Positions 1 through 64,000 of a stretch of DNA of 64,000 bases are shown in pieces. Made by a program: the position numbers and the translations under genes. The stretch's first letter is position 1. Each line of letters starts with the position of its first letter. The notes under the pieces were generated by a model that worked only from the letters and a program-made list of their open reading frames with translations, was not told where the DNA came from and ran no database searches. Source of the stretch: Gammaproteobacteria bacterium (GTDB taxonomy: Bacteria; Pseudomonadota; Gammaproteobacteria; Steroidobacterales; Woeseiaceae); assembly GCA_022600955.1 (NCBI GenBank), contig JAHZJK010000024.1, positions 58,003-122,002 of the forward strand. Reading direction: 5' to 3'.

Positions 1-1182
1 TGCGTAAATAGTATTGGGGTGTAGAGTCAGTGCCTTAGCGGTTCTCTGCGCATTCATGTCGGCGTCGGCATAAGCACGCAGAGTTTCTGACAGTGCGCCG
101 CGAGCCCTTGCATCGGCCGCGTTGAACGCGCCAATCCATTCGGGCAAGGTTGAACGCACCTGGTCGGCCGCGGCGCGTACCAGAACGTCGCGAAACGGAA
201 TGCCTGAGTAGGATACAACACGATTGCCGACGCTGGCACAGTCCAGCGCGAAACGTGCCTCGCTCAACGCGCGGGGGATGTGCGCCGTTGATGGCTTGTC
301 GGTACTGACGCCGATCAACGCTGCGGTTCCGACTGTGCGCAATGCCGGGTAAACGCGGTCCGCCAACAAGGACTGCGGTGCGGTCCAGCCAGACAGGCGA
401 CGCGTTCCCGAGAGGATAAGCATTACCTGGGCGTCGCTGATTCCGATCAGCGCGCGGTAGGGCAGGTTGCGTATGGCGTGACTGAGTGCATCCACCATGC
501 GTTGCGCGCGAGCGGTGTTTTCCATCTCTTTCGGGTCGACGGAGCGTGCAACGGCAACGCAGTACGACTGGCGATGTTCGAGATAGCCTGCGCGACGCAG
601 TAGTTGTGCCGCCCGGCTGTCGGACTCGTCGTAGCCGCGCAGCAATATGTTGAGCAACTCGGAGCGTCGGTCACCTTCTGCCTCGGCGAGGACGCGTGTC
701 TGCAACACGTACTCCGAGGTGATGATGTTGGTGATCTCGCCCGCATACTGATTAACGAAGTCACCGGCGGCGGCAACCACGCGGCGCAATTGCGCGGAAT
801 CGTCGGCGGCCTGTGTGGCGGCGTCTCGAATAGCGCTCGCGAAGCCTCGATGGAGCCCCCGATAGGCAGCCAGTTCGGCGTCCAGCGGAAACTTCTGGTT
901 AGCGCGCTGGCGGGCGTGATGACGGACAAAGCTGAACTCGCCGGGCTGCTGTCCGCTGAGCAGTCGGCAGACTTCGCTGGCGTGGTCGTGGAGATGCGCC
1001 TTGAGCTCTGGAATGACGTCCGGATTGCCCGATGCCGTGAAGGCCGGCACCTGTTCCAGTATTGATTCCAGAACGGACCGCGTGAGCGCGCTGGCCCGTG
1101 CCTCCAGCACGTTGCCGCAATCCGGAATCACGCGCAGCTGGCGCAGACCCTGGAGTGAAGTTGGCAGAGAGCTTGAGGCCAT
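1..1182 (-). CDS. PucR/CdaR-family transcriptional regulator, C-terminus truncated by window edge
   Basis: Reverse-strand reading from ATG at 1182 (MASSSLPTSLQGLRQLRVIPDCGNVLEARAS...) stays open to position 1. It ends ...RGALSETLRAYADADMNAQRTAKALTLHPNTIYA, the PucR-type C-terminal HTH (AxxLxxHxNTxxxR). Missing from the ORF track because its stop lies outside the window. Confidence 0.85.
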   Translation of the reverse strand, partial: MASSSLPTSLQGLRQLRVIPDCGNVLEARASALTRSVLESILEQVPAFTASGNPDVIPELKAHLHDHASEVCRLLSGQQPGEFSFVRHHARQRANQKFPLDAELAAYRGLHRGFASAIRDAATQAADDSAQLRRVVAAAGDFVNQYAGEITNIITSEYVLQTRVLAEAEGDRRSELLNILLRGYDESDSRAAQLLRRAGYLEHRQSYCVAVARSVDPKEMENTARAQRMVDALSHAIRNLPYRALIGISDAQVMLILSGTRRLSGWTAPQSLLADRVYPALRTVGTAALIGVSTDKPSTAHIPRALSEARFALDCASVGNRVVSYSGIPFRDVLVRAAADQVRSTLPEWIGAFNAADARARGALSETLRAYADADMNAQRTAKALTLHPNTIYA

Positions 1183-1297
1183 AGATTGTGCATTCTACAC
1201 AATAGATTCATGCAAAACCGTCATAAATACCCGATGACTGAGAGATCAGATGTGAATAATCTCTACAAACACTCACCAATCCAATATGGAGAAAGAC

Positions 1298-1612
1298 ATG
1301 TCTAAATACCTGTTTGTTTACCACGGCGGCAGCCACCCGGAGACGGACGATGAAGTAGCGGCGGTTATGGATGCCTGGGGCAGCTGGATGGGCGGCATGG
1401 GTGCCGCGGTCATTGACGGCGGCAACCCGGTGGGGATGTCCACGACCGTGAACCCCGATGGGTCGGCAAGCGACGACGGAGGTTCCAATCCGGCAAGTGG
1501 CTACGGCATATTCGAGGCAACTGACAAGGACGATGCCATTGCGAAGGCCCGCGGCTGCCCGATTCTTGAGGCTGGCGGAAGCGTGGAACTGGCAGAAATT
1601 ATCGATATGTAG
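1298..1612 (+). CDS. YCII/DGPF-like domain protein
   Basis: ORF MSKYLFVYHGGSHPETDDEVAAVMDAWGSWMGGMG..., internal ATG of ORF 1286-1612; size and pattern fit YCII-related small proteins. Confidence 0.6.
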   Translation: MSKYLFVYHGGSHPETDDEVAAVMDAWGSWMGGMGAAVIDGGNPVGMSTTVNPDGSASDDGGSNPASGYGIFEATDKDDAIAKARGCPILEAGGSVELAEIIDM

Positions 1613-1846
1613 CCCAGCCAGAGGACCCTCACCCGGACACAACAGGCTTGACCGGGTGCTGTTGCTCAAACCGGCGCGGTATTGGCGATTTAGATCGCAT
1701 TCTTATACCCAGCCGATTTGAGCAGCAGTTCACAGATTGTCTATCGCACTTCCTTGAGACTGGTTCGTGCCGCGGGACGTGGTGTTAGCGTCGTACGCCG
1801 CGGTTTACAACATACGGATTATGTTAAGACCACAAGGAATCGTACG

Positions 1847-2374
1847 ATGTCTAACCTATTGCGCAATGCGTTATTGCTCGTAATTGCCGCTAGTCCATTG
1901 CCAGGTGTCGCACAGGATTTATCCGGCGACAACATCCGCAGCCTTGACGGCCAGGTGCAGGAAATCAAATCAGATGTGCTGAGTATCGCCTCTGAACTGA
2001 ATACGCTTGAAGAGCGCCTGCTGTTTCCGTCACACACCCAGGTCTCATTGTTCGTCTCAATTGCCGAAGACGAAGAGTTTCGTCTGGATGCTGTGCAGCT
2101 CGAAATCAACGGTGAGCTTGCGACACATCACATCTACAGTTTCAAAGAACTCGACGCACTGCAGAACGGCGGCGTGCAGAAAATATACACCGGGAATCTG
2201 ACAACCGGCGATCATCAGCTCAACGTGACGATGATCGGCAAGCTGAAAAACGGCAAAGACTTTAACGAGTCAGGAAGCTTCACGTTCAGCAAGGGCGTCA
2301 AGCCAAAGGCGCTCGGTATTACGCTCGCAGGGCCGGGCTTCGGAAGTGACAGGATTCAAGTCGGAGACTGGTAA
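1847..2374 (+). CDS. Conserved exported protein, first gene of Agl/TolQR-like cluster
   Basis: Internal start M44 of ORF 1718-2374 gives a clean signal peptide MSNLLRNALLLVIAASPLPGVAQ; immediately precedes the TPR gene. Confidence 0.6.
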   Translation: MSNLLRNALLLVIAASPLPGVAQDLSGDNIRSLDGQVQEIKSDVLSIASELNTLEERLLFPSHTQVSLFVSIAEDEEFRLDAVQLEINGELATHHIYSFKELDALQNGGVQKIYTGNLTTGDHQLNVTMIGKLKNGKDFNESGSFTFSKGVKPKALGITLAGPGFGSDRIQVGDW

Positions 2375-2377
2375 GCC

Positions 2378-4252
2378 ATGTTTCGGACATCATTTTCGAT
2401 AGTCGGACTGCTGCTGGCGCTTGCGGCGCCGGTTCAGGCGCAGCAGCTTAATGACCTCTACTATGGAGAGGCTCTCTACCATGCGCGCCAGGGACAGTTT
2501 TTCGAAGCGATTGAACGTCTTGATACCGAGGTTTGGCAACACGACCAGATCGACGAGCCGCAACTGGACTCGCTGTACACACATATCAATGATGCTGAAT
2601 TTTCAATTGGCGACTTCGAGCTTCGCTACCGCATGCATCACCGCGCAGGTCGCGCGATTGCAGCCGTGCTCGAAGGTGCCGTAGACGAGGCCGTTCGCAA
2701 TGACGCCGCGTACCGACTGGCACGCATTCACTTTCAAAAACAGCAGATGGATGATGCTCTGCTGGCGCTGGATAGAATCGACGGCGACATACCGCATGCG
2801 ATTCGCGATGACATCGAGTTTCTGCGTGCCAATGTTTACCTGGCGCAAGGCAAGCAACTCGAGTCGGCTGACGTTCTGAAGAAACTGCAGAACTCTGACG
2901 AATACGGCGGGTTCGCTTCCTACAATCTGGGTATCGCGTACTTTCAAAACGGCCAGCGGACCGCCGCGCTCGAGCAACTCGATCGCGCCGGGCAAATCAG
3001 CACGAGCGATCCTGGCGAACTGGCGATACGCGATAAGTCGAACCTCATCATGGGAACAATCCTCCTCGAGGATGGCGAATACCAGGCCTCGTTGCCCCCA
3101 TTGAATCGTGTGCGCCTCGATGGGCCGTTTTCGAACCAGGCCTTGCTCAGTGCCGGCTGGGCCAGCATGTCGATAGAAGACTATGAGCGGGCGGTGGTGC
3201 CATGGAGCATTCTCGCCGAGCGTGAAGTCACGGACAGCGCCACCCAGGAAGCCATGCTTGCGCTGCCGTATGCCTATGGCAAGTTGAATATTCACGGCCG
3301 TGCCGCCATTCACTACGGACGCGCTCTTGATTCATTCGGTGCCGAGATACAGAAGCTCAACACGTCGATAGAAAGTATCCGCGACGGGCATTTTCTCGAG
3401 GCGCTCATCCGCGAAGAGATTCGCCAGAACAAGGACTGGGTGATTCGTCTCAGAACAATGCCCGAGTCGCCAGAGACGTTTTACCTGATGGAGTTGCTGG
3501 CATCGCATGACTTCCAGACCGGCCTGCAGAACTACCTCGATCTTGCCGACCTGCGCCGCAAACTGACGACCTGGAGCGGTGGTTTCGATTCCTTCGATCA
3601 AATGGTCGTCATTCGCCAACAACATTATGAGCCGTTGCTGCCGGACGTCGACGAGAAATTCCGCAAGCTGGACTCGCGCATGCGTTTGCGGGCAGAACAG
3701 CACAGGATGCTGATCAAGCGTCGAGACGATATGTTGACAATGCCGCGTCCGGAGTTTCTGGCCACACCGGAAGAGCAGGCGATTCTCGCGCGCATCGAGA
3801 CGCTCGAAGCGATGGCCGCCCTCAACTTTGACAGCAACGGACCGACCCTGGAACGCCTCGAGCGTCTGAAGGGCATCCTCAGTTACACCTTGCGTACGGA
3901 GTACCACGAACGCTTCACCCGCTTCGACCAAAATGTGCGCAGCCTCGATCAGGCGATGGCCATGGTCCAGGATGAGTACGACGAATACGTGCGCAATCGA
4001 CAGGCGGTGACACACAGCTTTGTAGGCTACGACAAACCGATGAAGCGATTGCGGGCAGACGTGCAGCAATCGGTCGAGAAGATCGACCAGCTCATGGCCC
4101 GCCAGGGTCACCTGCTGGAAATACTCGCGATCGAGCAACTGGTCGCCCGTCGTGATCATCTTGAAAACTATGGCGACAAGGCACGCTTCGCGCTGGCCGA
4201 TAGCTATGATCGGGCCACGCAGGCCCAGGCTAACCTGGACGTGTCCGAATGA
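2378..4252 (+). CDS. Exported TPR-containing protein
   Basis: Signal peptide MFRTSFSIVGLLLALAAPVQAQ; TPR-like helical repeats (ALYHARQGQFFEAIERLD; SYNLGIAYFQNGQRTAALEQLDRAGQ). Overlaps next gene by 4 nt. Confidence 0.75.
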   Translation: MFRTSFSIVGLLLALAAPVQAQQLNDLYYGEALYHARQGQFFEAIERLDTEVWQHDQIDEPQLDSLYTHINDAEFSIGDFELRYRMHHRAGRAIAAVLEGAVDEAVRNDAAYRLARIHFQKQQMDDALLALDRIDGDIPHAIRDDIEFLRANVYLAQGKQLESADVLKKLQNSDEYGGFASYNLGIAYFQNGQRTAALEQLDRAGQISTSDPGELAIRDKSNLIMGTILLEDGEYQASLPPLNRVRLDGPFSNQALLSAGWASMSIEDYERAVVPWSILAEREVTDSATQEAMLALPYAYGKLNIHGRAAIHYGRALDSFGAEIQKLNTSIESIRDGHFLEALIREEIRQNKDWVIRLRTMPESPETFYLMELLASHDFQTGLQNYLDLADLRRKLTTWSGGFDSFDQMVVIRQQHYEPLLPDVDEKFRKLDSRMRLRAEQHRMLIKRRDDMLTMPRPEFLATPEEQAILARIETLEAMAALNFDSNGPTLERLERLKGILSYTLRTEYHERFTRFDQNVRSLDQAMAMVQDEYDEYVRNRQAVTHSFVGYDKPMKRLRADVQQSVEKIDQLMARQGHLLEILAIEQLVARRDHLENYGDKARFALADSYDRATQAQANLDVSE

Positions 4253-7200
4253 GCCGAAATATCTTTCTGTCTGCGTCCATTGCCGTTCTGCTGGCAGGCT
4301 GCGGTACCTCGGCGGTTAAAACCGGAACGCTCGCTGAACTCAGCGCGGTCGATGCCGACCTCAATGATGTCTATCTGGATGACAGCCTGGAGCGGGCGGC
4401 GCAGAGCTACCGTCGCTATCTTGCTGAAACGTCCGAAAGTGCACGCACACCCGAAGCCATGCGACGTCTTGCCGATCTGCAGATCGAGCAAGCCTACGGG
4501 CTGATTGGCGAGGCACCGGCGCGCACGATGGCTGCACCGGAAATTGCGAAGCACGACAGCGACACCGTGGAGACCACGGCGTCCGGCGTTGGCGTCGAAC
4601 TGTCAGAGTCAGATAAAGACTTCGAAGAGCGGGCATCGCAACGCGACGAGTTCTTCGCATCAGAGGCGGGCGATGACACTGAGCTTCTCGCCGTTGAAGG
4701 TGGCTCTGTTCCCTCCGGCCCGCGTGAGGCAATCAAGACTTACAAACAGATTCTCGAGACCTATCCAAACTACGAACGCAACGACAAGGTGCTCTACCAG
4801 ATGTCGCGCGCGTATGACGAAATCGGTCAGCCCGATGAAGCAATGGACGTGATGAACCGTTTCGTTAGCGAGTACCCGCATTCGAAATACGTCGACGAGG
4901 TGCAGTTTCGCCGCGGTGAGTACCACTTCGTCCGGCGCGGTTATCGCGAGGCCGAGGCTGCCTACGACACGGTTATCCGAATGGGCAGTGACTCGTCCTA
5001 CTATGAGTTGTCGCTCTACAAGATGGGCTGGGCACTCTACAAGCAGCAATTCTACGAAGAGGCGCTGGACCGGTTCGTCGCGTTACTCGATTACCAGAAA
5101 TCGATTGGCTATGACTTCGATCAACACCAGGATGACAACGAAGAGCACCGCGTAACGGACACGTTCCGCGTTATCAGCCTGAGCTTTTCCAACCTCGGCG
5201 AGCCACAGTTCGTCGATGAGTACTTTTCGGAGAAAGGTCATCGCAGCTATGGCGACAAGATCTACAGCAATCTTGCAGAGTTCTACTTCGCGAAGCTGCG
5301 TTACGACGATGCGGCCTCGGTGTACCGCTCCTTTATCGAACTGAATGCGTATCACCACAGGTCACCGCACTTCAGTATGCGTGTCGCCGAAATATTCGAA
5401 GAGGCCGACTTTCCGCTACTCGTCGTTGAGGCGAAGCAGGAGTTTGCGACTCGCTATGCACTGTCATCGGAATTCTGGAACCGGCATGAGGTCGCAAGCG
5501 CGCCTGAGGTTGTCGGTTTTCTTAAAACCAACCTGACAGACCTGGCGGGTCATTATCATGCGCTCTACCAGGAAGAAGCCCTGGCTGCGGACAAAGCACA
5601 GAATTTTCACGCCGCACATGACTGGTACCGGCAACTGCTCGGCTCCTTCCCGAATGACGAAGCATCGCCGACCGTTAACTACCGGCTCGCCGATCTGTTG
5701 CTGGAGAATGAGGATTTCAGCGGTGCCGCATTCGAATACGAGCGTACCGCGTATCAATACGCCGAGCACGATCAGGCCGCAGCCGCCGGTTATGCCGCCG
5801 TATTTGCGTACCGCCAGGAGCTCGAGCGAGCGACCGGCGCGCGCCAGCTTGAAGTGAAGGAAGCGACGGTCGAAAGCTCATTGCGATTCGCGGAAACGTT
5901 CACGGCACATGAGCAAGCCCCCGTTGTGCTTGGCGCGGCCGCTGATGATCTCTACGAGATGAAAGACTTCGTGCGTGCGATCGACTCGGCCAGCAAGCTG
6001 ATCGAACGTTACCCGGACTCGGATCCCGAACTGCGCCGTGGCGGCTGGGCGGTTGTCGCGCATTCGTCGATCGACATTGCGGAGTACCAGGACGCTGAGC
6101 ACGCGTACGGCAACCTGTTGCAACTGACGCCTGAAGACGATGAGTCTCTGGCCGCGGTTATTGATGGCCTCGCGGCGTCGATCTACAAGCAGGCCGAACA
6201 AGCGAACCTGTTGCAGGATTACCGGGCCGCCGCAAATCACTTTCTGCGCATCAAGGAGCTGGCACCAACATCCAGTATTCGAACCGCTGCTGAATATGAT
6301 GCCGCCGCCGCGCTGATGAACCTGCAGGACTGGACCTCGGCCGCGGATGTCCTGGAGGAGTTCCGGACGACGCATCCCGAGCACGAACTGCACAACGATG
6401 CGACCAAGCAACTGGCGCATATCTACCGTGAAGATGGCCAGCTCTCGCGGTCTGCCGCTGAGCATGAGCGTGTCGCACGCGAGTCGGACGATCCCGAACT
6501 GCGCCGTGAGGCGCTGCTGGTTGCCGGCAACCTGTATGACGAGGCGAAGGTCGTCGCCGATGCGATCCGCGTCTTTGAACAGTACGTTGAAGAGCATCCG
6601 CGACCCATCGACTACGCAATAGAAACGCGCCAGCGCCTGTCCGAGATTTTCAAAGAGCAAGCCGACTACACACGCTACTACGCTCAGTTGAATGCGATTA
6701 TTGCCGCGGATGGCGAGGCCGGCACTGACCGCAGCGATCGCAGTCGTTTCGTCGCCGCCAACGCCGCGCTGGTTCTTGCCGAGCGCGATTACGAACAGTT
6801 CAGAGACATCAGGCTGGTGCAGCCTTTCGAGGCAAGCCTGGCACAAAAACAAGCTCGCATGGATAGCGCATTGATCGCGCTTGAAAAGCTCGTGGACTAC
6901 GAGGTTGCGGGCGTCACAGCAGCGGCAACGTTTTACATCGCCGAAACGTATCGCGATTTCAGCACGTCATTGATGGAATCAGAACGGCCGGCAGGCCTGT
7001 CGGCGGCTGAGAAAGTCGACTATGAACTCGTTATCGAGGAAGAAGCCTGGCCGTTTGAAGAGCGCGCGATCGAAGTTCATGAAGCGAATTTCGAGTTACT
7101 CGCGGCGGGTGTCTACAACCCATGGGTGCAAAAGAGCCTGGACGAGCTGGCCGTGATGATGCCGGGTCGATACGCGAAAAACGAGAGCAGTGAAGGCTAT

Positions 7201-7356
7201 CTCGGATCCATCGACCTGTACGCCTATCGCATGCCGGTTGTTCCCGACGTGTCGCTTGACCAGGAGGGCGTCGCGGATAGTGCTGCATCACCGGAAGTCG
7301 ATGACGAAAGGACAGCCCCCCTGGAAATTGTCACAAGCACCCTGGTGGAAGAATAG
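4249..7356 (+). CDS. Large TPR lipoprotein (AglT-like)
   Basis: Lipobox-like MSRNIFLSASIAVLLAGCGT; many TPR units (KVLYQMSRAYDEIGQPDEAMDVMNRFVSEYPHSKYVDEVQFRRGEYHF). ATGA overlap with upstream gene. Confidence 0.75.
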   Translation: MSRNIFLSASIAVLLAGCGTSAVKTGTLAELSAVDADLNDVYLDDSLERAAQSYRRYLAETSESARTPEAMRRLADLQIEQAYGLIGEAPARTMAAPEIAKHDSDTVETTASGVGVELSESDKDFEERASQRDEFFASEAGDDTELLAVEGGSVPSGPREAIKTYKQILETYPNYERNDKVLYQMSRAYDEIGQPDEAMDVMNRFVSEYPHSKYVDEVQFRRGEYHFVRRGYREAEAAYDTVIRMGSDSSYYELSLYKMGWALYKQQFYEEALDRFVALLDYQKSIGYDFDQHQDDNEEHRVTDTFRVISLSFSNLGEPQFVDEYFSEKGHRSYGDKIYSNLAEFYFAKLRYDDAASVYRSFIELNAYHHRSPHFSMRVAEIFEEADFPLLVVEAKQEFATRYALSSEFWNRHEVASAPEVVGFLKTNLTDLAGHYHALYQEEALAADKAQNFHAAHDWYRQLLGSFPNDEASPTVNYRLADLLLENEDFSGAAFEYERTAYQYAEHDQAAAAGYAAVFAYRQELERATGARQLEVKEATVESSLRFAETFTAHEQAPVVLGAAADDLYEMKDFVRAIDSASKLIERYPDSDPELRRGGWAVVAHSSIDIAEYQDAEHAYGNLLQLTPEDDESLAAVIDGLAASIYKQAEQANLLQDYRAAANHFLRIKELAPTSSIRTAAEYDAAAALMNLQDWTSAADVLEEFRTTHPEHELHNDATKQLAHIYREDGQLSRSAAEHERVARESDDPELRREALLVAGNLYDEAKVVADAIRVFEQYVEEHPRPIDYAIETRQRLSEIFKEQADYTRYYAQLNAIIAADGEAGTDRSDRSRFVAANAALVLAERDYEQFRDIRLVQPFEASLAQKQARMDSALIALEKLVDYEVAGVTAAATFYIAETYRDFSTSLMESERPAGLSAAEKVDYELVIEEEAWPFEERAIEVHEANFELLAAGVYNPWVQKSLDELAVMMPGRYAKNESSEGYLGSIDLYAYRMPVVPDVSLDQEGVADSAASPEVDDERTAPLEIVTSTLVEE

Positions 7357-7359
7357 ATC

Positions 7360-8004
7360 ATGACAAGCATGTTTAAGCAGAAGACATTTTCAGTCCTGTG
7401 TCAGTACCTCGTGATGATCGGCGCTACCGTGATCTTTGCCGGTTGTAGCGCTACCGGCCATCCGCAGCGCAAGGTCGCCAATATTGAAGTACAGGAAGCC
7501 GTCGGCTTCACGATAACCGAAGAGGTCCGCATCGGGGACCGGGTACGAGGCCAATACTTCGAGGCGTTAAATCACTTGCAGGAAGGCCGGCTCGAGCAAG
7601 GCATCGCGATGCTCGAAGAGATTGCCGAAGCCGCACCACTCGTCACGGCACCGAGAATCGATCTCGGTATGGCCTACCGCCAGCAAGGTGACCTGGAGGC
7701 AGCGGAGCGCAACCTCTTACAGGCATTGCAGCTGAACGCCAACCACCCGGTTGCACACAATGAGTTGGGAATCGTGTACCGAAAAACCGGGCGATTCGCA
7801 GAGGCGAAACAAAGTTACCAAGCCGCAATCGCCGTGTTTCCCGGTTATCACCACGCAAGGCGCAATCTCGCGATCCTTTGTGATCTCTACCTGGCTGATC
7901 TCGGCTGCGCGCTTGAGCAGTACGAGGCATACATGACCACCGTACCGGCCGACGCCGAGGCGAGCATGTGGATAGCCGACCTGCGTAATCGCATGAATCA
8001 ATAG
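7360..8004 (+). CDS. TPR lipoprotein
   Basis: VIFAGCSATG lipobox; TPR units (APRIDLGMAYRQQGDLEAAERNLLQALQLNANHPVAHNELGIVYRKTGRFAEAKQSYQAAI). Confidence 0.75.
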   Translation: MTSMFKQKTFSVLCQYLVMIGATVIFAGCSATGHPQRKVANIEVQEAVGFTITEEVRIGDRVRGQYFEALNHLQEGRLEQGIAMLEEIAEAAPLVTAPRIDLGMAYRQQGDLEAAERNLLQALQLNANHPVAHNELGIVYRKTGRFAEAKQSYQAAIAVFPGYHHARRNLAILCDLYLADLGCALEQYEAYMTTVPADAEASMWIADLRNRMNQ

Positions 8005-8012
8005 GTGACGTC

Positions 8013-8339
8013 ATGAACAAAGCATTGTATTTGTCAGTGGTTCTGGCCTTCACGACATCGACAGCGATTGCTGAGGATGCCGCTGAGGTAAGCGACGCCG
8101 AAGCGGAGCCCGTTGAGGAGGCCGAGGCGCCAGTGGATACCGGCCCCAAAAAGATGTCGGGCATGTCGATCCTGGGTAATGAAGAAACGCCCAAGTCACT
8201 CGTGATCGTCCCCTGGAAATCGTCCGAAATGGGCGACGACATAGGCCTTTCGGACTCTCTGGCCGACCGCGCGCAGCCTGTCGACAAAGAGGTTTTTCTC
8301 CGCGAGCTCGAATACTACGAGATTCGTTCGGCTGATTGA
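8013..8339 (+). CDS. Small conserved exported protein
   Basis: Signal peptide MNKALYLSVVLAFTTSTAIA; body MSGMSILGNEETPKSLVIVPWKSSEMGDDIG; in the cluster. Confidence 0.6.
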   Translation: MNKALYLSVVLAFTTSTAIAEDAAEVSDAEAEPVEEAEAPVDTGPKKMSGMSILGNEETPKSLVIVPWKSSEMGDDIGLSDSLADRAQPVDKEVFLRELEYYEIRSAD

Positions 8340-8439
8340 GTCGAACGTGCGCTGCGTCACGCACTTCACTGCGATGCAAGTCTAATCTGACGTTTGATCG
8401 GTCATAAGCCGATGCATTTTGTTAAATGAGGATTTTGTG

Positions 8440-9090
8440 ATGGACTTTTTCTATTCGATTGTCGCCTTCTTCGCAACCGGTGGTGCGTTCATGTATCCGA
8501 TACTGCTGGTGTTTGCGTTTGGTGTAGCAATAGCGGTGGAACGCTTTGTCACGCTCACCGTGATTACGAACAAGAACCAGGTGGTTTGGAACAAAGTACA
8601 ACCACTGCTGGATAACGGTGAATTTAACGAAGCTCGTGAGATGACCGGCGGAGACGAATCGACGATCTCGCAGGTACTGAACATGGGCTTGTCTTTACAG
8701 GGCGCCGTTCGACGTCGTGAAGATATCGAGATCGCCATGGAGGAGAGCATGATGGAAATCGTGCCGCGCCTCGAAAAACGCACACCGTACGTCGCACTGG
8801 CGTCGAGTATCGCTACCTTGCTTGGACTGCTTGGCACCATCATGGGCCTGATCCAGGCATTTACGGCGGTCGCCAATGCGAACCCGGCGGAAAAGGCAGA
8901 TTTGTTGTCGGCCAGTATTTCTGTCGCGATGAACACGACTGCATTCGGCCTCATGGTGGCCATTCCGTTGCTGATCGTACATGCGATCCTGACCAGCAAG
9001 ACCGGCGACATTGTCGACAGTCTTGAGATGGCAACGGTTAAAGCACTCAATGTATTTTCCAGAAGGGCTCAGCGCGCCGTTGAGGCCTGA
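8440..9090 (+). CDS. MotA/TolQ/ExbB proton channel family protein
   Basis: ORF with ATG at 8440; TM segments and typical TolQ/ExbB region TPYVALASSIATLLGLLGTIMGLIQAFTAVA...AMNTTAFGLMVAIPLLI. Confidence 0.9.
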   Translation: MDFFYSIVAFFATGGAFMYPILLVFAFGVAIAVERFVTLTVITNKNQVVWNKVQPLLDNGEFNEAREMTGGDESTISQVLNMGLSLQGAVRRREDIEIAMEESMMEIVPRLEKRTPYVALASSIATLLGLLGTIMGLIQAFTAVANANPAEKADLLSASISVAMNTTAFGLMVAIPLLIVHAILTSKTGDIVDSLEMATVKALNVFSRRAQRAVEA

Positions 9091-9095
9091 ACGAA

Positions 9096-9590
9096 ATGGC
9101 CCGGAAGAAACATCACTACAGGCGTCGTAAGGGAAACGACTACGAGATTGATGTCACCACCTTCTTGAATCTCATGGTGGTGCTGGTTCCGTTTCTCCTG
9201 ATAACCGCCGTGTTTTCGCGCATCACCATCGTGGAGCTGGACTTGCCGAGTAATGCCGGTGCCGCTACCCCGCAGGTCGAGAGCTTCCGCGTGGAGGTCA
9301 TCGTCAGAGAGGCCGGCATTGAAATCAGCAACGGTACATCGATCATTGCGACGGTGCCGAAGCAGGAAGACGAATACGATTTCGAGGCGCTCTCCGAAAT
9401 GATGGTTGCGCTGAAGCAGGAGTATCCCGATATCGATACGGCTTCGGTGCTTATGGAGGCCTACATTCCCTACGACTACCTGATTCAGGTCATGGACATT
9501 GTTCGTACAGTCGAAGTGCCTACTGACATTGAAGATGAGTACGAGCTGTACGCACTGTTCACCGATATCTCTGTCGGAGAAGCGCCGTGA
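9096..9590 (+). CDS. ExbD/TolR family biopolymer transport protein
   Basis: N-terminal IDVTTFLNLMVVLVPFLLITAVF TM segment and periplasmic domain; directly after the TolQ-like gene. Confidence 0.85.
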   Translation: MARKKHHYRRRKGNDYEIDVTTFLNLMVVLVPFLLITAVFSRITIVELDLPSNAGAATPQVESFRVEVIVREAGIEISNGTSIIATVPKQEDEYDFEALSEMMVALKQEYPDIDTASVLMEAYIPYDYLIQVMDIVRTVEVPTDIEDEYELYALFTDISVGEAP

Positions 9591-10093
9591 GAAACTCGCG
9601 CCGCATCAAACGCATGGGCCGAAATCGCCTGAAGATTTCGAAAATGAATCTGACCTCGCTGATGGACGTTTTCACGATTCTCGTATTCTTCCTGCTCGTC
9701 AACACGGGCTCTGTTGAAGTGCTCGATTCGCCCAAGGAAGTCAGCTTGCCGGAGTCACGGGTAGAGACGAAGCCGCGAGAGACCGTGGTGATATTCATCA
9801 GTCCGACCGATGTACTAGTGCAGGGTCAGCTGGTCGCGCATGTTGACGAAATCCTCGCGGACAAAACGAGTGTGCTCGACCCAATCGCCGCGCGCCTTGC
9901 GGAGTTAAAGGAAAACGTGATCGGTACCAACACACAAGCCGTCGCAAGCAGCCAGGAAGTGACGATTCTCGCCGACAGGTCAGTACCGTTCGTGGTCATC
10001 AAAACGATCATGTCGACGTGTACCGGCGAGGGATACGAGAACGTGTCCCTTGCGGTGACGCAGAAAGGCGGCGCCCAGGTGGCAGCGAACTAG
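9587..10093 (+). CDS. Second ExbD/TolR family protein
   Basis: NLTSLMDVFTILVFFLLVNTGS, typical ExbD N-terminus with TM Asp; 4-nt overlap with previous gene. Confidence 0.87.
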   Translation: MRNSRRIKRMGRNRLKISKMNLTSLMDVFTILVFFLLVNTGSVEVLDSPKEVSLPESRVETKPRETVVIFISPTDVLVQGQLVAHVDEILADKTSVLDPIAARLAELKENVIGTNTQAVASSQEVTILADRSVPFVVIKTIMSTCTGEGYENVSLAVTQKGGAQVAAN

Positions 10094-10117
10094 CGCTGCT
10101 GGTTTGGAGGTGGAAGC

Positions 10118-11524
10118 GTGTCCGAAGAAGAACTTCTAAACGAGGAACAGTCGCTCCAGACGGAGTTTGAGCAATCCGAGCAGCAACTGGCGGATCTCGA
10201 ACGAAATCTGCAGAGCCTCGGCGACGAGCTTGCGGAGCTCGCTGACAAGAGTCATGAGTTCGACTTGCTGCAGCGAATCTGTCGCTCCATGGAGGAACTC
10301 GACAATCTGGGCGCCACAGACCTGTTCTGGAGTGGACAGGACGATGCCGAATCACGCGGCGCCAGGCTTTCAAGCGCGTATCAGAAAATCGACGAGCACA
10401 ATGCCGCTATTGACCGCATCGAGGATCGTCGCAGCGCGCTGTTCGCACAAATAGACGACCAGAATCTGACACTGGATCAACTGCACTACGATCTGGTCGA
10501 CATAGCCGACCGCCGAGAGGAGCGTGAGGGCGAATGGCTGGTCGAGCGTGACGCCAACGCGATCGCCGCGCACAACCAGGTTATGCCATGGTCACGCGGG
10601 AACGAAGAAGATGAGCGTTTTCGCACCTCTCTCTGGTCATCGCTGGCGGCGTCTTTCGTATTTGCTTTGCTGCTCGGTTCCATTGCGATTCCTATCATCG
10701 AGCGCGACCGCATTACAGAAGTGCCTGAACGAGTCGCGAGGCTGGTACAGCAGAACAATGAACGACCGCGCAATGAGCGGGAGCCCGAACCCGTTTTCGA
10801 GGAGCTTCCTGAGCCCGAACCCGAAGAGCTGGCCGAAACGCTGCCAGACGAAGTCGTACCAGAAACCAGCAGTGAGCCCGCCGTGGCAGACAATGCCAAG
10901 GTCGACACCCGCGAGCAGGTGAAATCGAAAGGCATCCTGGCATTCCGCGACAGCTTTGCCAGCAGCGCCAGCTTGCGGCCGACGGCACAACTCGGCTCAC
11001 AGGCCCGATTCAGCAATGCCGGGTCCGACGCTACCGGCCGGCCGACACGATCGATGGTCACGTCAAATGCACCCGGCTCAAGTGGCGGCATCAACCTCGC
11101 CGACATCAGCCGTAATGTCGGCGGTGGCGGTCAGGGTATCGACGGCGTGCAGGTTTCCCGCGTTTCCAGTTCGATCGGAACCGGCGGCAACGGCACCTCG
11201 GATCGACCGCGCAGCGGTGGTGTTTCCGCAGGTCGTACGGATGAGGAAATCCAGATCGTTTTCGATCGCTACAAAGCCTCACTGTACCGTCTCTACAATC
11301 GAGAGCTTCGCAAGGACCCGACGCTGCGCGGCCAGATAACGCTGAAGTTGACCATTGAGCCCGACGGGTCTGTCTCATTCTGTGTCATGCAGTCTTCCGA
11401 CATGAATGCGCCCATGCTGGCCCAACAGGTTGTCGAACGAGTCATCGGTTTCGACTTCGGTGCCAAAGAGGACATCGTTGCAGTTACCATAATCTACCCA
11501 ATCGACTTCCTGCCGGCCGCCTGA
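10118..11524 (+). CDS. AgmX/PglI C-terminal / TonB-like energy-transducing protein
   Basis: GTG start; N-terminal coiled coil, TM SLAASFVFALLLGSIAIPII, Pro/Glu-rich linker, C-terminal IVFDRYKASLYRLYNRELRKDPTLRGQITLKLTIEPDGSVSFC, TonB/AgmX-like. Confidence 0.75.
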   Translation: MSEEELLNEEQSLQTEFEQSEQQLADLERNLQSLGDELAELADKSHEFDLLQRICRSMEELDNLGATDLFWSGQDDAESRGARLSSAYQKIDEHNAAIDRIEDRRSALFAQIDDQNLTLDQLHYDLVDIADRREEREGEWLVERDANAIAAHNQVMPWSRGNEEDERFRTSLWSSLAASFVFALLLGSIAIPIIERDRITEVPERVARLVQQNNERPRNEREPEPVFEELPEPEPEELAETLPDEVVPETSSEPAVADNAKVDTREQVKSKGILAFRDSFASSASLRPTAQLGSQARFSNAGSDATGRPTRSMVTSNAPGSSGGINLADISRNVGGGGQGIDGVQVSRVSSSIGTGGNGTSDRPRSGGVSAGRTDEEIQIVFDRYKASLYRLYNRELRKDPTLRGQITLKLTIEPDGSVSFCVMQSSDMNAPMLAQQVVERVIGFDFGAKEDIVAVTIIYPIDFLPAA

Positions 11525-11585
11525 ACGCGCTACAAGGGCAGTGATTTCATACTCTTTTCAGAGGCTTATTTTCGAACACACAAGG

Positions 11586-11601
11586 TGTGACGCAGTTCAC
11601 C
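11586..11601 (+). promoter_or_regulatory. CRP/Vfr-like binding site candidate
   Basis: TGTGA-N6(cgcagt)-TCACC, close to the consensus TGTGA-N6-TCACA, in the ~290-nt gap upstream of the DUF11 gene. Confidence 0.4.
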
Positions 11602-11757
11602 CTTTGCGACCAATCTATGCGCCATAGTGAGCCTTAGATTCCGATAAACAGAACGTACACCGGCCCAAAGAGCAGGACGCTCACGGGGCAACGGGATCGC
11701 CCTCGAATCAGCAAACTCGAGCGGGCTTTCTCCATTGGCAGAGTTGCTGCCAGCGGT

Positions 11758-14700
11758 ATGACATTAGGGATGATGGCGACGACACACTCACACTTCGCGA
11801 CGCGTGCCAGTGCAATGAAGAGTTTCATTGTATTCATGGCGATGTCGGTTCTTGCGTCGGCCGCAATCGTGCCGTCCGGAAACGCACTGGCAGCCGAAAT
11901 CACGTTTGTTTCCGTGGTCGGCGCGTGGCGTGACCCGGTCGACAATGTTCCCGGCGTTCAGCCTGGCGATCCCGTCATCGTAAACGGTGATCCGATCTCG
12001 AGCATCAGCTGGGGCACAGCGACGGGCCCGCAAAGTGGCTACGACTTTATCGCAACGCTGCCGCCACCGTTCGACCTGCCGGGCCCCATCCCGTACTTTT
12101 CTCTCGGCACGTTTCAACATCGCAACTTCGAGGTCGGTGACCCCTCACTGGTTTCGGCGGAGCTCGACGTGTTACTCGTGCTTGCGATCGACGGCGTACC
12201 CACCGGGCCACTGAACTTTACGTTCACGCTGAATCATGAAGAAACCCCGAACAACCTGGATCCTTGTCCCTATCCGACGCCGCCTGGCGAGGGCTGCACG
12301 GACCGGGTGACCATCGTCGCCTCGGCGGAGCCGACAACCTTCAACGTTGATGGCGTGGATTACACACTGGAGATGAGCTTCCTGGACAACGGTAGTCCGG
12401 TCGATGAGTTCATCACGAGAGAAGGCGATACCGTCAACAGTTCCGGCCTGGTCGGTGAGTTCACATTGCCGCCGGGTCTCACCGTTACGAAAACGGGCCC
12501 GGCTACGATGCGACTCGGCGAGTGGGGCAACTTCGTCATCGGGGTGCAAAACGAGAGCGAGTCCGACGCGTACACGGCGACGCTGCTCGACCAGCTTCCG
12601 GATGGACCGACCGGCGGCATGTGCGACACGGTGCCGGAAGTACTGAGCGCCCGTGTATTCGCCGCCGATGGTGTTACCGCAATTCCCGGCAAGGGCCCGC
12701 TTGCCGAGGGTGCCGATTACACGCTCGCATACAGCGGTGCCACGTGCGAACTGACATTCAACACACTGAGTGCAGCGTCTGTGATCGGTGTGAACGAACG
12801 CCTGGTTATTACTTATCGCACGCAACTTGATGCTGACTCACAGGACGGCGTCATACTGACGAACGTCGCCGCCGCGACCGAGTGGTTCAACTCGGACGCC
12901 TCGACAAACTACCGGCGTAATCTGACGGACGGCACTGTCGGTGTCGGCGATCATGAAGACGCGCACAGTGTCACGGTCGACCTGCCATCGCTGCTGTTTG
13001 AAAAGACAGTCGTGAATGTGACGACAGGCGAAGACCCCGGCACCGTTGCGACGCCCGGCGATACACTGCGATACACATTGCGAGTCGAAAACGCCGGCAA
13101 TACGCCGCTTGACGTTTTCGAGATTTCCGATGAACTCGACAACCTGAACGCGACGCCAATGTTCGCGGCCGGAACGCTGGTCGTGACGTCGGCCGCCAAC
13201 GGTATCGACAACTCCGATGCCAACGGTGGTACAGCGGGAACTGGCCTGGTCGATATCAGCGGACTCAGCCTGGGCGGATTGGGCGATTCTGTGTCTATCG
13301 AATTCGAGGTGCAGCTCGCATCCGTCATTGCCAATGACAGCATTGTCCTCAACCAGTCAGAGGCAATGTCCAACGGCTATCCGATCGCGCTGAGTGACGA
13401 TCCGTACGTCAATGGCGTAGCCGACCCGAATGTTGTCGGTGACGAAGATCCTACTGAAATCCTGATTCAGTCTGCACCGGCATTCACGGTTGAGAAAATC
13501 TCGACCTATCTCGAGGGCAATCCGAACGTGTTGCTTGCGGGCGAGTCGATGCGTTACACGATCACCGTGCAGAACACGGGCACCGACAACGCGACCGGCG
13601 TCAACATCGTCGACCAGATACCCGCTAACACGACCTACGTCGCTGATAGCACGATGTTGAACGGTATTGCCGTGCCTGATGCGGCGAGCTCGGCGCTCGT
13701 CGACGGGATCCTCGTGAATGCACCCGAGGATACAACGCCGGGTTACATGAACGCCGGCGTCGCCGACAATGTTGCAACGATTACTTTCGACGTCATGGTC
13801 GATCCGGGTGTTCCGGACGGCACCATCATTTCAAACCAGGCGTTCGTCAGCGCGGTCGACCAGGGTGTCGCCGATCAACCATCAGATGATCCGCGAACGG
13901 ATGTGCCCGACGACCCGACACTGGATGTCGTTGGCAACTTCCCGCTGCTGTTCGCTGCGAAATCCGCAGCTCTGCAGATCGACAATGGCTCCCCGGGTAT
14001 CGTCGACCCTGACGATACGCTGCGCTACACCATCACGATGTATAACAATGGCAGCGTGCCGGCGACGCTCGTCGAGCTGTTCGACGACGTGCCAACCTAC
14101 ACGAGCTACGTTGCCGACAGCACAACGCTGAATGGCGCGCCGCTTGGCCAGCCGGACGGTGGCGTATTCCCGCTTGCGGCACGCATTGATGTCAGTTCCG
14201 CCGATCTGCCGTTGCCGGGGCCCGGTGAGGGCATACTGTCGCCCGGCGAATCGGCCGTCGTGCAGTTCGATCTGCTGGTCGATACCGCGACGCCGCGCGG
14301 CAGCCTGATTGTGAACCAGGCCACGGTCTACAGCGCGGAGGTCGCAAACCTCCTGACCGACGGTGATGGCAACCCGGCAACCGGTCCGGAACCGACCGTT
14401 GTCGTTGTCGGCGATGCGCAGGCACTGACGATCGTCAAAGAGGTCTCCGTCGTTAACGGTGGGCCGGCGCGGGCCGGAGAAACGCTCGAGTACGTCGTGA
14501 CCGTGCAAAACGTTGGCCTCGTGCCGGCGTTGTACGTCAGGATCCGCGACGACCTGGATGAGGTAAACCCGAACTACCTGACGTATGTCGATCAGTCAGC
14601 AACCCTGAACGGGCTGGCGACCGGCGTCAGCTTTGCCGACCCGGTGATCACGGCTGACTACTTCGCGACCTACGGGGCGCTTGGGCCCGGCGAGACGGTG

Positions 14701-16695
14701 GTATTGCGTTTTCGCGCCATTATCGATCCGAACCTTGCCGAAGGCACGACTATAGTAAACACCGCGCGCGCGTACTGGGACGACCCGGAACAGCAGGCAG
14801 AAGCAACGGTCATGATCGATGTCGGCGCGATGCCGGACGCCGGGATGCTGAGTGGCTATGTCTGGCATGACGCGGATCACGAGAATACTTTCGGCACGCT
14901 CGAACGGCCGCTCGAGAGCTGGCTGGTCGAACTGTCGCTGGATGGCGAGCCGGTACGTTCGATGATGACGGATGTCGATGGCTACTACCTGTTCGCGAAT
15001 GTCATTCCGAACTACGACCCGAACTCGATGTATTCCCTGCGCTTTAGTGCGCCGGGCGCCGTTTCGACAACCGCATTGCTGGGCGCGACAGACTCCGACT
15101 TCACGGATGGCCAGCAGGAAATTACCGAGATCGATGTCCAGGAAGGCAGCAATCTGCTTGGGTTGAACATGCCGGTCGACCCGAACGGCGTTGTCTACGA
15201 CTCAGTCAGCAGGACGCCGGTTCGCGGCGCCATCGTGACCATGGCTGACCCGCGCAATGGCGTTGCACTGCCGAGCGCGTGTTTCGACGACCCGAATCAC
15301 CAGGGCCAGGTCACTGTAGGCAACGGCTACTACAAGTTCGATATCAATTTCTCCGATGCAGCCTGTCCGAGTGGTCTCAACTACCTGATGCAGGTTGTTG
15401 CCCCGGACACGAGCTTTGTACCGGGTGTTTCGGAGCTGATTCCGCCGACCTCGGACGAAACAACGCTGCCGTTCGACGTACCGGCCTGTCCGGGGTCGAC
15501 GAATGACGCCGTGTCAGGCGTATTGCCAACCTGTGAAGCCCAGGCCTCCGAGTTCGCGCCGCCAACATCGGTTCCTGCGCAAAGCGCCGCGACCGACTAC
15601 CACCTGTTCCTGCGGCTGAGCTCCGCACAGGTGCCTGGCTCAAGTCAGCTCTTTAACAACCACGTACCGCTGGACCCACGCCTTGACGGGGCGATTGCGA
15701 TCACCAAGACCACACCGTTGTTAAACGTGACGCGCGGACAGCTTGTGCCTTACGTCATTACTATCAGGAACTCGTTCGGCGAAGAGCTGCAGGACGTCAA
15801 CGTGATTGACAGCTTCCCGGCTGGCTTCCGTTACATCGAGGGATCTGCGAGATTTGATGACCAGCCGCTTGAACCTACCGTTGTCGGTCGCGACCTGGTC
15901 TGGTCTGGCTTTACGCTCGCCATCGACGGGCGTCACACGATCAAACTACTGCTGGCACCGGGTGCTGGCGTCACTGAAGGTGAGTTTGTTAACCGGGCGC
16001 AGGCGACCAACGCACTGTTGGGCAGCGCCATATCGGAACAGGCATCAGCGACGGTACGCATCATCCCGGACCCGACATTCGACTGCACCGATGTAACCGG
16101 CAAGGTATTCAGCGATAACAATCGCAATGGTTACCAGGACGAAGGCGAAGAGGGCTTGCCTGGTGTGCGCGTGGTGACGGCGAAGGGCCTCGTCGCGAGT
16201 ACCGATTCCTACGGTCGCTATCACATCACCTGCGCCATCGTTCCGCACGAGAGCCGTGGCAGCAATTTCGTTCTGAAAGTCGACGACCGGACGCTGCCGA
16301 GCGGCTTCCGCACATCGACGCGCCCGGTGCAGGTGCAGCGAGCGACCCGCGGTAAAGCGCTGCGCGTCAATTTCGGAGCGTCGATACACCGTGTCGTCGG
16401 TCTTGATATCGCAGATGCGGTCTTCGAGCCAAACGACGTGCGCATGCGTCAGCAATGGGAGCCGCGTATATCGCTGCTGCTCGAAGAGTTACAGAAGGCG
16501 CCGGCAACACTGCGTCTCTCGTATGTCGCAGATATCGAACCGGAAGCGCTGGTACTGCAACGCCTGGAAAGCCTGAAAACGCAGATCAAGACTGCATGGG
16601 AAGCGCAGAACTGTTGTTATGAACTGGTTATAGAGCCGGAGGTTCACTGGCGTCTCGGTGCACCGGCAGACGTACCGCGTGGAGGTGAGCAATGA
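11758..16695 (+). CDS. DUF11-repeat surface protein with C-terminal OmpA-like remnant
   Basis: Repeated DUF11 units (TPGDTLRYTLRVENAGNTPLDVFEISDELDNLN; AGESMRYTITVQNTGTDNATGVNIVDQIPANTTYVADSTMLNG). Alternative start 11815 gives a better signal peptide (MKSFIVFMAMSVLASAAIVPSGNALA). Confidence 0.85.
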   Translation: MTLGMMATTHSHFATRASAMKSFIVFMAMSVLASAAIVPSGNALAAEITFVSVVGAWRDPVDNVPGVQPGDPVIVNGDPISSISWGTATGPQSGYDFIATLPPPFDLPGPIPYFSLGTFQHRNFEVGDPSLVSAELDVLLVLAIDGVPTGPLNFTFTLNHEETPNNLDPCPYPTPPGEGCTDRVTIVASAEPTTFNVDGVDYTLEMSFLDNGSPVDEFITREGDTVNSSGLVGEFTLPPGLTVTKTGPATMRLGEWGNFVIGVQNESESDAYTATLLDQLPDGPTGGMCDTVPEVLSARVFAADGVTAIPGKGPLAEGADYTLAYSGATCELTFNTLSAASVIGVNERLVITYRTQLDADSQDGVILTNVAAATEWFNSDASTNYRRNLTDGTVGVGDHEDAHSVTVDLPSLLFEKTVVNVTTGEDPGTVATPGDTLRYTLRVENAGNTPLDVFEISDELDNLNATPMFAAGTLVVTSAANGIDNSDANGGTAGTGLVDISGLSLGGLGDSVSIEFEVQLASVIANDSIVLNQSEAMSNGYPIALSDDPYVNGVADPNVVGDEDPTEILIQSAPAFTVEKISTYLEGNPNVLLAGESMRYTITVQNTGTDNATGVNIVDQIPANTTYVADSTMLNGIAVPDAASSALVDGILVNAPEDTTPGYMNAGVADNVATITFDVMVDPGVPDGTIISNQAFVSAVDQGVADQPSDDPRTDVPDDPTLDVVGNFPLLFAAKSAALQIDNGSPGIVDPDDTLRYTITMYNNGSVPATLVELFDDVPTYTSYVADSTTLNGAPLGQPDGGVFPLAARIDVSSADLPLPGPGEGILSPGESAVVQFDLLVDTATPRGSLIVNQATVYSAEVANLLTDGDGNPATGPEPTVVVVGDAQALTIVKEVSVVNGGPARAGETLEYVVTVQNVGLVPALYVRIRDDLDEVNPNYLTYVDQSATLNGLATGVSFADPVITADYFATYGALGPGETVVLRFRAIIDPNLAEGTTIVNTARAYWDDPEQQAEATVMIDVGAMPDAGMLSGYVWHDADHENTFGTLERPLESWLVELSLDGEPVRSMMTDVDGYYLFANVIPNYDPNSMYSLRFSAPGAVSTTALLGATDSDFTDGQQEITEIDVQEGSNLLGLNMPVDPNGVVYDSVSRTPVRGAIVTMADPRNGVALPSACFDDPNHQGQVTVGNGYYKFDINFSDAACPSGLNYLMQVVAPDTSFVPGVSELIPPTSDETTLPFDVPACPGSTNDAVSGVLPTCEAQASEFAPPTSVPAQSAATDYHLFLRLSSAQVPGSSQLFNNHVPLDPRLDGAIAITKTTPLLNVTRGQLVPYVITIRNSFGEELQDVNVIDSFPAGFRYIEGSARFDDQPLEPTVVGRDLVWSGFTLAIDGRHTIKLLLAPGAGVTEGEFVNRAQATNALLGSAISEQASATVRIIPDPTFDCTDVTGKVFSDNNRNGYQDEGEEGLPGVRVVTAKGLVASTDSYGRYHITCAIVPHESRGSNFVLKVDDRTLPSGFRTSTRPVQVQRATRGKALRVNFGASIHRVVGLDIADAVFEPNDVRMRQQWEPRISLLLEELQKAPATLRLSYVADIEPEALVLQRLESLKTQIKTAWEAQNCCYELVIEPEVHWRLGAPADVPRGGEQ

Positions 16696-19600
16696 AATCA
16701 CTGAACCGCCTGGCTGCACTCTGGCTTCTGCTGCCGTTGACCGCGATGGCGCAGGACGTTGACGAGACGTCGATGGGTGAGGCTGTAGAGCGTCACCTGA
16801 CAAACGACATCGACTTTACACAGTGGGTGCTCGACCCCAGTCGCCTGGCGACCGAAGCAAGCGATGAAATCGGGACCCGCGAAACACTGGAAGACGGTCT
16901 TGAAACCGTGAAGCTCGGCAATGTGGTTGCACCGATTCTTTTCGAGACCGGTGTTGCGCAGATTCCCGAGGGTACGGTCGAGGCACTGGGTGAGATTCTC
17001 GACGGTATGAAAGACCGCATGAATGTTCGCCTGCACCTTATCGGGCATGCGGACAACCAGCCGCTGTCGCCGCGTCTCGTGAAGATCTATACAGACAATA
17101 TGGGCCTGTCGCACGAACGTGCCGGCGAGGTAGCTGAGTACATGCAAACGGCACTAGCATTGCCGCCCGAAGCCGTTACCTATTCATGGCAGGGTGATCT
17201 GAGTCCAGTCGCTTCCAACAGCACGTCGTCTGGCAGGGCACAGAACAGGCGCGTTGAGGGTGAGGTCTGGTATGACGAGCGGGTCGATAAGCTTGGGCTC
17301 GAAGAGTTCCTCGTTGAACACGAGGTCAAGACGATCAAGGTCTGCCGCATCGAAACGGTTTGTAAACTGCGCTACGTCGACGGGCACTCTAAGCGCGCCC
17401 GCGTTCAGAACCTGATCGCGCCGCTGCACTACGGGGCCGAATCTGCGCAGGTTGATGACGACTTCGTCCAGCAGGTGCGTGAGGGTTTCAGCAACCTCGG
17501 CAGCAAAGAGAACGTTGTCGTGAAGTTCGTTGGCTACACGGACGGCACACCGCTGGCGGGCCGCACAGAACGTATTTACGGCGACCACACGGGCCTGTCG
17601 AAAGCACATGCGCGGCGCGTTGCACTGGCAATACAGGATGAGTTGAAACTACCGACCAGTTCCATCGAAAGCGACGGCCGCGGTGCCGAAAGGCCGATTG
17701 CGAGTAACGAGACATCACAGGGACGCGCACTGAATCGCCGCGTCGAAGTCGAATTCTGGTACGACGATCCGCTGCAGGATCTGCCGGACGAACCGCAGAT
17801 GTGTCCGGGTGACGCGGGCGCCGAGATGGTGACGAGAGTTTATGACCCACCCTGGGGCAGCATTAGCGACCTGAGCTTTGCGGACGGTAAGCCCGTCATT
17901 GCGGACGGTTACACGGCATTACTACGGCGCGGCCTGCAGGACGTGGCAGACAAGACCAAACCGCGACTGCGTTTTGTCGGCTACACACGTAACGAGCGCC
18001 TTGCGCGCCGCACGGCGGGTGTCTACACAGATGACGTTGGTCTGTCGGCATCACGCGCACGGCGTGCAATGGAACAGATCGCCACGGACATGAACCTCGA
18101 TCCTGCCGAAACGGAATTCGAAGGGCGCGGCTTCGTGCACTCGGACGACGTTGTTAACGCAGGCTTTGTGCAGGGCGAGACGTCACATGTGTCCGTGCAG
18201 GTTGTCTACGACGAGCTTGCGTTGCTGGACGACTACGACGGTGTTGATGTTACGCGCATGACACGTGAGCTGAGCCCGGAGAACGCGCTGGGTCTGAATC
18301 TCATGCGGATCACCGTCGATGGTGAACCGATCGACGATCCGAAGCGCAGCTCGGCAGACATCCAACGTTGTACCGACGTAGCCCTCGCGAAAGCGGACAT
18401 CCAGTTTGGCTTCGACAACCTGCGTTCTGCGCCGCGACTGAGTGTTCTGGCAGAGCCGCAACGCATCGCGGTTGCAGCACTCGATAACGGTGAGATTTAC
18501 GCGTCGGAAGTGACCTTCCGCATGTACACGAACTACTCGCATTTCGTTGACCGGGCTGAGATTCGCGTCTTCGAAACCGGGCAATCGCTTGAGAGCGAGC
18601 CTCTCGATGTCGTTGCCCTGAACGTGGACGGCAGCTCATCGTGGCGGCCGACCTCCGACAGTTTCCGCGCACCGGCCGAAAAGCTGGCGTACGTGCTCAG
18701 GGCCTACGGCGAGGACGGCAATTTTGACGAGACGGCGCCGCAAGCACTGCTGATCGACTATGACGAAGAGGTCGCCCTGGAAGAAATCGAACTGGACCAT
18801 GGGTGGGACGATTCGTCGTACCAGGACGCCATGCTGTTCTCGGCCTACGGTGAGAATACGCTGGGCATGCACAACATCGGCCTGAGCAGTGGCACAGTGA
18901 GTGTACGCGGCAGCGGCATCGCAAAAGACCAGGAAGTCTTTGTGGCTGGCCGGCCGATCCCGGTGGACGAAAACGGTGAGTTCATCGCGGAAGAAATTCT
19001 GCCGCAGGGGCTGCATACGGTTGAAGTCGCGGTGCTGAATAGCGAAAGACACGGCGAACTGTATCTGCGTGACCTCGAGTTCGAGAACAACGACTGGTTC
19101 TACGTAGGTATGGCAGACCTGACGGTGTCAGGTGGCAAGATCAGCGGCCCGATCGACCTGTTGCAGGGTGCGAACTCGGGCAGGGACCCTGACTCTGACC
19201 TTGATGCGCGCCTGGCGTTCTACGTGAATGGCAAGTTCGGCGATCACTGGCGTGTAACGGCCAGCGCGGATACGCGTGAGGGTCCGATCGAAGATATCTT
19301 TAGCGGCTTTATGGACAAGTCGCCTGACGCGTTCTTCAGGCGCATCGACGAGCAGTACTACTACCCGACATTCGGTGACGACAGCACGGTCGCCGAGATG
19401 GCGCCGACGATGGGCAAGTTCTACGTTCGCGTCAGCCAGGACGACACGTTCGGCCAATGGGGCAACTTCAAAGTCGCTTACCTGAACAACGAGCTGGCAC
19501 ACGTCGATCGCGGCATGTACGGCGCAAACGCGCATCACCAGTCCGATGCGACGACTGAGTTCGGCGAACGCAAATACGCCGCGGATGTGTTTGCAGCAGA

Positions 19601-21788
19601 GCCGGGAACCATTAGTAGCCGGGAAGAATTCCGGGGCACGGGTGGGTCGCTGTATTTCTTGCAACGCCAGGACTTGCTCACGGGCTCGGAACGCGTGCGT
19701 ATCGAACTGCGTGACAAGGCCTCTGGCATCGTCACCGGTGTTGTAAACCTGACACCGGCGATCGACTACGACATCGACTACCTGCAGGGCCGCGTTGTCC
19801 TGACAGATCCTCTGTCTTCAGTCGCGAACGACAACTTGCTGGTGCGCAGCGGATCGGTATCGGGTGACGAGGCGTATCTCGTTGTGCGCTACGAATACAG
19901 CCCGGGATTCGGTGACATGGATGCCATGTCGGTGGGCGGCCAGGCGCACTACTGGTTCGGTGAGCATGTGAAGCTCGGCGTGACATCCAACGTGAACGAG
20001 CAAGACGGGGAAGACAGCTCTCTGCAGGCGGCTGACCTGACCGTCAGGCTGGCGTCCGAGTCGTGGGTGAAGGTGCAGCAGGCGACCAGCGAAGGGCTGT
20101 TGTCGATGCCGTTGTTCTCGACAGATGGCGGTTACGAATTCAACAGCTACGACTCTGCGCAGTTTATCAACGCGAAGGCAGACGCCAGTCGCGCGGATAT
20201 CAGCATGCGCGCGACGGACATCGTCGACTTCGGTATTGATGCGCGCATGACGCTCTACGTCCAGGAAGTGGATGCGGGATATTCCGCGCCGGGCCTGACG
20301 GCACTCACTGATACCCGTAACTATGGCGGAACGTTTAACCTGCCGCTGGCGGATCGATTCAATTTTGGCGCCAAGATTGACTACCGGAACCAGCAGCAGA
20401 GCATTGAGACTCGAGCACTCGAATACAATGTGGCCTACAAGCTCGGCGAGCGCTGGGACATCAATCTTGGTTACCGCAAAGACGAGCGCACGGACCAGCA
20501 AGTGATCGTGCCGTTTACGCAGGACGAAGGCATTCGAGAAGACGGCGTTCTGCAGGTGGGCTATGACTCGAAGTCTGACTGGAACGTATACGGTTTTGTC
20601 CAGGACACGCTGTCAGCAACCGGATCGCGCCAGGAAAACTCACGTGTCGGTATGGGCGGCACGATGCAGTTCTCAGAAAAACTGCAGATTGATGCAGAAG
20701 TTTCCAGTGGTGACCTCGGCGAGGGCGGCCGCCTTGGCACGAACTACAGTTACTCGGACACGACCAGCCTGTACCTGAACTACACGCTGGAAAACGAACG
20801 TGCTGACAACGGCCTGAACACGGTCCGCGGCAGCCAGGGCAATCTCGTTGCGGGCGTCAAGTCACGTCTGGCCGATAGCGCCAGCGTCTATCTCGAAGAG
20901 CGCTACCAGCGTACCGACGCGAGCATGGGTCTGACGCACTCAACCGGTATCAGCCTGTCGCTGCGCGACAAATGGAGCCTCGGTTTCAATACGGACATTG
21001 GTACATTGCATGACACCTTCAGCGGCGCTGAGACGGAACGCGTTGCGGGCGGCGTACAACTCGGTTTCTCATCGGGCGACTTGCAGCTCGCCAGTGGCAT
21101 CGAGTACCGCACGGACGATGTCGAACAGACGGACCTGAGCCGCACCGAACGCTATACCTGGCTGTTCCGCAACAGTCTGAAATACCAGCTGGGGCCGTCG
21201 GGTCGCATCATCGGCAGCCTGAATCATTCGGAAAGTGAGAGCTCGCTCGGCACGTTCTACGACGGCGGCTACACGGAAGCGGTAGCCGGTTACGCTTATC
21301 GGCCTGTCAGCAACGACCGTGTGAATGCGATGCTCAAGTACACGTACTTCTACAATGTACCGACAACAGACCAGCTCACACTGCAGAACACTGCTGCTGA
21401 GTTCATCCAGAAGAGCCACATCGCAGCTGTCGACGTGACCTATGATCTAACGCCGCGCTTTTCAATTGGCGGCAAGTACGCCTACCGTCTTGGCCAAATG
21501 AGCCTGGACCGAGAGAATCCGGAATTCTTCGAGAACAATGCGAACCTTTACGTTGTTCGTGGCGACTACCGCTTCCGCGAGAACTGGGAGTTTATGGCCG
21601 AGGCCCGCATGCTCGATATGCCTGACCTGGACGACAGTCGCAGTGGCTTCCTGACGACCGTGTCGCGCTACCTCGGTGACCACCTCAAGATCGGTCTTGG
21701 CTACAATTTCACCGATTTCTCGGATGACCTGACCGACCTAAGCTATGACAATCAGGGCGTATTCCTGAACGTCACAGGCAGCCTGTAG
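16692..21788 (+). CDS. Giant OmpA-repeat protein with C-terminal outer-membrane beta-barrel
   Basis: Signal peptide; three OmpA-like units (FETGVAQIPEGTVEALGEIL...RRVEGEVWYDE; GYTDGTPLAGRTERIYGDHTGLSKAHARRVA...NRRVEVEFWYDD; GYTRNERLARRTAGVYTDDVGLSASRARRAM), then long aromatic/beta-rich stretches typical of barrels. Confidence 0.8.
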   Translation: MKSLNRLAALWLLLPLTAMAQDVDETSMGEAVERHLTNDIDFTQWVLDPSRLATEASDEIGTRETLEDGLETVKLGNVVAPILFETGVAQIPEGTVEALGEILDGMKDRMNVRLHLIGHADNQPLSPRLVKIYTDNMGLSHERAGEVAEYMQTALALPPEAVTYSWQGDLSPVASNSTSSGRAQNRRVEGEVWYDERVDKLGLEEFLVEHEVKTIKVCRIETVCKLRYVDGHSKRARVQNLIAPLHYGAESAQVDDDFVQQVREGFSNLGSKENVVVKFVGYTDGTPLAGRTERIYGDHTGLSKAHARRVALAIQDELKLPTSSIESDGRGAERPIASNETSQGRALNRRVEVEFWYDDPLQDLPDEPQMCPGDAGAEMVTRVYDPPWGSISDLSFADGKPVIADGYTALLRRGLQDVADKTKPRLRFVGYTRNERLARRTAGVYTDDVGLSASRARRAMEQIATDMNLDPAETEFEGRGFVHSDDVVNAGFVQGETSHVSVQVVYDELALLDDYDGVDVTRMTRELSPENALGLNLMRITVDGEPIDDPKRSSADIQRCTDVALAKADIQFGFDNLRSAPRLSVLAEPQRIAVAALDNGEIYASEVTFRMYTNYSHFVDRAEIRVFETGQSLESEPLDVVALNVDGSSSWRPTSDSFRAPAEKLAYVLRAYGEDGNFDETAPQALLIDYDEEVALEEIELDHGWDDSSYQDAMLFSAYGENTLGMHNIGLSSGTVSVRGSGIAKDQEVFVAGRPIPVDENGEFIAEEILPQGLHTVEVAVLNSERHGELYLRDLEFENNDWFYVGMADLTVSGGKISGPIDLLQGANSGRDPDSDLDARLAFYVNGKFGDHWRVTASADTREGPIEDIFSGFMDKSPDAFFRRIDEQYYYPTFGDDSTVAEMAPTMGKFYVRVSQDDTFGQWGNFKVAYLNNELAHVDRGMYGANAHHQSDATTEFGERKYAADVFAAEPGTISSREEFRGTGGSLYFLQRQDLLTGSERVRIELRDKASGIVTGVVNLTPAIDYDIDYLQGRVVLTDPLSSVANDNLLVRSGSVSGDEAYLVVRYEYSPGFGDMDAMSVGGQAHYWFGEHVKLGVTSNVNEQDGEDSSLQAADLTVRLASESWVKVQQATSEGLLSMPLFSTDGGYEFNSYDSAQFINAKADASRADISMRATDIVDFGIDARMTLYVQEVDAGYSAPGLTALTDTRNYGGTFNLPLADRFNFGAKIDYRNQQQSIETRALEYNVAYKLGERWDINLGYRKDERTDQQVIVPFTQDEGIREDGVLQVGYDSKSDWNVYGFVQDTLSATGSRQENSRVGMGGTMQFSEKLQIDAEVSSGDLGEGGRLGTNYSYSDTTSLYLNYTLENERADNGLNTVRGSQGNLVAGVKSRLADSASVYLEERYQRTDASMGLTHSTGISLSLRDKWSLGFNTDIGTLHDTFSGAETERVAGGVQLGFSSGDLQLASGIEYRTDDVEQTDLSRTERYTWLFRNSLKYQLGPSGRIIGSLNHSESESSLGTFYDGGYTEAVAGYAYRPVSNDRVNAMLKYTYFYNVPTTDQLTLQNTAAEFIQKSHIAAVDVTYDLTPRFSIGGKYAYRLGQMSLDRENPEFFENNANLYVVRGDYRFRENWEFMAEARMLDMPDLDDSRSGFLTTVSRYLGDHLKIGLGYNFTDFSDDLTDLSYDNQGVFLNVTGSL

Positions 21789-21887
21789 CAGGCCCCTCCA
21801 GCGATCCGGGCTGAGGGCATCGTTCGCATCACTCCAAAGCCACTATTGAATCCTTGACTCAAGCGCCTCTGATCGGTCTAATACCCC

Positions 21888-21909
21888 GCTCGCTGGCACC
21901 CCAGCGAGC
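21888..21909 (+). other. Perfect inverted repeat/hairpin in tRNA leader
   Basis: GCTCGCTGG-cacc-CCAGCGAGC, 9-bp perfect stem. Confidence 0.6.
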
Positions 21910-21917
21910 CTGTAGGA

Positions 21918-21932
21918 GGCCGCCCGGCGGCC
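21918..21932 (+). other. Second inverted repeat/hairpin upstream of tRNA-Phe
   Basis: GGCCGC-ccg-GCGGCC, 6-bp perfect stem. Confidence 0.5.
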
Positions 21933-21943
21933 AATCCCTGAAA

Positions 21944-22019
<76 letters not shown>

Positions 22020-22261
22020 TTTAACTCCTTGTATTCCTTAGCACTGCTCCGCGCTGTGTCGTTTGGTCGAAACGACGAGTACTGATAGAGCACCGTTTCG
22101 CAGACTATTCTGTCGCGATTCTTAGAGATAAGACGCCTATTCCAGCTGAAATCCGAGTGGCGACGCCAACACCAACGAACTATATCTGTAGGATTCGGAT
22201 TCCTCAGATCCACCAGTGCATTTCCTAACTAGACAATGGTCCTATCCAATATTGAAGCTGT

Positions 22262-22987
22262 TCACGTGATTCCGGCTGCATGCAACAATTCTTGAATCAT
22301 CTTGCGTAAGCGAGCGCGAATTAAGGTGATATCTGTTTCGTGCGTAATGTATACGCGGTCATGTGCTGCTGTATCACCAAGCTGCTTTACTTCTATCATT
22401 GTCTTTGGCGTGTTTCGACCAAGCGTCAGAGCTTTGTCGGAGCTAGCGTAGTTAATGATCTTTTCCAGTCTATGGAATGTGCGCCCATCTTGAATCTCGT
22501 CGTGACGTTTCTGAGATATGTAAATCTCGATTAGCAACGACTCCATCAGACGACGGCACAAGATGGCGCAACCGTCATAGAAACCGGCATCAAAACTCCC
22601 GTTAATTTGATGAACCATTTTTTCAAGATAGACGCGGGTTCCAGAAACCCACTCGTTGGGGATTACTGAATCTGACACATCCACTTTCTTGGCATCAAGA
22701 AAGCCGCCATATTTTTCATCGAGCTTCTGAAGTTTGCGAAGGTCTACTTGAAAAGTTTTTTCTCGCCTTCCCTTGTTGGTAAAACGGCTCCTCATCAATG
22801 CTGAATGCAGTTTCGAGACCTGTGGTTTAGGAAAGCCATCGTCATGCAGATCGTTCGCCAATTCAGACGCTGTTCTCTCATCGAACTCCTGCGTTTGACG
22901 GTAGTACCAAAGAAAGGCAATCGCTCGTTCAGCGTGACTCAAATCTAAGGTTGCAATTTTCCTGGCAAACGCCGTACGTGTGGACAT
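22262..22987 (-). CDS. Hypothetical protein with DUF4145-like C-terminal region
   Basis: 241-aa ORF; FDAGFYDGCAILCRRLMESLLIEIYISQ...KQLGDTAAHDRVYIT resembles the DUF4145/HEPN-like helical pattern; paired with the next minus-strand ORF. Confidence 0.5.
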   Translation of the reverse strand: MSTRTAFARKIATLDLSHAERAIAFLWYYRQTQEFDERTASELANDLHDDGFPKPQVSKLHSALMRSRFTNKGRREKTFQVDLRKLQKLDEKYGGFLDAKKVDVSDSVIPNEWVSGTRVYLEKMVHQINGSFDAGFYDGCAILCRRLMESLLIEIYISQKRHDEIQDGRTFHRLEKIINYASSDKALTLGRNTPKTMIEVKQLGDTAAHDRVYITHETDITLIRARLRKMIQELLHAAGIT

Positions 22988-22988
22988 G

Positions 22989-23531
22989 CTAAGACCCGTC
23001 TAATACCTTCTTCATATACTGAACGCCGCGACGAGATAGCTTGTACCGAACTGGACGACCCTTCTTTCTTACTTTGTCACCCATTACATACTTTGATGCC
23101 GTATTCGAAAGTGTTCGAGAAACGTTCGGGGTTCCAATTGGGATTCCGAGATCAATTGTGGCTCTAGATATATCCCCTGACGTAAGCCCCTCGTGATCGT
23201 CCAAGTGTTCGTGGACAATATACAATGGCAGCAGTGTCCGATTTACTAAGCTTGTTCGGTCTAAGATTTGAGTTTCAATAGCCTCTGCTTCATCGCAGTT
23301 CTTGATGTGGTTGACGATCTCAGTAAGGTCAATCACGTCGCCCGTCGATTTAGCTGATGTCCCGCCGGAACTTTTCTTAGCTTGCCTCTTCTTCTTGGTG
23401 GGCGCAGGTGTACGTTTTTTACCGGCGCTATCGGGGCTACCATAGAATTCTAGGAGTTGACGCACTTCGTCTGCAGTGCCTTCGATTTCGACTGTGGTGC
23501 CATTGGGAAGGGTTACGTGTGCCTTTGCCAT
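22989..23531 (-). CDS. Hypothetical protein with C-terminal winged-helix-like region
   Basis: MAKAHVTLPNGTTVEIEGTADEVRQLLEFYG..., Lys-rich linker, C-terminal helical plus GRPVRYKLSRRGVQYMKKVL (wHTH-like). Confidence 0.5.
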   Translation of the reverse strand: MAKAHVTLPNGTTVEIEGTADEVRQLLEFYGSPDSAGKKRTPAPTKKKRQAKKSSGGTSAKSTGDVIDLTEIVNHIKNCDEAEAIETQILDRTSLVNRTLLPLYIVHEHLDDHEGLTSGDISRATIDLGIPIGTPNVSRTLSNTASKYVMGDKVRKKGRPVRYKLSRRGVQYMKKVLDGS

Positions 23532-23667
23532 ACTAAGCTCTCCCACTCACTGCATTGATTAGACATCGTAAATCAGGAGGCTGGCCAATGCATTCGTTTT
23601 GTGGCCTGCCTTTCCCACTGATCGAGCTTTCAACTTCGGAGCCGCCCTGTTGCGCTAAACTTGTCGT

Positions 23668-24471
23668 GTGACCTACGAGGAAGCACTAAACATTTACACG
23701 GACGGATCAAGTCTCCCACGCCCTAGACGTGGTGGTGTTGGTATTCGCTACATTGTCATAAATGATGCAGGTGACGAGGAGTGGCAAGACGATTGTCCGC
23801 CAGGGTACAAGGAGGCCACCAACAACGAGATGGAATTGATGGCGCCGGTCCTAGCGCTGCGCGGGATTCCAGATGAGATGATGACCAGCAATATCGAGCG
23901 AATAATCGTATTCACTGATTCCATGTATGTGCGCGATCATCTGTTTCGAGCAACGGTAGTTTGGCCTAACAATGGCTGGTGCAATCGTCACGGCAAACCG
24001 ATTGAAAACGTGAAGCTCTGGAAGGACCTCGTCCGAGAAGTCAGGAAAGCTCCGAAGCGGGTAAAGTTCAAGTGGGTTAAAGGGCACGGCACGAACAAGC
24101 ACAACAAGGCGGTTGACAAGCTAGCGAGAGAGTCGGCGAATTGCCCGGTCCTCAACGAGCCACTGACAGTGCAGTCGGTGCGGCGGAAGCTAACCAGTGA
24201 AAGCGTCGAGATCGGTGGTGTGAAGATGGACGGGCAGGAGCTGGACATCCGCATTATTACCGACAAGCGGATGAGGGAGCAGAAGCTTTGGCGCTATAAG
24301 TACGAGGTGCTGCCGTCCGATAGTACCTTCGCTGGGAAGGTAGATGTTATTTACTCTGAGATCCTGCTGCGTGCGCACCACTCCTATCGGGTCGTCGTTT
24401 GCGACAACCAGAACAATCCAAGAATTGTTGAGTTGATTGAGGAGATTGGTCAAGAAAACATCGAGGAATAG
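23668..24471 (+). CDS. RNase H-fold protein with C-terminal extension
   Basis: GTG start; LNIYTDGSSLPRPRRGGVGIRY (D), NNEMELMAPVLAL (E), IIVFTDSMYV (D), KFKWVKGHGTNKHNKAVDKLARESA (catalytic C-terminal motif). Confidence 0.8.
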   Translation: MTYEEALNIYTDGSSLPRPRRGGVGIRYIVINDAGDEEWQDDCPPGYKEATNNEMELMAPVLALRGIPDEMMTSNIERIIVFTDSMYVRDHLFRATVVWPNNGWCNRHGKPIENVKLWKDLVREVRKAPKRVKFKWVKGHGTNKHNKAVDKLARESANCPVLNEPLTVQSVRRKLTSESVEIGGVKMDGQELDIRIITDKRMREQKLWRYKYEVLPSDSTFAGKVDVIYSEILLRAHHSYRVVVCDNQNNPRIVELIEEIGQENIEE

Positions 24472-24565
24472 CAACCTAGACTCAATTTCGGCAGATATTA
24501 CCTGAATTAGCTTGCTGTACCGGCAGCGAACTCGCGCCAGAATAATGAATCAAGACTGTCGATCC

Positions 24566-24606
24566 CTGGGAACTTCTGATATCTTACTGATATCAACTAT
24601 TCCCAG
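24566..24606 (+). promoter_or_regulatory. Candidate operator upstream of the RHH-Dcm gene
   Basis: CTGGGAA (24566-24572)...TTCCCAG (24600-24606) inverted repeat enclosing two CTGATATC direct repeats 11 nt apart (24576, 24587); a CCTGG overlaps the left arm (24565-24569). Confidence 0.5.
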
Positions 24607-24626
24607 CGGATAAAGGAAGATTCAGA

Positions 24627-25868
24627 ATGACGAAGGACCTGCTGATACGAGACCTCGACACCGAAGACCTAGACTGGATCGGTCAGTCGATTCCCGTCGG
24701 TTCCACTCAGGCTGAATTTCTCCGGGACATTGTCCGTCAGGCAAGGGTAGAGTCTTTTCAGCCTTCACTGTTTGACGCGACATCTAAACCGAAGACGATC
24801 CATGGCTACATGCCGTTTAAGTTCATTGACTTGTTTGCTGGCATTGGCGGGTTTCGATCTGCTATGACTGCCCTCGGTGGCGAGTGCGTCTTCACAAGCG
24901 AGTGGGATAAATACGCCGTAAAAACTTATCGTGAGTGGTATGGCGATGACGACATCAATACCGAGGACATTCGCGAAGTTGATGCGGCAACAGCTATTCC
25001 AGATCACGACATACTATGTGCGGGATTCCCCTGCCAGCCGTTTTCATTGGCAGGTGTTTCCAAAAAGAATTCACTTGGCAGGTTGCACGGATTTGAAGAT
25101 CTCGATCAGGGAAATCTGTTTTTTGCGATCATGAAGATTGTCGACGCGAAGCGCCCACCTGTTCTCATGCTAGAGAATGTGAAAAACCTAAGGTCACACG
25201 ACAAAGGCAACACGTGGAAGGTTATTCGCGAATCAATTGAAAGTCGCGGTTACGTCGTTCACGAAAAAGTGATCGATGCGCAAGCATGGGTACCACAGCA
25301 TCGCGAGCGAATTTTCATCGTCTGTTTCGATTCGAATGTATTCGGGAGCAAAGAGCAAATAGGGTTCGAGTATCCAGAGCCCCCAACCCCAGAAGCGCCG
25401 AAGCTCGGTAGCATCCTTCACGCTAGGGCGCCTGATCGCAAATACATGCTTTCCGACAAGCTGTGGAAATATCTTCAGGACTACGCGGCGAAGCATCGTG
25501 CAAAAGGAAACGGATTCGGATACAGCCGTTTCGGGAAAGATGACGTTGCGCGAACAATGAGCGCTCGCTATCACAAGGATGGATCTGAGATCCTAATCAA
25601 GCAGCGTGGCTGGAAAAACCCTAGGAGGCTGACACCTGAAGAGGCGCTGGGTCTGATGGGGTTTCAAAAACGCTACTCGACGCTGTTTGGTCATGAAGAT
25701 GGATTTCCGCAAGTAGTATCGGACACGCAAGCCTACCGCCAATTCGGCAACTCGGTTGTTCCACTGGTTGTTGAGGCTGTCGGTTCGAAAGTGGTCGATG
25801 CAATGGCGCGCGTATTCTTGCGTACGAACACCGGTTGCTTATTAAAAGGCCGAACAGTAGCGGCGTAG
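24627..25868 (+). CDS. C5-cytosine DNA methyltransferase with N-terminal RHH-like domain
   Basis: FKFIDLFAGIGGFRSA (motif I), DILCAGFPCQPFSLAG (motif IV), LMLENVKNL (motif VI), QFGNSVVPLVVEAV (motif X). N-terminal MTKDLLIRDLDTEDLDWIGQSIPVGSTQAEFLRDIVRQARVE fits a ribbon-helix-helix pattern. Confidence 0.92.
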   Translation: MTKDLLIRDLDTEDLDWIGQSIPVGSTQAEFLRDIVRQARVESFQPSLFDATSKPKTIHGYMPFKFIDLFAGIGGFRSAMTALGGECVFTSEWDKYAVKTYREWYGDDDINTEDIREVDAATAIPDHDILCAGFPCQPFSLAGVSKKNSLGRLHGFEDLDQGNLFFAIMKIVDAKRPPVLMLENVKNLRSHDKGNTWKVIRESIESRGYVVHEKVIDAQAWVPQHRERIFIVCFDSNVFGSKEQIGFEYPEPPTPEAPKLGSILHARAPDRKYMLSDKLWKYLQDYAAKHRAKGNGFGYSRFGKDDVARTMSARYHKDGSEILIKQRGWKNPRRLTPEEALGLMGFQKRYSTLFGHEDGFPQVVSDTQAYRQFGNSVVPLVVEAVGSKVVDAMARVFLRTNTGCLLKGRTVAA

Positions 25869-25870
25869 CC

Positions 25871-26287
25871 GTGGACGTACACGACAAAGAAACCAGGTCC
25901 TACAACATGTCGCGGATTAAAGGCCGCGACACCAAGCCAGAAATACTGGTACGACAGGAGTGCCATAGGCAAGGCCTGCGCTTTCGTCTACACAGGAAAG
26001 ATCTTCCTGGAAAGCCAGATCTTGTATTTTCAAAATACAAGACTGTAATTTTCGTACACGGCTGCTATTGGCACTCGCACGATTGTAAGTACGGGGCAGT
26101 CGTTCCAAAAACCAATACGGAGTTCTGGCAAACAAAGCGCTCGGCCACTGTCGACAGAGACGAGCGCAAGTCACTCGAGCTTCAGTACTGCGGCTGGCGT
26201 GTACTAGTGTATTGGGAGTGCGAAGTCCGAGACCGCGATGCACTTGCAGAGAGGATCCAGAACGATTTCCTACGGCAAAGTGACTAG
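25871..26287 (+). CDS. vsr: Very short patch repair endonuclease Vsr
   Basis: GTG start: VDVHDKETRSYNMSRIKGRDTKPEILVRQ...GKPDLVFSKYKTVIFVHGCYWHSHDCKYGAVVPKTNTEFWQTK, canonical Vsr motifs. Confidence 0.93.
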   Translation: MDVHDKETRSYNMSRIKGRDTKPEILVRQECHRQGLRFRLHRKDLPGKPDLVFSKYKTVIFVHGCYWHSHDCKYGAVVPKTNTEFWQTKRSATVDRDERKSLELQYCGWRVLVYWECEVRDRDALAERIQNDFLRQSD

Positions 26288-27631
26288 CTGAACTTCTCTG
26301 TAGAGATGGCTAAGGCACTCGGCGAGCCTTGACGTGTTGATACGCCATTGTGGCCGTACCTTAGCCTCGCCACTGGCGTAAATCGTATGCGCGGGATCGA
26401 AATACACTTCACCAGAATGGATCGTTCGCAACAATCGCCAGATATCTGTTCCCTCACAGATGAATACATCAGCGAGGAATCTGTAATCGTGATCATGGCC
26501 ATCGTCACCTTCGTGCGGACGCCGTTCGCGGGCGACGTAAGCCGCGGATGAATGTTTCTTGTTCCAACTATCGGCGAGCTTCTTGAAGCTCCACCCGGAG
26601 ATGACCTCTCCAGTTTCAACTTTCCGTATTGAAACTTGGATATCATTGGTATCCGCCGAAAAAGAACCCGCCGCTGCATCATAGCCATCGACAGTCAGTT
26701 CGCAGCCAGTTGCGGGGTTCACTCGCCCAGACCGATGGACGCCTGTGAATACGGTTCTTCCATCGTTTGCTTGCCCAGGTCGACCATACTTCGCCATGAA
26801 ATCTCGAAAAGGATTGTCACCGCCATATCCGGTATCGGCGGTTGGGGTCATGAGCGAAATTTTGCCCTTTGAGTACGTCTTGATCTCGTAGCCATGCTTG
26901 TCCGGCGCATGATCAGCATTGGCGGGAACTCCAAGTATCGCCTCAAGAGTGTAGCCACCGCCTTGGTTGCCCCGAAATGGAATCGGCCCGCTTTCGCGTG
27001 GCTTCAAGATTATCGATGGATGCCAACCTGCATGATGCGCAGCAGCGAGGTCACTCAGCAGTAATTCCGTTGGACTAGAACCAGCCGCGCCGAGGAAAGT
27101 GAGAACGCGTAACGTTGGAAGCGCTCGGAGTTCTGGAAGGTCAGGAAATACACTAACAAGCTCGTCTTCCGCTTCGGTAATTACGAACCCGATAGTTCGG
27201 CCGGTATTCGATATTCCTAGCAGCAGAATTCGAACACCGTATTGTGCTTGGTTGTTGCGGCGCAGTGCATCTGGTGGCTCATCGCACCCGCGCATGAATC
27301 CAGAGAATCGAATCTCAGGATACTGAAAGTAGTCGATGATTCGCGCGTGCGGCGCGTCGTGAAGACTGCCATTTCTGTCCAGCCATGCCAGATCGATCTG
27401 CGCCTCGACCTTCGGCTTACCTTGTGACGACTTCCGTTTCTCTGTGCTCTCGCTTGGCGACCTCGCAACGATGGCTGCCGGGAAAAGGTTAGTCGCGCCA
27501 TCAAGCCCGCTGCCTAAGTAAATCTGGTTCTTCTCGTTATCTTGTTTCGGCGCCAACTGTTTGACATACAGCTGCGTCACGCCGTGTCGCGCGAAGAGGT
27601 CTTGTAACTCATCAACGGATCGAACTCCCAC
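26270..27631 (-). CDS. Type II restriction endonuclease, MvaI/BcnI-like
   Basis: GGYTLEAILGVPANADHAPDKHGYEIKTYSKGKISLMTPTADTGYGG matches the MvaI/BcnI-type nuclease core (LExxLGIxxN...PDxxGxEIKT); convergent with vsr; long N-terminal extension. Confidence 0.75.
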   Translation of the reverse strand: MGVRSVDELQDLFARHGVTQLYVKQLAPKQDNEKNQIYLGSGLDGATNLFPAAIVARSPSESTEKRKSSQGKPKVEAQIDLAWLDRNGSLHDAPHARIIDYFQYPEIRFSGFMRGCDEPPDALRRNNQAQYGVRILLLGISNTGRTIGFVITEAEDELVSVFPDLPELRALPTLRVLTFLGAAGSSPTELLLSDLAAAHHAGWHPSIILKPRESGPIPFRGNQGGGYTLEAILGVPANADHAPDKHGYEIKTYSKGKISLMTPTADTGYGGDNPFRDFMAKYGRPGQANDGRTVFTGVHRSGRVNPATGCELTVDGYDAAAGSFSADTNDIQVSIRKVETGEVISGWSFKKLADSWNKKHSSAAYVARERRPHEGDDGHDHDYRFLADVFICEGTDIWRLLRTIHSGEVYFDPAHTIYASGEAKVRPQWRINTSRLAECLSHLYREVQLVTLP

Positions 27632-27810
27632 GTCGGGATCATGCCCGAGATATACAGTCCACTCCAGAAAGCGAGAGTCTTACGGTGATCTATTTCACTA
27701 GCAAGACGCAACATTCCCGTAGCTTCGAAAGTCGCTGTATGAGGCTACTACCGATGATAGTTGACACATTACGAAAATATGTGAAATAAGATCGCGAAAT
27801 TAGTCGGCTA

Positions 27811-27845
27811 AGATATGTAATATATCTAACATATATTGAATATAT
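27811..27845 (+). promoter_or_regulatory. Tandem AT-rich palindromes, candidate operator of GHKL operon
   Basis: AGATAT-gtaat-ATATCT (27811-27827) and ATATATT-g-AATATAT (27831-27845), both perfect, upstream of the small ORF at 27898. Confidence 0.45.
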
Positions 27846-27897
27846 TTCTCATAAGTGTTAATTTTCCTTCACAAGATTCGCAATGCAGGTATGTTCC

Positions 27898-28149
27898 ATG
27901 GCCTCAAAGAGAACAAAATTCGTTCAGCTCGCTGAAAAGCGTGTCAACAACACGCTAAATAATTTGAGACTAATAGGAAATCTCTCAAATTCAGCAAGCT
28001 ACGAATACACCCAGAAGGATGTCGACAAGATCTTTCGCGCCGTAACGCGAGCAGTGAATGATGCTAGGTCACGCTTTAACTCTACCGGTGGCGGTTCCAG
28101 CACTACCTTTCGTCTTGATGAGTCGACGAACCGGGGAGAAGACAAATGA
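27898..28149 (+). CDS. Small hypothetical protein, first gene of GHKL operon
   Basis: MASKRTKFVQLAEKRVNNTLNNLRLIGNLSNSASYEYTQKDVDKIFRAVTRAVNDARSRF; stop overlaps the start of the GHKL gene. Confidence 0.7.
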   Translation: MASKRTKFVQLAEKRVNNTLNNLRLIGNLSNSASYEYTQKDVDKIFRAVTRAVNDARSRFNSTGGGSSTTFRLDESTNRGEDK

Positions 28150-30041
28150 GCGTCCAATGGATTTTTGATCCTGCTCCGCCCAGCGGCAAAAGGCGCGGAG
28201 GAAACAGCGCCGAATATGGTTTCGAAGGTCAGATCGACACGTTGGTGCGCGAAGTCGTACAGAATTCCTTGGACGCTCGAATTTCCGACGCCAAACCTGT
28301 GGATGTCGTCTTTCGATTAGTTGAGCTGGACGGTGACTATTTTGGCGCATTCATGTCAGCAATCTCATGGGACAGCCTAATCGACAACCTTTTAGCAGTT
28401 CCTGACGAACGAGGAGGTCATTCAATCAGAGCGGCAGTTGACCTGCTCGAACAAAACCAAAGCGTGCGGCTACTCGTTGTCGAGGATCGCGGTACCAAAG
28501 GACTGAAAGGAGCGGAACAGAGACAGAGCGACACGGAAAAGAATAGCTACTGCGCATTGGTGAGAGACGAACTGTATAGCGACAAGGATGACCCGGATGC
28601 CGGAGGAAGCTTCGGCTTGGGGAAATCATTACTCTGGGCGTATTCGTCAATAAAGGTCGTCCTATTCTCGTCCTCTCCCGAAGGGGGGAAAGACGGAGAC
28701 GCCGGACTTCGGTTTGTGGGTCGGACATCATTGCCTTACCACGAAACTGAAGAAGACGGCCCTGTGACTGGCGATGGGTGGCTCGGTGTAGAAAGAAACT
28801 TGGAAACCGGATGGAAACGAGCGGAATCAATTTGGGGGGAATCCGCTAGTCAAATCACAACCGATTGCTCATGTTCGAGGAAAGATGACGACCTTGGGCT
28901 GAGCGCGGTAATTGTTGGTCTGTCGGAGCCTGGTGAGCGTGACAGAGAGCCAGAGGAGGTCGCCGATTCCATAGTCGAAGCCGGGCTCGAATCATTCTGG
29001 CCCGCAATTGTGAGTGACCAACTAACCATAACAGTACAAATCGAACGAAACGAAGAAGTCCAAAGAAAGTCAGTAGTTGATCCGGAAAATACCGAGCGCT
29101 ACCGGCCGGCCGTGACCTTGTATAAGGACTTTCATGCCGGCAATGTCGAAGAACAAGAACGGCTCGAAACCGCTGGCGGTCAAGCCATCAGGTGGGTCGA
29201 CATCGAAATCCCAGAAAGAACGGGGAAGGATCCGCACCCTGCGGAAACTGGTCACGTTCCCGTACTCGTCCGACTGCTGAATGACGATGAAGGTTTTGAT
29301 GAGATCGCCGATAGGGTCTTTCGATTCAGGCGGCCCGGAATGGTCGTGAGAAAAAGCCAGCAGTCCAATCTTTCAATTACAGCGCGCCCTTACGTTGCGG
29401 TTGTCCCAGCTGGGCTCGCCGGCGGAGATACGGAGACATTTAGAAGAATCGAGACCTTTCTGCGAGCGGCCGAGCCGCCTGAACACAACGAATGGACACA
29501 CAATACGCGCAGCATCAAAGAGTCTTACCAGACATGGGGCTGCAGGAAGAAACTGCAGTCCTTCGACTACGCAGTTATTGAGGCAATTCGGTCTCTAATA
29601 GCAAAACCCGAAAAGAAAGGTGGGGAACTGCCGAAAGCAATCATGAGACATCTTAGATTCGGGCATTCAGGCGGTGGGGGTCAACAGCGATTCATTTCGA
29701 TTACACAGGAACGCGCATCACCAGAAGATGGGTCCTGGAAATTCAGCGCGCGATGTCGCCGAATACGTCCGGAAGACAAGCCGTGGACAATACTGGTGAA
29801 ATTTCATTACGCGGTCGACGGTGGTGGAAGCGACGACCTGCATGCGATTAAAGAAATCAGCGCGGCTAACGCGTCCAATATTTCGGTCGTAAACGGTGTG
29901 GGTTGCCTCGAGATTCCTGCGGACGTGAACAAAGTGGAATTCACGGGGACAACCGATTCAACCAAACTACCCGCTATAGGAACACGCTCCGCGGTCCGTT
30001 TGCGGGTTGACGGAAAATCCGGAGTAAAAAACGATGCCTGA
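28146..30041 (+). CDS. GHKL (Hsp90/MORC-like) ATPase
   Basis: GHKL motifs: LVREVVQNSLDAR (N box), VRLLVVEDRGTKGLKG (G1), GGSFGLGKSLLW (G2). Overlaps both neighbours. Confidence 0.8.
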   Translation: MSVQWIFDPAPPSGKRRGGNSAEYGFEGQIDTLVREVVQNSLDARISDAKPVDVVFRLVELDGDYFGAFMSAISWDSLIDNLLAVPDERGGHSIRAAVDLLEQNQSVRLLVVEDRGTKGLKGAEQRQSDTEKNSYCALVRDELYSDKDDPDAGGSFGLGKSLLWAYSSIKVVLFSSSPEGGKDGDAGLRFVGRTSLPYHETEEDGPVTGDGWLGVERNLETGWKRAESIWGESASQITTDCSCSRKDDDLGLSAVIVGLSEPGERDREPEEVADSIVEAGLESFWPAIVSDQLTITVQIERNEEVQRKSVVDPENTERYRPAVTLYKDFHAGNVEEQERLETAGGQAIRWVDIEIPERTGKDPHPAETGHVPVLVRLLNDDEGFDEIADRVFRFRRPGMVVRKSQQSNLSITARPYVAVVPAGLAGGDTETFRRIETFLRAAEPPEHNEWTHNTRSIKESYQTWGCRKKLQSFDYAVIEAIRSLIAKPEKKGGELPKAIMRHLRFGHSGGGGQQRFISITQERASPEDGSWKFSARCRRIRPEDKPWTILVKFHYAVDGGGSDDLHAIKEISAANASNISVVNGVGCLEIPADVNKVEFTGTTDSTKLPAIGTRSAVRLRVDGKSGVKNDA

Positions 30042-31020
30042 CGCCACCTTCCTTCCTTACAAAACCGCACCGGATTCCTTAGCAGTCAATATCGTAGGTG
30101 TTTCAATCGACGGTGAATCGAAGGATATCGGCGAGATAGTGGACCATTCGGCGTATCAAATTCAGATTAGTGGTGTGGACGATTGGGTCCGTACCGATCT
30201 GGAGATCGAAGTGTCGGACCCGAACGCAGAATTGCCACCAGTTCTCAGCCACGAAGAGAGCGTTGACGACGCAATCGATGTCTATGTGACTCTGAAAGGC
30301 GGCAAAGGCCGTACACGATCCGGCTTGAAGCTGACGCCCAGTGGAAACAGTGCATGGAGCGGCAACATACAGATTGTGCGCGACAATCAACTTGGCTCGT
30401 TGGATCTCGAGGCGGTAGCTGTAAGGCGGACGAGAGGTGAACCGGACATTGGACTGGCAAGCTGGGTCGGTGAGCGGGTCGCATGGTCAAAGCGATGGAT
30501 GACATACATCGACGACAAGCCGCTGATGCCGGGAGGCGCTATTTCAGGAGAGTGGCGAGATTTCGAGAATGATGACAGCGAGGAATTAAGGCAGCGCAGT
30601 GATTGCGCTTGGTATCTCAATCTTTCGGACCCCGATAAGCCCAAACTGTATCTAAACGAGGGAATAGACCGCCTCAAGGGGGCGCTTGAAGCTCCAGCGG
30701 TAAGAGGTCGACCTGCAGCAGTTCGAGACGTAATTGCCCAGTCAATTCTTCAATCCGCGCTCATCGCGCTATGTGTCGAGGCAATATCCGGAGCAGATGA
30801 ACCAAAGGTCGAGGATCTCGACGGCTGGCGCAAGAGCCTACTGGTTGCAATGGGTAAACTGGCAGATGACAGTCAATCACCAGAGCTGGTCGTCGAAGGC
30901 TGGCTAGAGGCCTGGCAACAGGACAGCAAGAACGTCATTGCCGGAATAACTACTGCTGTCCAACGTCACCTGGGGATGCCCGCAACCGCAACTCGCTTGG
31001 TTAGAGCGATGGAGTCCTAG
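30034..31020 (+). CDS. Hypothetical protein of GHKL operon
   Basis: 328-aa ORF overlapping the GHKL gene by 8 nt; no family recognised. Confidence 0.7.
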   Translation: MPDATFLPYKTAPDSLAVNIVGVSIDGESKDIGEIVDHSAYQIQISGVDDWVRTDLEIEVSDPNAELPPVLSHEESVDDAIDVYVTLKGGKGRTRSGLKLTPSGNSAWSGNIQIVRDNQLGSLDLEAVAVRRTRGEPDIGLASWVGERVAWSKRWMTYIDDKPLMPGGAISGEWRDFENDDSEELRQRSDCAWYLNLSDPDKPKLYLNEGIDRLKGALEAPAVRGRPAAVRDVIAQSILQSALIALCVEAISGADEPKVEDLDGWRKSLLVAMGKLADDSQSPELVVEGWLEAWQQDSKNVIAGITTAVQRHLGMPATATRLVRAMES

Positions 31021-31022
31021 CT

Positions 31023-31721
31023 ATGTCACACGTCAAGAGGATTAAAGATCACGTCGCACTTGCGTTGGACGTTGAGTTCCTTTCAGCCGATGACCCTAGT
31101 GGCTTGTTAATGCTTGACGCAGAGTCAGATCTTGAGGGCGTAGCAGCAAGAACCGACATCGCGCGGCTCGACAATTTTGTCGCTGAGACAATTAGTAGCC
31201 ACGAGAGGTATGACACGGCGATGGATAAGAATGTAGCGATCGATCTACATAAGTGTCTTGCCTTGTCGAGACGACAAGCTGCCGATCGGCGGCTCTGGGC
31301 TTGGCTGTGTTGCATAAAGTACCCAGAATTTGTCGCGTATAGGTGGAAACCAAGAGTTGCCGGGGAACACGAAGGATTAAGGTCTCCCGCTCGCTTTATT
31401 GGGGACAATGTACGAAATACGTTTGCTCGTCTATGGTGGGCGGCGGAACTCACCGTAGTCAACGGCACCGATTATTCTTTAACCGAAGAGTTGCTGGCGC
31501 TGGATCGATTTCAGGATGGCTATGAGGCGATGTTTGGACGAGCTTTTTGCCAGTATCCTGATGCACTACGCGCTTTTATCCAAACTGCCGGCCAGAAGCC
31601 GCAAAAAGTGATTCGCGAGACGTCAAAAGAGTTCTGCTATCTGATGACAACGCTTGTACTAGAGACGATGACCAGCGAGCAACTATCCGAAGTTCTCGCC
31701 GACATCAGCGAAAAAGTCTAA
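31023..31721 (+). CDS. Hypothetical protein of GHKL operon (possible DUF6339-like)
   Basis: 232-aa ORF 2 nt after the previous gene; DRRLWAWLCCIKYPEFVAYRW / RNTFARLWWAAELT recalls DUF6339 (from memory, unverified). Confidence 0.65.
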   Translation: MSHVKRIKDHVALALDVEFLSADDPSGLLMLDAESDLEGVAARTDIARLDNFVAETISSHERYDTAMDKNVAIDLHKCLALSRRQAADRRLWAWLCCIKYPEFVAYRWKPRVAGEHEGLRSPARFIGDNVRNTFARLWWAAELTVVNGTDYSLTEELLALDRFQDGYEAMFGRAFCQYPDALRAFIQTAGQKPQKVIRETSKEFCYLMTTLVLETMTSEQLSEVLADISEKV

Positions 31722-31898
31722 CTGCTCTAAGACTAGCATCTCGGGGCAGCTACCGTCTCTCCCATATGCTAAAGGTCAGTCGAGAAAGTCATCGTCTGAT
31801 ACAACACTGGGCGAATGCTTTAGAGGGGGTTACACACATTCAGGTTCGCCTCAAAATCGAATCGTCGCTAACAAACAGGATTCGACAGGAGATAAAAT

Positions 31899-32105
31899 AT
31901 GTACCAGCCCGCTAAGAAGTACCTAACAGCCGCCGACGCAGCAAGCTACGTTGGCTACACAACCAACACGCTTGCGCAGTACCGTTGCCGCAGGTTAGGT
32001 CCCAGCTACATGAAGGCGAGGGGCCGCGTGCTCTATGCAGTCGAAGACTTGGATAACTGGGTAGAGAGTCACGCCAGGATCGAAATTCCATCAGCACAAG
32101 CGTAG
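31899..32105 (+). CDS. AlpA/MerR-like HTH protein, putative excisionase or regulator
   Basis: 68 aa: KKYLTAADAASYVGYTTNTLAQYRCRRLGPSYMKARGRVLYAVEDLDNWVESH, typical excisionase-family HTH. Confidence 0.8.
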   Translation: MYQPAKKYLTAADAASYVGYTTNTLAQYRCRRLGPSYMKARGRVLYAVEDLDNWVESHARIEIPSAQA

Positions 32106-32160
32106 TTTGAGGGTTGACATCGATTGAGCTGCTTTGCACGATTATGAACAGGCAAATTAA

Positions 32161-32188
32161 AAGGCCCGACGACCAGACGTCAGGCCTT
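32161..32188 (+). other. Hairpin between alpA-like and rep genes
   Basis: AAGGCC-c-GACG-accaga-CGTC-a-GGCCTT, near-perfect inverted repeat. Confidence 0.6.
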
Positions 32189-32375
32189 CAGGAGAACAGA
32201 GAACACAGCAGCAACCACACCACATAGCCTCTTAAGCGTCGACTGAGCCTTGCCACACAGTCAACAGAAAATATTGTAGCGCGGTGTTTAAGAGAGATAG
32301 AACCATCAAATCATAGGGCAATTAGGCGGGCGTCCATGAAGGGGTCAATACGTACAGGTTCAAGGACCGAGACGA

Positions 32376-34403
32376 ATGACCTCTTATACCAAAGACCATC
32401 CAATACCCCTCAAAGCGCTTGCCGCCATCAAGCCGCAATTCAATCCACTCCGGCCACTGTTCAAAGCGGGATGGCCTACAGTTCCGCTGCACAGATCGCA
32501 CACCGTCAAGACTATGCAAGGCAAAACGATACGCCTTGGCAAAGTGCCACTCGAGTCCAATTGGCCGAGCCGCAGGGCACAAGACGAAGAACAGGCGCGA
32601 ATCAGCTGCGAAGTGAGTGGCCACAATACTGGCATCGCCCTCGGTCGCAAGATCGGCGACCAGTACCTTTGTGCGTACGACATAGATCAACAAAACCTGC
32701 CGAACGGCCTCGACGACTTCCTGAAGCTCGTCCCCGCAATAGCAAAGCAGCTGGATGTCGAGCTCGAAGATCTCGTGATTCACCAGTCCGGTAACGACGG
32801 CTTGCATATCTTCTTCCTCTCAAGCGAACCCGACTTGCAGGGCCATATTGAAATCGACGGCATCAAGGTCGAGCTGAAGTCTAAAGGTCAGCAAGTCGTT
32901 GCGCCCGGCTCTGTCCATCCCGACAGTGGCCGGCTTTATCAGATCCATCCTGGGTCCGCGAAGCACGAAGAGCTGCCAAGTGCGCCGCAAAGCCTTATCG
33001 AGCAATTCAGGAAGCCGTCGTGTACGCACACTGACAATCAGATCATTCCGCCAAGCCGTCTCGGATGGATGGCGGAGCAAATCGCTTTAGCGGTTTACGA
33101 TGGCATTGATGTTTTTGAGGGATATGACGATTGGATACGGGGCGGCATGGCCTTCCATTCGGCATCAGGCGGCGAGGATTACGGTCTGGAGGCATGGATC
33201 GCGTGTTCGCATGAAGGGGAGCACGACCACTGTCTCCATAAGTGGCGCAGCTTTGGCGATGGTGCCGTCACTGAGAAAACGCTGAACCACTATCTTGCGA
33301 ATGCAGGCGTGAAGCCGAGCGATGCTCCGAAGCTCACCGCTGATGAGGTCGCCGAGTACATCGCGCATGATTTTGCCGACTTATCTGACGATGAGATCGC
33401 AGCACCTAAACTCAAAAAGCCAAAGAGGAAGCTCTACAGCCTGAATGAGCTCGTCAATCTGCCGGAACCTGAGTGGCTCGTAGATCACGCGATTCCCAAA
33501 AACGGACTGGTTGTCTTGTACGGCCCGCCGAAGTCTGCCAAGACGTTTCTAGCTCTTGATATGGCACTCAGCATGGGCTCTGGGCAGGAGCAGATGCACG
33601 GTTTCGCAATGAAACCCGGTCGTGTGCTCTATGTGCTCGCCGAAGGCGGCGCATCGATGATGGGTAATCGTGCTCGCGCATGGATGCAAGTGAAAGCGGT
33701 TGACGAAGCCGACCTCCAGGTATTCCCGTTCGGTATTACTCTCTCAAGCCGCAAGTCTGTTGATGAGTTGCTTGATCTGGCTGGTACTATATGGGATCTA
33801 GTTGTCGTCGATACATTGGCGCGTTGTATGGATGGCGATGAGAACTCCGCGAAAGATATGGCTCTGGCTATCAAAGGTGGCGATTACATCCGCGAAAAAA
33901 CCGGTGCTGCCGTTCTGCTCGTTCATCACAGTGGCAAGGATCAGAGCAAGGGATTGAGGGGGTCGACCGCTTTGCTGGGCGCCGTCGATGCAACGATCAA
34001 GATGAGGCCACAAGGTACTATGGGCGGGTTCGAGCTGTCGGTGCCAGAGTTGCGTCATGGTGAGCCACCTGAACCGAAGTGGCTCCGTCTCCAATCTACT
34101 GGTGATTCCGCTGTGTTGGTCGCAGGGACTGCACCAGAAAAAACAAAGACGGGATCAGCTGCCGAAATTCTCGAATTCATTGCGCGGATGATCGCAGACG
34201 GAACCTCACGCAAAGAGGTCGCTGACGAGATCGCAATTCAGTTTGGCTTCACGGACAGGACAGCAAGGCGGCGGATCGTCAATTACATTCCCTCTGGCAA
34301 AGAGAACGCAGCCCAATCAGACGGAATGGCAATTTGGCGTGAAGCTGACATCACTTCGAGTAGCCCAAAAGCAGAAGTCTTGCGTGTTCAGACAACGTTC
34401 TAG
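32376..34403 (+). CDS. Bifunctional Prim-Pol / RepA-like AAA replication protein
   Basis: Prim-Pol motifs CAYDIDQQN, GNDGLHIFF, VAPGSVHPDSGRLYQI; Walker A LYGPPKSAKTFLALDMALSMGSG; LLVHHSGKDQSKGLRGSTALLGAVD as in RepA/DnaB-like ATPases. Confidence 0.85.
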   Translation: MTSYTKDHPIPLKALAAIKPQFNPLRPLFKAGWPTVPLHRSHTVKTMQGKTIRLGKVPLESNWPSRRAQDEEQARISCEVSGHNTGIALGRKIGDQYLCAYDIDQQNLPNGLDDFLKLVPAIAKQLDVELEDLVIHQSGNDGLHIFFLSSEPDLQGHIEIDGIKVELKSKGQQVVAPGSVHPDSGRLYQIHPGSAKHEELPSAPQSLIEQFRKPSCTHTDNQIIPPSRLGWMAEQIALAVYDGIDVFEGYDDWIRGGMAFHSASGGEDYGLEAWIACSHEGEHDHCLHKWRSFGDGAVTEKTLNHYLANAGVKPSDAPKLTADEVAEYIAHDFADLSDDEIAAPKLKKPKRKLYSLNELVNLPEPEWLVDHAIPKNGLVVLYGPPKSAKTFLALDMALSMGSGQEQMHGFAMKPGRVLYVLAEGGASMMGNRARAWMQVKAVDEADLQVFPFGITLSSRKSVDELLDLAGTIWDLVVVDTLARCMDGDENSAKDMALAIKGGDYIREKTGAAVLLVHHSGKDQSKGLRGSTALLGAVDATIKMRPQGTMGGFELSVPELRHGEPPEPKWLRLQSTGDSAVLVAGTAPEKTKTGSAAEILEFIARMIADGTSRKEVADEIAIQFGFTDRTARRRIVNYIPSGKENAAQSDGMAIWREADITSSSPKAEVLRVQTTF

Positions 34404-34413
34404 CGAACCACTA

Positions 34414-35319
34414 TTAGCTTGGATCTCCTTCCATAGTTTCTGAATGCCTCTTCTCAGCCATAGCGATTTGGCGAACCATCGAGTAGTGCAGTTCTTTGAA
34501 TGCTCGCTCAGCTCTGTCTATGTCCATCTCGATCAGACCGTCGTCGTCCGTCGTCGGATTTCCCAACAGACCGAAAATTAAAGTCTCGGCAAGCTCTGGT
34601 TCCTCCACGGAGCGATAGCGTTGGATTTCCCATTCGTTCCAAATGTCGTCCGAGTCGTCGAGATGTTCCAATTCACCACGCACCGTTACGACTCTTATGA
34701 AACCTAGCTTTAGTGGGCTAACCAAAAGGCACAAAACACCAACATCAAGATTCTCCCTGATCTCTTCTGGGGTCCTTGCGCCTTGGCCGCAATGCGGACA
34801 GCCCTTGCCTTCTGCCACTTCATTGGGCACGGTCCGCCACTCATGGCCTTGGCTACATCGGAAGTTCGACTTTCCGTACTTGCTTCGCACGTGGCTCACA
34901 AGAACGATACCGCGTCCGATCAGCCGTTTCTTCATCCAAGCGTTATAAGCATAGACGTGATCTGGTTGAGGCTTCGACTTCGGTCGTACCCCAACCTTCC
35001 TAGCAGCGCTCAACCCTGCCTGAACTGTTTCCCACGACATCGTCTTGATCTCGACCCTGCTTCTAAATGGGAATAGTGAAAATGGTGTAGCGGCCCAGAA
35101 TGCCGATTCGGCCAAATATGGATCAGGAACTGCATGATATTCCTTAAGCACCCACGTCTGTCCGGTTTCCTTGACCTCGAGGCCAGCTGCTTTGGTGAAA
35201 TCGCTGTTGTGTTCGGCTAATCGTTTCTTGGGCTCGCGCGTGGTTATCCCGATCTTGTACAGGTCGGGATCAGACGGATGTTCAAGCACATAAATGTAGC
35301 CCGGCTTAATAGAGTTCAT
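34414..35319 (-). CDS. GIY-YIG (T5orf172-like) protein with zinc ribbon
   Basis: GYIYVLEHPSDPDLYKIGITTREPKKRLAEHNS (GIY-YIG core); FRCSQGHEWRTVPNEVAEGKGCPHCG (Zn ribbon). Confidence 0.75.
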   Translation of the reverse strand: MNSIKPGYIYVLEHPSDPDLYKIGITTREPKKRLAEHNSDFTKAAGLEVKETGQTWVLKEYHAVPDPYLAESAFWAATPFSLFPFRSRVEIKTMSWETVQAGLSAARKVGVRPKSKPQPDHVYAYNAWMKKRLIGRGIVLVSHVRSKYGKSNFRCSQGHEWRTVPNEVAEGKGCPHCGQGARTPEEIRENLDVGVLCLLVSPLKLGFIRVVTVRGELEHLDDSDDIWNEWEIQRYRSVEEPELAETLIFGLLGNPTTDDDGLIEMDIDRAERAFKELHYSMVRQIAMAEKRHSETMEGDPS

Positions 35320-35352
35320 ATACGCCCATTACTCTATAACGAATCCTCGCAA

Positions 35353-35570
35353 CGGACACATGCGTCTTTATAGAGACGCAATGTCGTGTCCAATTGCATG
35401 CCACTCATCGGACAATCAACGGACAATGATTTGTAACGTATTGATTGGAAAGAGCGGACACTGTCCGGCGGCTTGGGTCCAATGTGTCCAATGCATCGGA
35501 CAGAAGCATCGGACATGACTATCTCCGAGGCAACTCGCGACCGAAGCACTCCCCCCCCTTATTCTGTCCG
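35353..35570 (+). repeat. Iteron-like cluster of CGGACA/TGTCCG, candidate replication origin
   Basis: CGGACA at 35353, 35409, 35420, 35455, 35497, 35510; TGTCCG at 35462, 35565; TGTCCAAT at 35387, 35485; hairpin TGCGTCT-ttatag-AGACGCA at 35361-35380. Confidence 0.65.
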
Positions 35571-35856
35571 AAACTGTGCCCAGCACTGTGCTCGTTTGAA
35601 GGAAAAACTCCCAGAGGGCTTATGTTCTTTGCCTTCTCAGTAGCCGACACGCGGATTGAGCATTAGGTTGCGTGCCTTCGGTCTCACCTGGCACTCAGTA
35701 TCGGCTTCGGAGTCTTCGACCCTGATATCCCAGCACAGAGATCAATGAATGCGACCCGGGTGGGCTGGGTATCCCATTGAATCGCATACTAAGACTTGAC
35801 GGTCAGAGTGCTCGAGAGTACTCTAAGAGGCCTCGCGAGCACTCGGACTGTACATT

Positions 35857-36264
35857 ATGAAGATTGAAATATCGAACCAAACGTTCAAAAGGCTTCAGCA
35901 GCATGCTGTGCCACTAAAAGATTCACCGGAGGACGTGATTGTAAAATTACTCAGCTCTTTTGAGACCAGTGGACGGGCGAAGCAAGAAAAGCCCATTCTA
36001 CTGGACGAGTATCGCCCAGAGAGCATGAGGTCAATTCCACGACGGGTGTCAGGATTTGCTGGCGAGCTATGGGAGCTGGTCATTAAACCGCTCCCAGAAG
36101 AATTTTCGCTTCCCGATGTCTACCGCCACCTCGACCCTGTTCGAGAAAGAAGGCCCCACGTCAAGGAGCTCGAAGCATCGGCTAGGGCCGCCCTTCAAAC
36201 ACTCAGAGATGCAGGATACATAGAGTTCATGGACAACCGCGGGCAGTACCGGCGTCTGCAGTAG
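35857..36264 (+). CDS. SeqA-N-like / DpnI-C-like winged-helix protein
   Basis: N-term MKIEISNQTFKRLQQHAVPLKDSPEDVIVKLL (SeqA-N-like); C-term FSLPDVYRHLDPVRERRPHVKELEASARAALQTLRDAGYIEFMDNRGQYRRL (DpnI/Dam-replacing HTH-like). Confidence 0.55.
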   Translation: MKIEISNQTFKRLQQHAVPLKDSPEDVIVKLLSSFETSGRAKQEKPILLDEYRPESMRSIPRRVSGFAGELWELVIKPLPEEFSLPDVYRHLDPVRERRPHVKELEASARAALQTLRDAGYIEFMDNRGQYRRLQ

Positions 36265-36340
36265 CCGCCCGTCGTGGTTTGCAGGCTTACACCCTCTGCG
36301 CATGGATTCGGGAGACAGTTAACATTTAAGCGAGATATAT

Positions 36341-36793
36341 ATGTCCGAATACAAACTTGCACAAGGAATAATAGCGCTCTCGGAGTCCAATACTTGGGAT
36401 CGGGCCAAACTAGAGTGGTCGCTCGATGATGTCTACGAAGCAGAAGAGCCGGAGACCTGTCTTTGTGGGCATTTTCCGATCATCGAAATATGCGTACTTC
36501 GCAATACAAAAAACCAAAACCGCACAATCGTTGGAAACTGTTGCGTAAAGAAATTCATTGGGCTTCCATCGGATAAGATCTTTCAAGCAGTTAAGCGTGT
36601 TAGAAAGGACAACACTAAATCGCTAAATGCTGAAGCAATCGAGCATGCACATAAGAAAAAATGGATCAATGACTGGGAGCGGGACTTCTACTTAGACATC
36701 ATGCGGAAGCGAAAGCTCTCGCTCAGGCAGCAGAACAAGAAGAAACAAATAAACGATAAGTTAGCGAAAAACATGAAGCGCAAAAGCACGTAG
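36341..36793 (+). CDS. Hypothetical Cys-rich protein
   Basis: 150 aa; CLCGHFPIIEICVLRNTKNQNRTIVGNCCVKKFIGL suggests a metal-binding fold. Confidence 0.55.
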   Translation: MSEYKLAQGIIALSESNTWDRAKLEWSLDDVYEAEEPETCLCGHFPIIEICVLRNTKNQNRTIVGNCCVKKFIGLPSDKIFQAVKRVRKDNTKSLNAEAIEHAHKKKWINDWERDFYLDIMRKRKLSLRQQNKKKQINDKLAKNMKRKST

Positions 36794-36900
36794 CTAGGCG
36801 GCACCATCTGTATGTGTATCGTGCCGTATTGTCGCCATTAGATAGAGTACCGCGCGCACGCGGAGGGCGCAGAATCTGCACGGTTTACAGAAAGGAATCT

Positions 36901-37068
36901 ATGAAGCCAGGACTCAGGTGCCGTACTAAAGATCTTCCCGACCTTGCTTCTCGCTACGCCTGCGAAGACATCGAGGTGCTAGGGTTTCGACCGGTCACGC
37001 GGCGTCAGGAAACGCAAATTTGGCTACGACAACCGGCGACTCGGTTAGATGTCGTTGGGATACAATAG
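36901..37068 (+). CDS. Small hypothetical ORF
   Basis: ATG preceded by GAAAGGA; MKPGLRCRTKDLPDLASRYACEDIEVLGFRPVTRRQETQIWLRQPATRLDVVGIQ. Confidence 0.3.
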   Translation: MKPGLRCRTKDLPDLASRYACEDIEVLGFRPVTRRQETQIWLRQPATRLDVVGIQ

Positions 37069-37094
37069 GGTCCTGCAATTGACCCATAGAGAAT

Positions 37095-38168
37095 ATGACC
37101 ATAGTCGAAGGCAAAGTCGAGACTCTCAAGGAGCTAAATAGGGCCTTGCGCAGGAGCGGAGTATCGAGATTCAACTCGGTAGGTGAACTTACAAAATTTC
37201 AACGAGAATTCGAGACCGAGAAAAGTCTACTTCCAGAACGGATAGAGCAAGCCGTAGCGAAAGAGATCCATGACTCGCAAGCTACACTTAATAAGGCGCA
37301 GGAGGCTCATAAGGAGTTAAGAAAACAAGTCCGTGCCGATCAAGAACAAAAGATCCTCCAACTAAAAGAAGGAGTGGCGCGGGCTAGAAGGAAGGGCGCT
37401 GAGCGTTCTGTGTTCAGGTTCTTCTTCTCGCTCAGAGCCTCTTCGCTTTCCAGAAAAGCAGCCCGCCTGGAACGCAATCTGAAAAAGACCGTTGAGAAAA
37501 AGACTTGCGGGTTAAAGAAGACGGTCGCAAGACAAAGCGCCGATGTCGACAATCTGAGAAAGAACAAAGAGTCGCTGACCTCGCAGCGCTACGAACTCTC
37601 TCTTCGGGATCTAAACCATACGAAGGAGGTTGTCGATGGCCTTTACACTCTGGTTGCGGGAGCAATAGGCGAGACCTCTGTTGTTCGTGCTTTGCGAGAG
37701 TTGTCTGACGACTACTACTTAATCAACGATTTTTCAGTAAAGTTCAATCCGCCCATCTACAACAAGGCGGAAAGTGACAGGATCTACAGCGTCCAGATCG
37801 ATCACCTTCTGATCGGAAGATCAGGGATATTTCTTCTGGAAACCAAAAACTGGAGCAGGTCTTCGGTACAGAACCTTGACCTGAGGTCGCCGGTTGAGCA
37901 GGTAAAGAGAACGGGTTTCGCTCTTTTTGTGATGTTGAATAGCGACGCAGGTGAGAAGAGCCTTAAGCTTGCGCGACATCATTGGGGCGCCAAGAAAATC
38001 CCGATTAGAAACGTCATCGTGATGACCAATGAGAAGCCTCGGGAAGAATTCAAGTACGTGAAGGTCCTTTCCCTGAGTGAGCTAGTTGGATATATCGAGT
38101 ACTTTAATCAGACATTTAGCGACGACGAAGTCAGAATTATTTTCGAGTTTCTCAAGAAAAAGAGTTAG
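37095..38168 (+). CDS. Coiled-coil NERD-domain protein, predicted nuclease
   Basis: Long Lys/Glu-rich coiled coil, then AGAIGETSVVRALRELSDDYYLINDFSV...VQIDHLLIGRSGIFLLETKNWS (NERD core). Confidence 0.8.
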   Translation: MTIVEGKVETLKELNRALRRSGVSRFNSVGELTKFQREFETEKSLLPERIEQAVAKEIHDSQATLNKAQEAHKELRKQVRADQEQKILQLKEGVARARRKGAERSVFRFFFSLRASSLSRKAARLERNLKKTVEKKTCGLKKTVARQSADVDNLRKNKESLTSQRYELSLRDLNHTKEVVDGLYTLVAGAIGETSVVRALRELSDDYYLINDFSVKFNPPIYNKAESDRIYSVQIDHLLIGRSGIFLLETKNWSRSSVQNLDLRSPVEQVKRTGFALFVMLNSDAGEKSLKLARHHWGAKKIPIRNVIVMTNEKPREEFKYVKVLSLSELVGYIEYFNQTFSDDEVRIIFEFLKKKS

Positions 38169-38669
38169 TTGAGCGCAGCGTAGGCGCCGCACCCGCCGTC
38201 CTCGCCTCGCGCTCGCGCTGCGTCACAAGAAACGGGCCGATACTGTGCCACGAGCGCTGCTAAAGAACCCAATTAGTGCGTCGAAAGGATTGCCTGCCTT
38301 TGTTCTCGATGTTCCGATACGCGGACTACTAATTCGCTGTGCGTAGTTTTGGGGCGTGAGCTTCCGCGCGGTTCCGCAGCGATGGGCCCTGAATCTTCAT
38401 CGAAACGTCGATTCCCGCACGATCTGGGCTGGCTGGTGAGGCCAGGTAAGCCTTCTGAAGCAAGAATGCGAACAAACATCTCCCGTTCGCGCGCGCACGC
38501 GCGTAGGCCGCACAAACCGCACAGTTTGTTCGTGACCAAAATGGCTTACCTAAGCCGTTCCTGCTTGAACCAAATGCGAGACAAGCAGATTTTGTTCAAT
38601 TCCCGTTGACAGTTCGTTCTGTTTATACCAATCTTTGTTCCAAGTTGTTTCATAGAGAGGAGCAAGACA

Positions 38670-39308
38670 ATGACGAACGTATACGGAACACCTGAGAAGG
38701 CTCAAAGAAAGAAACGTTTGTTCCAAATAGGAATGGAGACACTTGAGGCCCACGGGTACAAGATAGAGAGGGTTTCTGGGTCCGGAAAGTCCAGCGTTCG
38801 TCGAATAACGAAAGGTGGCGAGAGCAAGATCGTGACTATCCGAACTACTCAAGATCAAGCGATAGCTTTTCCGCGGCTCCAGGACGACAGTGGTTGGAAG
38901 ACGCTCGACGAAGTTCAAATGGTCATCGCAGTCTCGGTAGACGACAAGAAAGATCCGAAAAACGGGTTGGTCCATTTCTTGGACGGCGATGATATGCGTG
39001 ACCGATTCAATCGGGCCTACAAGGCTAGAATCGATGCCGGCCGCTCAATCCCCTTGGGGCGAGGGGTATGGTTGGGTCTCTATCGAAATGAAGAAGACGG
39101 TGACAACGTTCGCTTTGTTGGCGCAGGTGCTGGATTAGAAAATAAGCCGGTCGCCACCGTTCCCCTAGAACCAATTGATGCTGTCGATTGGGAAGGGAAA
39201 AAAGGTCAGGTGGCGGCAAAAGGTCTGACCATTTCGGAAGCCAAGCATCTACTAGCAATCTCCCTAGGTGTCGATGAGGAGAGCATAAAGATCGTTGTCG
39301 AAGCATGA
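38670..39308 (+). CDS. Hypothetical protein
   Basis: 212-aa ORF, stop just before the nuclease-like gene; no family recognised. Confidence 0.6.
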   Translation: MTNVYGTPEKAQRKKRLFQIGMETLEAHGYKIERVSGSGKSSVRRITKGGESKIVTIRTTQDQAIAFPRLQDDSGWKTLDEVQMVIAVSVDDKKDPKNGLVHFLDGDDMRDRFNRAYKARIDAGRSIPLGRGVWLGLYRNEEDGDNVRFVGAGAGLENKPVATVPLEPIDAVDWEGKKGQVAAKGLTISEAKHLLAISLGVDEESIKIVVEA

Positions 39309-39351
39309 CGACGCGTCAAATCGAGAAATCGAACTAGAAAAGAGAATATTG

Positions 39352-40614
39352 ATGAGTATCTTCTCCAAAGAAGCTGAAATGCAGGATTGGCTCGCGAAGC
39401 AGCTGGAGACCTGCGACGGTCTTGGTGATCTCATAACCAACACTGAATCAATCGACAACTTAGAGCCGAAGACTTTGGAGGAACAGAAAGTTCTTAGCAG
39501 TTACAAGGCTTGCCTGTCGGCGCTTTATCTTACAGAGGTGGTCTCCGATAACTCCAATATCTCGCTTAACAAAGGCGACAGCCTAAAACCAGATTTCGTC
39601 CTGTACTCGCCCGAGTCAGAAGGGATCGTTATCGTCGAACTAAAAAACATTCCTGGTCCCACACGGCAAGCTGGAACCGAGCTCGGTGCTTATGCAGGAG
39701 AGATCAGATCGATAATCCCATTCCTCTCCGAGGGAGACCTGTTTCACGTCATAGTATCTCCATATTGGCCAGCACTGCTTCGGCACTTTGTTTTTCATGA
39801 AATATTCTGGCATCAGAAGAATCTTATTTGTCTAGAACCAAAACGTATCGACGGCGATATTCGACTCGCGGTCAAGCCGGTAGAGGAGATCCTCGAAGCC
39901 GACACCGCAACGCGAATTAGTGCCGATCATATCGCTGGGTATCAGCTTTGCTTGTATGACAACGAACTCTACGCGGGCGGAAGCAGAGATAGATTGGATG
40001 AATTCATGCCGCAGATGAGGTCTGCACTGTCGGTCATGGCAGCAGAGGGTAATAGACAGAAAGGCCACGGTTTCGCTTTTCTTTGGAGGGATCTTTGGGA
40101 ACAGAGTCTGGCGCCTTACAGTATCTCAATGTTCAACTTCGCTCCGTTTCAGTCGATCGAGCGATTTCTTCATGGCGTCGAAAGTCTCGAGTCGCTGACT
40201 GGTATTCAACAACGCTTTATTCGACTTATGCGAGAGAACGACCCCTCTGGGCATGGACAGTCGTTTTCCAGAATTACGAAAGCTGGTATTCGGTTTCTAG
40301 ACAACGTATGCAGTCCTCGGATGGAAGGATTTATGGACTGGGATCAATTGGCAGAAATAATGCAGAATCGTTGGGATCCAATTGCCTTTCAAGGGTGGGG
40401 ATCGTTCGGCGATATATACAACGAGCGCCTGATAGAGGAGTACTCATCCGGCGACACAACCGTGGAAATGACTTGCCCCTTGTTAGGCCTACAGGTCGTG
40501 AATGAGTTGATTGATGATGATTATGAATTCATCCGTCTAAACTATATAGATTTCGACGGCCAAGATAATCTCGAATGCCTTGACGAAGTCGACGAGGAAT
40601 TTGATGCCGATTAG
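39352..40614 (+). CDS. PD-(D/E)XK-like predicted nuclease
   Basis: LKPDFVLYSPESEGIVIVELKNIPGPTRQAGTELGAYAGEIRS: D...ELK pattern plus downstream Q/E. ATG at 39352 preferred over TTG at 39295. Confidence 0.6.
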   Translation: MSIFSKEAEMQDWLAKQLETCDGLGDLITNTESIDNLEPKTLEEQKVLSSYKACLSALYLTEVVSDNSNISLNKGDSLKPDFVLYSPESEGIVIVELKNIPGPTRQAGTELGAYAGEIRSIIPFLSEGDLFHVIVSPYWPALLRHFVFHEIFWHQKNLICLEPKRIDGDIRLAVKPVEEILEADTATRISADHIAGYQLCLYDNELYAGGSRDRLDEFMPQMRSALSVMAAEGNRQKGHGFAFLWRDLWEQSLAPYSISMFNFAPFQSIERFLHGVESLESLTGIQQRFIRLMRENDPSGHGQSFSRITKAGIRFLDNVCSPRMEGFMDWDQLAEIMQNRWDPIAFQGWGSFGDIYNERLIEEYSSGDTTVEMTCPLLGLQVVNELIDDDYEFIRLNYIDFDGQDNLECLDEVDEEFDAD

Positions 40615-40640
40615 AGGGTGGCTCGCGAGGTGCTAGTCTC

Positions 40641-41771
40641 TTAATCGAAGAGTACGTAAGCCTCGGCCGCAACTAGATTTTCAATAGCCTCGGCGTATTG
40701 TCGTACATGCTCGACCAACGCATCCGGATGCGTGTAGACCTGACCGATTCCAGGAACAGCATGCGTCATCAAGAGTCGTTGCTCCATAAACGGCACGCCC
40801 GCCTTGATTGCGAGTGTTGTCCAGTTATGGCGGAGTTGATGGGTTCCGTACCCAAACCTGCGGTACCACACTGTGCTCAGCGGCCTTGAAACAGGATTGC
40901 CGGGCCATAGCCATTCGCTTGCCGAGGGCGCATCAAGATACCGTTCAAACAAGTGGGCGAGCCTCGGCCCAATCGGTAATGTCGCGCCGTTCTTCATCGT
41001 TTTCACGTGTGTTAACCGGATAGTACGCGCCTCTAGATCTATGTCTTGCCGACGCATGGCTCTAATCGATGAGGCTCTAGCGGCGGTCAAGAGTGACATC
41101 GTCCATATAGTCCGCCACATCATTTGCAATTCAACGACGTTCTTGGCGAACTCTTCCAGGTCTACTAATTCGGGTTCACGCTTGGGATTTGACGGAATCA
41201 CCACGAACTGACACGGGTTCTCCTTCATTCCTTCATCCATACGCATAGCGTGCGATAGCGTTAGACGTAGAACCCGGAGCGCACCGCTCGCCATAGTCTT
41301 GCCACGTTTCTGCAAGCGCGACTTAAGAGTACGAACGTCATCACGAGTAATGTCGCGGGGGTGAAGGTTGCGGTAGGGATAGAGCGTATTGCGTTTCTTG
41401 TTAGTCCAGTGACGCCGATAGTCATCTTCTGTCCGTTCGGCTAGGGAGCGTTCGCAGATGTGATCTTCAATGACATCAATCATCGTCAAATTCTTTGCGT
41501 TCTTGGTCTCCGCGTTAGGATCAATACCCGAACGAACTTGGGTCTGAGCTAGTGCCGCTGCCGAACGCGCCTCTTTCAGCGTCATGTCCCCTTGCTTTCC
41601 GAGGGTAACCCTAATGGTACGTACGAACCTGCCATTCCTACGAAGGTCAGTTTGATATGCCCAGGTCGTAGGTCCTTTCCTTCCGAGAGCTAGCAGCCCC
41701 TTGAAGCGGTCGTCGCGAAGAATCTTACTGGGTTGGAGCTTGGCAGCAGTAGTCTCTGTAAGTTTAGTCAT
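40641..41771 (-). CDS. int: Tyrosine recombinase/integrase
   Basis: Catalytic core: LLTAARASSIRAMRRQDID (R), YGTHQLRHNWTTLAIKAGVPFMEQRLLMTHAVPGIGQVYTHPD (HxLRH...H...Y). Confidence 0.92.
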   Translation of the reverse strand: MTKLTETTAAKLQPSKILRDDRFKGLLALGRKGPTTWAYQTDLRRNGRFVRTIRVTLGKQGDMTLKEARSAAALAQTQVRSGIDPNAETKNAKNLTMIDVIEDHICERSLAERTEDDYRRHWTNKKRNTLYPYRNLHPRDITRDDVRTLKSRLQKRGKTMASGALRVLRLTLSHAMRMDEGMKENPCQFVVIPSNPKREPELVDLEEFAKNVVELQMMWRTIWTMSLLTAARASSIRAMRRQDIDLEARTIRLTHVKTMKNGATLPIGPRLAHLFERYLDAPSASEWLWPGNPVSRPLSTVWYRRFGYGTHQLRHNWTTLAIKAGVPFMEQRLLMTHAVPGIGQVYTHPDALVEHVRQYAEAIENLVAAEAYVLFD

Positions 41772-41898
41772 GTGCCTTTCATCTAACGTGGATAGCTGAT
41801 ACAGCGATCAGCACCGTTCTGAAAGGCATATATTGTCGTGATAGCTCCGCTCAAGGAGCCCTCAACTCAAGTGAATACAGCTACTTATGTGATTGGCG

Positions 41899-41920
41899 GA
41901 GCAGCTGAAAATCCGCGTGT
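41899..41920 (+). other. Decayed tRNA-Phe fragment / distal att site
   Basis: GAGCAG-CTGAAAATCCGCGTGT equals tRNA-Phe GAGCAG-[cgga]-CTGAAAATCCGCGTGT with a 4-nt deletion; 134 nt upstream of the integrase start. Confidence 0.7.
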
Positions 41921-42100
41921 TTCGCTAGTTCGTCCAGCTTGGCATTCAGTTCAGCATTCTATTTCGGACGGTTCAACCGAGCAGCGAAGCGACGACAGGC
42001 GCGAAACACCCTCGGTGCATTCTTACACAGATCAAAAATGGGGAGAACGAAGTTCAGAAGGTGCTGTACTATTTAAGGCAACCATGAGAGCGAACATTCG

Positions 42101-44779
42101 ATGGATCTGAAGAAGGTTGAAGCCGCTTTTCACCACGCGCTTTCGTTACAGGGTAGTGCGCGTGAAACGTATCTCGAGAGACTGCACAAAGAAGATGCCG
42201 ACCTTGCCAGCGCGGTCGGCGATCTTGTCAGAAATACGTGCGGCGGTGATGATGCGTTCCTGCGAGCGCCGATAGAAGCCTCTGCGGCGGAGCTGAGCGA
42301 AACTGCAGTTGATCCGTGGCTAGGCAGGGAACTAGGCCCTTATCGGATCGTTGAACGGATCGCCGCCGGCGGCATGGGCGCCGTGTTTCTCGCCGAGCGC
42401 TCCGATGATCAGTTCGAGCAGCGGGTCGCGATAAAAATCATGACATCGCAGCTGCTGGACGACAATGCGATTGAACGATTCAAGGCCGAGCGACAAATAC
42501 TCGCAAGCCTGCAGCATCCTTATATCGCGCAGCTTTTGGATGGCGGCACTACGGATGAGGGGTTGCCGTATCTCGTAATGGAACACATCGATGGTTCACC
42601 GATCGATATCCACTGCGACGAGCATGCCTTGACGGTACCTGAGCGACTGGCGCTTTTCCGAAAGACGACGCAGGCGATAGACTTCGCCCACCGTAGCCTG
42701 ATCGTGCACCGAGACATTAAGCCATCGAATATTCTCGTGACCGGCGACGGCACGCCGAAACTACTGGATTTCGGAATAGCAAAACTCCTGGGGCCAACGT
42801 CGCGGCAGGTGATGGGGGGGCAAACGCAAGTCGGTCGTCGTGTCCTGACGCTCGAATACGCGAGTCCAGAGCAAGTTCGAGCGGAAAGGGTGACGACGGC
42901 GACCGATGTCTATTCGCTGGGTGTTTTGCTGTATCAATTGCTCACAGGTCAGTCGCCCTACGACTTTTCCGACAATAGTGGTGCCAGTATCGAACACCAG
43001 ATTCTGGATACAGCGCCCGAAAAACCCAGTAGCAAGGTCACCGGTGCCTATAAAACGGCGGACTCTATCGGTCGAACGCGGTCGACGACGCTGAGCAGTT
43101 TACGACGGCGTCTTTCGGGCGACGTCGACAACATCGTGCTTATGGCGCTGCAGAAAGATCCCGAGCGACGCTACAAGACAGCCAGTGACTTCTCTGCTGA
43201 TATTGGCCGTTACCTCAATGACAAACCCGTGCGGGCGCGGGGTGACAACTGGGTCTACAAGGGTCGTAAGTTCGTTGTGCGAAACGCAAAAGCGCTGTCG
43301 CTAACCGCACTGGTCCTGGTGGGCGCGGTCGGTCTTGTGAGCTACTACACCTTGCAGCTCGCCGACGAGCGTGACAAAGCAAACCTGGCGGCAGCCGAGT
43401 CAGAGCAGGTGGCGGATTTTCTCACGGACCTTTTTGCGAGTTCATCACCGCACGCGGCGAAAGGTCAGGACATAACAGCCATCGACTTGCTGGAGCAAGG
43501 CAGTGAACAGATTAATGAGTTGAATGACCAACCGCGGCTACAGGCAGCGCTCAGTCGTATTATGGCCGGTAGCTATACTGCGCTTGGTGACACAGCACGT
43601 TCAATTCCGATGTTGCAAAAGGCAATAGACGCACAGGAATTGATGCAACCTCGCGACGAAATTGCGATTGCCTATGCATTGCATGACCTTGCCGAAGCAT
43701 TTCGGCAGCGCGGGCAGCTGGACGAGGCGGAAGATCGAATGCGCCGTGCACTAACGTACCGCATCAACAATTTCGGGCCAGAGCACGGTTTGGTCGGCTA
43801 CACCTATGCTCGCCTCGGCGTAATACTGCAGGATGGGCGGAAGTCGGAACAGGCATTGGCGCTGCAACGTCGCGGATTGGAGGTCATGATCGGATACGGG
43901 CATGGTGACAACTTCGCCGCAATCGATATTCGCGGCAACATGGGCAACGCGTTGGCGAGCCTCGGGCGTTACGATGAAGCCAGACCGTTGCTGGAAAAGA
44001 CGGTCGAAATGTCCGAGCGGGTAGAAGGTCAAATGGCACCACGCACGATAATCAGAAGAAGCAATCTCGGTAGAGCGCTGCTGGTTCTTGGCGACTATCA
44101 ATCGGCCGATGAAATCTTTGCCGATGGCATTGAGCGGGGCGCTGCAGTCTGGCCGGAGAACTACTATGTCATTGCTTCGATGACAGCATTACGTGGCACG
44201 GCGCTGCGCAAGATGGGCCGACTGGATGAGTCGCTTCAACAATACGAGCGAGCTGCCGAAATCACACGGTCTCGGGTCGGTGAAGGCGATATCCGGTACG
44301 TCGATCGATTGTACGGGTTCGGTCGAATCTATACGGCATTGGAACGACACGACGACGCGGAGCTTGCATACCTGCGTGCAATCGAACTCGCCACCGAATT
44401 GCAGGGCGAAAACGGGTATAAGGCAACGCTGACGCGTGTCATGCTTGGCCAACACTACGTCATACGTGGGAGAGCCGAAGCGGCGATAGCGGTCTTGCGT
44501 CAAGCCATCAATTCATTGGAGCTGCTCAACGTAAATTACAAGGTCGCGCTTCATCAGGCACTGGGTGAGGCACTTAGCCTTCGCGGGCGTTACGAGGAGG
44601 CGGAGACTCTATTGCTGGATGCGTTAGCGACGAAAGAAGCGTCGACTGGATCCTATCCGGAGACGCTGTTGCCCAGTTTGAATGCACTAGAGTCGCACTA
44701 CCAGCGAACGGGCGACTTAAATGAGTCACAGCGTTACGCCGTGCGAGTGCAAGCGATTACACCCTCGTTAGGGCACTAG
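42101..44779 (+). CDS. Ser/Thr protein kinase with C-terminal TPR domain
   Basis: YRIVERIAAGGMGAVFLAERSDDQFEQRVAIKIM, HRDIKPSNILV, LLDFGIAKLL, YASPEQVRAERVTTATDVYSLGVLLYQLLTGQSPY; TM at ALSLTALVLVGAVGLVSYYTL, then TPRs. Confidence 0.95.
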   Translation: MDLKKVEAAFHHALSLQGSARETYLERLHKEDADLASAVGDLVRNTCGGDDAFLRAPIEASAAELSETAVDPWLGRELGPYRIVERIAAGGMGAVFLAERSDDQFEQRVAIKIMTSQLLDDNAIERFKAERQILASLQHPYIAQLLDGGTTDEGLPYLVMEHIDGSPIDIHCDEHALTVPERLALFRKTTQAIDFAHRSLIVHRDIKPSNILVTGDGTPKLLDFGIAKLLGPTSRQVMGGQTQVGRRVLTLEYASPEQVRAERVTTATDVYSLGVLLYQLLTGQSPYDFSDNSGASIEHQILDTAPEKPSSKVTGAYKTADSIGRTRSTTLSSLRRRLSGDVDNIVLMALQKDPERRYKTASDFSADIGRYLNDKPVRARGDNWVYKGRKFVVRNAKALSLTALVLVGAVGLVSYYTLQLADERDKANLAAAESEQVADFLTDLFASSSPHAAKGQDITAIDLLEQGSEQINELNDQPRLQAALSRIMAGSYTALGDTARSIPMLQKAIDAQELMQPRDEIAIAYALHDLAEAFRQRGQLDEAEDRMRRALTYRINNFGPEHGLVGYTYARLGVILQDGRKSEQALALQRRGLEVMIGYGHGDNFAAIDIRGNMGNALASLGRYDEARPLLEKTVEMSERVEGQMAPRTIIRRSNLGRALLVLGDYQSADEIFADGIERGAAVWPENYYVIASMTALRGTALRKMGRLDESLQQYERAAEITRSRVGEGDIRYVDRLYGFGRIYTALERHDDAELAYLRAIELATELQGENGYKATLTRVMLGQHYVIRGRAEAAIAVLRQAINSLELLNVNYKVALHQALGEALSLRGRYEEAETLLLDALATKEASTGSYPETLLPSLNALESHYQRTGDLNESQRYAVRVQAITPSLGH

Positions 44780-45333
44780 TTCTTTGCCAACGCATCTTTG
44801 AGCCAGGCTCGGGCCAACCGTAAGTCCCGATCGATCGTACTACTGGACAAGCCAGTTACCGCTTCCATCTCGCGAAACGACAGTCCACCGAAATACTGCA
44901 GCTCAATAAGATTGGCTTTTCTCTCATCGAGTGCAGCAAGGCCTTGCAGGGCCTCCTCAAGGTTGAGCAAATCAGCTTCGGCATCTGCGCCGACATTGGC
45001 CTCGTCGAGTGTCACCTTCACAGCACCGCCACCGCGTTTCTCGGCGCGCCGCGCGTTGGCGTGATTCACCAGCAAGCGCCGCATCATGCGTGCTGCCAGT
45101 GAGTAGAAATGTGCGCGATCTTGCCAATCGACATCAACGTCGATGAGCTTGACGAAAGCCTCGTGAACCAGTGCGGTGGGCTGCAATGTGTGCCCGCTGT
45201 TCTCTGAACGGAACAATCGCTTTGCCATTCGCATGAGCTCGTCATAGACGATCGGCGTCAGCGCCGCCTCCGCGTCCTTGTCGCCAGAACTCCACTGATT
45301 TAACAGTTGCGTTATTTGGGGCGGCTGAGCCAT
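44776..45333 (-). CDS. ECF-type RNA polymerase sigma factor
   Basis: ITQLLNQWSSGDKDAEAALTPIVYDELMRMAKRLFRSE...LQPTALVHEAFVKLID...LIELQYFGGLSFREMEAVTGLSSSTIDRDLRLARAWL: sigma2/sigma4 signature. Confidence 0.9.
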   Translation of the reverse strand: MAQPPQITQLLNQWSSGDKDAEAALTPIVYDELMRMAKRLFRSENSGHTLQPTALVHEAFVKLIDVDVDWQDRAHFYSLAARMMRRLLVNHANARRAEKRGGGAVKVTLDEANVGADAEADLLNLEEALQGLAALDERKANLIELQYFGGLSFREMEAVTGLSSSTIDRDLRLARAWLKDALAKN

Positions 45334-45438
45334 TTGTCGATACTAGCACCAGTTTTATCGTGATTTTTGGGCAAAACCGCTAGCGCTTCAGGCTCCTCCG
45401 GGTGAAGGCATTCGTTCGTGCATTTTCGACTGGTTCTA

Positions 45439-45460
45439 TCGATGTGCATTCGATGTGCGT
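45439..45460 (+). repeat. 11-bp tandem repeat upstream of giant surface protein
   Basis: TCGATGTGCAT|TCGATGTGCGT followed by TCGAA. Confidence 0.5.
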
Positions 45461-45486
45461 TCGAACCCACACCAGGAGTAGCAGGC

Positions 45487-48400
45487 ATGCAGGAAATCAG
45501 ACGTCTTGGCCACAGCGCAAACCGCTGGGCGACAAACACCATGACCATCATTTGCGCCGCCGCATTTACGCTGACGGCAGGCCAGGTGGTCGCAGACTCA
45601 CCATTCGACGCAACGCCTGACGACAACCTTGCTGTTGCTGCCACCCAGGGTGCGTTAATGGGTACACATGTCGGCGGTACTATTGGCGGAGTTGCAGCGC
45701 CGAGCTACGTGGGTACCGGATTCGAAATCGCCGCACTCAGCGCGGACCTCGCACTGAAGAATACGCCGCCTGTGATGGAGTTGCCGAGCGATTTTTCCAA
45801 ATTCCCGAACGCTGCCGCAACCGGAAGCGTCACTGGCTACCAGTGCATTTACAAATTTGCTGGCACAATCCGCAAAGGCCAAGACATTACGGATGACGGA
45901 TTTCGCGGTGGTGTTGAGGAAAGCTTTGCCAGCATTTTCTACATTCCGTTTGATCCCCTCGACAAAGTGTATGCCGATCTTGGCACACCCGCGGTATACC
46001 ATCCGCAGGCTGACGTGCGTGTGCGTGCGATCAACCCTTATCTCGGCGAGTTTGCGTACCGCGACTTTGATGATGAACAGGCGCGCCTGTTGCAGAAGCG
46101 GCCTGAGTTTCCGGCCGGTCGCCATACAATTCAATGGGAAGCCAACACGTCCATGAATCTGATCATGGACTTCACACTGCCGTCGTTGTTGATACCGCTG
46201 GGAATCGCCGCGGAAACCTATGTGGGTAAGAGAATCGCCAGCTCGACGCGAGCATCGTTCATTGAGAATGCTGTTGGCACGGCTGCCGAGGCGGGTTTGA
46301 TAGCGGCCGATGTTTCCGGTGCCGCAGCGAAAACGCAGTGGTACGAGGACACGCTGTTTTTTACCGCGGCGAATCGCGGCGCGCAAACGCTCACGGTGTG
46401 GGATTCCAGTCGGCCGTATTTTCGCGACGTAGAAACGAACGCGACCAATATTCGACAACAGTCTATTGAGCTTCAGGCAACCGACTTTGGCGGCGTACGC
46501 CTTGGCCGTGTCGAAACAGCATTGCGGGAAAAGTTCGAAGCCGTCGATGATTGCGGCGAAGAATTCACGATAAGCACAGATGCGGCTTCTTCACGCCTGT
46601 TCACAATCGGTGATGGACCGCACGAGTTGGTTTGGCAGGCGCGAGAGGTCGAGGGCGGACCCTATCATCCGGACATCGCCGAGACATCGACGCAAATTCG
46701 CGAAGGCGAAAATTTCGTCACTCTCTTGACGCAGTTGATCCGTGTCGTCGACACGCAGGCGCCTCTGCTATTGGTACCCGACAGCTTTGCTCAGGAACGA
46801 ACGAGCGCCTGGAATCTTGGCGCAGAATCGTTCCCGCTCGGTCGTCCGCGGATCACGGACTTGGCCGACCCGGCACCCGGCTTCAACAATAATGCGCCAG
46901 ATATGTTGCAGGTCGGCCCTGCTGGTTCCCGTTACGAAATTCAATGGGAAGCGTTTGACAATCAAGGCAACGTTACCGTCGCACCTCCGGAGGACCCGGA
47001 TCGCTATACACAGATCGTGACCTTAAAGCCGCCAGGCATCAATCGACCCCCGACAGCGGAAATCACGAGCGCCACGGCGATAGCGTCGACGGCCGTTGAA
47101 ATTCTTCTTACCGGAACAGATACGGAGGAGCCACGGATTGGTGGCCGTTTCGATCCGCTGGCCTTCGAAATAGAGACATTGCCGCTGGCGGGCCAGTTCG
47201 AAGCACCGTTGCTGCCGTTTTTCATAGATGACTTTCGCCTTACTCCGGTTGGAGAACGCGAAGACAACGACGAGATCACGCGGGTGAGCCCACTGAAGCA
47301 TCTGGCGGATCAATTCCGACTACTTGACGCTGTAGATCGTGGCGCATTTCTTGATCTTGAAATCTGCAATGCACAACCTGGTAGCACGAGTGACACTGAG
47401 TTCGGCGGTGTAATACCAGTGGACTTCGTCTATCGACCAAGTTTTGTCTACGTCGATGATCAGAATAACTACTACTTGCGCGATCATTTCTGGGTCTGCG
47501 GCGAAGGTACAAACGGCGATTTCGACGCGGAGCCGGTGTTATCAAAATTGCCCCGCCTGTCGAAATGGAGTGATGACGGGGAGATGCTTGCGATGCGACC
47601 TCTGTATCCAACGGCGGATCCCGCGCACGACAACAGCAATCTCGATGCGACGTTCTGGCCCAGCGACCGCTTCTCTTTTGAAGAAGGGCGCGTCTGGATC
47701 GGACTGGGCAACGAACCATTTATTAATCAGGGTAACGGCGAGCCGGTGGTTCGCGACTACTTTAGCTATGACGACGACCTGGACGGACATCGCTCTCACG
47801 GGCGAACGGTACTGGAACCTCCGCTCGCGTCCTTTCTCCTGGGTATCGCAGCCGATACCTCACGCGACTTGGTCTACGAGTTGTATCCGTCGGGGTTGCC
47901 GCGTAGCAATACCGTCCGCCGCCGGGATACGTTGCGCGTCAGCCGTTTTCGCGACGACATGCAGGTCGGCGATCCGCGCGAAGAAATCGGCACCTTCTTG
48001 TTCGGCAGTCGTGCGGCTATGACGGGAAGAGACGTGAAAGTAGACAGTGAAGGCAATGTTTACATAGTGGATTGGCAGAACCATCGTGTTCACAAGATTG
48101 CGCCGACGGTGCTGGATGAGAATGGCGAATGGCAACTTGGCGAATACATCGGTTGGATGGGGCGCTGCAGCCAGAACAACCTGAATGATGATGGCGTGCC
48201 ATACAGCGCATGCGACGAGGCCAATGAAGTGTCTTATGGCTATGCCTGCGACGATTTGAAGTGCCAGGGCTATGCAGGCGGGGGGCCGTTCCCGCCGCCG
48301 CCCGCACTGTCTGGCGATCAGCCGGGACAGTTCGAGACCCCGAACAGTATCGCAATCGGGCCCGGCGATATTCTCTACGTTGCCGATACCGGAAACTCTC

Positions 48401-51400
48401 GCGTGCAACGATTCGGCCCTGACGGCACTTTCGCTGGCGAGGTGACGTCTGAAGGGACTGGCGTCAATCAAGGTGATGAGCCTGAATTCATCATCGGCAA
48501 TATGGGGCAACCAGAACAGATCTCGGTGAACGCCACATCTTTCTACGTCATGGAAGAAGATCCGGACAACGGCGATTACTTCGTGCACTCATTCAAGACG
48601 ACGCCGTTCTACGATATTACGCACGACACTGAGAGTTCGAGTGCAAAGATCAAGTACGTTTCAAACTTCGACTTCTTGCCGCAGGATGTATTTAGCTTCT
48701 ACGTCGATGACGGCATAGTACGCAGCCCGGCCGCGACAGTTACAGTCGACATTACGCGCGCATTCAATGCGCCTGAACGTCTGCGCGCACAATGCTATCC
48801 GGACTTTTCGCTTGATATCGATATTCCCTGCGCACTGGACGAAGATCGATTTATCTACGTTCGCTTGAGCGCCTACGATCCAGATGGCTTCATCAGTACA
48901 GGTGGCCAGGACACGCTCAGCTTCAACATTGAGGAAGAGCCCGCTCACGGCGTTTTTCAGTTGATAGCGGATGCGAGTACCGATAACGCGGCTGTCTATC
49001 GCTATGTGCCGGAGAAACACTTCAACGGTGTTGATACAGTGCGTTTTAGAGCATTCGACGGCAACGCAAGCTCCGAGGATGATGCCAGCTTACAATTTAC
49101 GGTGAATCCTTTGCCCGATCCCGTGACGATCGAGTTTGCCGACGATCTGCGGGCCGCGCGAGGCTTTCCGTCGATTATCAGCGCCGAGTTTAGCGATGTC
49201 GACGAAGACCCGGACTTGCAGGCGTCGCTGGTCAGCTTCGATTGGGGCGACGGTACGGTCGCAAGCTCCAATGACTGGACGGGCTCTGGACACGAAGACC
49301 TAAATGGTCGGGAGATCAGTCCACAGATTGACTACGGTCGTGGCATGGGCGTGCTGATCGGCAGCCACAATTACGGCGGGTCGGCGACCGACCGTTACAC
49401 CGTTACCGCCATCATGGACTCCGCGCCGGAAGAAGACCTCTGGAGCGTGCAGGTTTCCGCTGACGTTGAGATTGTTGACGTAACAGTTGTCGGTGTGGGT
49501 TCGCGGCAGCCACTGGACAATGTTGCACCCGATGTCCCTTTCTCGCTGACGTTGACCGTTGAAAACTTCGCGCCGACCAATTGGTCAGGACTCACTGCGG
49601 ACAATGTAGAAATTGCCTTCGACGTACCGGCAGGATTGATCGTATCGACGACGACGGACCTGCGTTGTACTGGTACGGATCGAGTTCGGTGTTCACTCGG
49701 CAGCTTGGCACCCGACGAAGCGACAGACGTCACGTTGGGTGGTTTAGTAACGTTGCAGGCCGCTCGCTCGCAACCCCACTACGACCTGCTGGTCGATATT
49801 GTCGACGCGGGCCCGAAGCTGAGCGATAGCAATACCGCCAACATCAGTATTTCGATTGCCGATAGCGACGCTGACGGCACGATTGATGCCGACGATGCCT
49901 ATCCCGACGATTCTCGATGGCAGTCAGATACCGATAATGATGGGCTTGCAGATCGCTGGGAGAATGACAATGGCTTCGATCCGATGGTGGCCGATGATAC
50001 CGGGTCGGACGATGACGGTGATGGATACACGCTGCTCGAGGAGTTCGAAAATGGCAGTTTTCCGAACCTTGCCGAGCGCGAAGCGAGTGTTCGCGGCGAA
50101 ATACTGGAGTCCCCCGATAACGATGTCGAAGATCTCTTCGGGCTTGCAATGGCAGGTGGTGATCTGAATCAGGATGGCTATGCGGATCTCGTTGTCGGGA
50201 GTAGAGCTTATGACACTGACGGCGCCGTCTTCATCGCTTATGGCAGCGATGACGGTATTAACTCAACGTTGCAGACGCTGCGCCCGGATGTAGGTGTTAG
50301 TCAGTTCGGACGCACGATTGCCGTTGGCGACTGGGACGACAATGGCTATCCAGATATCGCCATTGCCAGTGGCGATGCGGTGGCGATCCACTTCAACAAC
50401 GGACAGATTCTACAACTGCGCGATCAAACGCTGACGCTATCATCGACGGGTACGGTAGTGGCGCTACGCCTGCTAAGCGGCGACCTCGACGATGACGGCG
50501 TAGACGATCTTATTGTCAATACATTGGACGATGGCAATGTAACGTGGCTGGACATGTATCTGTCGAGCAACGGCGGATTGGATGTTGCGCCCCAGGTGGT
50601 CGCACTTTCAGGTGTCAACTATGGAGCTATGACATTGGGTGATGTTGATGGCGATGGATTGACCGATCTGTTGATGGGTGCTGCCAGTAGCGACTTTGTT
50701 AGCGGCTATTTGGGTGCCAGTAACGATTGGAGTGCCACATCCGGCCTCCTGGAGTCTTTCACGATATCGGCGCCATTGGGCCAGGACAACTTCGGGTTTT
50801 CTATTGCCAGTGGTTTAGATGTTAGCGGCGATGATGTCGACGACCTGGTTGTTGGCTCCGCCAGAAGCGGCGGGTTCGTGAACCTTTACAGCAGCGAAAG
50901 TGACTACTGGACTAACAATGGCGCGCCGCCGCAGCAGATAATCTCGGGCGCGCCTTCAGGTACCGGCGATGCGTTCGGTGACCAACTCGGTGCATCGCTT
51001 GTCTTAGGGCACCTCGATACAGATGATTTTGCCGACCTGGTCGTCGGTGGCAACCGCGCGGGAGCGACGGATGAGGGACAGATCCGAATTCTGCACGGTA
51101 GCGCAGCCGGTTTTGTAGACGAGCAGATCGAAGTTGGGACAAGCGCTTACGATCTGCTCGGTCACTACGTCGTCATTCCCGGTGACATTGATGGGAACGG
51201 CATAGACGATGTAGCCGGCGGCGCATCGGATGCCACGACCCCGCAAAACCCGAGTCCGGATGGCGGCTATGTTGAACTGTTCTACCATTCATTCGAGCTG
51301 CAAACTGGCGCGCAGGATTCCGACAGCGATGGTGTCGATGACGACGTCGACAACTGCCCTGCCGATGCCAACACGAATCAGTCCGACATCGACAGTGACG

Positions 51401-53592
51401 ACGCCGGCGATGCTTGCGATGTGGATATCGACGGCGACGGTTTCGACAATGCTGCGGACAATTGCCCCCTTGACGCATCTCTCGATCAGACGGACAGCGA
51501 CAACGATCTCGATGGCGACATTTGCGATTCGGACGATGACAACGACGGCGTCGCCGACATCGACGACGCATTCCCGCTGAATCCCGATTACAGCGCCGAC
51601 ACGGATGGTGATGGTCTTCCCGACGCCTATGAAACCGCAAATGGTCTGGATGCCAATGACGGGTCCGATGCGGCTGGTGACCTCGATGGTGACGGTCGTA
51701 GCAATCTCGAGGAGTTTGAGCAGGGCGGAGATATCAGTCGTGATGATGTCGCACCGACACTGGTGGCGCCCGCCAATCTTGTTATCGACGCAACGGGATA
51801 CCGAACTCCGGTCGAACTGGGTGACGCGGTTGCCAATGACGCATTGGATGGGTCGCTAGACGCGGTAGTTGATGATTCAGGCCCTTATCGACCGGGGCGC
51901 TATGTCTTGACGTGGAGCGCCACTGATGCAGCGGGCAACAGCGCGACCGAGACACAGATTGTCGACGTCCTGCCGCTGGCCGACTTTGGCGTGCGCACAG
52001 CCGAGGTACCTGAAGGAGAGGCCGTGATGGTCGATGTTGTACTCAATGGCATCGCACCCGAGTACCCGGTGCTTGTAGATCTGACCGTAGCTGGATCGGC
52101 GTTGCAAGGCGATGACTACAGTCTTACCGCAACATCGATCCTTATTGCGGACGGTGTTCGAGGTGCTGTCCGAATAGAAACCATCGGCGACGCGATCGCG
52201 GACGATCAGGAAGAGATTGTTCTGTCGTTCGCCACAATTCAGGGCGCTGTTGGCGGCGGCATTCGTGAACGCATAATTCGAATCGTGGAAGGAAACATTC
52301 TTCCTGTCGTGGATATCGCCGTGATGCAGAACGGCCAGTTGCGCACGGACATCGTGCCCGCCGACGGGGTGGTTCAGCTTGAAGCAATCGTCGATGACCC
52401 TAACGACGCCGATACGCATGTGTTCGACTGGAGCGGATCCGACAATGCGCTCGTGCCGTCGGAAGGGTTCATTAGCAATACCTTCACTTTCAATGCGAGC
52501 GGGCTGTCGGCAGGTCTGTATCGGGCTGAGGTGGTTGTTGCCGACGACGGTGATCCTGCTCAGCTACAAACGGTTGAGCGTCGGGTGCGTGTTTTGGCAG
52601 CGGCGCCGCTACTGGATGTCACAAGCGATACCGATGGTGACGGACGCAGTGACCAGGATGAAGGTTACGGCGACGCGGACCTCGACGGAGTGCCCGATTG
52701 GCAAGACGCGAACGACGCAGACCTTTTGCTAACGGCGCGCGTGGGCGAATCAAACTACCTGCAAACAGACTCGGGTCTCTTGCTAACGCTGGGTTCAACG
52801 GCCATGGCGTCAGGGAGCGATGCAACAGTGTCCCTGGCTGAAATAGAGCTTTACGGCAGCAACGGAGGCCCCGCGTTGTTGGCGTCCGATCCGAACTACA
52901 GCTACTTGACCAACTCGCTGGACTTCGAAATTAGTCAATTGCCGCAGAACGGAGACAGCGCACGTATCGTATTGCCATTGGGCGGTACGATTCCGGCCAG
53001 CGCCAGCTACCGAAAATACTTTGCGGATATTGGCTGGGCGTCATTCGTTGAGGACTCAATCGACAGCATAGCCTCCGCGCCGGGAACGCCAGACTCATGT
53101 CCCGCGCCCGGTAATGATCAGTATGTCGCCGGACTGACTGAGGGCGATCGCTGTGTTCAGTTGACTGTTCGCGATGGTGGGCCCAATGATTCCGATGGCG
53201 TTGCCAATCGTGTTATCCAAGATCCGGGCGGCGTCGCGATGCAAACGCTGGTCGCGATGGTTTCGCTGCAGCCGCTAAACTTGCCCGATGTGACAGTCAG
53301 CGCAGGGAATGCGGACGTCGCAATGCTGAGTTTTCGCCTCAATAGCAATAGCGGCAGCACGCGTCTGGGCTCGATAACACTGCAGGCGTCCGGCAGCGGC
53401 AACGATGCGATTGACGTAAAGAACATAACGCTGTGGGCGGACCTTGACGGGAGCGGCAGCGTTACGAGCGGCGACGTTGAGCTTGGTGTTGGACAATACT
53501 CTACCGACAACGGATCTCTTGTTCTTACAGCCACGACAGATTTCAGCATTCCGTCGGGCGATAGCGACTATTTGGTGACTTATGACTACTAG
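45487..53592 (+). CDS. Giant secreted/surface protein (NHL, FG-GAP, thrombospondin type 3, choice-of-anchor U-like)
   Basis: NHL-like FETPNSIAIGPGDILYVADTGNSRVQRFGPDGTF; FG-GAP DLNQDGYADLVVGSRAYDTDGAVFIAYGS; TSP3 DSDSDGVDDDVDNCPADANTNQSDIDSDDAGDACD; C-terminal DRCVQLTVRDGGPNDSDGVANRVIQDPGGVA. ATG at 45487 preferred; ORF opens at 45418. Confidence 0.85.
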   Translation: MQEIRRLGHSANRWATNTMTIICAAAFTLTAGQVVADSPFDATPDDNLAVAATQGALMGTHVGGTIGGVAAPSYVGTGFEIAALSADLALKNTPPVMELPSDFSKFPNAAATGSVTGYQCIYKFAGTIRKGQDITDDGFRGGVEESFASIFYIPFDPLDKVYADLGTPAVYHPQADVRVRAINPYLGEFAYRDFDDEQARLLQKRPEFPAGRHTIQWEANTSMNLIMDFTLPSLLIPLGIAAETYVGKRIASSTRASFIENAVGTAAEAGLIAADVSGAAAKTQWYEDTLFFTAANRGAQTLTVWDSSRPYFRDVETNATNIRQQSIELQATDFGGVRLGRVETALREKFEAVDDCGEEFTISTDAASSRLFTIGDGPHELVWQAREVEGGPYHPDIAETSTQIREGENFVTLLTQLIRVVDTQAPLLLVPDSFAQERTSAWNLGAESFPLGRPRITDLADPAPGFNNNAPDMLQVGPAGSRYEIQWEAFDNQGNVTVAPPEDPDRYTQIVTLKPPGINRPPTAEITSATAIASTAVEILLTGTDTEEPRIGGRFDPLAFEIETLPLAGQFEAPLLPFFIDDFRLTPVGEREDNDEITRVSPLKHLADQFRLLDAVDRGAFLDLEICNAQPGSTSDTEFGGVIPVDFVYRPSFVYVDDQNNYYLRDHFWVCGEGTNGDFDAEPVLSKLPRLSKWSDDGEMLAMRPLYPTADPAHDNSNLDATFWPSDRFSFEEGRVWIGLGNEPFINQGNGEPVVRDYFSYDDDLDGHRSHGRTVLEPPLASFLLGIAADTSRDLVYELYPSGLPRSNTVRRRDTLRVSRFRDDMQVGDPREEIGTFLFGSRAAMTGRDVKVDSEGNVYIVDWQNHRVHKIAPTVLDENGEWQLGEYIGWMGRCSQNNLNDDGVPYSACDEANEVSYGYACDDLKCQGYAGGGPFPPPPALSGDQPGQFETPNSIAIGPGDILYVADTGNSRVQRFGPDGTFAGEVTSEGTGVNQGDEPEFIIGNMGQPEQISVNATSFYVMEEDPDNGDYFVHSFKTTPFYDITHDTESSSAKIKYVSNFDFLPQDVFSFYVDDGIVRSPAATVTVDITRAFNAPERLRAQCYPDFSLDIDIPCALDEDRFIYVRLSAYDPDGFISTGGQDTLSFNIEEEPAHGVFQLIADASTDNAAVYRYVPEKHFNGVDTVRFRAFDGNASSEDDASLQFTVNPLPDPVTIEFADDLRAARGFPSIISAEFSDVDEDPDLQASLVSFDWGDGTVASSNDWTGSGHEDLNGREISPQIDYGRGMGVLIGSHNYGGSATDRYTVTAIMDSAPEEDLWSVQVSADVEIVDVTVVGVGSRQPLDNVAPDVPFSLTLTVENFAPTNWSGLTADNVEIAFDVPAGLIVSTTTDLRCTGTDRVRCSLGSLAPDEATDVTLGGLVTLQAARSQPHYDLLVDIVDAGPKLSDSNTANISISIADSDADGTIDADDAYPDDSRWQSDTDNDGLADRWENDNGFDPMVADDTGSDDDGDGYTLLEEFENGSFPNLAEREASVRGEILESPDNDVEDLFGLAMAGGDLNQDGYADLVVGSRAYDTDGAVFIAYGSDDGINSTLQTLRPDVGVSQFGRTIAVGDWDDNGYPDIAIASGDAVAIHFNNGQILQLRDQTLTLSSTGTVVALRLLSGDLDDDGVDDLIVNTLDDGNVTWLDMYLSSNGGLDVAPQVVALSGVNYGAMTLGDVDGDGLTDLLMGAASSDFVSGYLGASNDWSATSGLLESFTISAPLGQDNFGFSIASGLDVSGDDVDDLVVGSARSGGFVNLYSSESDYWTNNGAPPQQIISGAPSGTGDAFGDQLGASLVLGHLDTDDFADLVVGGNRAGATDEGQIRILHGSAAGFVDEQIEVGTSAYDLLGHYVVIPGDIDGNGIDDVAGGASDATTPQNPSPDGGYVELFYHSFELQTGAQDSDSDGVDDDVDNCPADANTNQSDIDSDDAGDACDVDIDGDGFDNAADNCPLDASLDQTDSDNDLDGDICDSDDDNDGVADIDDAFPLNPDYSADTDGDGLPDAYETANGLDANDGSDAAGDLDGDGRSNLEEFEQGGDISRDDVAPTLVAPANLVIDATGYRTPVELGDAVANDALDGSLDAVVDDSGPYRPGRYVLTWSATDAAGNSATETQIVDVLPLADFGVRTAEVPEGEAVMVDVVLNGIAPEYPVLVDLTVAGSALQGDDYSLTATSILIADGVRGAVRIETIGDAIADDQEEIVLSFATIQGAVGGGIRERIIRIVEGNILPVVDIAVMQNGQLRTDIVPADGVVQLEAIVDDPNDADTHVFDWSGSDNALVPSEGFISNTFTFNASGLSAGLYRAEVVVADDGDPAQLQTVERRVRVLAAAPLLDVTSDTDGDGRSDQDEGYGDADLDGVPDWQDANDADLLLTARVGESNYLQTDSGLLLTLGSTAMASGSDATVSLAEIELYGSNGGPALLASDPNYSYLTNSLDFEISQLPQNGDSARIVLPLGGTIPASASYRKYFADIGWASFVEDSIDSIASAPGTPDSCPAPGNDQYVAGLTEGDRCVQLTVRDGGPNDSDGVANRVIQDPGGVAMQTLVAMVSLQPLNLPDVTVSAGNADVAMLSFRLNSNSGSTRLGSITLQASGSGNDAIDVKNITLWADLDGSGSVTSGDVELGVGQYSTDNGSLVLTATTDFSIPSGDSDYLVTYDY

Positions 53593-53842
53593 TATTAAAA
53601 CAACGCGCAGCGGTGGTGACTCAGGCTTCCGCGCCCTTATTGCTCTATCAACGGTGATGTTCGTTGCTGCTTGCGGCGGTGGCGGGGGAGGTGAGACCCA
53701 GCCGCCATCACCCCCGCCGCCCCCTGCCGCGAAGACTTTCCAGACCTCATTAGATGAGGTGATCGCGATTGATCGCAGCGACGGTTCCACGGTGCAGGTA
53801 AGTGGCAGTGGTTTTAGCGGGGCAACGGCGACGATGCCATAG
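53582..53842 (+). CDS. Short lipoprotein-like ORF, possibly truncated
   Basis: ATG overlaps the stop of the giant gene; signal FRALIALSTVMFVAACGGGGGG with lipobox; 86 aa. Confidence 0.5.
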   Translation: MTTSIKTTRSGGDSGFRALIALSTVMFVAACGGGGGGETQPPSPPPPPAAKTFQTSLDEVIAIDRSDGSTVQVSGSGFSGATATMP

Positions 53843-53851
53843 TTGGTGCGA

Positions 53852-53888
53852 AACAAAGACCGCCCCACAAACGGGGACGGTCCTTGTT
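53852..53888. terminator. Bidirectional terminator between convergent genes
   Basis: AACAAaGACCGCCCC-acaaac-GGGGaCGGTCcTTGTT: 14 pairs with one mismatch and one bulge, between the ends of convergent genes. Confidence 0.7.
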
Positions 53889-53896
53889 CACTCTCT

Positions 53897-55972
53897 TCAG
53901 TGTTTCTTGAAGTACGAAAGTCCAAACGCAGTGTTTACAGTTGTATTCTCGTCTCCCTCGAAGCCTTCGCGCACCGAGTACAAGTCATCGAAGAATCCGA
54001 CGTCGAGTTGATCGTTCGCGCCGAATATTCCACTTTCGCCAATTCCTGCCAGATTGAACAGGCCGCCGGGTCCCTCATCCATAATATTCTGCTGAGGGTT
54101 GAATCCGTCTGTGTGGAAGTTTCCGATGTAGTGGCCAGCCTCATGCGCAATGACATTGCCTAATACCGTGGTGACCAGTTCTTTTTTCGTTACGCCAGGG
54201 GCCAGTTCAACATCGTTCAACGAGAACGTGAACTCGCCACTGATACCGGAAGCAGGGGCACTCAGTACATCCAGCAGCACGAGCGCTGTATCGTTAACGG
54301 CGTAGTTGCCTGGATCGATAGTCGATGCGATCCCAATCGTATTGATAAAGGACTCCTCGATAGTGCCTGAAACTTCTACGACGCTTATCTCGAACGTCAG
54401 TCCAAAGATCGTGAAGCTGCCTTCTTCAATAAATTGGTCGAACCAATCCCAATGCCCGGTTCCGTCGTTTCCAAGTACCACGACGCCGAAGTTCCTGTTC
54501 TCACGAGATCTCGCGAGCTCTCTACCCAGGTTGTCGCGTACTTCGTGTGTGATTTTTCTCGTGATTCTGCGCACATCACGATCTCTATTGGGCAGGTCCC
54601 AGGCAGGCAGGAAATCCCTGAAGGGCGTGTGATCCGTTATCACGGGAAACCCGAACCATGGTTCTTTGTTGACGGGCCCGCCGTTATAGTCGAGCCAGAT
54701 CAACTGGATTCGGTTTTTTTCTCGTTCGAATTCCGGCCGATAAACGCCAAGCTCCAGTTCGTACCCGCCGAACGAGCCGCCCAGTGCTATCGCGTATTTG
54801 CCGCTTTCCTCTACGATGTAGTCAATCGTAGTGTTGCCATCAATAGGCAGTGGGCTTTCAGAAACCCCAAAGCTGCCAAATCCTGCTACGCCTTTTTCCA
54901 GGGATTCAGAAACGTTGAAGATTCCTATGACCGGCGTGCCTTCATTACGGACCGCGGCTCCCAGTACGTCTCCCTTGTCGAGATTGACGGTATAAAAATC
55001 GACGTCGCCTTCGCCTGGTGGGAAAACGCGCATCTCGAATTCGTAGCTGCCTTCCGAACCGATCAGTCCAGTGACGGAGCCGCCCTCAGAGTTGAAGGGG
55101 TCAGCTGGCTCGAAGGCGCCGAATCCACCAATCGCCATCAGAAAAGACAAATCGTTTGCGCCGACAGTCAAACTAACAAACGTATCGAATCCGTCGCCGC
55201 CGTCATCCTGTTGAAAAATGATCGTTCCATCGGGGAGATAGAACGTGACGAACGGATCGAGATCACCAAACGGGTCAGGGGTCCTGACAGCAATATCAAA
55301 TGTCGTTCCTGCCGGCACGAATACTTCGACAAAATCATAGTCGGAAACCGTACCGGCCATGGGTCCGTCACCGATCACACCGGAAAAGCTGATGCCGTCC
55401 GGTCCGCCGACAATGCCGGATGGAAGCGCAAGCGGAATCGCACCATCGTCTTCCACTTGCGCTAATGGCCGAATGTCCAGACTGCCCAGCGAGCCATTAA
55501 TAATCACCTGATTATTTTCATTGCGACCTGTGCCGAACTGGCGAATTTTTTCAGCATCTGCCTGGACGTCATTCGCGCCCTTCTCGATTTCTTCTTCGGT
55601 GTAATCAATAGGTCCGTCAGGAACTGCCGATCTTTGCGTGCTGGAGCGCGCAGCGGCGGCCGATGATCGCGCCTGCGTGGCAGCGCGGGCTTTCATCTTC
55701 CTCATCTTTTTCCAATACTCAGCCCTGTAGTCTGCGCCCGGGGGGAGCGTGCTGATCATCGGATCAGGCGACATGGGTTCGGTTGGATAGAGCAACGTTC
55801 CCGGTGGCTGTACCTTGTCCGCATAAATCGACGCGTGATCAGGTGTAAATTCTGAATTGCTGAGGGTTTCCTGCGCCTGCGCCGGAATGCTGGCCAGCAA
55901 CATTGTGACGAGAGTGACAAGAAAAAATGGCTGTGTTTTCGTTCTTTGGAATCCAAAAAGCTCGATCATCAT
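53897..55972 (-). CDS. Secreted metzincin-like metalloprotease with pre-peptidase C-terminal-like domains
   Basis: VLGNVIAHEAGHYIGNFHTDGF fits HExxHxxGxxH; DYDFVEVFVPAGTTFDIAVRTPDPFGDLDPFVTFYLPDGTIIFQQDDGGDGFDTFVSLTV is PPC-like; N-terminal signal. Confidence 0.85.
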   Translation of the reverse strand: MMIELFGFQRTKTQPFFLVTLVTMLLASIPAQAQETLSNSEFTPDHASIYADKVQPPGTLLYPTEPMSPDPMISTLPPGADYRAEYWKKMRKMKARAATQARSSAAAARSSTQRSAVPDGPIDYTEEEIEKGANDVQADAEKIRQFGTGRNENNQVIINGSLGSLDIRPLAQVEDDGAIPLALPSGIVGGPDGISFSGVIGDGPMAGTVSDYDFVEVFVPAGTTFDIAVRTPDPFGDLDPFVTFYLPDGTIIFQQDDGGDGFDTFVSLTVGANDLSFLMAIGGFGAFEPADPFNSEGGSVTGLIGSEGSYEFEMRVFPPGEGDVDFYTVNLDKGDVLGAAVRNEGTPVIGIFNVSESLEKGVAGFGSFGVSESPLPIDGNTTIDYIVEESGKYAIALGGSFGGYELELGVYRPEFEREKNRIQLIWLDYNGGPVNKEPWFGFPVITDHTPFRDFLPAWDLPNRDRDVRRITRKITHEVRDNLGRELARSRENRNFGVVVLGNDGTGHWDWFDQFIEEGSFTIFGLTFEISVVEVSGTIEESFINTIGIASTIDPGNYAVNDTALVLLDVLSAPASGISGEFTFSLNDVELAPGVTKKELVTTVLGNVIAHEAGHYIGNFHTDGFNPQQNIMDEGPGGLFNLAGIGESGIFGANDQLDVGFFDDLYSVREGFEGDENTTVNTAFGLSYFKKH

Positions 55973-56439
55973 GAGTATCCCCTATTGTAGTGCCGGGCAA
56001 ACGTGGTGAACGTTCGCCAGAACAACGAGGTTTTCTCTCAGCAAACTCCTGCGTCCTACCGAGGAGTTTCAAACACGCCTTGTTATTTCTATTGTCGGTG
56101 TCTTGCTGTACTCAGGTTCGGCGATTGCCCGTCTAATGTGTCAAAACTATATTTGGTCGTTTTCGCCCACAAACAATAGCATTGTCCGCGCGCAAAGGCA
56201 TGCTCGCGTCCACATAAGCGCGTGGTGAAATGGATCTCAACAACGGTTCTGCTTCCAGCGTCGGCGTCCCAATAGGTCGATATTTGCAGAAAACATAAAC
56301 GATTAGATGAACGAGCTAATTCTGTTTCTCAAAGATACTGAAAAAAAGATCATTCTTACTTCGATCTACGCTTGCCGTCCGTCAGCCGCTGCCAACGCGC
56401 TCCTTGTAACCTTCCGCCGAATGTAGAGCCGCTCCTGGA

Positions 56440-58275
56440 CTAGCGCCGATACACAGCTTTGCCATTCACGAATGTCGCCTCGACTTTGACATCCTTGAGA
56501 CCGCGCGGATTCATCGTCAACAGGTCGTCGGACAATACGACGAAGTCGGCCAGCTTGCCGACGGTGAGCGAGCCTTTTATCTGTTCCTCGTAACCGGCAT
56601 ACGCGGTGTTCAGCGTATAGGCTCGAATTGCTTCCTCTATTGTCAGGCGTTCATGCGGGAACCAGCCGCCTTCGGGTTGGCCTGACAGTGTCATGCGCGT
56701 AACCGCGGCATACAGGCCAAGCATCGGATTCAGGAAGTAACGGGACGCGTTCGTGCCCGGTGAATCCGAGCCAAAGCTGACCACTGCACCTGCGTCCCAC
56801 AGCCGGCGAAATGCGTAGGCACCGCGCGATCGATCACGGCCGATACGTTCTTCCATCCAGCGCATGTCGTCCGACGTGTGAAAGGGCTGCACCTCGGTGA
56901 CGATGCCAAGCTCACCGGCCCGATCGATATCTCTATCGGTCATTACCTGTGCGTGTACGAGTCTGAAGCGCCGATCACGCTCACCGTTTTCACCAATGAT
57001 GCGCTCGAGCATATCGAGAAGGTAGCCGTTCGCTTCGTCGCCGATGGCGTGCACGGTAAGCTGTATGCCATTGGCATCAGCTTGCAAGGCCAGGCGCTCG
57101 AGGTTGCTTTGCATCTCCTCCGGATCGCTGGGGCTGCGCAGGAACGGAAACATGATGTCGCGCCAGATTCCGCGGCTGTCGGGGTCATGCGTATACGACT
57201 CGTAGAAGCGCGCGGAACTGTTACCCATGATGCCGTCTATCCAGGCCTTGGTCGCACCGAAACGTATCCAGTCGTCGCCGAAACCGACTTTGATGCCGAG
57301 ATCTGCCATCGATTCCCAGCGATCCAGTGGCGGACGCACGCGCACACGCGCCGTCATCTCCCCTGCATCGCGGAGTTCGCGGTAAATATCGACAAAGGCA
57401 GGATCAGACGTAATGTCGCAGTAGCTTGTGACGCCAACGCTCGCCATCTTTCTCCAGGCCTCGCGAGTCTCGGCAATGCGCTGTTCACGTGACGGTTTGG
57501 GAATCAGAGCATCGAACAGCGACCGGACGTTATCGCGAACCAGTACCGTCGACTCGACGCTGGCCTCGACCGGGTTGAACAGCGCCCCGGTTGGTTCGCC
57601 GTTTTCGTTTCGCGCGACGAGCACCCCAACCGGGTCCGGTGTGCCCTTCTGTATGCCGGCACGTTCGAGGGCGACACTGTTGGCAAGGTAGACCTTACGA
57701 TCAAATCGGCGCACCAGTACCGGGCGGTCCGTCGTGAAGCTGTCAATCATTGCCCGGTCGGGCAGGAACAGGTTGCCGTAGCCATTGTCGCTGCCGACCT
57801 GTCGGCCCGCGGCGGCGACGTCGCCTTCTGCCCAGGTCTCGTACGCTGACCAGTCACCACCAGTGATCCAGGTGCCCGCTGCATATCGGCCATCAACAGC
57901 ACGGATGCGTTCGACGAAGCCGGACCCATCGGATATGTCGAGCAGGTTAAGCCCGTACAACAGCTGCCCGGTCGACTCGAAGTGCACGTGGTTGTCATAG
58001 AAGCCCGGTGTTACAAACGCGCCGTCGAGATCTACGACTTCCGTTTCCGGCCCGATGTAGCGCTCAACATTGGCATTGGAACCGATGTAAACGAATCGCC
58101 CGTCCAGTACGGCCAGCGCCTCGGCGCGTGGCATGTTGTCATCAACTGTCCACAGCTTGCCGTTCCTGGCAACCAGGTCCGCTTGCTGTGCCCACGCTGC
58201 TGGAAACGCAGCGCAGGCGACTATGGCCAGCAGCGCGCCGAACGGTCTTGTTTTTTTCATATTTTCGCGCCTCAA
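56440..58275 (-). CDS. Exported amidohydrolase family protein (YtcJ-like)
   Basis: Signal peptide; LVARNGKLWTVDDNMPRAEALAVLDGRFVYIGSN...GAFVTPGFYDNHVHFESTG; LTVHAIGDEAN; VSFGSDSPGTN. Confidence 0.88.
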   Translation of the reverse strand: MRRENMKKTRPFGALLAIVACAAFPAAWAQQADLVARNGKLWTVDDNMPRAEALAVLDGRFVYIGSNANVERYIGPETEVVDLDGAFVTPGFYDNHVHFESTGQLLYGLNLLDISDGSGFVERIRAVDGRYAAGTWITGGDWSAYETWAEGDVAAAGRQVGSDNGYGNLFLPDRAMIDSFTTDRPVLVRRFDRKVYLANSVALERAGIQKGTPDPVGVLVARNENGEPTGALFNPVEASVESTVLVRDNVRSLFDALIPKPSREQRIAETREAWRKMASVGVTSYCDITSDPAFVDIYRELRDAGEMTARVRVRPPLDRWESMADLGIKVGFGDDWIRFGATKAWIDGIMGNSSARFYESYTHDPDSRGIWRDIMFPFLRSPSDPEEMQSNLERLALQADANGIQLTVHAIGDEANGYLLDMLERIIGENGERDRRFRLVHAQVMTDRDIDRAGELGIVTEVQPFHTSDDMRWMEERIGRDRSRGAYAFRRLWDAGAVVSFGSDSPGTNASRYFLNPMLGLYAAVTRMTLSGQPEGGWFPHERLTIEEAIRAYTLNTAYAGYEEQIKGSLTVGKLADFVVLSDDLLTMNPRGLKDVKVEATFVNGKAVYRR

Positions 58276-58294
58276 ATGGGGAATCAGTAGCAGC

Positions 58295-60181
58295 TTAGCC
58301 CTCGTCGATCCAACGACTGAAGAAAGGCCTCTCGCCAGGCAGAAACTCCAGGCCGATCTGGTACTGGAATCGTTGTCCGGAAATCATTCTGAGTGGTAGT
58401 TTCACCGCCACCGTTTCGCCAGCGATCAATTCTGCAGACTCCGAAATGACAGACTGCGACGATGCGTTGGCACTGTCCCTCACACGAACCAACACCCTGT
58501 AAGCTTCTTCGAGCTCCGACGCTCCCAGCGTCAACGAAACCACTACGTGGCCATCAAGCGTTGAAACCGCGCCGGTGAGTTCCGGAATCTCGGCTATCTG
58601 CCCTTCATAGCTTCGCATCAATAAGGTGAACCGGCTATTGACCTCACTGAGGTCGCAGCCAATCGCCTGCAAATTGTCGCGCCAGAATGTGACTCCCTGC
58701 ACGCGTTGTGGCGCGTCAGGTCGTGCCATAGCCTTGAGCGCAGCGCCTGGTGCGTCCTGACCACACACTTCAGCGAGCGTGCTGACCCAGGCTTCGCCGA
58801 GGGCATAGATCAGACCTTGATCGAATCGGCTGAGAAATGCGTCGGAATACAGCATATCATCGAAGCGAAGATTCAGGCGCTGCCATGCAAGTGCCGACAG
58901 CAGCCGTAGACTGTGGCGCTCGTCGGTGAGTTCCAGCAGTTCGAATGACACCCATTCTGCAAGACCTTCAATAAAGAACAGGGAGGATGCATAGTGATCC
59001 GACAGTCGGCGGTCGCTCGCCGCTGCTGCCAGTACGTGGGCAGATTCGTGCACAAAAACGTGCGTGCGAAGATCGTCGTCATACAGCGCGCTCCGCTTCA
59101 TCCGCAGCTTCTTCCAGCCCGCGATGCCGAGGTGATCGGTGCTGCTGTTGTCCGTCAGGTCAGCCAGAATCCGCTCACTGGTTTCGTAACCCAGCAACTG
59201 CATTACCTGTTCCGTATACTGATCCGCCTCAGCCAACAGCACCGCGGCCGCCCCAACATCGGTATCGAAGAACGCAAACTCATAGTGCTGCGTCTCGATA
59301 CTCTGCAAGGAAGGCTCTTGGACGTCGCCATCATCGTATAGCAGTTGAGGTGCGATCTGTGTAGTCCCGTAGGCGACAATGAAGAGTATTACGACCAGCG
59401 CTGAGAGACCCGTTCCGATGCGGGTGCCAACGCGTGACGCTCGGGTGGGCTGCGCACGTTCGCGGCTATCACGGGTCCACCGGTACAGCGCAAGCAGGGT
59501 GCAGATCGCCGCTATTGCAGAGTGAACCGTCCAGGTCTTGGCATTCAGCAGAATTTCGGAGCCACGAAACTCCAGGTCGAGCAGTGACATAACATTCAGG
59601 TATTGAAATGACGCATCCAGGTAGGCGAGAACCATGGCCGCCGCCCATGCAACGACAAAGCCGAGAATACCAACCAATCGAAAGCTCGCGACTAGCGCGC
59701 CATAGCCTAACGCGATAGCGGTCACTCCGGTTAACGCTCCGACTTCCCGCCACCACAAGGGCCAGGAAAACTGACCGATGGTAAGACTGCCAACGCTGAA
59801 ACTGTTTACCCACAGTGAGGTAAGCTGGCCGAGCAGTATCATGGCGGCCATAGTGGCCATCGCTGTCGTCAGTTTGACGAAAAAGATATGCCAGCGCTTC
59901 ACCGGCAGACTCCAGAGGAACAGCAGTGTCTGTTGTTTGCCCTCATGCGAAAACATCATGTAGGCCGCTACCATGCCGATCAGAAAATAGAGCCCACCCG
60001 CCACCGTCGCGAGGTCGCGATCAAGAAATATCGACAGATCTGACCAAGTCAACGTTTCAGGCGATTGCGCCCAGAACGAATCAAGTAGACCGAGCACTTC
60101 CAATACCGCCAGTGCAATGAGCAATGGTATCAGGTGGTGAATTTCCTTCGAGAACAGGGAGCGCAAGCGGGCAAAATTCAT
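58295..60181 (-). CDS. ABC-2 type permease fused to gluzincin-like peptidase domain
   Basis: N-terminal multi-TM region; C-terminal THVFVHESAHVLAAAASDRRLSDHYASSLFFIEGLAEWVSFE (HExxH...EGLAEW). Confidence 0.75.
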   Translation of the reverse strand: MNFARLRSLFSKEIHHLIPLLIALAVLEVLGLLDSFWAQSPETLTWSDLSIFLDRDLATVAGGLYFLIGMVAAYMMFSHEGKQQTLLFLWSLPVKRWHIFFVKLTTAMATMAAMILLGQLTSLWVNSFSVGSLTIGQFSWPLWWREVGALTGVTAIALGYGALVASFRLVGILGFVVAWAAAMVLAYLDASFQYLNVMSLLDLEFRGSEILLNAKTWTVHSAIAAICTLLALYRWTRDSRERAQPTRASRVGTRIGTGLSALVVILFIVAYGTTQIAPQLLYDDGDVQEPSLQSIETQHYEFAFFDTDVGAAAVLLAEADQYTEQVMQLLGYETSERILADLTDNSSTDHLGIAGWKKLRMKRSALYDDDLRTHVFVHESAHVLAAAASDRRLSDHYASSLFFIEGLAEWVSFELLELTDERHSLRLLSALAWQRLNLRFDDMLYSDAFLSRFDQGLIYALGEAWVSTLAEVCGQDAPGAALKAMARPDAPQRVQGVTFWRDNLQAIGCDLSEVNSRFTLLMRSYEGQIAEIPELTGAVSTLDGHVVVSLTLGASELEEAYRVLVRVRDSANASSQSVISESAELIAGETVAVKLPLRMISGQRFQYQIGLEFLPGERPFFSRWIDEG

Positions 60182-62121
60182 GGCATGGTTAACCTTGTGC
60201 CGCCCAGGTACAACGGCGCAACGAACTGTGGAAACTTACATTCCATAGCGGCAAACAGCCTGGTTCCCTGACCGTATTCACCGTTCAGGCTGTACGAGAG
60301 CGTCGTGCCGTGGTCGTGCTCGCCGGGTGCCGGCCAGTCGATGTCAACCTCCCTAAACCTCGAGCGGGTAACCGGCCGGTCATAGCTCCGGAGCCGTGCG
60401 TGCAGGAACGTGCATTTGCTGCCCGTTGGCAAGGGTCGATCCAGCGTCAGCGTGTATTGCACCGAGCGAAGTCCCTGCTCGTCAATATCAGTCTCAATCA
60501 CCAGCTCAGGTTTCGCGATTGCATCAAGTGTCTCCCGATAGATCGCCGATTCGCCGAGCTCTGCCATGCGGGTTTTCCAAATATCGCCGAAAGTAGCAAT
60601 GCTCATGCCGGTGGCGCGCATGAATCGCTCAGATAGCGGGTCTCGCCAGTCTATCCACCAGTCGCGAACGTCACGGTAGGTTGGGCGTGCGAACTCCGAA
60701 CGGACGAATTCCAGCAAAGCCTCAGTGCCAATCTCTTCCTGCAGAATCCGAAACGCGGAATAAGCTATCGTCATCGCGCCCGTATCGCCGTAGATCTCGA
60801 ACGTCGTCTCCCAATCGCGGAGCAGACCCACCGACAATTCTGCATCACGTGCGACATGCAGCGCTTCAAGCATAATCGGGTCGAACCAGGTATCAGTTGG
60901 GGCATCGGTAAGATCGCCATAGGCTGCCCACCAACGAGTGAATCCGTCGAGCAACCAGTGATATGGCTCAAGGTAGAGTCGCTTCTCCTTTCTTTCTGCC
61001 ACGACGTTGTGGAAAAGATAGGCGCCGAAGAAGAAAACGTCCCATTCCGGTGCCGACTGGAAGTTGCTCCTGATAACGACACCCTCAATTGGATCGGTCA
61101 TCTCAGTTTCGAAAGTCGAAGCATCCAGTGATGGGTCATAGGTGATACGCAGCATCGTGCCACTGTCCGCGGGCGGCACGACGTCATCGAGCGTGGCGCT
61201 GCGCTCAAGTACGTATTGCAGCAGTCGCAGCGCGTCCGGCTCCAGCTCCGGTTCCAGGTAGGCGATCTCAACATTACCGTCGGCCAGTACGTAGGGACTG
61301 GAATAGGCAAATGGCTCTGCTTCGGGTTCCGCGCCGAAGTATGAGGCGACACCAAGAGCGGTGATGCCTAGCGCAACGATAAAGCCCTTCGCACGTGAAG
61401 TTACAGGCGTCGCCAGCGTTTCCATCAGCGATCCGTCGCGCGATCTCGCCATCCACATGCCCAGCAAAAAAACAGTTCCGCCGAAGGCCACGGTTTCCAG
61501 CAGGTGTCGAACTGGAATCGTGGACCGTGAGAAGGCGAACAGTTCCATGTCCATCAACGCCATTGGACCAAATCGGTCCATCTCGAACGAGGTGTACATA
61601 TTAATCATCGATGCCGCAAAAGCGGCAGCAGCGATCAACGGCACCCGCAGCCGCCCGAGCAACGAGAACGTAAAGATCAGACTCCACAAAGCGAACACGT
61701 ATGCGCTCATGCGCAAGTACATGAGACCGACAAACCTTGCCGAGATTGGCTCGTTACCTTTCGCCGCTGCCAGGAAGCTTAGCCAGGCAACAGAAAATGC
61801 GACCAACAAATAGGCAAATCCAACCCAGTATTTCACCCAGTGGATACTGCTCCGCCGTACCGGCAGTGCCTCAATAAACCGTTGCGTCTGCCCGTAGTAC
61901 TCGGCGGAGATTATTCGCTGACCCAGAACAAAGGCGATTATGACGAGCACCGGGTTCGCGAAGATGCTGGTAATGCTGAGGTAGCTCAATCCTCCACCGG
62001 ATACGCCCTGAATCGTCAACAGCAACCACGCGACCAGTGCGGTGAACACCAATACCCACAGCAGCAGCATCAGGTGTTGGCGCAGCTCCTTGGTGGCAAG
62101 AGAGCGTATCGAGGCATTCAT
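60178..62121 (-). CDS. ABC-2 type permease with degenerate M1-like C-terminal domain
   Basis: N-terminal multi-TM region; C-terminal FGAYLFHNVVAERKEKRLYLEPYHWLLDGFTRWWAAYG without an intact HExxH; overlaps both neighbours by 4 nt. Confidence 0.72.
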   Translation of the reverse strand: MNASIRSLATKELRQHLMLLLWVLVFTALVAWLLLTIQGVSGGGLSYLSITSIFANPVLVIIAFVLGQRIISAEYYGQTQRFIEALPVRRSSIHWVKYWVGFAYLLVAFSVAWLSFLAAAKGNEPISARFVGLMYLRMSAYVFALWSLIFTFSLLGRLRVPLIAAAAFAASMINMYTSFEMDRFGPMALMDMELFAFSRSTIPVRHLLETVAFGGTVFLLGMWMARSRDGSLMETLATPVTSRAKGFIVALGITALGVASYFGAEPEAEPFAYSSPYVLADGNVEIAYLEPELEPDALRLLQYVLERSATLDDVVPPADSGTMLRITYDPSLDASTFETEMTDPIEGVVIRSNFQSAPEWDVFFFGAYLFHNVVAERKEKRLYLEPYHWLLDGFTRWWAAYGDLTDAPTDTWFDPIMLEALHVARDAELSVGLLRDWETTFEIYGDTGAMTIAYSAFRILQEEIGTEALLEFVRSEFARPTYRDVRDWWIDWRDPLSERFMRATGMSIATFGDIWKTRMAELGESAIYRETLDAIAKPELVIETDIDEQGLRSVQYTLTLDRPLPTGSKCTFLHARLRSYDRPVTRSRFREVDIDWPAPGEHDHGTTLSYSLNGEYGQGTRLFAAMECKFPQFVAPLYLGGTRLTMP

Positions 62122-63032
62122 AGCCGCAAGGGCTTACTTACCATCGCGACAAAGATTTCCTCCAACGACGGTTGCTCTGCTCGCCAGCCATCCGCCACCG
62201 GCTGTTCGGCTTCACCTGCGGAATACTGAACCGTCAACTCGCGAAAACCTCGGTCTACTCGGTCGCTCAAGATATCTGTGTTGAGCACGGGAAGCTCATT
62301 GGCGGTTTCGGTATTCGGCTCGATTTGAATGAGTCGTTTGACCGATTGCTGCAGGGTTTGCAGAGATCCTTCAAACCGCATCACGCCGTTGTCGAGTATG
62401 CCAACCTTGTCGGCGGCCATTTCGACTTCATCGATTAGGTGCGACGAGAACACGGTTGTTCTGTGCGAGCGGACTGCGTCATCTCGAACGATGTCGATAA
62501 ACTCCCGGCGTGCGACCGCGTCCATCCCGGCAGTCGGTTCGTCGAGCAACAACAACTTGGGTTTTGTCGCCAGCGCCAGACACAGCGCCAGTTTGGTGTG
62601 CATGCCACCAGAGAAGCCGAGTATTTTCCGGTCTGTCGGTACTTCCAGCACATGTAGCAAGCGGCGAAATTCGTTTTCGTCCCAGCTCGGATAGAACCCC
62701 GATACAAATCGTCCCAGCCGTGGTGCCGTCATCCAGTCGTAAAAGTGCTGTTCCTGGGCGACATAGCCAATCTGCTGGCGTGGCTCAGGATCATTCGGGG
62801 CGACTGACTGACCGAAAAGATGGATATCGCCCCCATCTGCCCGCGTTATCCCCATGATGATGCGTAACGCGGTGGACTTTCCGGCGCCATTTCGGCCCAG
62901 AAACCCGTAGATCTCTCCTTCCTCGACATTCATCTCAAGGTTTTTGAGAACCGACAGATCGCCATAGCGCTTTTTTATTTGACGAAGCTCAAGCGCGGCT
63001 GGTGCCACTGTTGCCATTTCGGCTATTGCCAT
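62118..63032 (-). CDS. ABC transporter ATP-binding protein
   Basis: Walker A GRNGAGKST, signature LGFSGGMHTKLALCLALATKPKLLLLDEPTAGMD. Confidence 0.95.
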   Translation of the reverse strand: MAIAEMATVAPAALELRQIKKRYGDLSVLKNLEMNVEEGEIYGFLGRNGAGKSTALRIIMGITRADGGDIHLFGQSVAPNDPEPRQQIGYVAQEQHFYDWMTAPRLGRFVSGFYPSWDENEFRRLLHVLEVPTDRKILGFSGGMHTKLALCLALATKPKLLLLDEPTAGMDAVARREFIDIVRDDAVRSHRTTVFSSHLIDEVEMAADKVGILDNGVMRFEGSLQTLQQSVKRLIQIEPNTETANELPVLNTDILSDRVDRGFRELTVQYSAGEAEQPVADGWRAEQPSLEEIFVAMVSKPLRL

Positions 63033-63277
63033 AGTCTATCCTCTTGCGAGAGCATCCTCGTCGTTGGTCTTCGATCTCAAGTTCGCTTTCCTCGGAGTCT
63101 ATGAGGAAAGATCACGCTCGTCATGGACTTTTTGATCATTTCAGCAAATGCGCGGACGCCCAGGCGACACTGCTCGCAAAAACAGGCAGGCTATTCCTGG
63201 TTAGTCTGACTGAGGCCTTGTTACGACCAACTTCTTGAAAGTACTATCATCGAACAAGCAGGCTGGAGCGCGACCCA

Positions 63278-64000
63278 ATGAAAGACATCCCTGGAATCGA
63301 TGAAGATGGCAATCCGCAACGTTACAAGTTGCCTGTAATACTCGCGGCCCTCCTGCTGATCGCGGCATGCTCTCCGGAGTCGGGGCGTGAGACGAACCTG
63401 GAGTTCGATCGCCTTGCCGCGCTAGCGGCCAACGTCACAATAATCCGCGATGACTTCGGTGTGCCACACATCTATGGCAAGACTGACGCCGACGCAGTGT
63501 TTGGTCTCCTGTACGCGCAAGCTGAAGACGACTTCAAACGAATCGAACGCAACTACATCTGGGCAACGGGACGTCTCGCCGAAGTCGACGGTGAAGAGGC
63601 TATTTTCAGCGACCTGCGCGCGCGTCTCTACATGACAGAAGACGACGCCAGGTTTGCCTATGAGTCGGCTCCGGACTGGCTCAAGGAACTTTGCGATGCG
63701 TTTGCCGACGGGCTCAATTATTACCTCGCAACACATCCCGAGGTGACGCCTGACTTGCTAACGCGTTTCGAACCATGGATGCCGATGTTCTTCTTTGAAG
63801 GATCAATCGGCGGGGACATAGAGCAGATTCCGGTCGACGGTATAAAGGCGTTTTACGGTGAGAACAAATCACTTGTTGCCGCGAGTGGGGCACAGGCAGG
63901 ACACAACGATGAGTGGGAGCCCGTTGGCTCAAACGGTTTCGCAATATCCGGTGAATTGACCGAGTCCGGCAATGCAATGTTGCTGATTAATCCGCACACG
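63278..64000 (+). CDS. Penicillin acylase family lipoprotein, C-terminus beyond window
   Basis: Reading from ATG 63278: MKDIPGIDEDGNPQRYKLPVILAALLLIAACSPES (lipobox) ... VTIIRDDFGVPHIYGKTDADAVFGLLYAQAEDDFKRIERNYIWATGRLAE. Open to the window end, so absent from the ORF track. Confidence 0.88.
   Translation, partial: MKDIPGIDEDGNPQRYKLPVILAALLLIAACSPESGRETNLEFDRLAALAANVTIIRDDFGVPHIYGKTDADAVFGLLYAQAEDDFKRIERNYIWATGRLAEVDGEEAIFSDLRARLYMTEDDARFAYESAPDWLKELCDAFADGLNYYLATHPEVTPDLLTRFEPWMPMFFFEGSIGGDIEQIPVDGIKAFYGENKSLVAASGAQAGHNDEWEPVGSNGFAISGELTESGNAMLLINPHT

What the first reader, a model, noticed from the sequence alone, without database searches (positions are those of the whole stretch)
1847..21788. 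Agl/TolQR-like motor cluster coupled to a DUF11 adhesin and OmpA-barrel: candidate surface machine
Ten same-strand genes with repeated 4-nt overlaps encode exported TPR proteins, one TolQ/ExbB, two ExbD, an AgmX/TonB-like transducer, a 1,645-aa DUF11 protein and a 1,698-aa OmpA/barrel protein. Established: TolQR-like proteins with TPR partners power Myxococcus adventurous gliding (Agl). Inference: here a proton-driven motor acts on an envelope-spanning adhesin or secretion apparatus. I know of no characterised function for this gene order.
Basis: partly seen in the sequence, partly recalled or inferred. Interest (0 to 1): 0.75.

Follow-up and report, generated by a model that had tools for sequence, protein, structure and literature searches.

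The report
Glt-type motor with its own adhesin
An eleven-gene block, found in at least four bacterial phyla, joins a proton-driven motor related to the one that powers Myxococcus gliding to a giant stalk-like adhesin and a large outer-membrane barrel, so it is probably a machine that pulls on or moves a protein fibre at the cell surface.

Summary
What I found in no paper is the outer-membrane half: a DUF11 protein (P10) and a triple-OmpA/barrel protein (P11).

Gammaproteobacterial cores split into two types. The alpha type (this window) is collinear with P10-P11 in all seven other gammaproteobacterial loci I read and in myxobacteria; it is permuted in Desulfuromonadales. In 323 genomes alpha-GltD occurs in 12 of the 13 genomes with full-length P11 and nowhere else. 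The beta type (20 loci, and a second copy in this genome) never has P10-P11 beside it. Myxobacteria fuse P10 and P11 into one ~5,100-aa protein. Motor and P11 trees agree (r=0.94). P10's six DUF11 repeats carry isopeptide triads.

The P10-P11 pair also occurs without any motor, so the motor is probably not needed to build the fibre; most likely it moves or tensions it. The first ExbD naturally has Asn at the proton-carrying Asp position.

The parts
1847..2374 (+). P1: ~175-aa exported protein, no known family; first gene of the core in both alpha and beta types
   Evidence: ATG at 1847 (an upstream TTG at 1718 is possible)
2378..4252 (+). P2: 624-aa exported TPR protein (GltC-like position)
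   Evidence: collinear homologues; NCBIfam GltC cut-off not met
4249..7356 (+). P3: 1,035-aa TPR lipoprotein, GltD-like, alpha type
   Evidence: lipobox LAGC, also in 6 of 7 alpha homologues
7360..8004 (+). P4: 214-aa TPR lipoprotein, GltE-like
8013..8339 (+). P5: 108-aa exported protein with conserved C-terminus, present in alpha and beta cores
8440..9090 (+). P6: TolQ/ExbB/AglR-type proton channel subunit
   Evidence: TTG at 8419 also possible
9096..9590 (+). P7: first ExbD, with Asn (N25) at the membrane proton-site Asp position
9587..10093 (+). P8: second ExbD, proton-site Asp kept (D27)
10118..11524 (+). P9: AgmX/GltG-type transducer; single TM near 176, alpha-specific N-terminal cytoplasmic ~170 aa
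11758..16695 (+). P10: 1,645-aa exported DUF11 stalk protein, six repeats with Lys-Asp-Asn triads, conserved C-terminus
16692..21788 (+). P11: 1,698-aa protein with three OmpA-like domains and a long C-terminal beta-barrel-like region; overlaps P10 by 4 nt

Best explanation
This is a pmf-driven trans-envelope machine of the Agl/Glt-core class with its own outer-membrane output module. P6-P8 form a TolQR-like motor in the inner membrane. P9 transmits its force across the periplasm, together with the TPR proteins P2-P4. P11 sits in the outer membrane, held to peptidoglycan by its OmpA-like domains. P10 is a long DUF11 fibre whose conserved C-terminus is seated on P11 and whose N-terminus points outward. 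The motor most likely drags, rotates or tensions the P10-P11 unit along or against the surface, giving active adhesion or slow surface movement, much as Agl-Glt moves its outer-membrane module and slime in Myxococcus. Shown here: gene content, alpha-type-specific linkage, co-inheritance, natural P10-P11 fusion, intact channel and transducer domains. Inferred: localisation, P10-P11 contact in the split form, force transfer, and the phenotype.
For: Full collinear P1-P11 in the window and in 7 of 7 other gammaproteobacterial loci; the same P1-P9 followed by a fused P10-P11 gene in Myxococcota; permuted order P10-P11-P1...P9 in Desulfuromonadales. Among 323 gammaproteobacteria, alpha-type P3 is in 12 of 13 genomes with full-length P11 and 0 of 310 others (Fisher p 6e-21); same contig and strand in 8 of 8 unfragmented cases. 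20 beta cores have no P10/P11 next to them. Motor and P11 distances correlate at r=0.944 (0 of 2,000 permutations), and both trees nest Myxococcota and Acidobacteriota beside gammaproteobacteria. P10 shows a fibrillar adhesin layout: signal peptide, DUF11 repeats all with the Lys-Asp-Asn triad of isopeptide-stapled stalk domains (PMC12617251), gene length 1,610 to ~5,000 aa, and variable N-terminal part with conserved C-terminus. OmpA domains 1 and 2 of P11 keep the peptidoglycan-binding Asp and Arg. In Myxococcus, Agl motors transport Glt/Nfs complexes and their surface cargo (PMC3858216).
Against: No phenotype, localisation or interaction data exist. The P10-P11 pair occurs without any detected Glt-type core in three genomes (G077, G291, G318), so the coupling is not obligatory for the pair. 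Gene linkage cannot tell force transfer from co-regulation. Gliding is not known in most hosts. P7 lacks the proton-site Asp, so the motor may not work exactly like AglRQS.
Confidence: 0.52

Rival explanations
1. Energised export: P11 is the outer-membrane channel through which P10 is exported, and the motor powers that export; the machine is a secretion system for a giant adhesin.
For: P10 and P11 are adjacent and often overlap by 4 nt (54 of 74 loci); the fused form has passenger-then-barrel order like an autotransporter; the barrel region is very long, about 860 aa; P10 can reach about 5,000 aa.
Against: P10-P11 pairs exist in genomes with no GltD-like core at all (G077, G291, G318), so a dedicated motor is not generally needed. 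In the fused form the OmpA domains, which should be periplasmic, lie between stalk and barrel.
Confidence: 0.2
2. Envelope tether: a Tol-Pal-like device in which the motor cycles P11's OmpA domains on and off peptidoglycan to keep the outer membrane attached; P10 is a passive surface layer.
For: Three OmpA-like domains in P11, two with intact peptidoglycan-binding residues; a TolQR-like motor.
Against: No TolB or Pal in the cluster; P6 scores 56.5 bits against a TolQ cut-off of 221; patchy distribution across phyla with apparent horizontal transfer does not suit a housekeeping role; the large DUF11 protein is always kept.
Confidence: 0.13
3. Surface coat or polymer assembly: like Agl-Nfs, the machine moves a polymer over the cell, with P10 forming or guiding a coat.
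For: The Nfs paralogue of Glt wraps the spore coat (PMC3858216); DUF11 proteins also occur in archaeal surface layers (PMC12617251).
Against: No polysaccharide synthesis or export genes were identified in the eleven-gene block; P10 is itself a protein fibre.
Confidence: 0.1
4. P10-P11 are an independent adhesin pair that merely shares an operon with a core complex whose function is elsewhere.
For: The pair exists alone; the core exists alone as the beta type.
Against: The alpha core never appears without the pair in 323 genomes, it is inherited with it, and gene order can permute without breaking the linkage.
Confidence: 0.08

Closest known systems
Agl/Glt core complex of gammaproteobacteria and Geobacter (Luciano et al. 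2011, PMC3169522)
   Same: One TolQ/ExbB, two ExbD, three TPR proteins and a GltG/AgmX-type transducer in one cluster; collinear with P2-P9; reported as of unknown function, with one extra gene missing from Myxococcales.
   Different: The main text reports a standalone core and mentions no DUF11 or OmpA-barrel partner. Here only the alpha subtype carries them; the beta subtype fits the standalone description. I could not read its Figure S1.
Myxococcus xanthus Agl-Glt gliding machine
   Same: Related motor, TPR proteins and transducer; outer-membrane barrels plus a surface adhesin as output.
   Different: Its output module (GltA, B, H, K, CglB) is different; P10-P11 look like a separate solution. 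Here the first ExbD has Asn where both myxobacterial ExbD proteins are reported to have Asp; transducer lacks the FHA domain.
Agl-Nfs spore-coat transporter
   Same: Same motor class moving an outer-membrane complex and its surface cargo.
   Different: Cargo is a polysaccharide; no DUF11 fibre is described.
DUF11 (CLIPPER) fibrillar adhesins with an OmpA-like anchor (PMC12617251)
   Same: Signal peptide, tandem DUF11 stalk with Lys-Asp-Asn triads, OmpA-type anchoring nearby.
   Different: The described adhesin is one polypeptide with no motor; here the anchor is usually a separate triple-OmpA barrel protein inside a motor operon.
GldLM-SprB gliding of Bacteroidota
   Same: A pmf motor moving a giant surface adhesin, with a giant outer-membrane barrel (SprA) in the system (SprA from general knowledge).
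   Different: No type IX secretion genes in the block and no sequence match of P11's barrel region to any solved structure; likeness is in plan only.

Membership tests
Agl/Glt core complex | One MotA/TolQ/ExbB subunit plus two ExbD/TolR subunits in tandem | tested here: met
   94, 54.0 and 53.6 bits, order P6-P7-P8
Agl/Glt core complex | GltG/AgmX-type single-TM transducer | tested here: met
   AgmX/PglI C-terminal domain 54.6 bits, cut-off 40; one TM segment near residue 176
Agl/Glt core complex | Exported TPR proteins of the GltC, GltD and GltE kind in the same cluster and order | tested here: met
   P2-P3-P4; collinear with myxobacterial clusters, mostly 20-30% identity. NCBIfam GltC, GltE and GltG equivalog cut-offs are not reached
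Agl/Glt core complex | Motor groups with AglR-like proteins rather than the host's other TolQ/ExbB | tested here: met
   97/95 support for alpha, beta and myxobacterial rows together; some long branches
M. xanthus gliding machine | Group A genes gltA, B, F, H, I, J, K and CglB | not tested
   None identified among the eleven genes; no genome-wide search was made
M. xanthus gliding machine | Proton-site Asp in both ExbD proteins (AglQ, AglS) | tested here: not met
   P7 has Asn, P8 has Asp; AglQ and AglS are both described as carrying the Asp (PMC9389320)
M. xanthus gliding machine | Gliding motility | not testable with these tools
   Needs live cells
Tol-Pal | TolQ equivalog, TolB and Pal in the cluster | tested here: not met
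   TolQ 56.5 bits against cut-off 221; no TolB; Pal model 25 bits against 125
Ton system | TonB C-terminal domain | tested here: not met
   PF03544 16 bits, cut-off 24.6
DUF11/CLIPPER fibrillar adhesin | Signal peptide and tandem DUF11 repeats with isopeptide triads | tested here: met
DUF11/CLIPPER fibrillar adhesin | OmpA-like anchor in the same polypeptide | tested here: inconclusive
   P10's C-terminus aligns only weakly to P11's OmpA domains (p 0.03-0.04 against 0.18-0.5 for controls); fused in Myxococcota
DUF11/CLIPPER fibrillar adhesin | Surface exposure and binding | not testable with these tools
   Needs labelling

The most novel reading that the evidence does not exclude
A third, so far unrecognised type of motor-driven surface machine: a proton motor with one Asp-bearing and one Asn-bearing ExbD drives a protein fibre, an isopeptide-stapled DUF11 adhesin of up to about 5,000 aa seated on a giant peptidoglycan-bound barrel, spread over four phyla by horizontal transfer, giving adhesin-based surface movement in bacteria not known to glide.
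Probability: 0.33. Interest if true: 0.82.

Novelty: new variant of a known kind. Interest (0 to 1): 0.62.

Why it matters
Luciano et al. asked what the core complex does in bacteria that do not glide, and which outer-membrane blocks it works with. For one well-defined subtype this gives a concrete answer to test: the block is a DUF11 fibre on a triple-OmpA barrel. Cultured hosts exist (Microbulbifer, Alcanivorax). The alpha/beta contrast, the natural P10-P11 fusion, and motor-less P10-P11 pairs make clean comparisons. The Asn/Asp ExbD pair raises a separate question about how a 5:2 rotary motor runs with one proton site.

Tried and rejected
P11's barrel profile matches no solved structure. 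P10's C-terminus as a fourth OmpA domain: not supported. Tol-Pal and Ton assignments: rejected on scores. The idea that P10-P11 always go with a motor: rejected. The idea that the second core in this genome also carries P10-P11: rejected. Promoters and terminators: nothing clearly above chance, no internal terminator at the P9-P10 gap. Literature searches combining DUF11 with OmpA, TolQ, AgmX or gliding found no description of the locus; the library holds only open-access papers and no bioRxiv preprints.

Full report
WHAT IS THERE. The window carries eleven + strand genes between 1847 and 21788, here called P1-P11. Domain scans confirm TPR repeats in P2, P3 and P4, a MotA/TolQ/ExbB protein (P6), two ExbD proteins (P7, P8), an AgmX/PglI-type transducer (P9; 54.6 bits, cut-off 40), a DUF11 protein (P10) and an OmpA protein (P11). 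P3 and P4 have lipoprotein signals; P1, P2, P5, P10 and P11 look like they have signal peptides (sequence inspection). The host is a Woeseiaceae-like gammaproteobacterium, judged from the closest relatives. The window lies on contig 35 of a 3.86 Mb assembly.

THE MOTOR HALF IS KNOWN. Luciano et al. 2011 (PMC3169522) showed that aglR, Q, S with gltC, D, E, G cluster in gammaproteobacteria, one betaproteobacterium and Geobacter as a core complex of unknown function, with one extra gene lacking in Myxococcales. P2-P9 match that order. I checked this against myxobacterial clusters taken from unnamed Myxococcota genomes: gltD-gltE-aglR-aglQ-aglS sets are collinear with P3-P4-P6-P7-P8, with a gltG-like gene following in one of the three (L123-L125), at low identity (P6 about 34-44%, P3 20-27%). 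A tree of the ExbB subunit groups alpha, beta and myxobacterial rows together and apart from the host's other ExbB-family proteins (97/95), though several branches are long. A later paper calls the gammaproteobacterial core standalone and suggests a basal transport machine (PMC3858216).

TWO KINDS OF CORE. The host genome has a second complete P1-P9 core on contig 8 without DUF11 or OmpA neighbours. In 323 gammaproteobacterial genomes, GltD-like proteins fall into an alpha type (42-66% identical to P3, 12 genomes counting the host) and a beta type (26-42%, in most of the 78 genomes with any match). Full-length P11 is in 13 genomes; 12 have alpha-type P3 and none of the other 310 does (Fisher p 6e-21; related genomes are not independent, so the p-value is only a guide). 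In the eight genomes where both lie on one contig, they share the strand and lie up to about 21 kb apart. I read seven further alpha loci and all have the full P1-P11 order (in one, P2 is seen only as a disrupted frame beside an enlarged P3 frame); I read twenty beta loci and none has P10 or P11 beside it. Alpha P9 is 446-472 aa and has an N-terminal cytoplasmic region of about 170 aa; beta P9 is 307-357 aa.

SPREAD AND CO-INHERITANCE. P11 relatives came from Gamma- and Betaproteobacteria, Desulfuromonadales, Acidobacteriota, Myxococcota and, as single metagenome bins, Nitrospirae, Gemmatimonadota and Anaerolineales. In Desulfuromonadales the order is permuted: P10-P11 come before P1-P9. In Myxococcota P1-P9 are followed by one gene of about 5,100 codons that joins P10 to P11 in frame; the fusion is seen in three genomes, and the complete P1-P9 plus fusion in two of them. 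Pairwise distances of the motor (P6+P7+P8) and of P11 correlate at 0.944 over 25 loci, 0 of 2,000 permutations as high, and the two trees place Myxococcota and Acidobacteriota in nearly the same position beside gammaproteobacteria. This fits horizontal transfer of the whole block.

P10. Six DUF11 repeats each hold the Lys, Asp and Asn expected for an intramolecular isopeptide bond (with the last two Asn read by eye). DUF11 was recently shown to be such a domain and to form stalks of fibrillar adhesins (PMC12617251). The gene ranges from 1,610 codons to about 5,000 in alpha loci. The proximal region (from about residues 130-350 to the C-terminus) is kept at 45-60% identity in distant loci, while the N-terminal part varies. 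That is the layout of a fibre with a variable tip and a conserved base.

P11. Three OmpA-like domains are supported by profile comparison. Domains 1 and 2 keep the Asp and Arg used to bind peptidoglycan (D121, R143; D284, R308/R309); domain 3 has Arg where Asp is expected. About 860 residues follow, with dozens of amphipathic beta segments by a crude count (41 candidate segments from residue 780 on, certainly with false positives). The end of the protein resembles an outer-membrane insertion signal (sequence inspection). No solved barrel matches by sequence.

ASYMMETRIC MOTOR. The first ExbD has Asn at the proton-site position in 33 of 33 readable alpha-like sequences, 20 of 21 readable beta-like sequences and the three myxobacterial gltDE-linked sets (which are counted within those best-match classes); the second ExbD keeps Asp wherever it could be read. 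In M. xanthus the AglQ D28N mutant has no proton conductance and paralyses the machine (PMC3858216). Whether P7 is the strict counterpart of AglQ is not shown.

LIMITS. A shorter P10-P11 pair stands without any adjacent motor in four genomes read (G077, G159, G291, G318); three of them have no GltD-like protein at all, while G159 has a beta-type core elsewhere. Fused or paired DUF11-barrel proteins also occur apart from cores in others, including contig 25 of the host. So the outer-membrane pair is a module older or wider than its link to the motor. This argues against the motor being required to build the fibre and in favour of the motor acting on a fibre that can already assemble; a motor of another kind working in trans was not excluded. 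In one Terriglobia locus the ExbB is of another lineage while P3, P4, P5, P9, P10 and P11 remain, which suggests the motor can be swapped.

MECHANISM. The best-supported reading is an inner-membrane proton motor acting through P9 and the TPR proteins on a P11-anchored P10 fibre. Steps shown: gene content, linkage specific to the alpha type, co-inheritance, natural fusion, intact motor and transducer domains. Steps inferred: location, contacts in the split form, force transfer and outcome. Motor-driven adhesion or surface movement is my first choice; energised export, envelope tethering and coat assembly are the rivals.

VERDICT. It is a new variant of a known kind: a Glt-core machine with a different, protein-fibre output module.

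Noticed in passing
window 9096-10093; L128-L147, L123-L125: The first ExbD of the pair carries Asn at the proton-site Asp position across alpha and beta cores and three myxobacterial sets; the second keeps Asp. A natural one-Asp heteropair.
   Followed up: partly
L093 (own genome, contig 8), 4514-13597: A second, complete P1-P9 core (beta type) in the same genome, without DUF11 or OmpA neighbours.
   Followed up: yes
L094 (own genome, contig 25), 5832-14527 minus strand: A 1,990-aa protein with DUF11, OmpA and barrel-like parts, next to two smaller proteins (one with a weak DUF11 hit, the other resembling P10's repeats), with no motor nearby.
   Followed up: partly
L068, 3202-3918: Terriglobia alpha-like locus whose ExbB is only 26% identical and falls outside the alpha clade although P9-P11 are kept: an apparent motor swap.
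   Followed up: partly
L071 and L075 (Microbulbifer sp. YPW16): Two tandem P10-P11 pairs in one genome downstream of one core.
   Followed up: no
L167 (G115 contig 2): An open frame reported as 11,777 aa ends in a P11-like barrel, which would be a very large fusion.
   Followed up: no
window 45418-53592 +: A 2,724-aa protein with NHL, FG-GAP and thrombospondin type 3 repeats, probably another surface protein.
   Followed up: no
window 42101-44779 +: An 892-aa protein kinase with TPR repeats.
   Followed up: no
window 24627-25868 +: A C5 cytosine DNA methylase; GC content falls from about 0.59 to 0.50-0.53 from 20 kb onward, possibly a mobile or acquired stretch.
   Followed up: no

Follow-up and report, generated by a model that had tools for sequence, protein, structure and literature searches.

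The window analyzed here, a 64,000-nucleotide stretch of a Gammaproteobacteria bacterium (Woeseiaceae), holds an integrated element of about 20 kb that extends from the anticodon loop of a tRNA-Phe gene (21975) to a repeat of that sequence (41905-41920), and inside which G+C drops to about 0.47-0.54 from about 0.58. Its integration and replication genes, together with the features of a non-coding region inside it, are collected in Table 1. The cargo in 24627-31721 includes a C5 methyltransferase, an MvaI/BcnI-type endonuclease on the opposite strand, and the candidate-defense PADLOC matches PDC-M33A and PDC-M33C (DUF6339). Just outside the element, a 2724-aa open frame (45418-53592) adjoins genes for an ECF sigma factor (44776-45333, - strand) and a TPR Ser/Thr kinase (42101-44779). 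Extra, near-identical 3′ parts of tRNA-Phe, from the anticodon loop onward, occur in many genomes of the genus, which suggests that this tRNA gene (21944-22019) is a common integration site there.

Table 1. Positions, in window coordinates, of the features discussed in the text.
Feature	Position	Strand	Description
Left attachment core CTGAAAATCCGCGTGT	21975-21990	+	In tRNA-Phe (21944-22019); begins at the anticodon loop
AlpA/excisionase-like HTH_17 protein	31899-32105	+	Conserved in sister element
Prim-Pol + PriCT_2 + AAA_25 (RepA-like helicase) protein	32376-34403	+	675 aa; domain matches
T5orf172/GIY-YIG nuclease-like gene	34414-35319	-	Zinc-finger match; between Prim-Pol gene and array; absent from sister element
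Iteron-like array	35353-35570	both	8 exact CGGACA and 3 TTGGAC variants; counts, shuffles, genome pattern search
Exact CGGACA sites	35353, 35409, 35420, 35455, 35497, 35510	+	
Exact CGGACA sites	35462-35467, 35565-35570	-	
TTGGAC variants	35387-35392, 35476-35481, 35485-35490	-	
Hairpin	35361-35380		8 bp including a terminal T-G pair; loop TATA; left array edge; z -5.8
AT-rich stretch, candidate melting site	35422-35454		About 70% AT; holds the intergenic 30-mers richest in AT
Conserved non-coding block	35534-35704		About 170 bp, right of array; AACTGTGCCCA, TTGCCTTC and TTCGGTCTCACC at conserved spacing
Tyrosine integrase	40641-41771	-	58% identical to sister-element integrase
Right attachment core	41905-41920	+	Same 16 bp as CTGAAAATCCGCGTGT; just outside integrase gene

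The initial annotation described eight exact copies of CGGACA or its complement TGTCCG in about 218 nt, and a recount returned the same eight within 35353-35570, a span of 218 nt. The finer features that it listed were all located: the pair of copies spaced 11 nt apart (35409/35420), the CGGACA-c-TGTCCG palindrome (35455-35467), two copies of the variant GTGTCCAAT (35386-35394 and 35484-35492), and a hairpin, given as 7 bp, at 35361-35380. A third variant site, GGTCCAAT at 35476-35483, had been overlooked; with three TTGGAC(A/C) variants the array comes to 11 sites, for which the alignment consensus is CATYGGACA. The claimed excess over chance was borne out, as 0.21 CGGACA are expected in 35320-35570 and at least eight occurred in 0 of 2000 dinucleotide shuffles. 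When all hexamers were compared, CGGACA formed the densest cluster in the window (8 in 220 nt versus 5 for the runner-up). The array is also the sole locus in the 3.86 Mb genome with three same-strand CGGACA at gaps of 4-60, a search in which the reversed control pattern gave one match per strand. This region thus has several copies of a repeat motif, above chance and near an initiator gene, as is characteristic of iteron origins. The sites are of mixed orientation and unevenly spaced, with one 11-nt and one 13-nt step as the only short same-strand steps between exact copies.

Four sites lie to the left and seven to the right of the AT-rich stretch at about 35422-35454, so that a candidate unwinding stretch falls between iterons as in an iteron origin. 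Over the intergenic region, AT content is highest in the 30-mers that begin at 35422-35425 (70% AT), and 35426-35454 ranks at the 98th percentile for AT among the 29-mers of the element. The hairpin at the left array edge is suggestive and no more, since the 20 kb element holds ten hairpins of at least 7 bp, and no DnaA box was found in the array region. As had been stated, the region is non-coding: it is intergenic, and its ORFs of 71-73 aa are unmatched in the sister element described below. Its placement about 1 kb downstream of the Prim-Pol gene was right as to distance, the stop codon being about 950 bp away, but omitted the intervening opposite-strand T5orf172/GIY-YIG gene. The gene starting at 35857 encodes a DpnI_C winged-helix protein, and the array region sits between divergently transcribed genes. 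A strong imperfect palindrome (35799-35851; hairpin z -5.1), outside the block shared with the sister, ends just 5′ of the 35857 start codon and may be the operator of the DpnI_C winged-helix gene.

A single sister element of 14.6 kb was found in tRNA-Thr of another genome of the same genus, bounded by the same type of anticodon-loop repeat (20095/34739). By all-against-all ORF comparison only three genes are common to both elements, encoding the integrase (58% identity), the AlpA-like HTH_17 protein (38%) and the Prim-Pol/RepA-like helicase (56-58%; 58% in the full alignment); all other ORF matches were opposite-strand or alternative-frame shadows of these three. The genes that directly border the non-coding region on its two sides are unlike in the two elements, and neither flanking gene is present in the sister. 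Amid these differing neighbors lies the conserved block of about 170 bp, overlooked in the initial annotation, for which local alignment with the sister scored 68 against 40 for the best of 1000 shuffled pairs. The conserved region is placed alike in both elements, beside the Prim-Pol/RepA-like gene, and is the only such non-coding region seen. A protein reading of the block was rejected because the two sequences have no protein frame in common and no shared ORF, and a tRNA-mimic reading was dropped because the sister's resemblance was no better than that of random stretches. In the intergenic region, CCGACACGCGGATT (14 nt, 35644-35657) is the exact reverse complement of tRNA-Phe 21980-21993 and overlaps the attachment core in that match; 1 of 60 random element stretches equaled it, and the match is possibly due to chance. 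On the same side of the Prim-Pol gene (12382-16998 of the sister locus), the sister carries different cargo, an Mrr/TIR-like protein and, on the opposite strand, a HEPN/RES-RES domain protein.

The initial annotation had made its reading depend on conservation of the hexamers in related elements, and here the outcome was divided: to the left of its block the sister has five CGGAC cores in 140 nt (28334-28473), a count attained in 5 of 2000 shuffles of 345 nt, but its full CGGACA copies number two rather than eight (34 of 2000 shuffles). CGGACAATG and CGGACAGTG occur in both elements. When the whole sister element was scanned with the window motif, three of the top 20 matches fell in the region beside the block versus 0.47 expected, a weak peak that another region equaled at the top-50 level. 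The sister also has a hairpin at the left array edge (9 bp, AATA loop, z -5.4), unlike 35361-35380 in sequence, and no clear equivalent of the AT-rich stretch is apparent in it. Conservation is judged here from two members, which places base-by-base resolution beyond reach. Prim-Pol and integrase searches of the family sample (107 genomes) returned these two members, and no further relatives appeared in the order, class and phylum samples at the sensitivities used. A scan of genome contigs for close Prim-Pol relatives gave the sister locus alone, a plasmid DNA search gave none, and neither the protein nor the two-row alignment nor a conserved DNA pattern brought up a relative among viral contigs, again at the sensitivities used; one viral match to the TTCGGTCTCACC pattern was a chance hit in an unrelated repressor-like gene, and matches within the order at three mismatches were unrelated. 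The family looks rare, and this family of islands appears to be undescribed.

Focusing on the candidate initiator, the helicase part of the Prim-Pol/RepA-like protein matches the RepA structures PDB 1g8y/1nlf, with 1g8y (E 2e-4) as its closest solved relative. The full-length structure model was discarded as too poor (pLDDT 39). The C-terminal stretch of about 90 residues was modeled with moderate confidence (pLDDT 71.5), the prediction comprising three helices plus a pair of strands; this model had no significant fold match, and many of its top non-significant matches were homeodomain or winged-helix DNA-binding folds. Because of these matches and a weak PHROG 'DNA binding protein' match to residues 591-655 (E 0.0036), the protein is, on the predicted structure, a likely candidate for the iteron binder through this C-terminal helical domain. 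To judge from its domains, Prim-Pol, PriCT_2 and helicase would together supply the activities that the element needs to replicate its own DNA.

In two elements, then, the array and the conserved non-coding block are linked to the integrase, HTH and Prim-Pol genes. We consider 35320-35740 to be the iteron-type replication origin of the ~20 kb tRNA-Phe element, in cis to the Prim-Pol/helicase, with a probability of roughly two in three. The array had already been proposed as an origin, and this reading gains support because no second such array occurs in the genome and this one encloses an AT-rich stretch, a layout like that of PICI origins, and because the non-coding region is conserved amid differing neighbor genes, with CGGAC enriched in the sister. 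The replication activities to be expected from the Prim-Pol/helicase domains also speak for it. Counting against it are the partial retention of the hexamers, the single relative, the irregular spacing and mixed orientation of the sites, the lack of a DnaA box in the region, the nuclease gene between rep and array, and the non-significant fold match of the C-terminal domain. Kept together with the integrase, HTH and initiator genes amid turnover, the non-coding region is best read, from sequence, as a putative cis element of the replication module. In the course of events that we infer, the element would be excised by its integrase, acting with the AlpA-like HTH protein; the Prim-Pol/RepA-like helicase, or a partner, would bind the CATYGGACA iterons, probably via the helix-turn-helix-like domain at the C-terminus; melting would follow in the AT stretch that separates the iteron groups; and the hexameric helicase would load and the fused Prim-Pol prime. 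The conserved block to the right of the array may act in helicase loading or priming.

Among the alternatives, the best placed is that the array serves operator or promoter control, with the AlpA-like HTH or the DpnI_C winged-helix protein binding the GGACA sites and controlling the divergent flanking genes. The divergent arrangement, the HTH protein encoded by the adjoining gene at 35857, and short, uneven, bidirectional sites of a kind that fits a cooperative regulator all agree with such a role. Against it, the sister lacks both flanking genes yet keeps the non-coding region; in addition, 11 sites over 220 nt exceed typical operators and no sigma-70-like promoter was found, and we regard this role as unlikely. 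Satellite P4 uses a regulatory RNA, and conservation of some 170 bp without an ORF, with long helices possible in the sequence of each element, might point to a non-coding RNA gene of regulatory or replication-control function, itself controlled by the GGACA sites. This appears less probable still: the block has no Rfam match, its fold z-scores lie close to chance for either strand of either sequence (0.14, -1.69, -1.23 and -0.70), and no clear helix is common to the two. Very improbable is that the array is the binding and cutting site of the directly adjoining T5orf172/GIY-YIG protein, for which the precedent is Odn, the origin-directed nuclease of phage ICP1, whose cutting depends on PLE iterons (PMC8263062), since the nuclease gene is missing from the sister and thus dispensable for core function, cutting one's own origin is self-harm unless regulated, and the RepA-like DNA-binding domain of Odn was not seen in this protein.

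If the origin reading is right, these elements would form a self-replicating integrative family with defense genes in the Woeseiaceae of marine sediments, a group that has received little study. Short iterons could then serve a Prim-Pol joined to a RepA-like helicase, and the locus would offer a compact rep-ori cassette for asking whether one protein binds the origin, unwinds it and primes.

The initial annotation had compared the locus with SaPIs and PICIs, and the comparison held for origin layout. PICI origins are described as invariably placing an AT-rich region between two sets of iterons, 3′ of rep (PMC6092414); here, too, two groups of short iterons surround an AT-rich stretch in a non-coding region downstream of the primase/replication gene, with a nuclease gene intervening. 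The element is likewise integrated beside its own tyrosine integrase. Gene order differs: in PICIs and SaPIs a rightward pri-rep-ori module, accompanied by a repressor and xis, has at one end an integrase that is transcribed away from it, an arrangement that was not found here, as the element's integrase lies at the opposite end on the - strand, pointing toward the + strand Prim-Pol gene, and only an AlpA-like HTH protein was identified. The nuclease gene between rep and array and the RepA-like (AAA_25) helicase fused to Prim-Pol are further differences. No phage-linked gene was identified; master repressor, terminase, capsid, packaging and interference genes were absent among the element proteins scanned, which represent part of its ORFs. 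By the features tested, the element is not a PICI or SaPI.

The origin of satellite P4 has short repeats in both orientations, a likeness to the array, and its primase and helicase families differ from those of the element, in which the helper-dependent satellite program of P4 was not seen. As in P4 alpha, a single initiator protein encoded by the element combines primase with helicase (PMC7145576). The archaeal plasmid pRN1 and its relatives also pair a gene for a Prim-Pol-type replication protein with a candidate origin downstream of it (PMC4234260). Unlike the array, that candidate origin is a stem-loop of about 100 nt rather than iterons, and the pRN1 helicase is of superfamily 3; such a conserved stem-loop was not found here, the two sequences having no long stem in common and fold z-scores near chance. 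RSF1010 has three separate replication proteins and long regular iterons, whereas the element's primase and helicase are fused and its sites are short and irregular. What the element has in common with RSF1010 and the IncQ oriV is a RepA-type hexameric helicase (PDB 1g8y) and an origin with iterons. Iteron origins next to primase-helicase fusions are already a known kind. Though this is less likely than not, the two elements could represent a new family of integrative elements in which a Prim-Pol/RepA-like fusion acts on a composite origin of fast-diverging array, edge hairpin and ~170-bp priming or helicase-loading block; if true, this combination of array, hairpin and block would be one undescribed for PICIs, P4 or pRN1.
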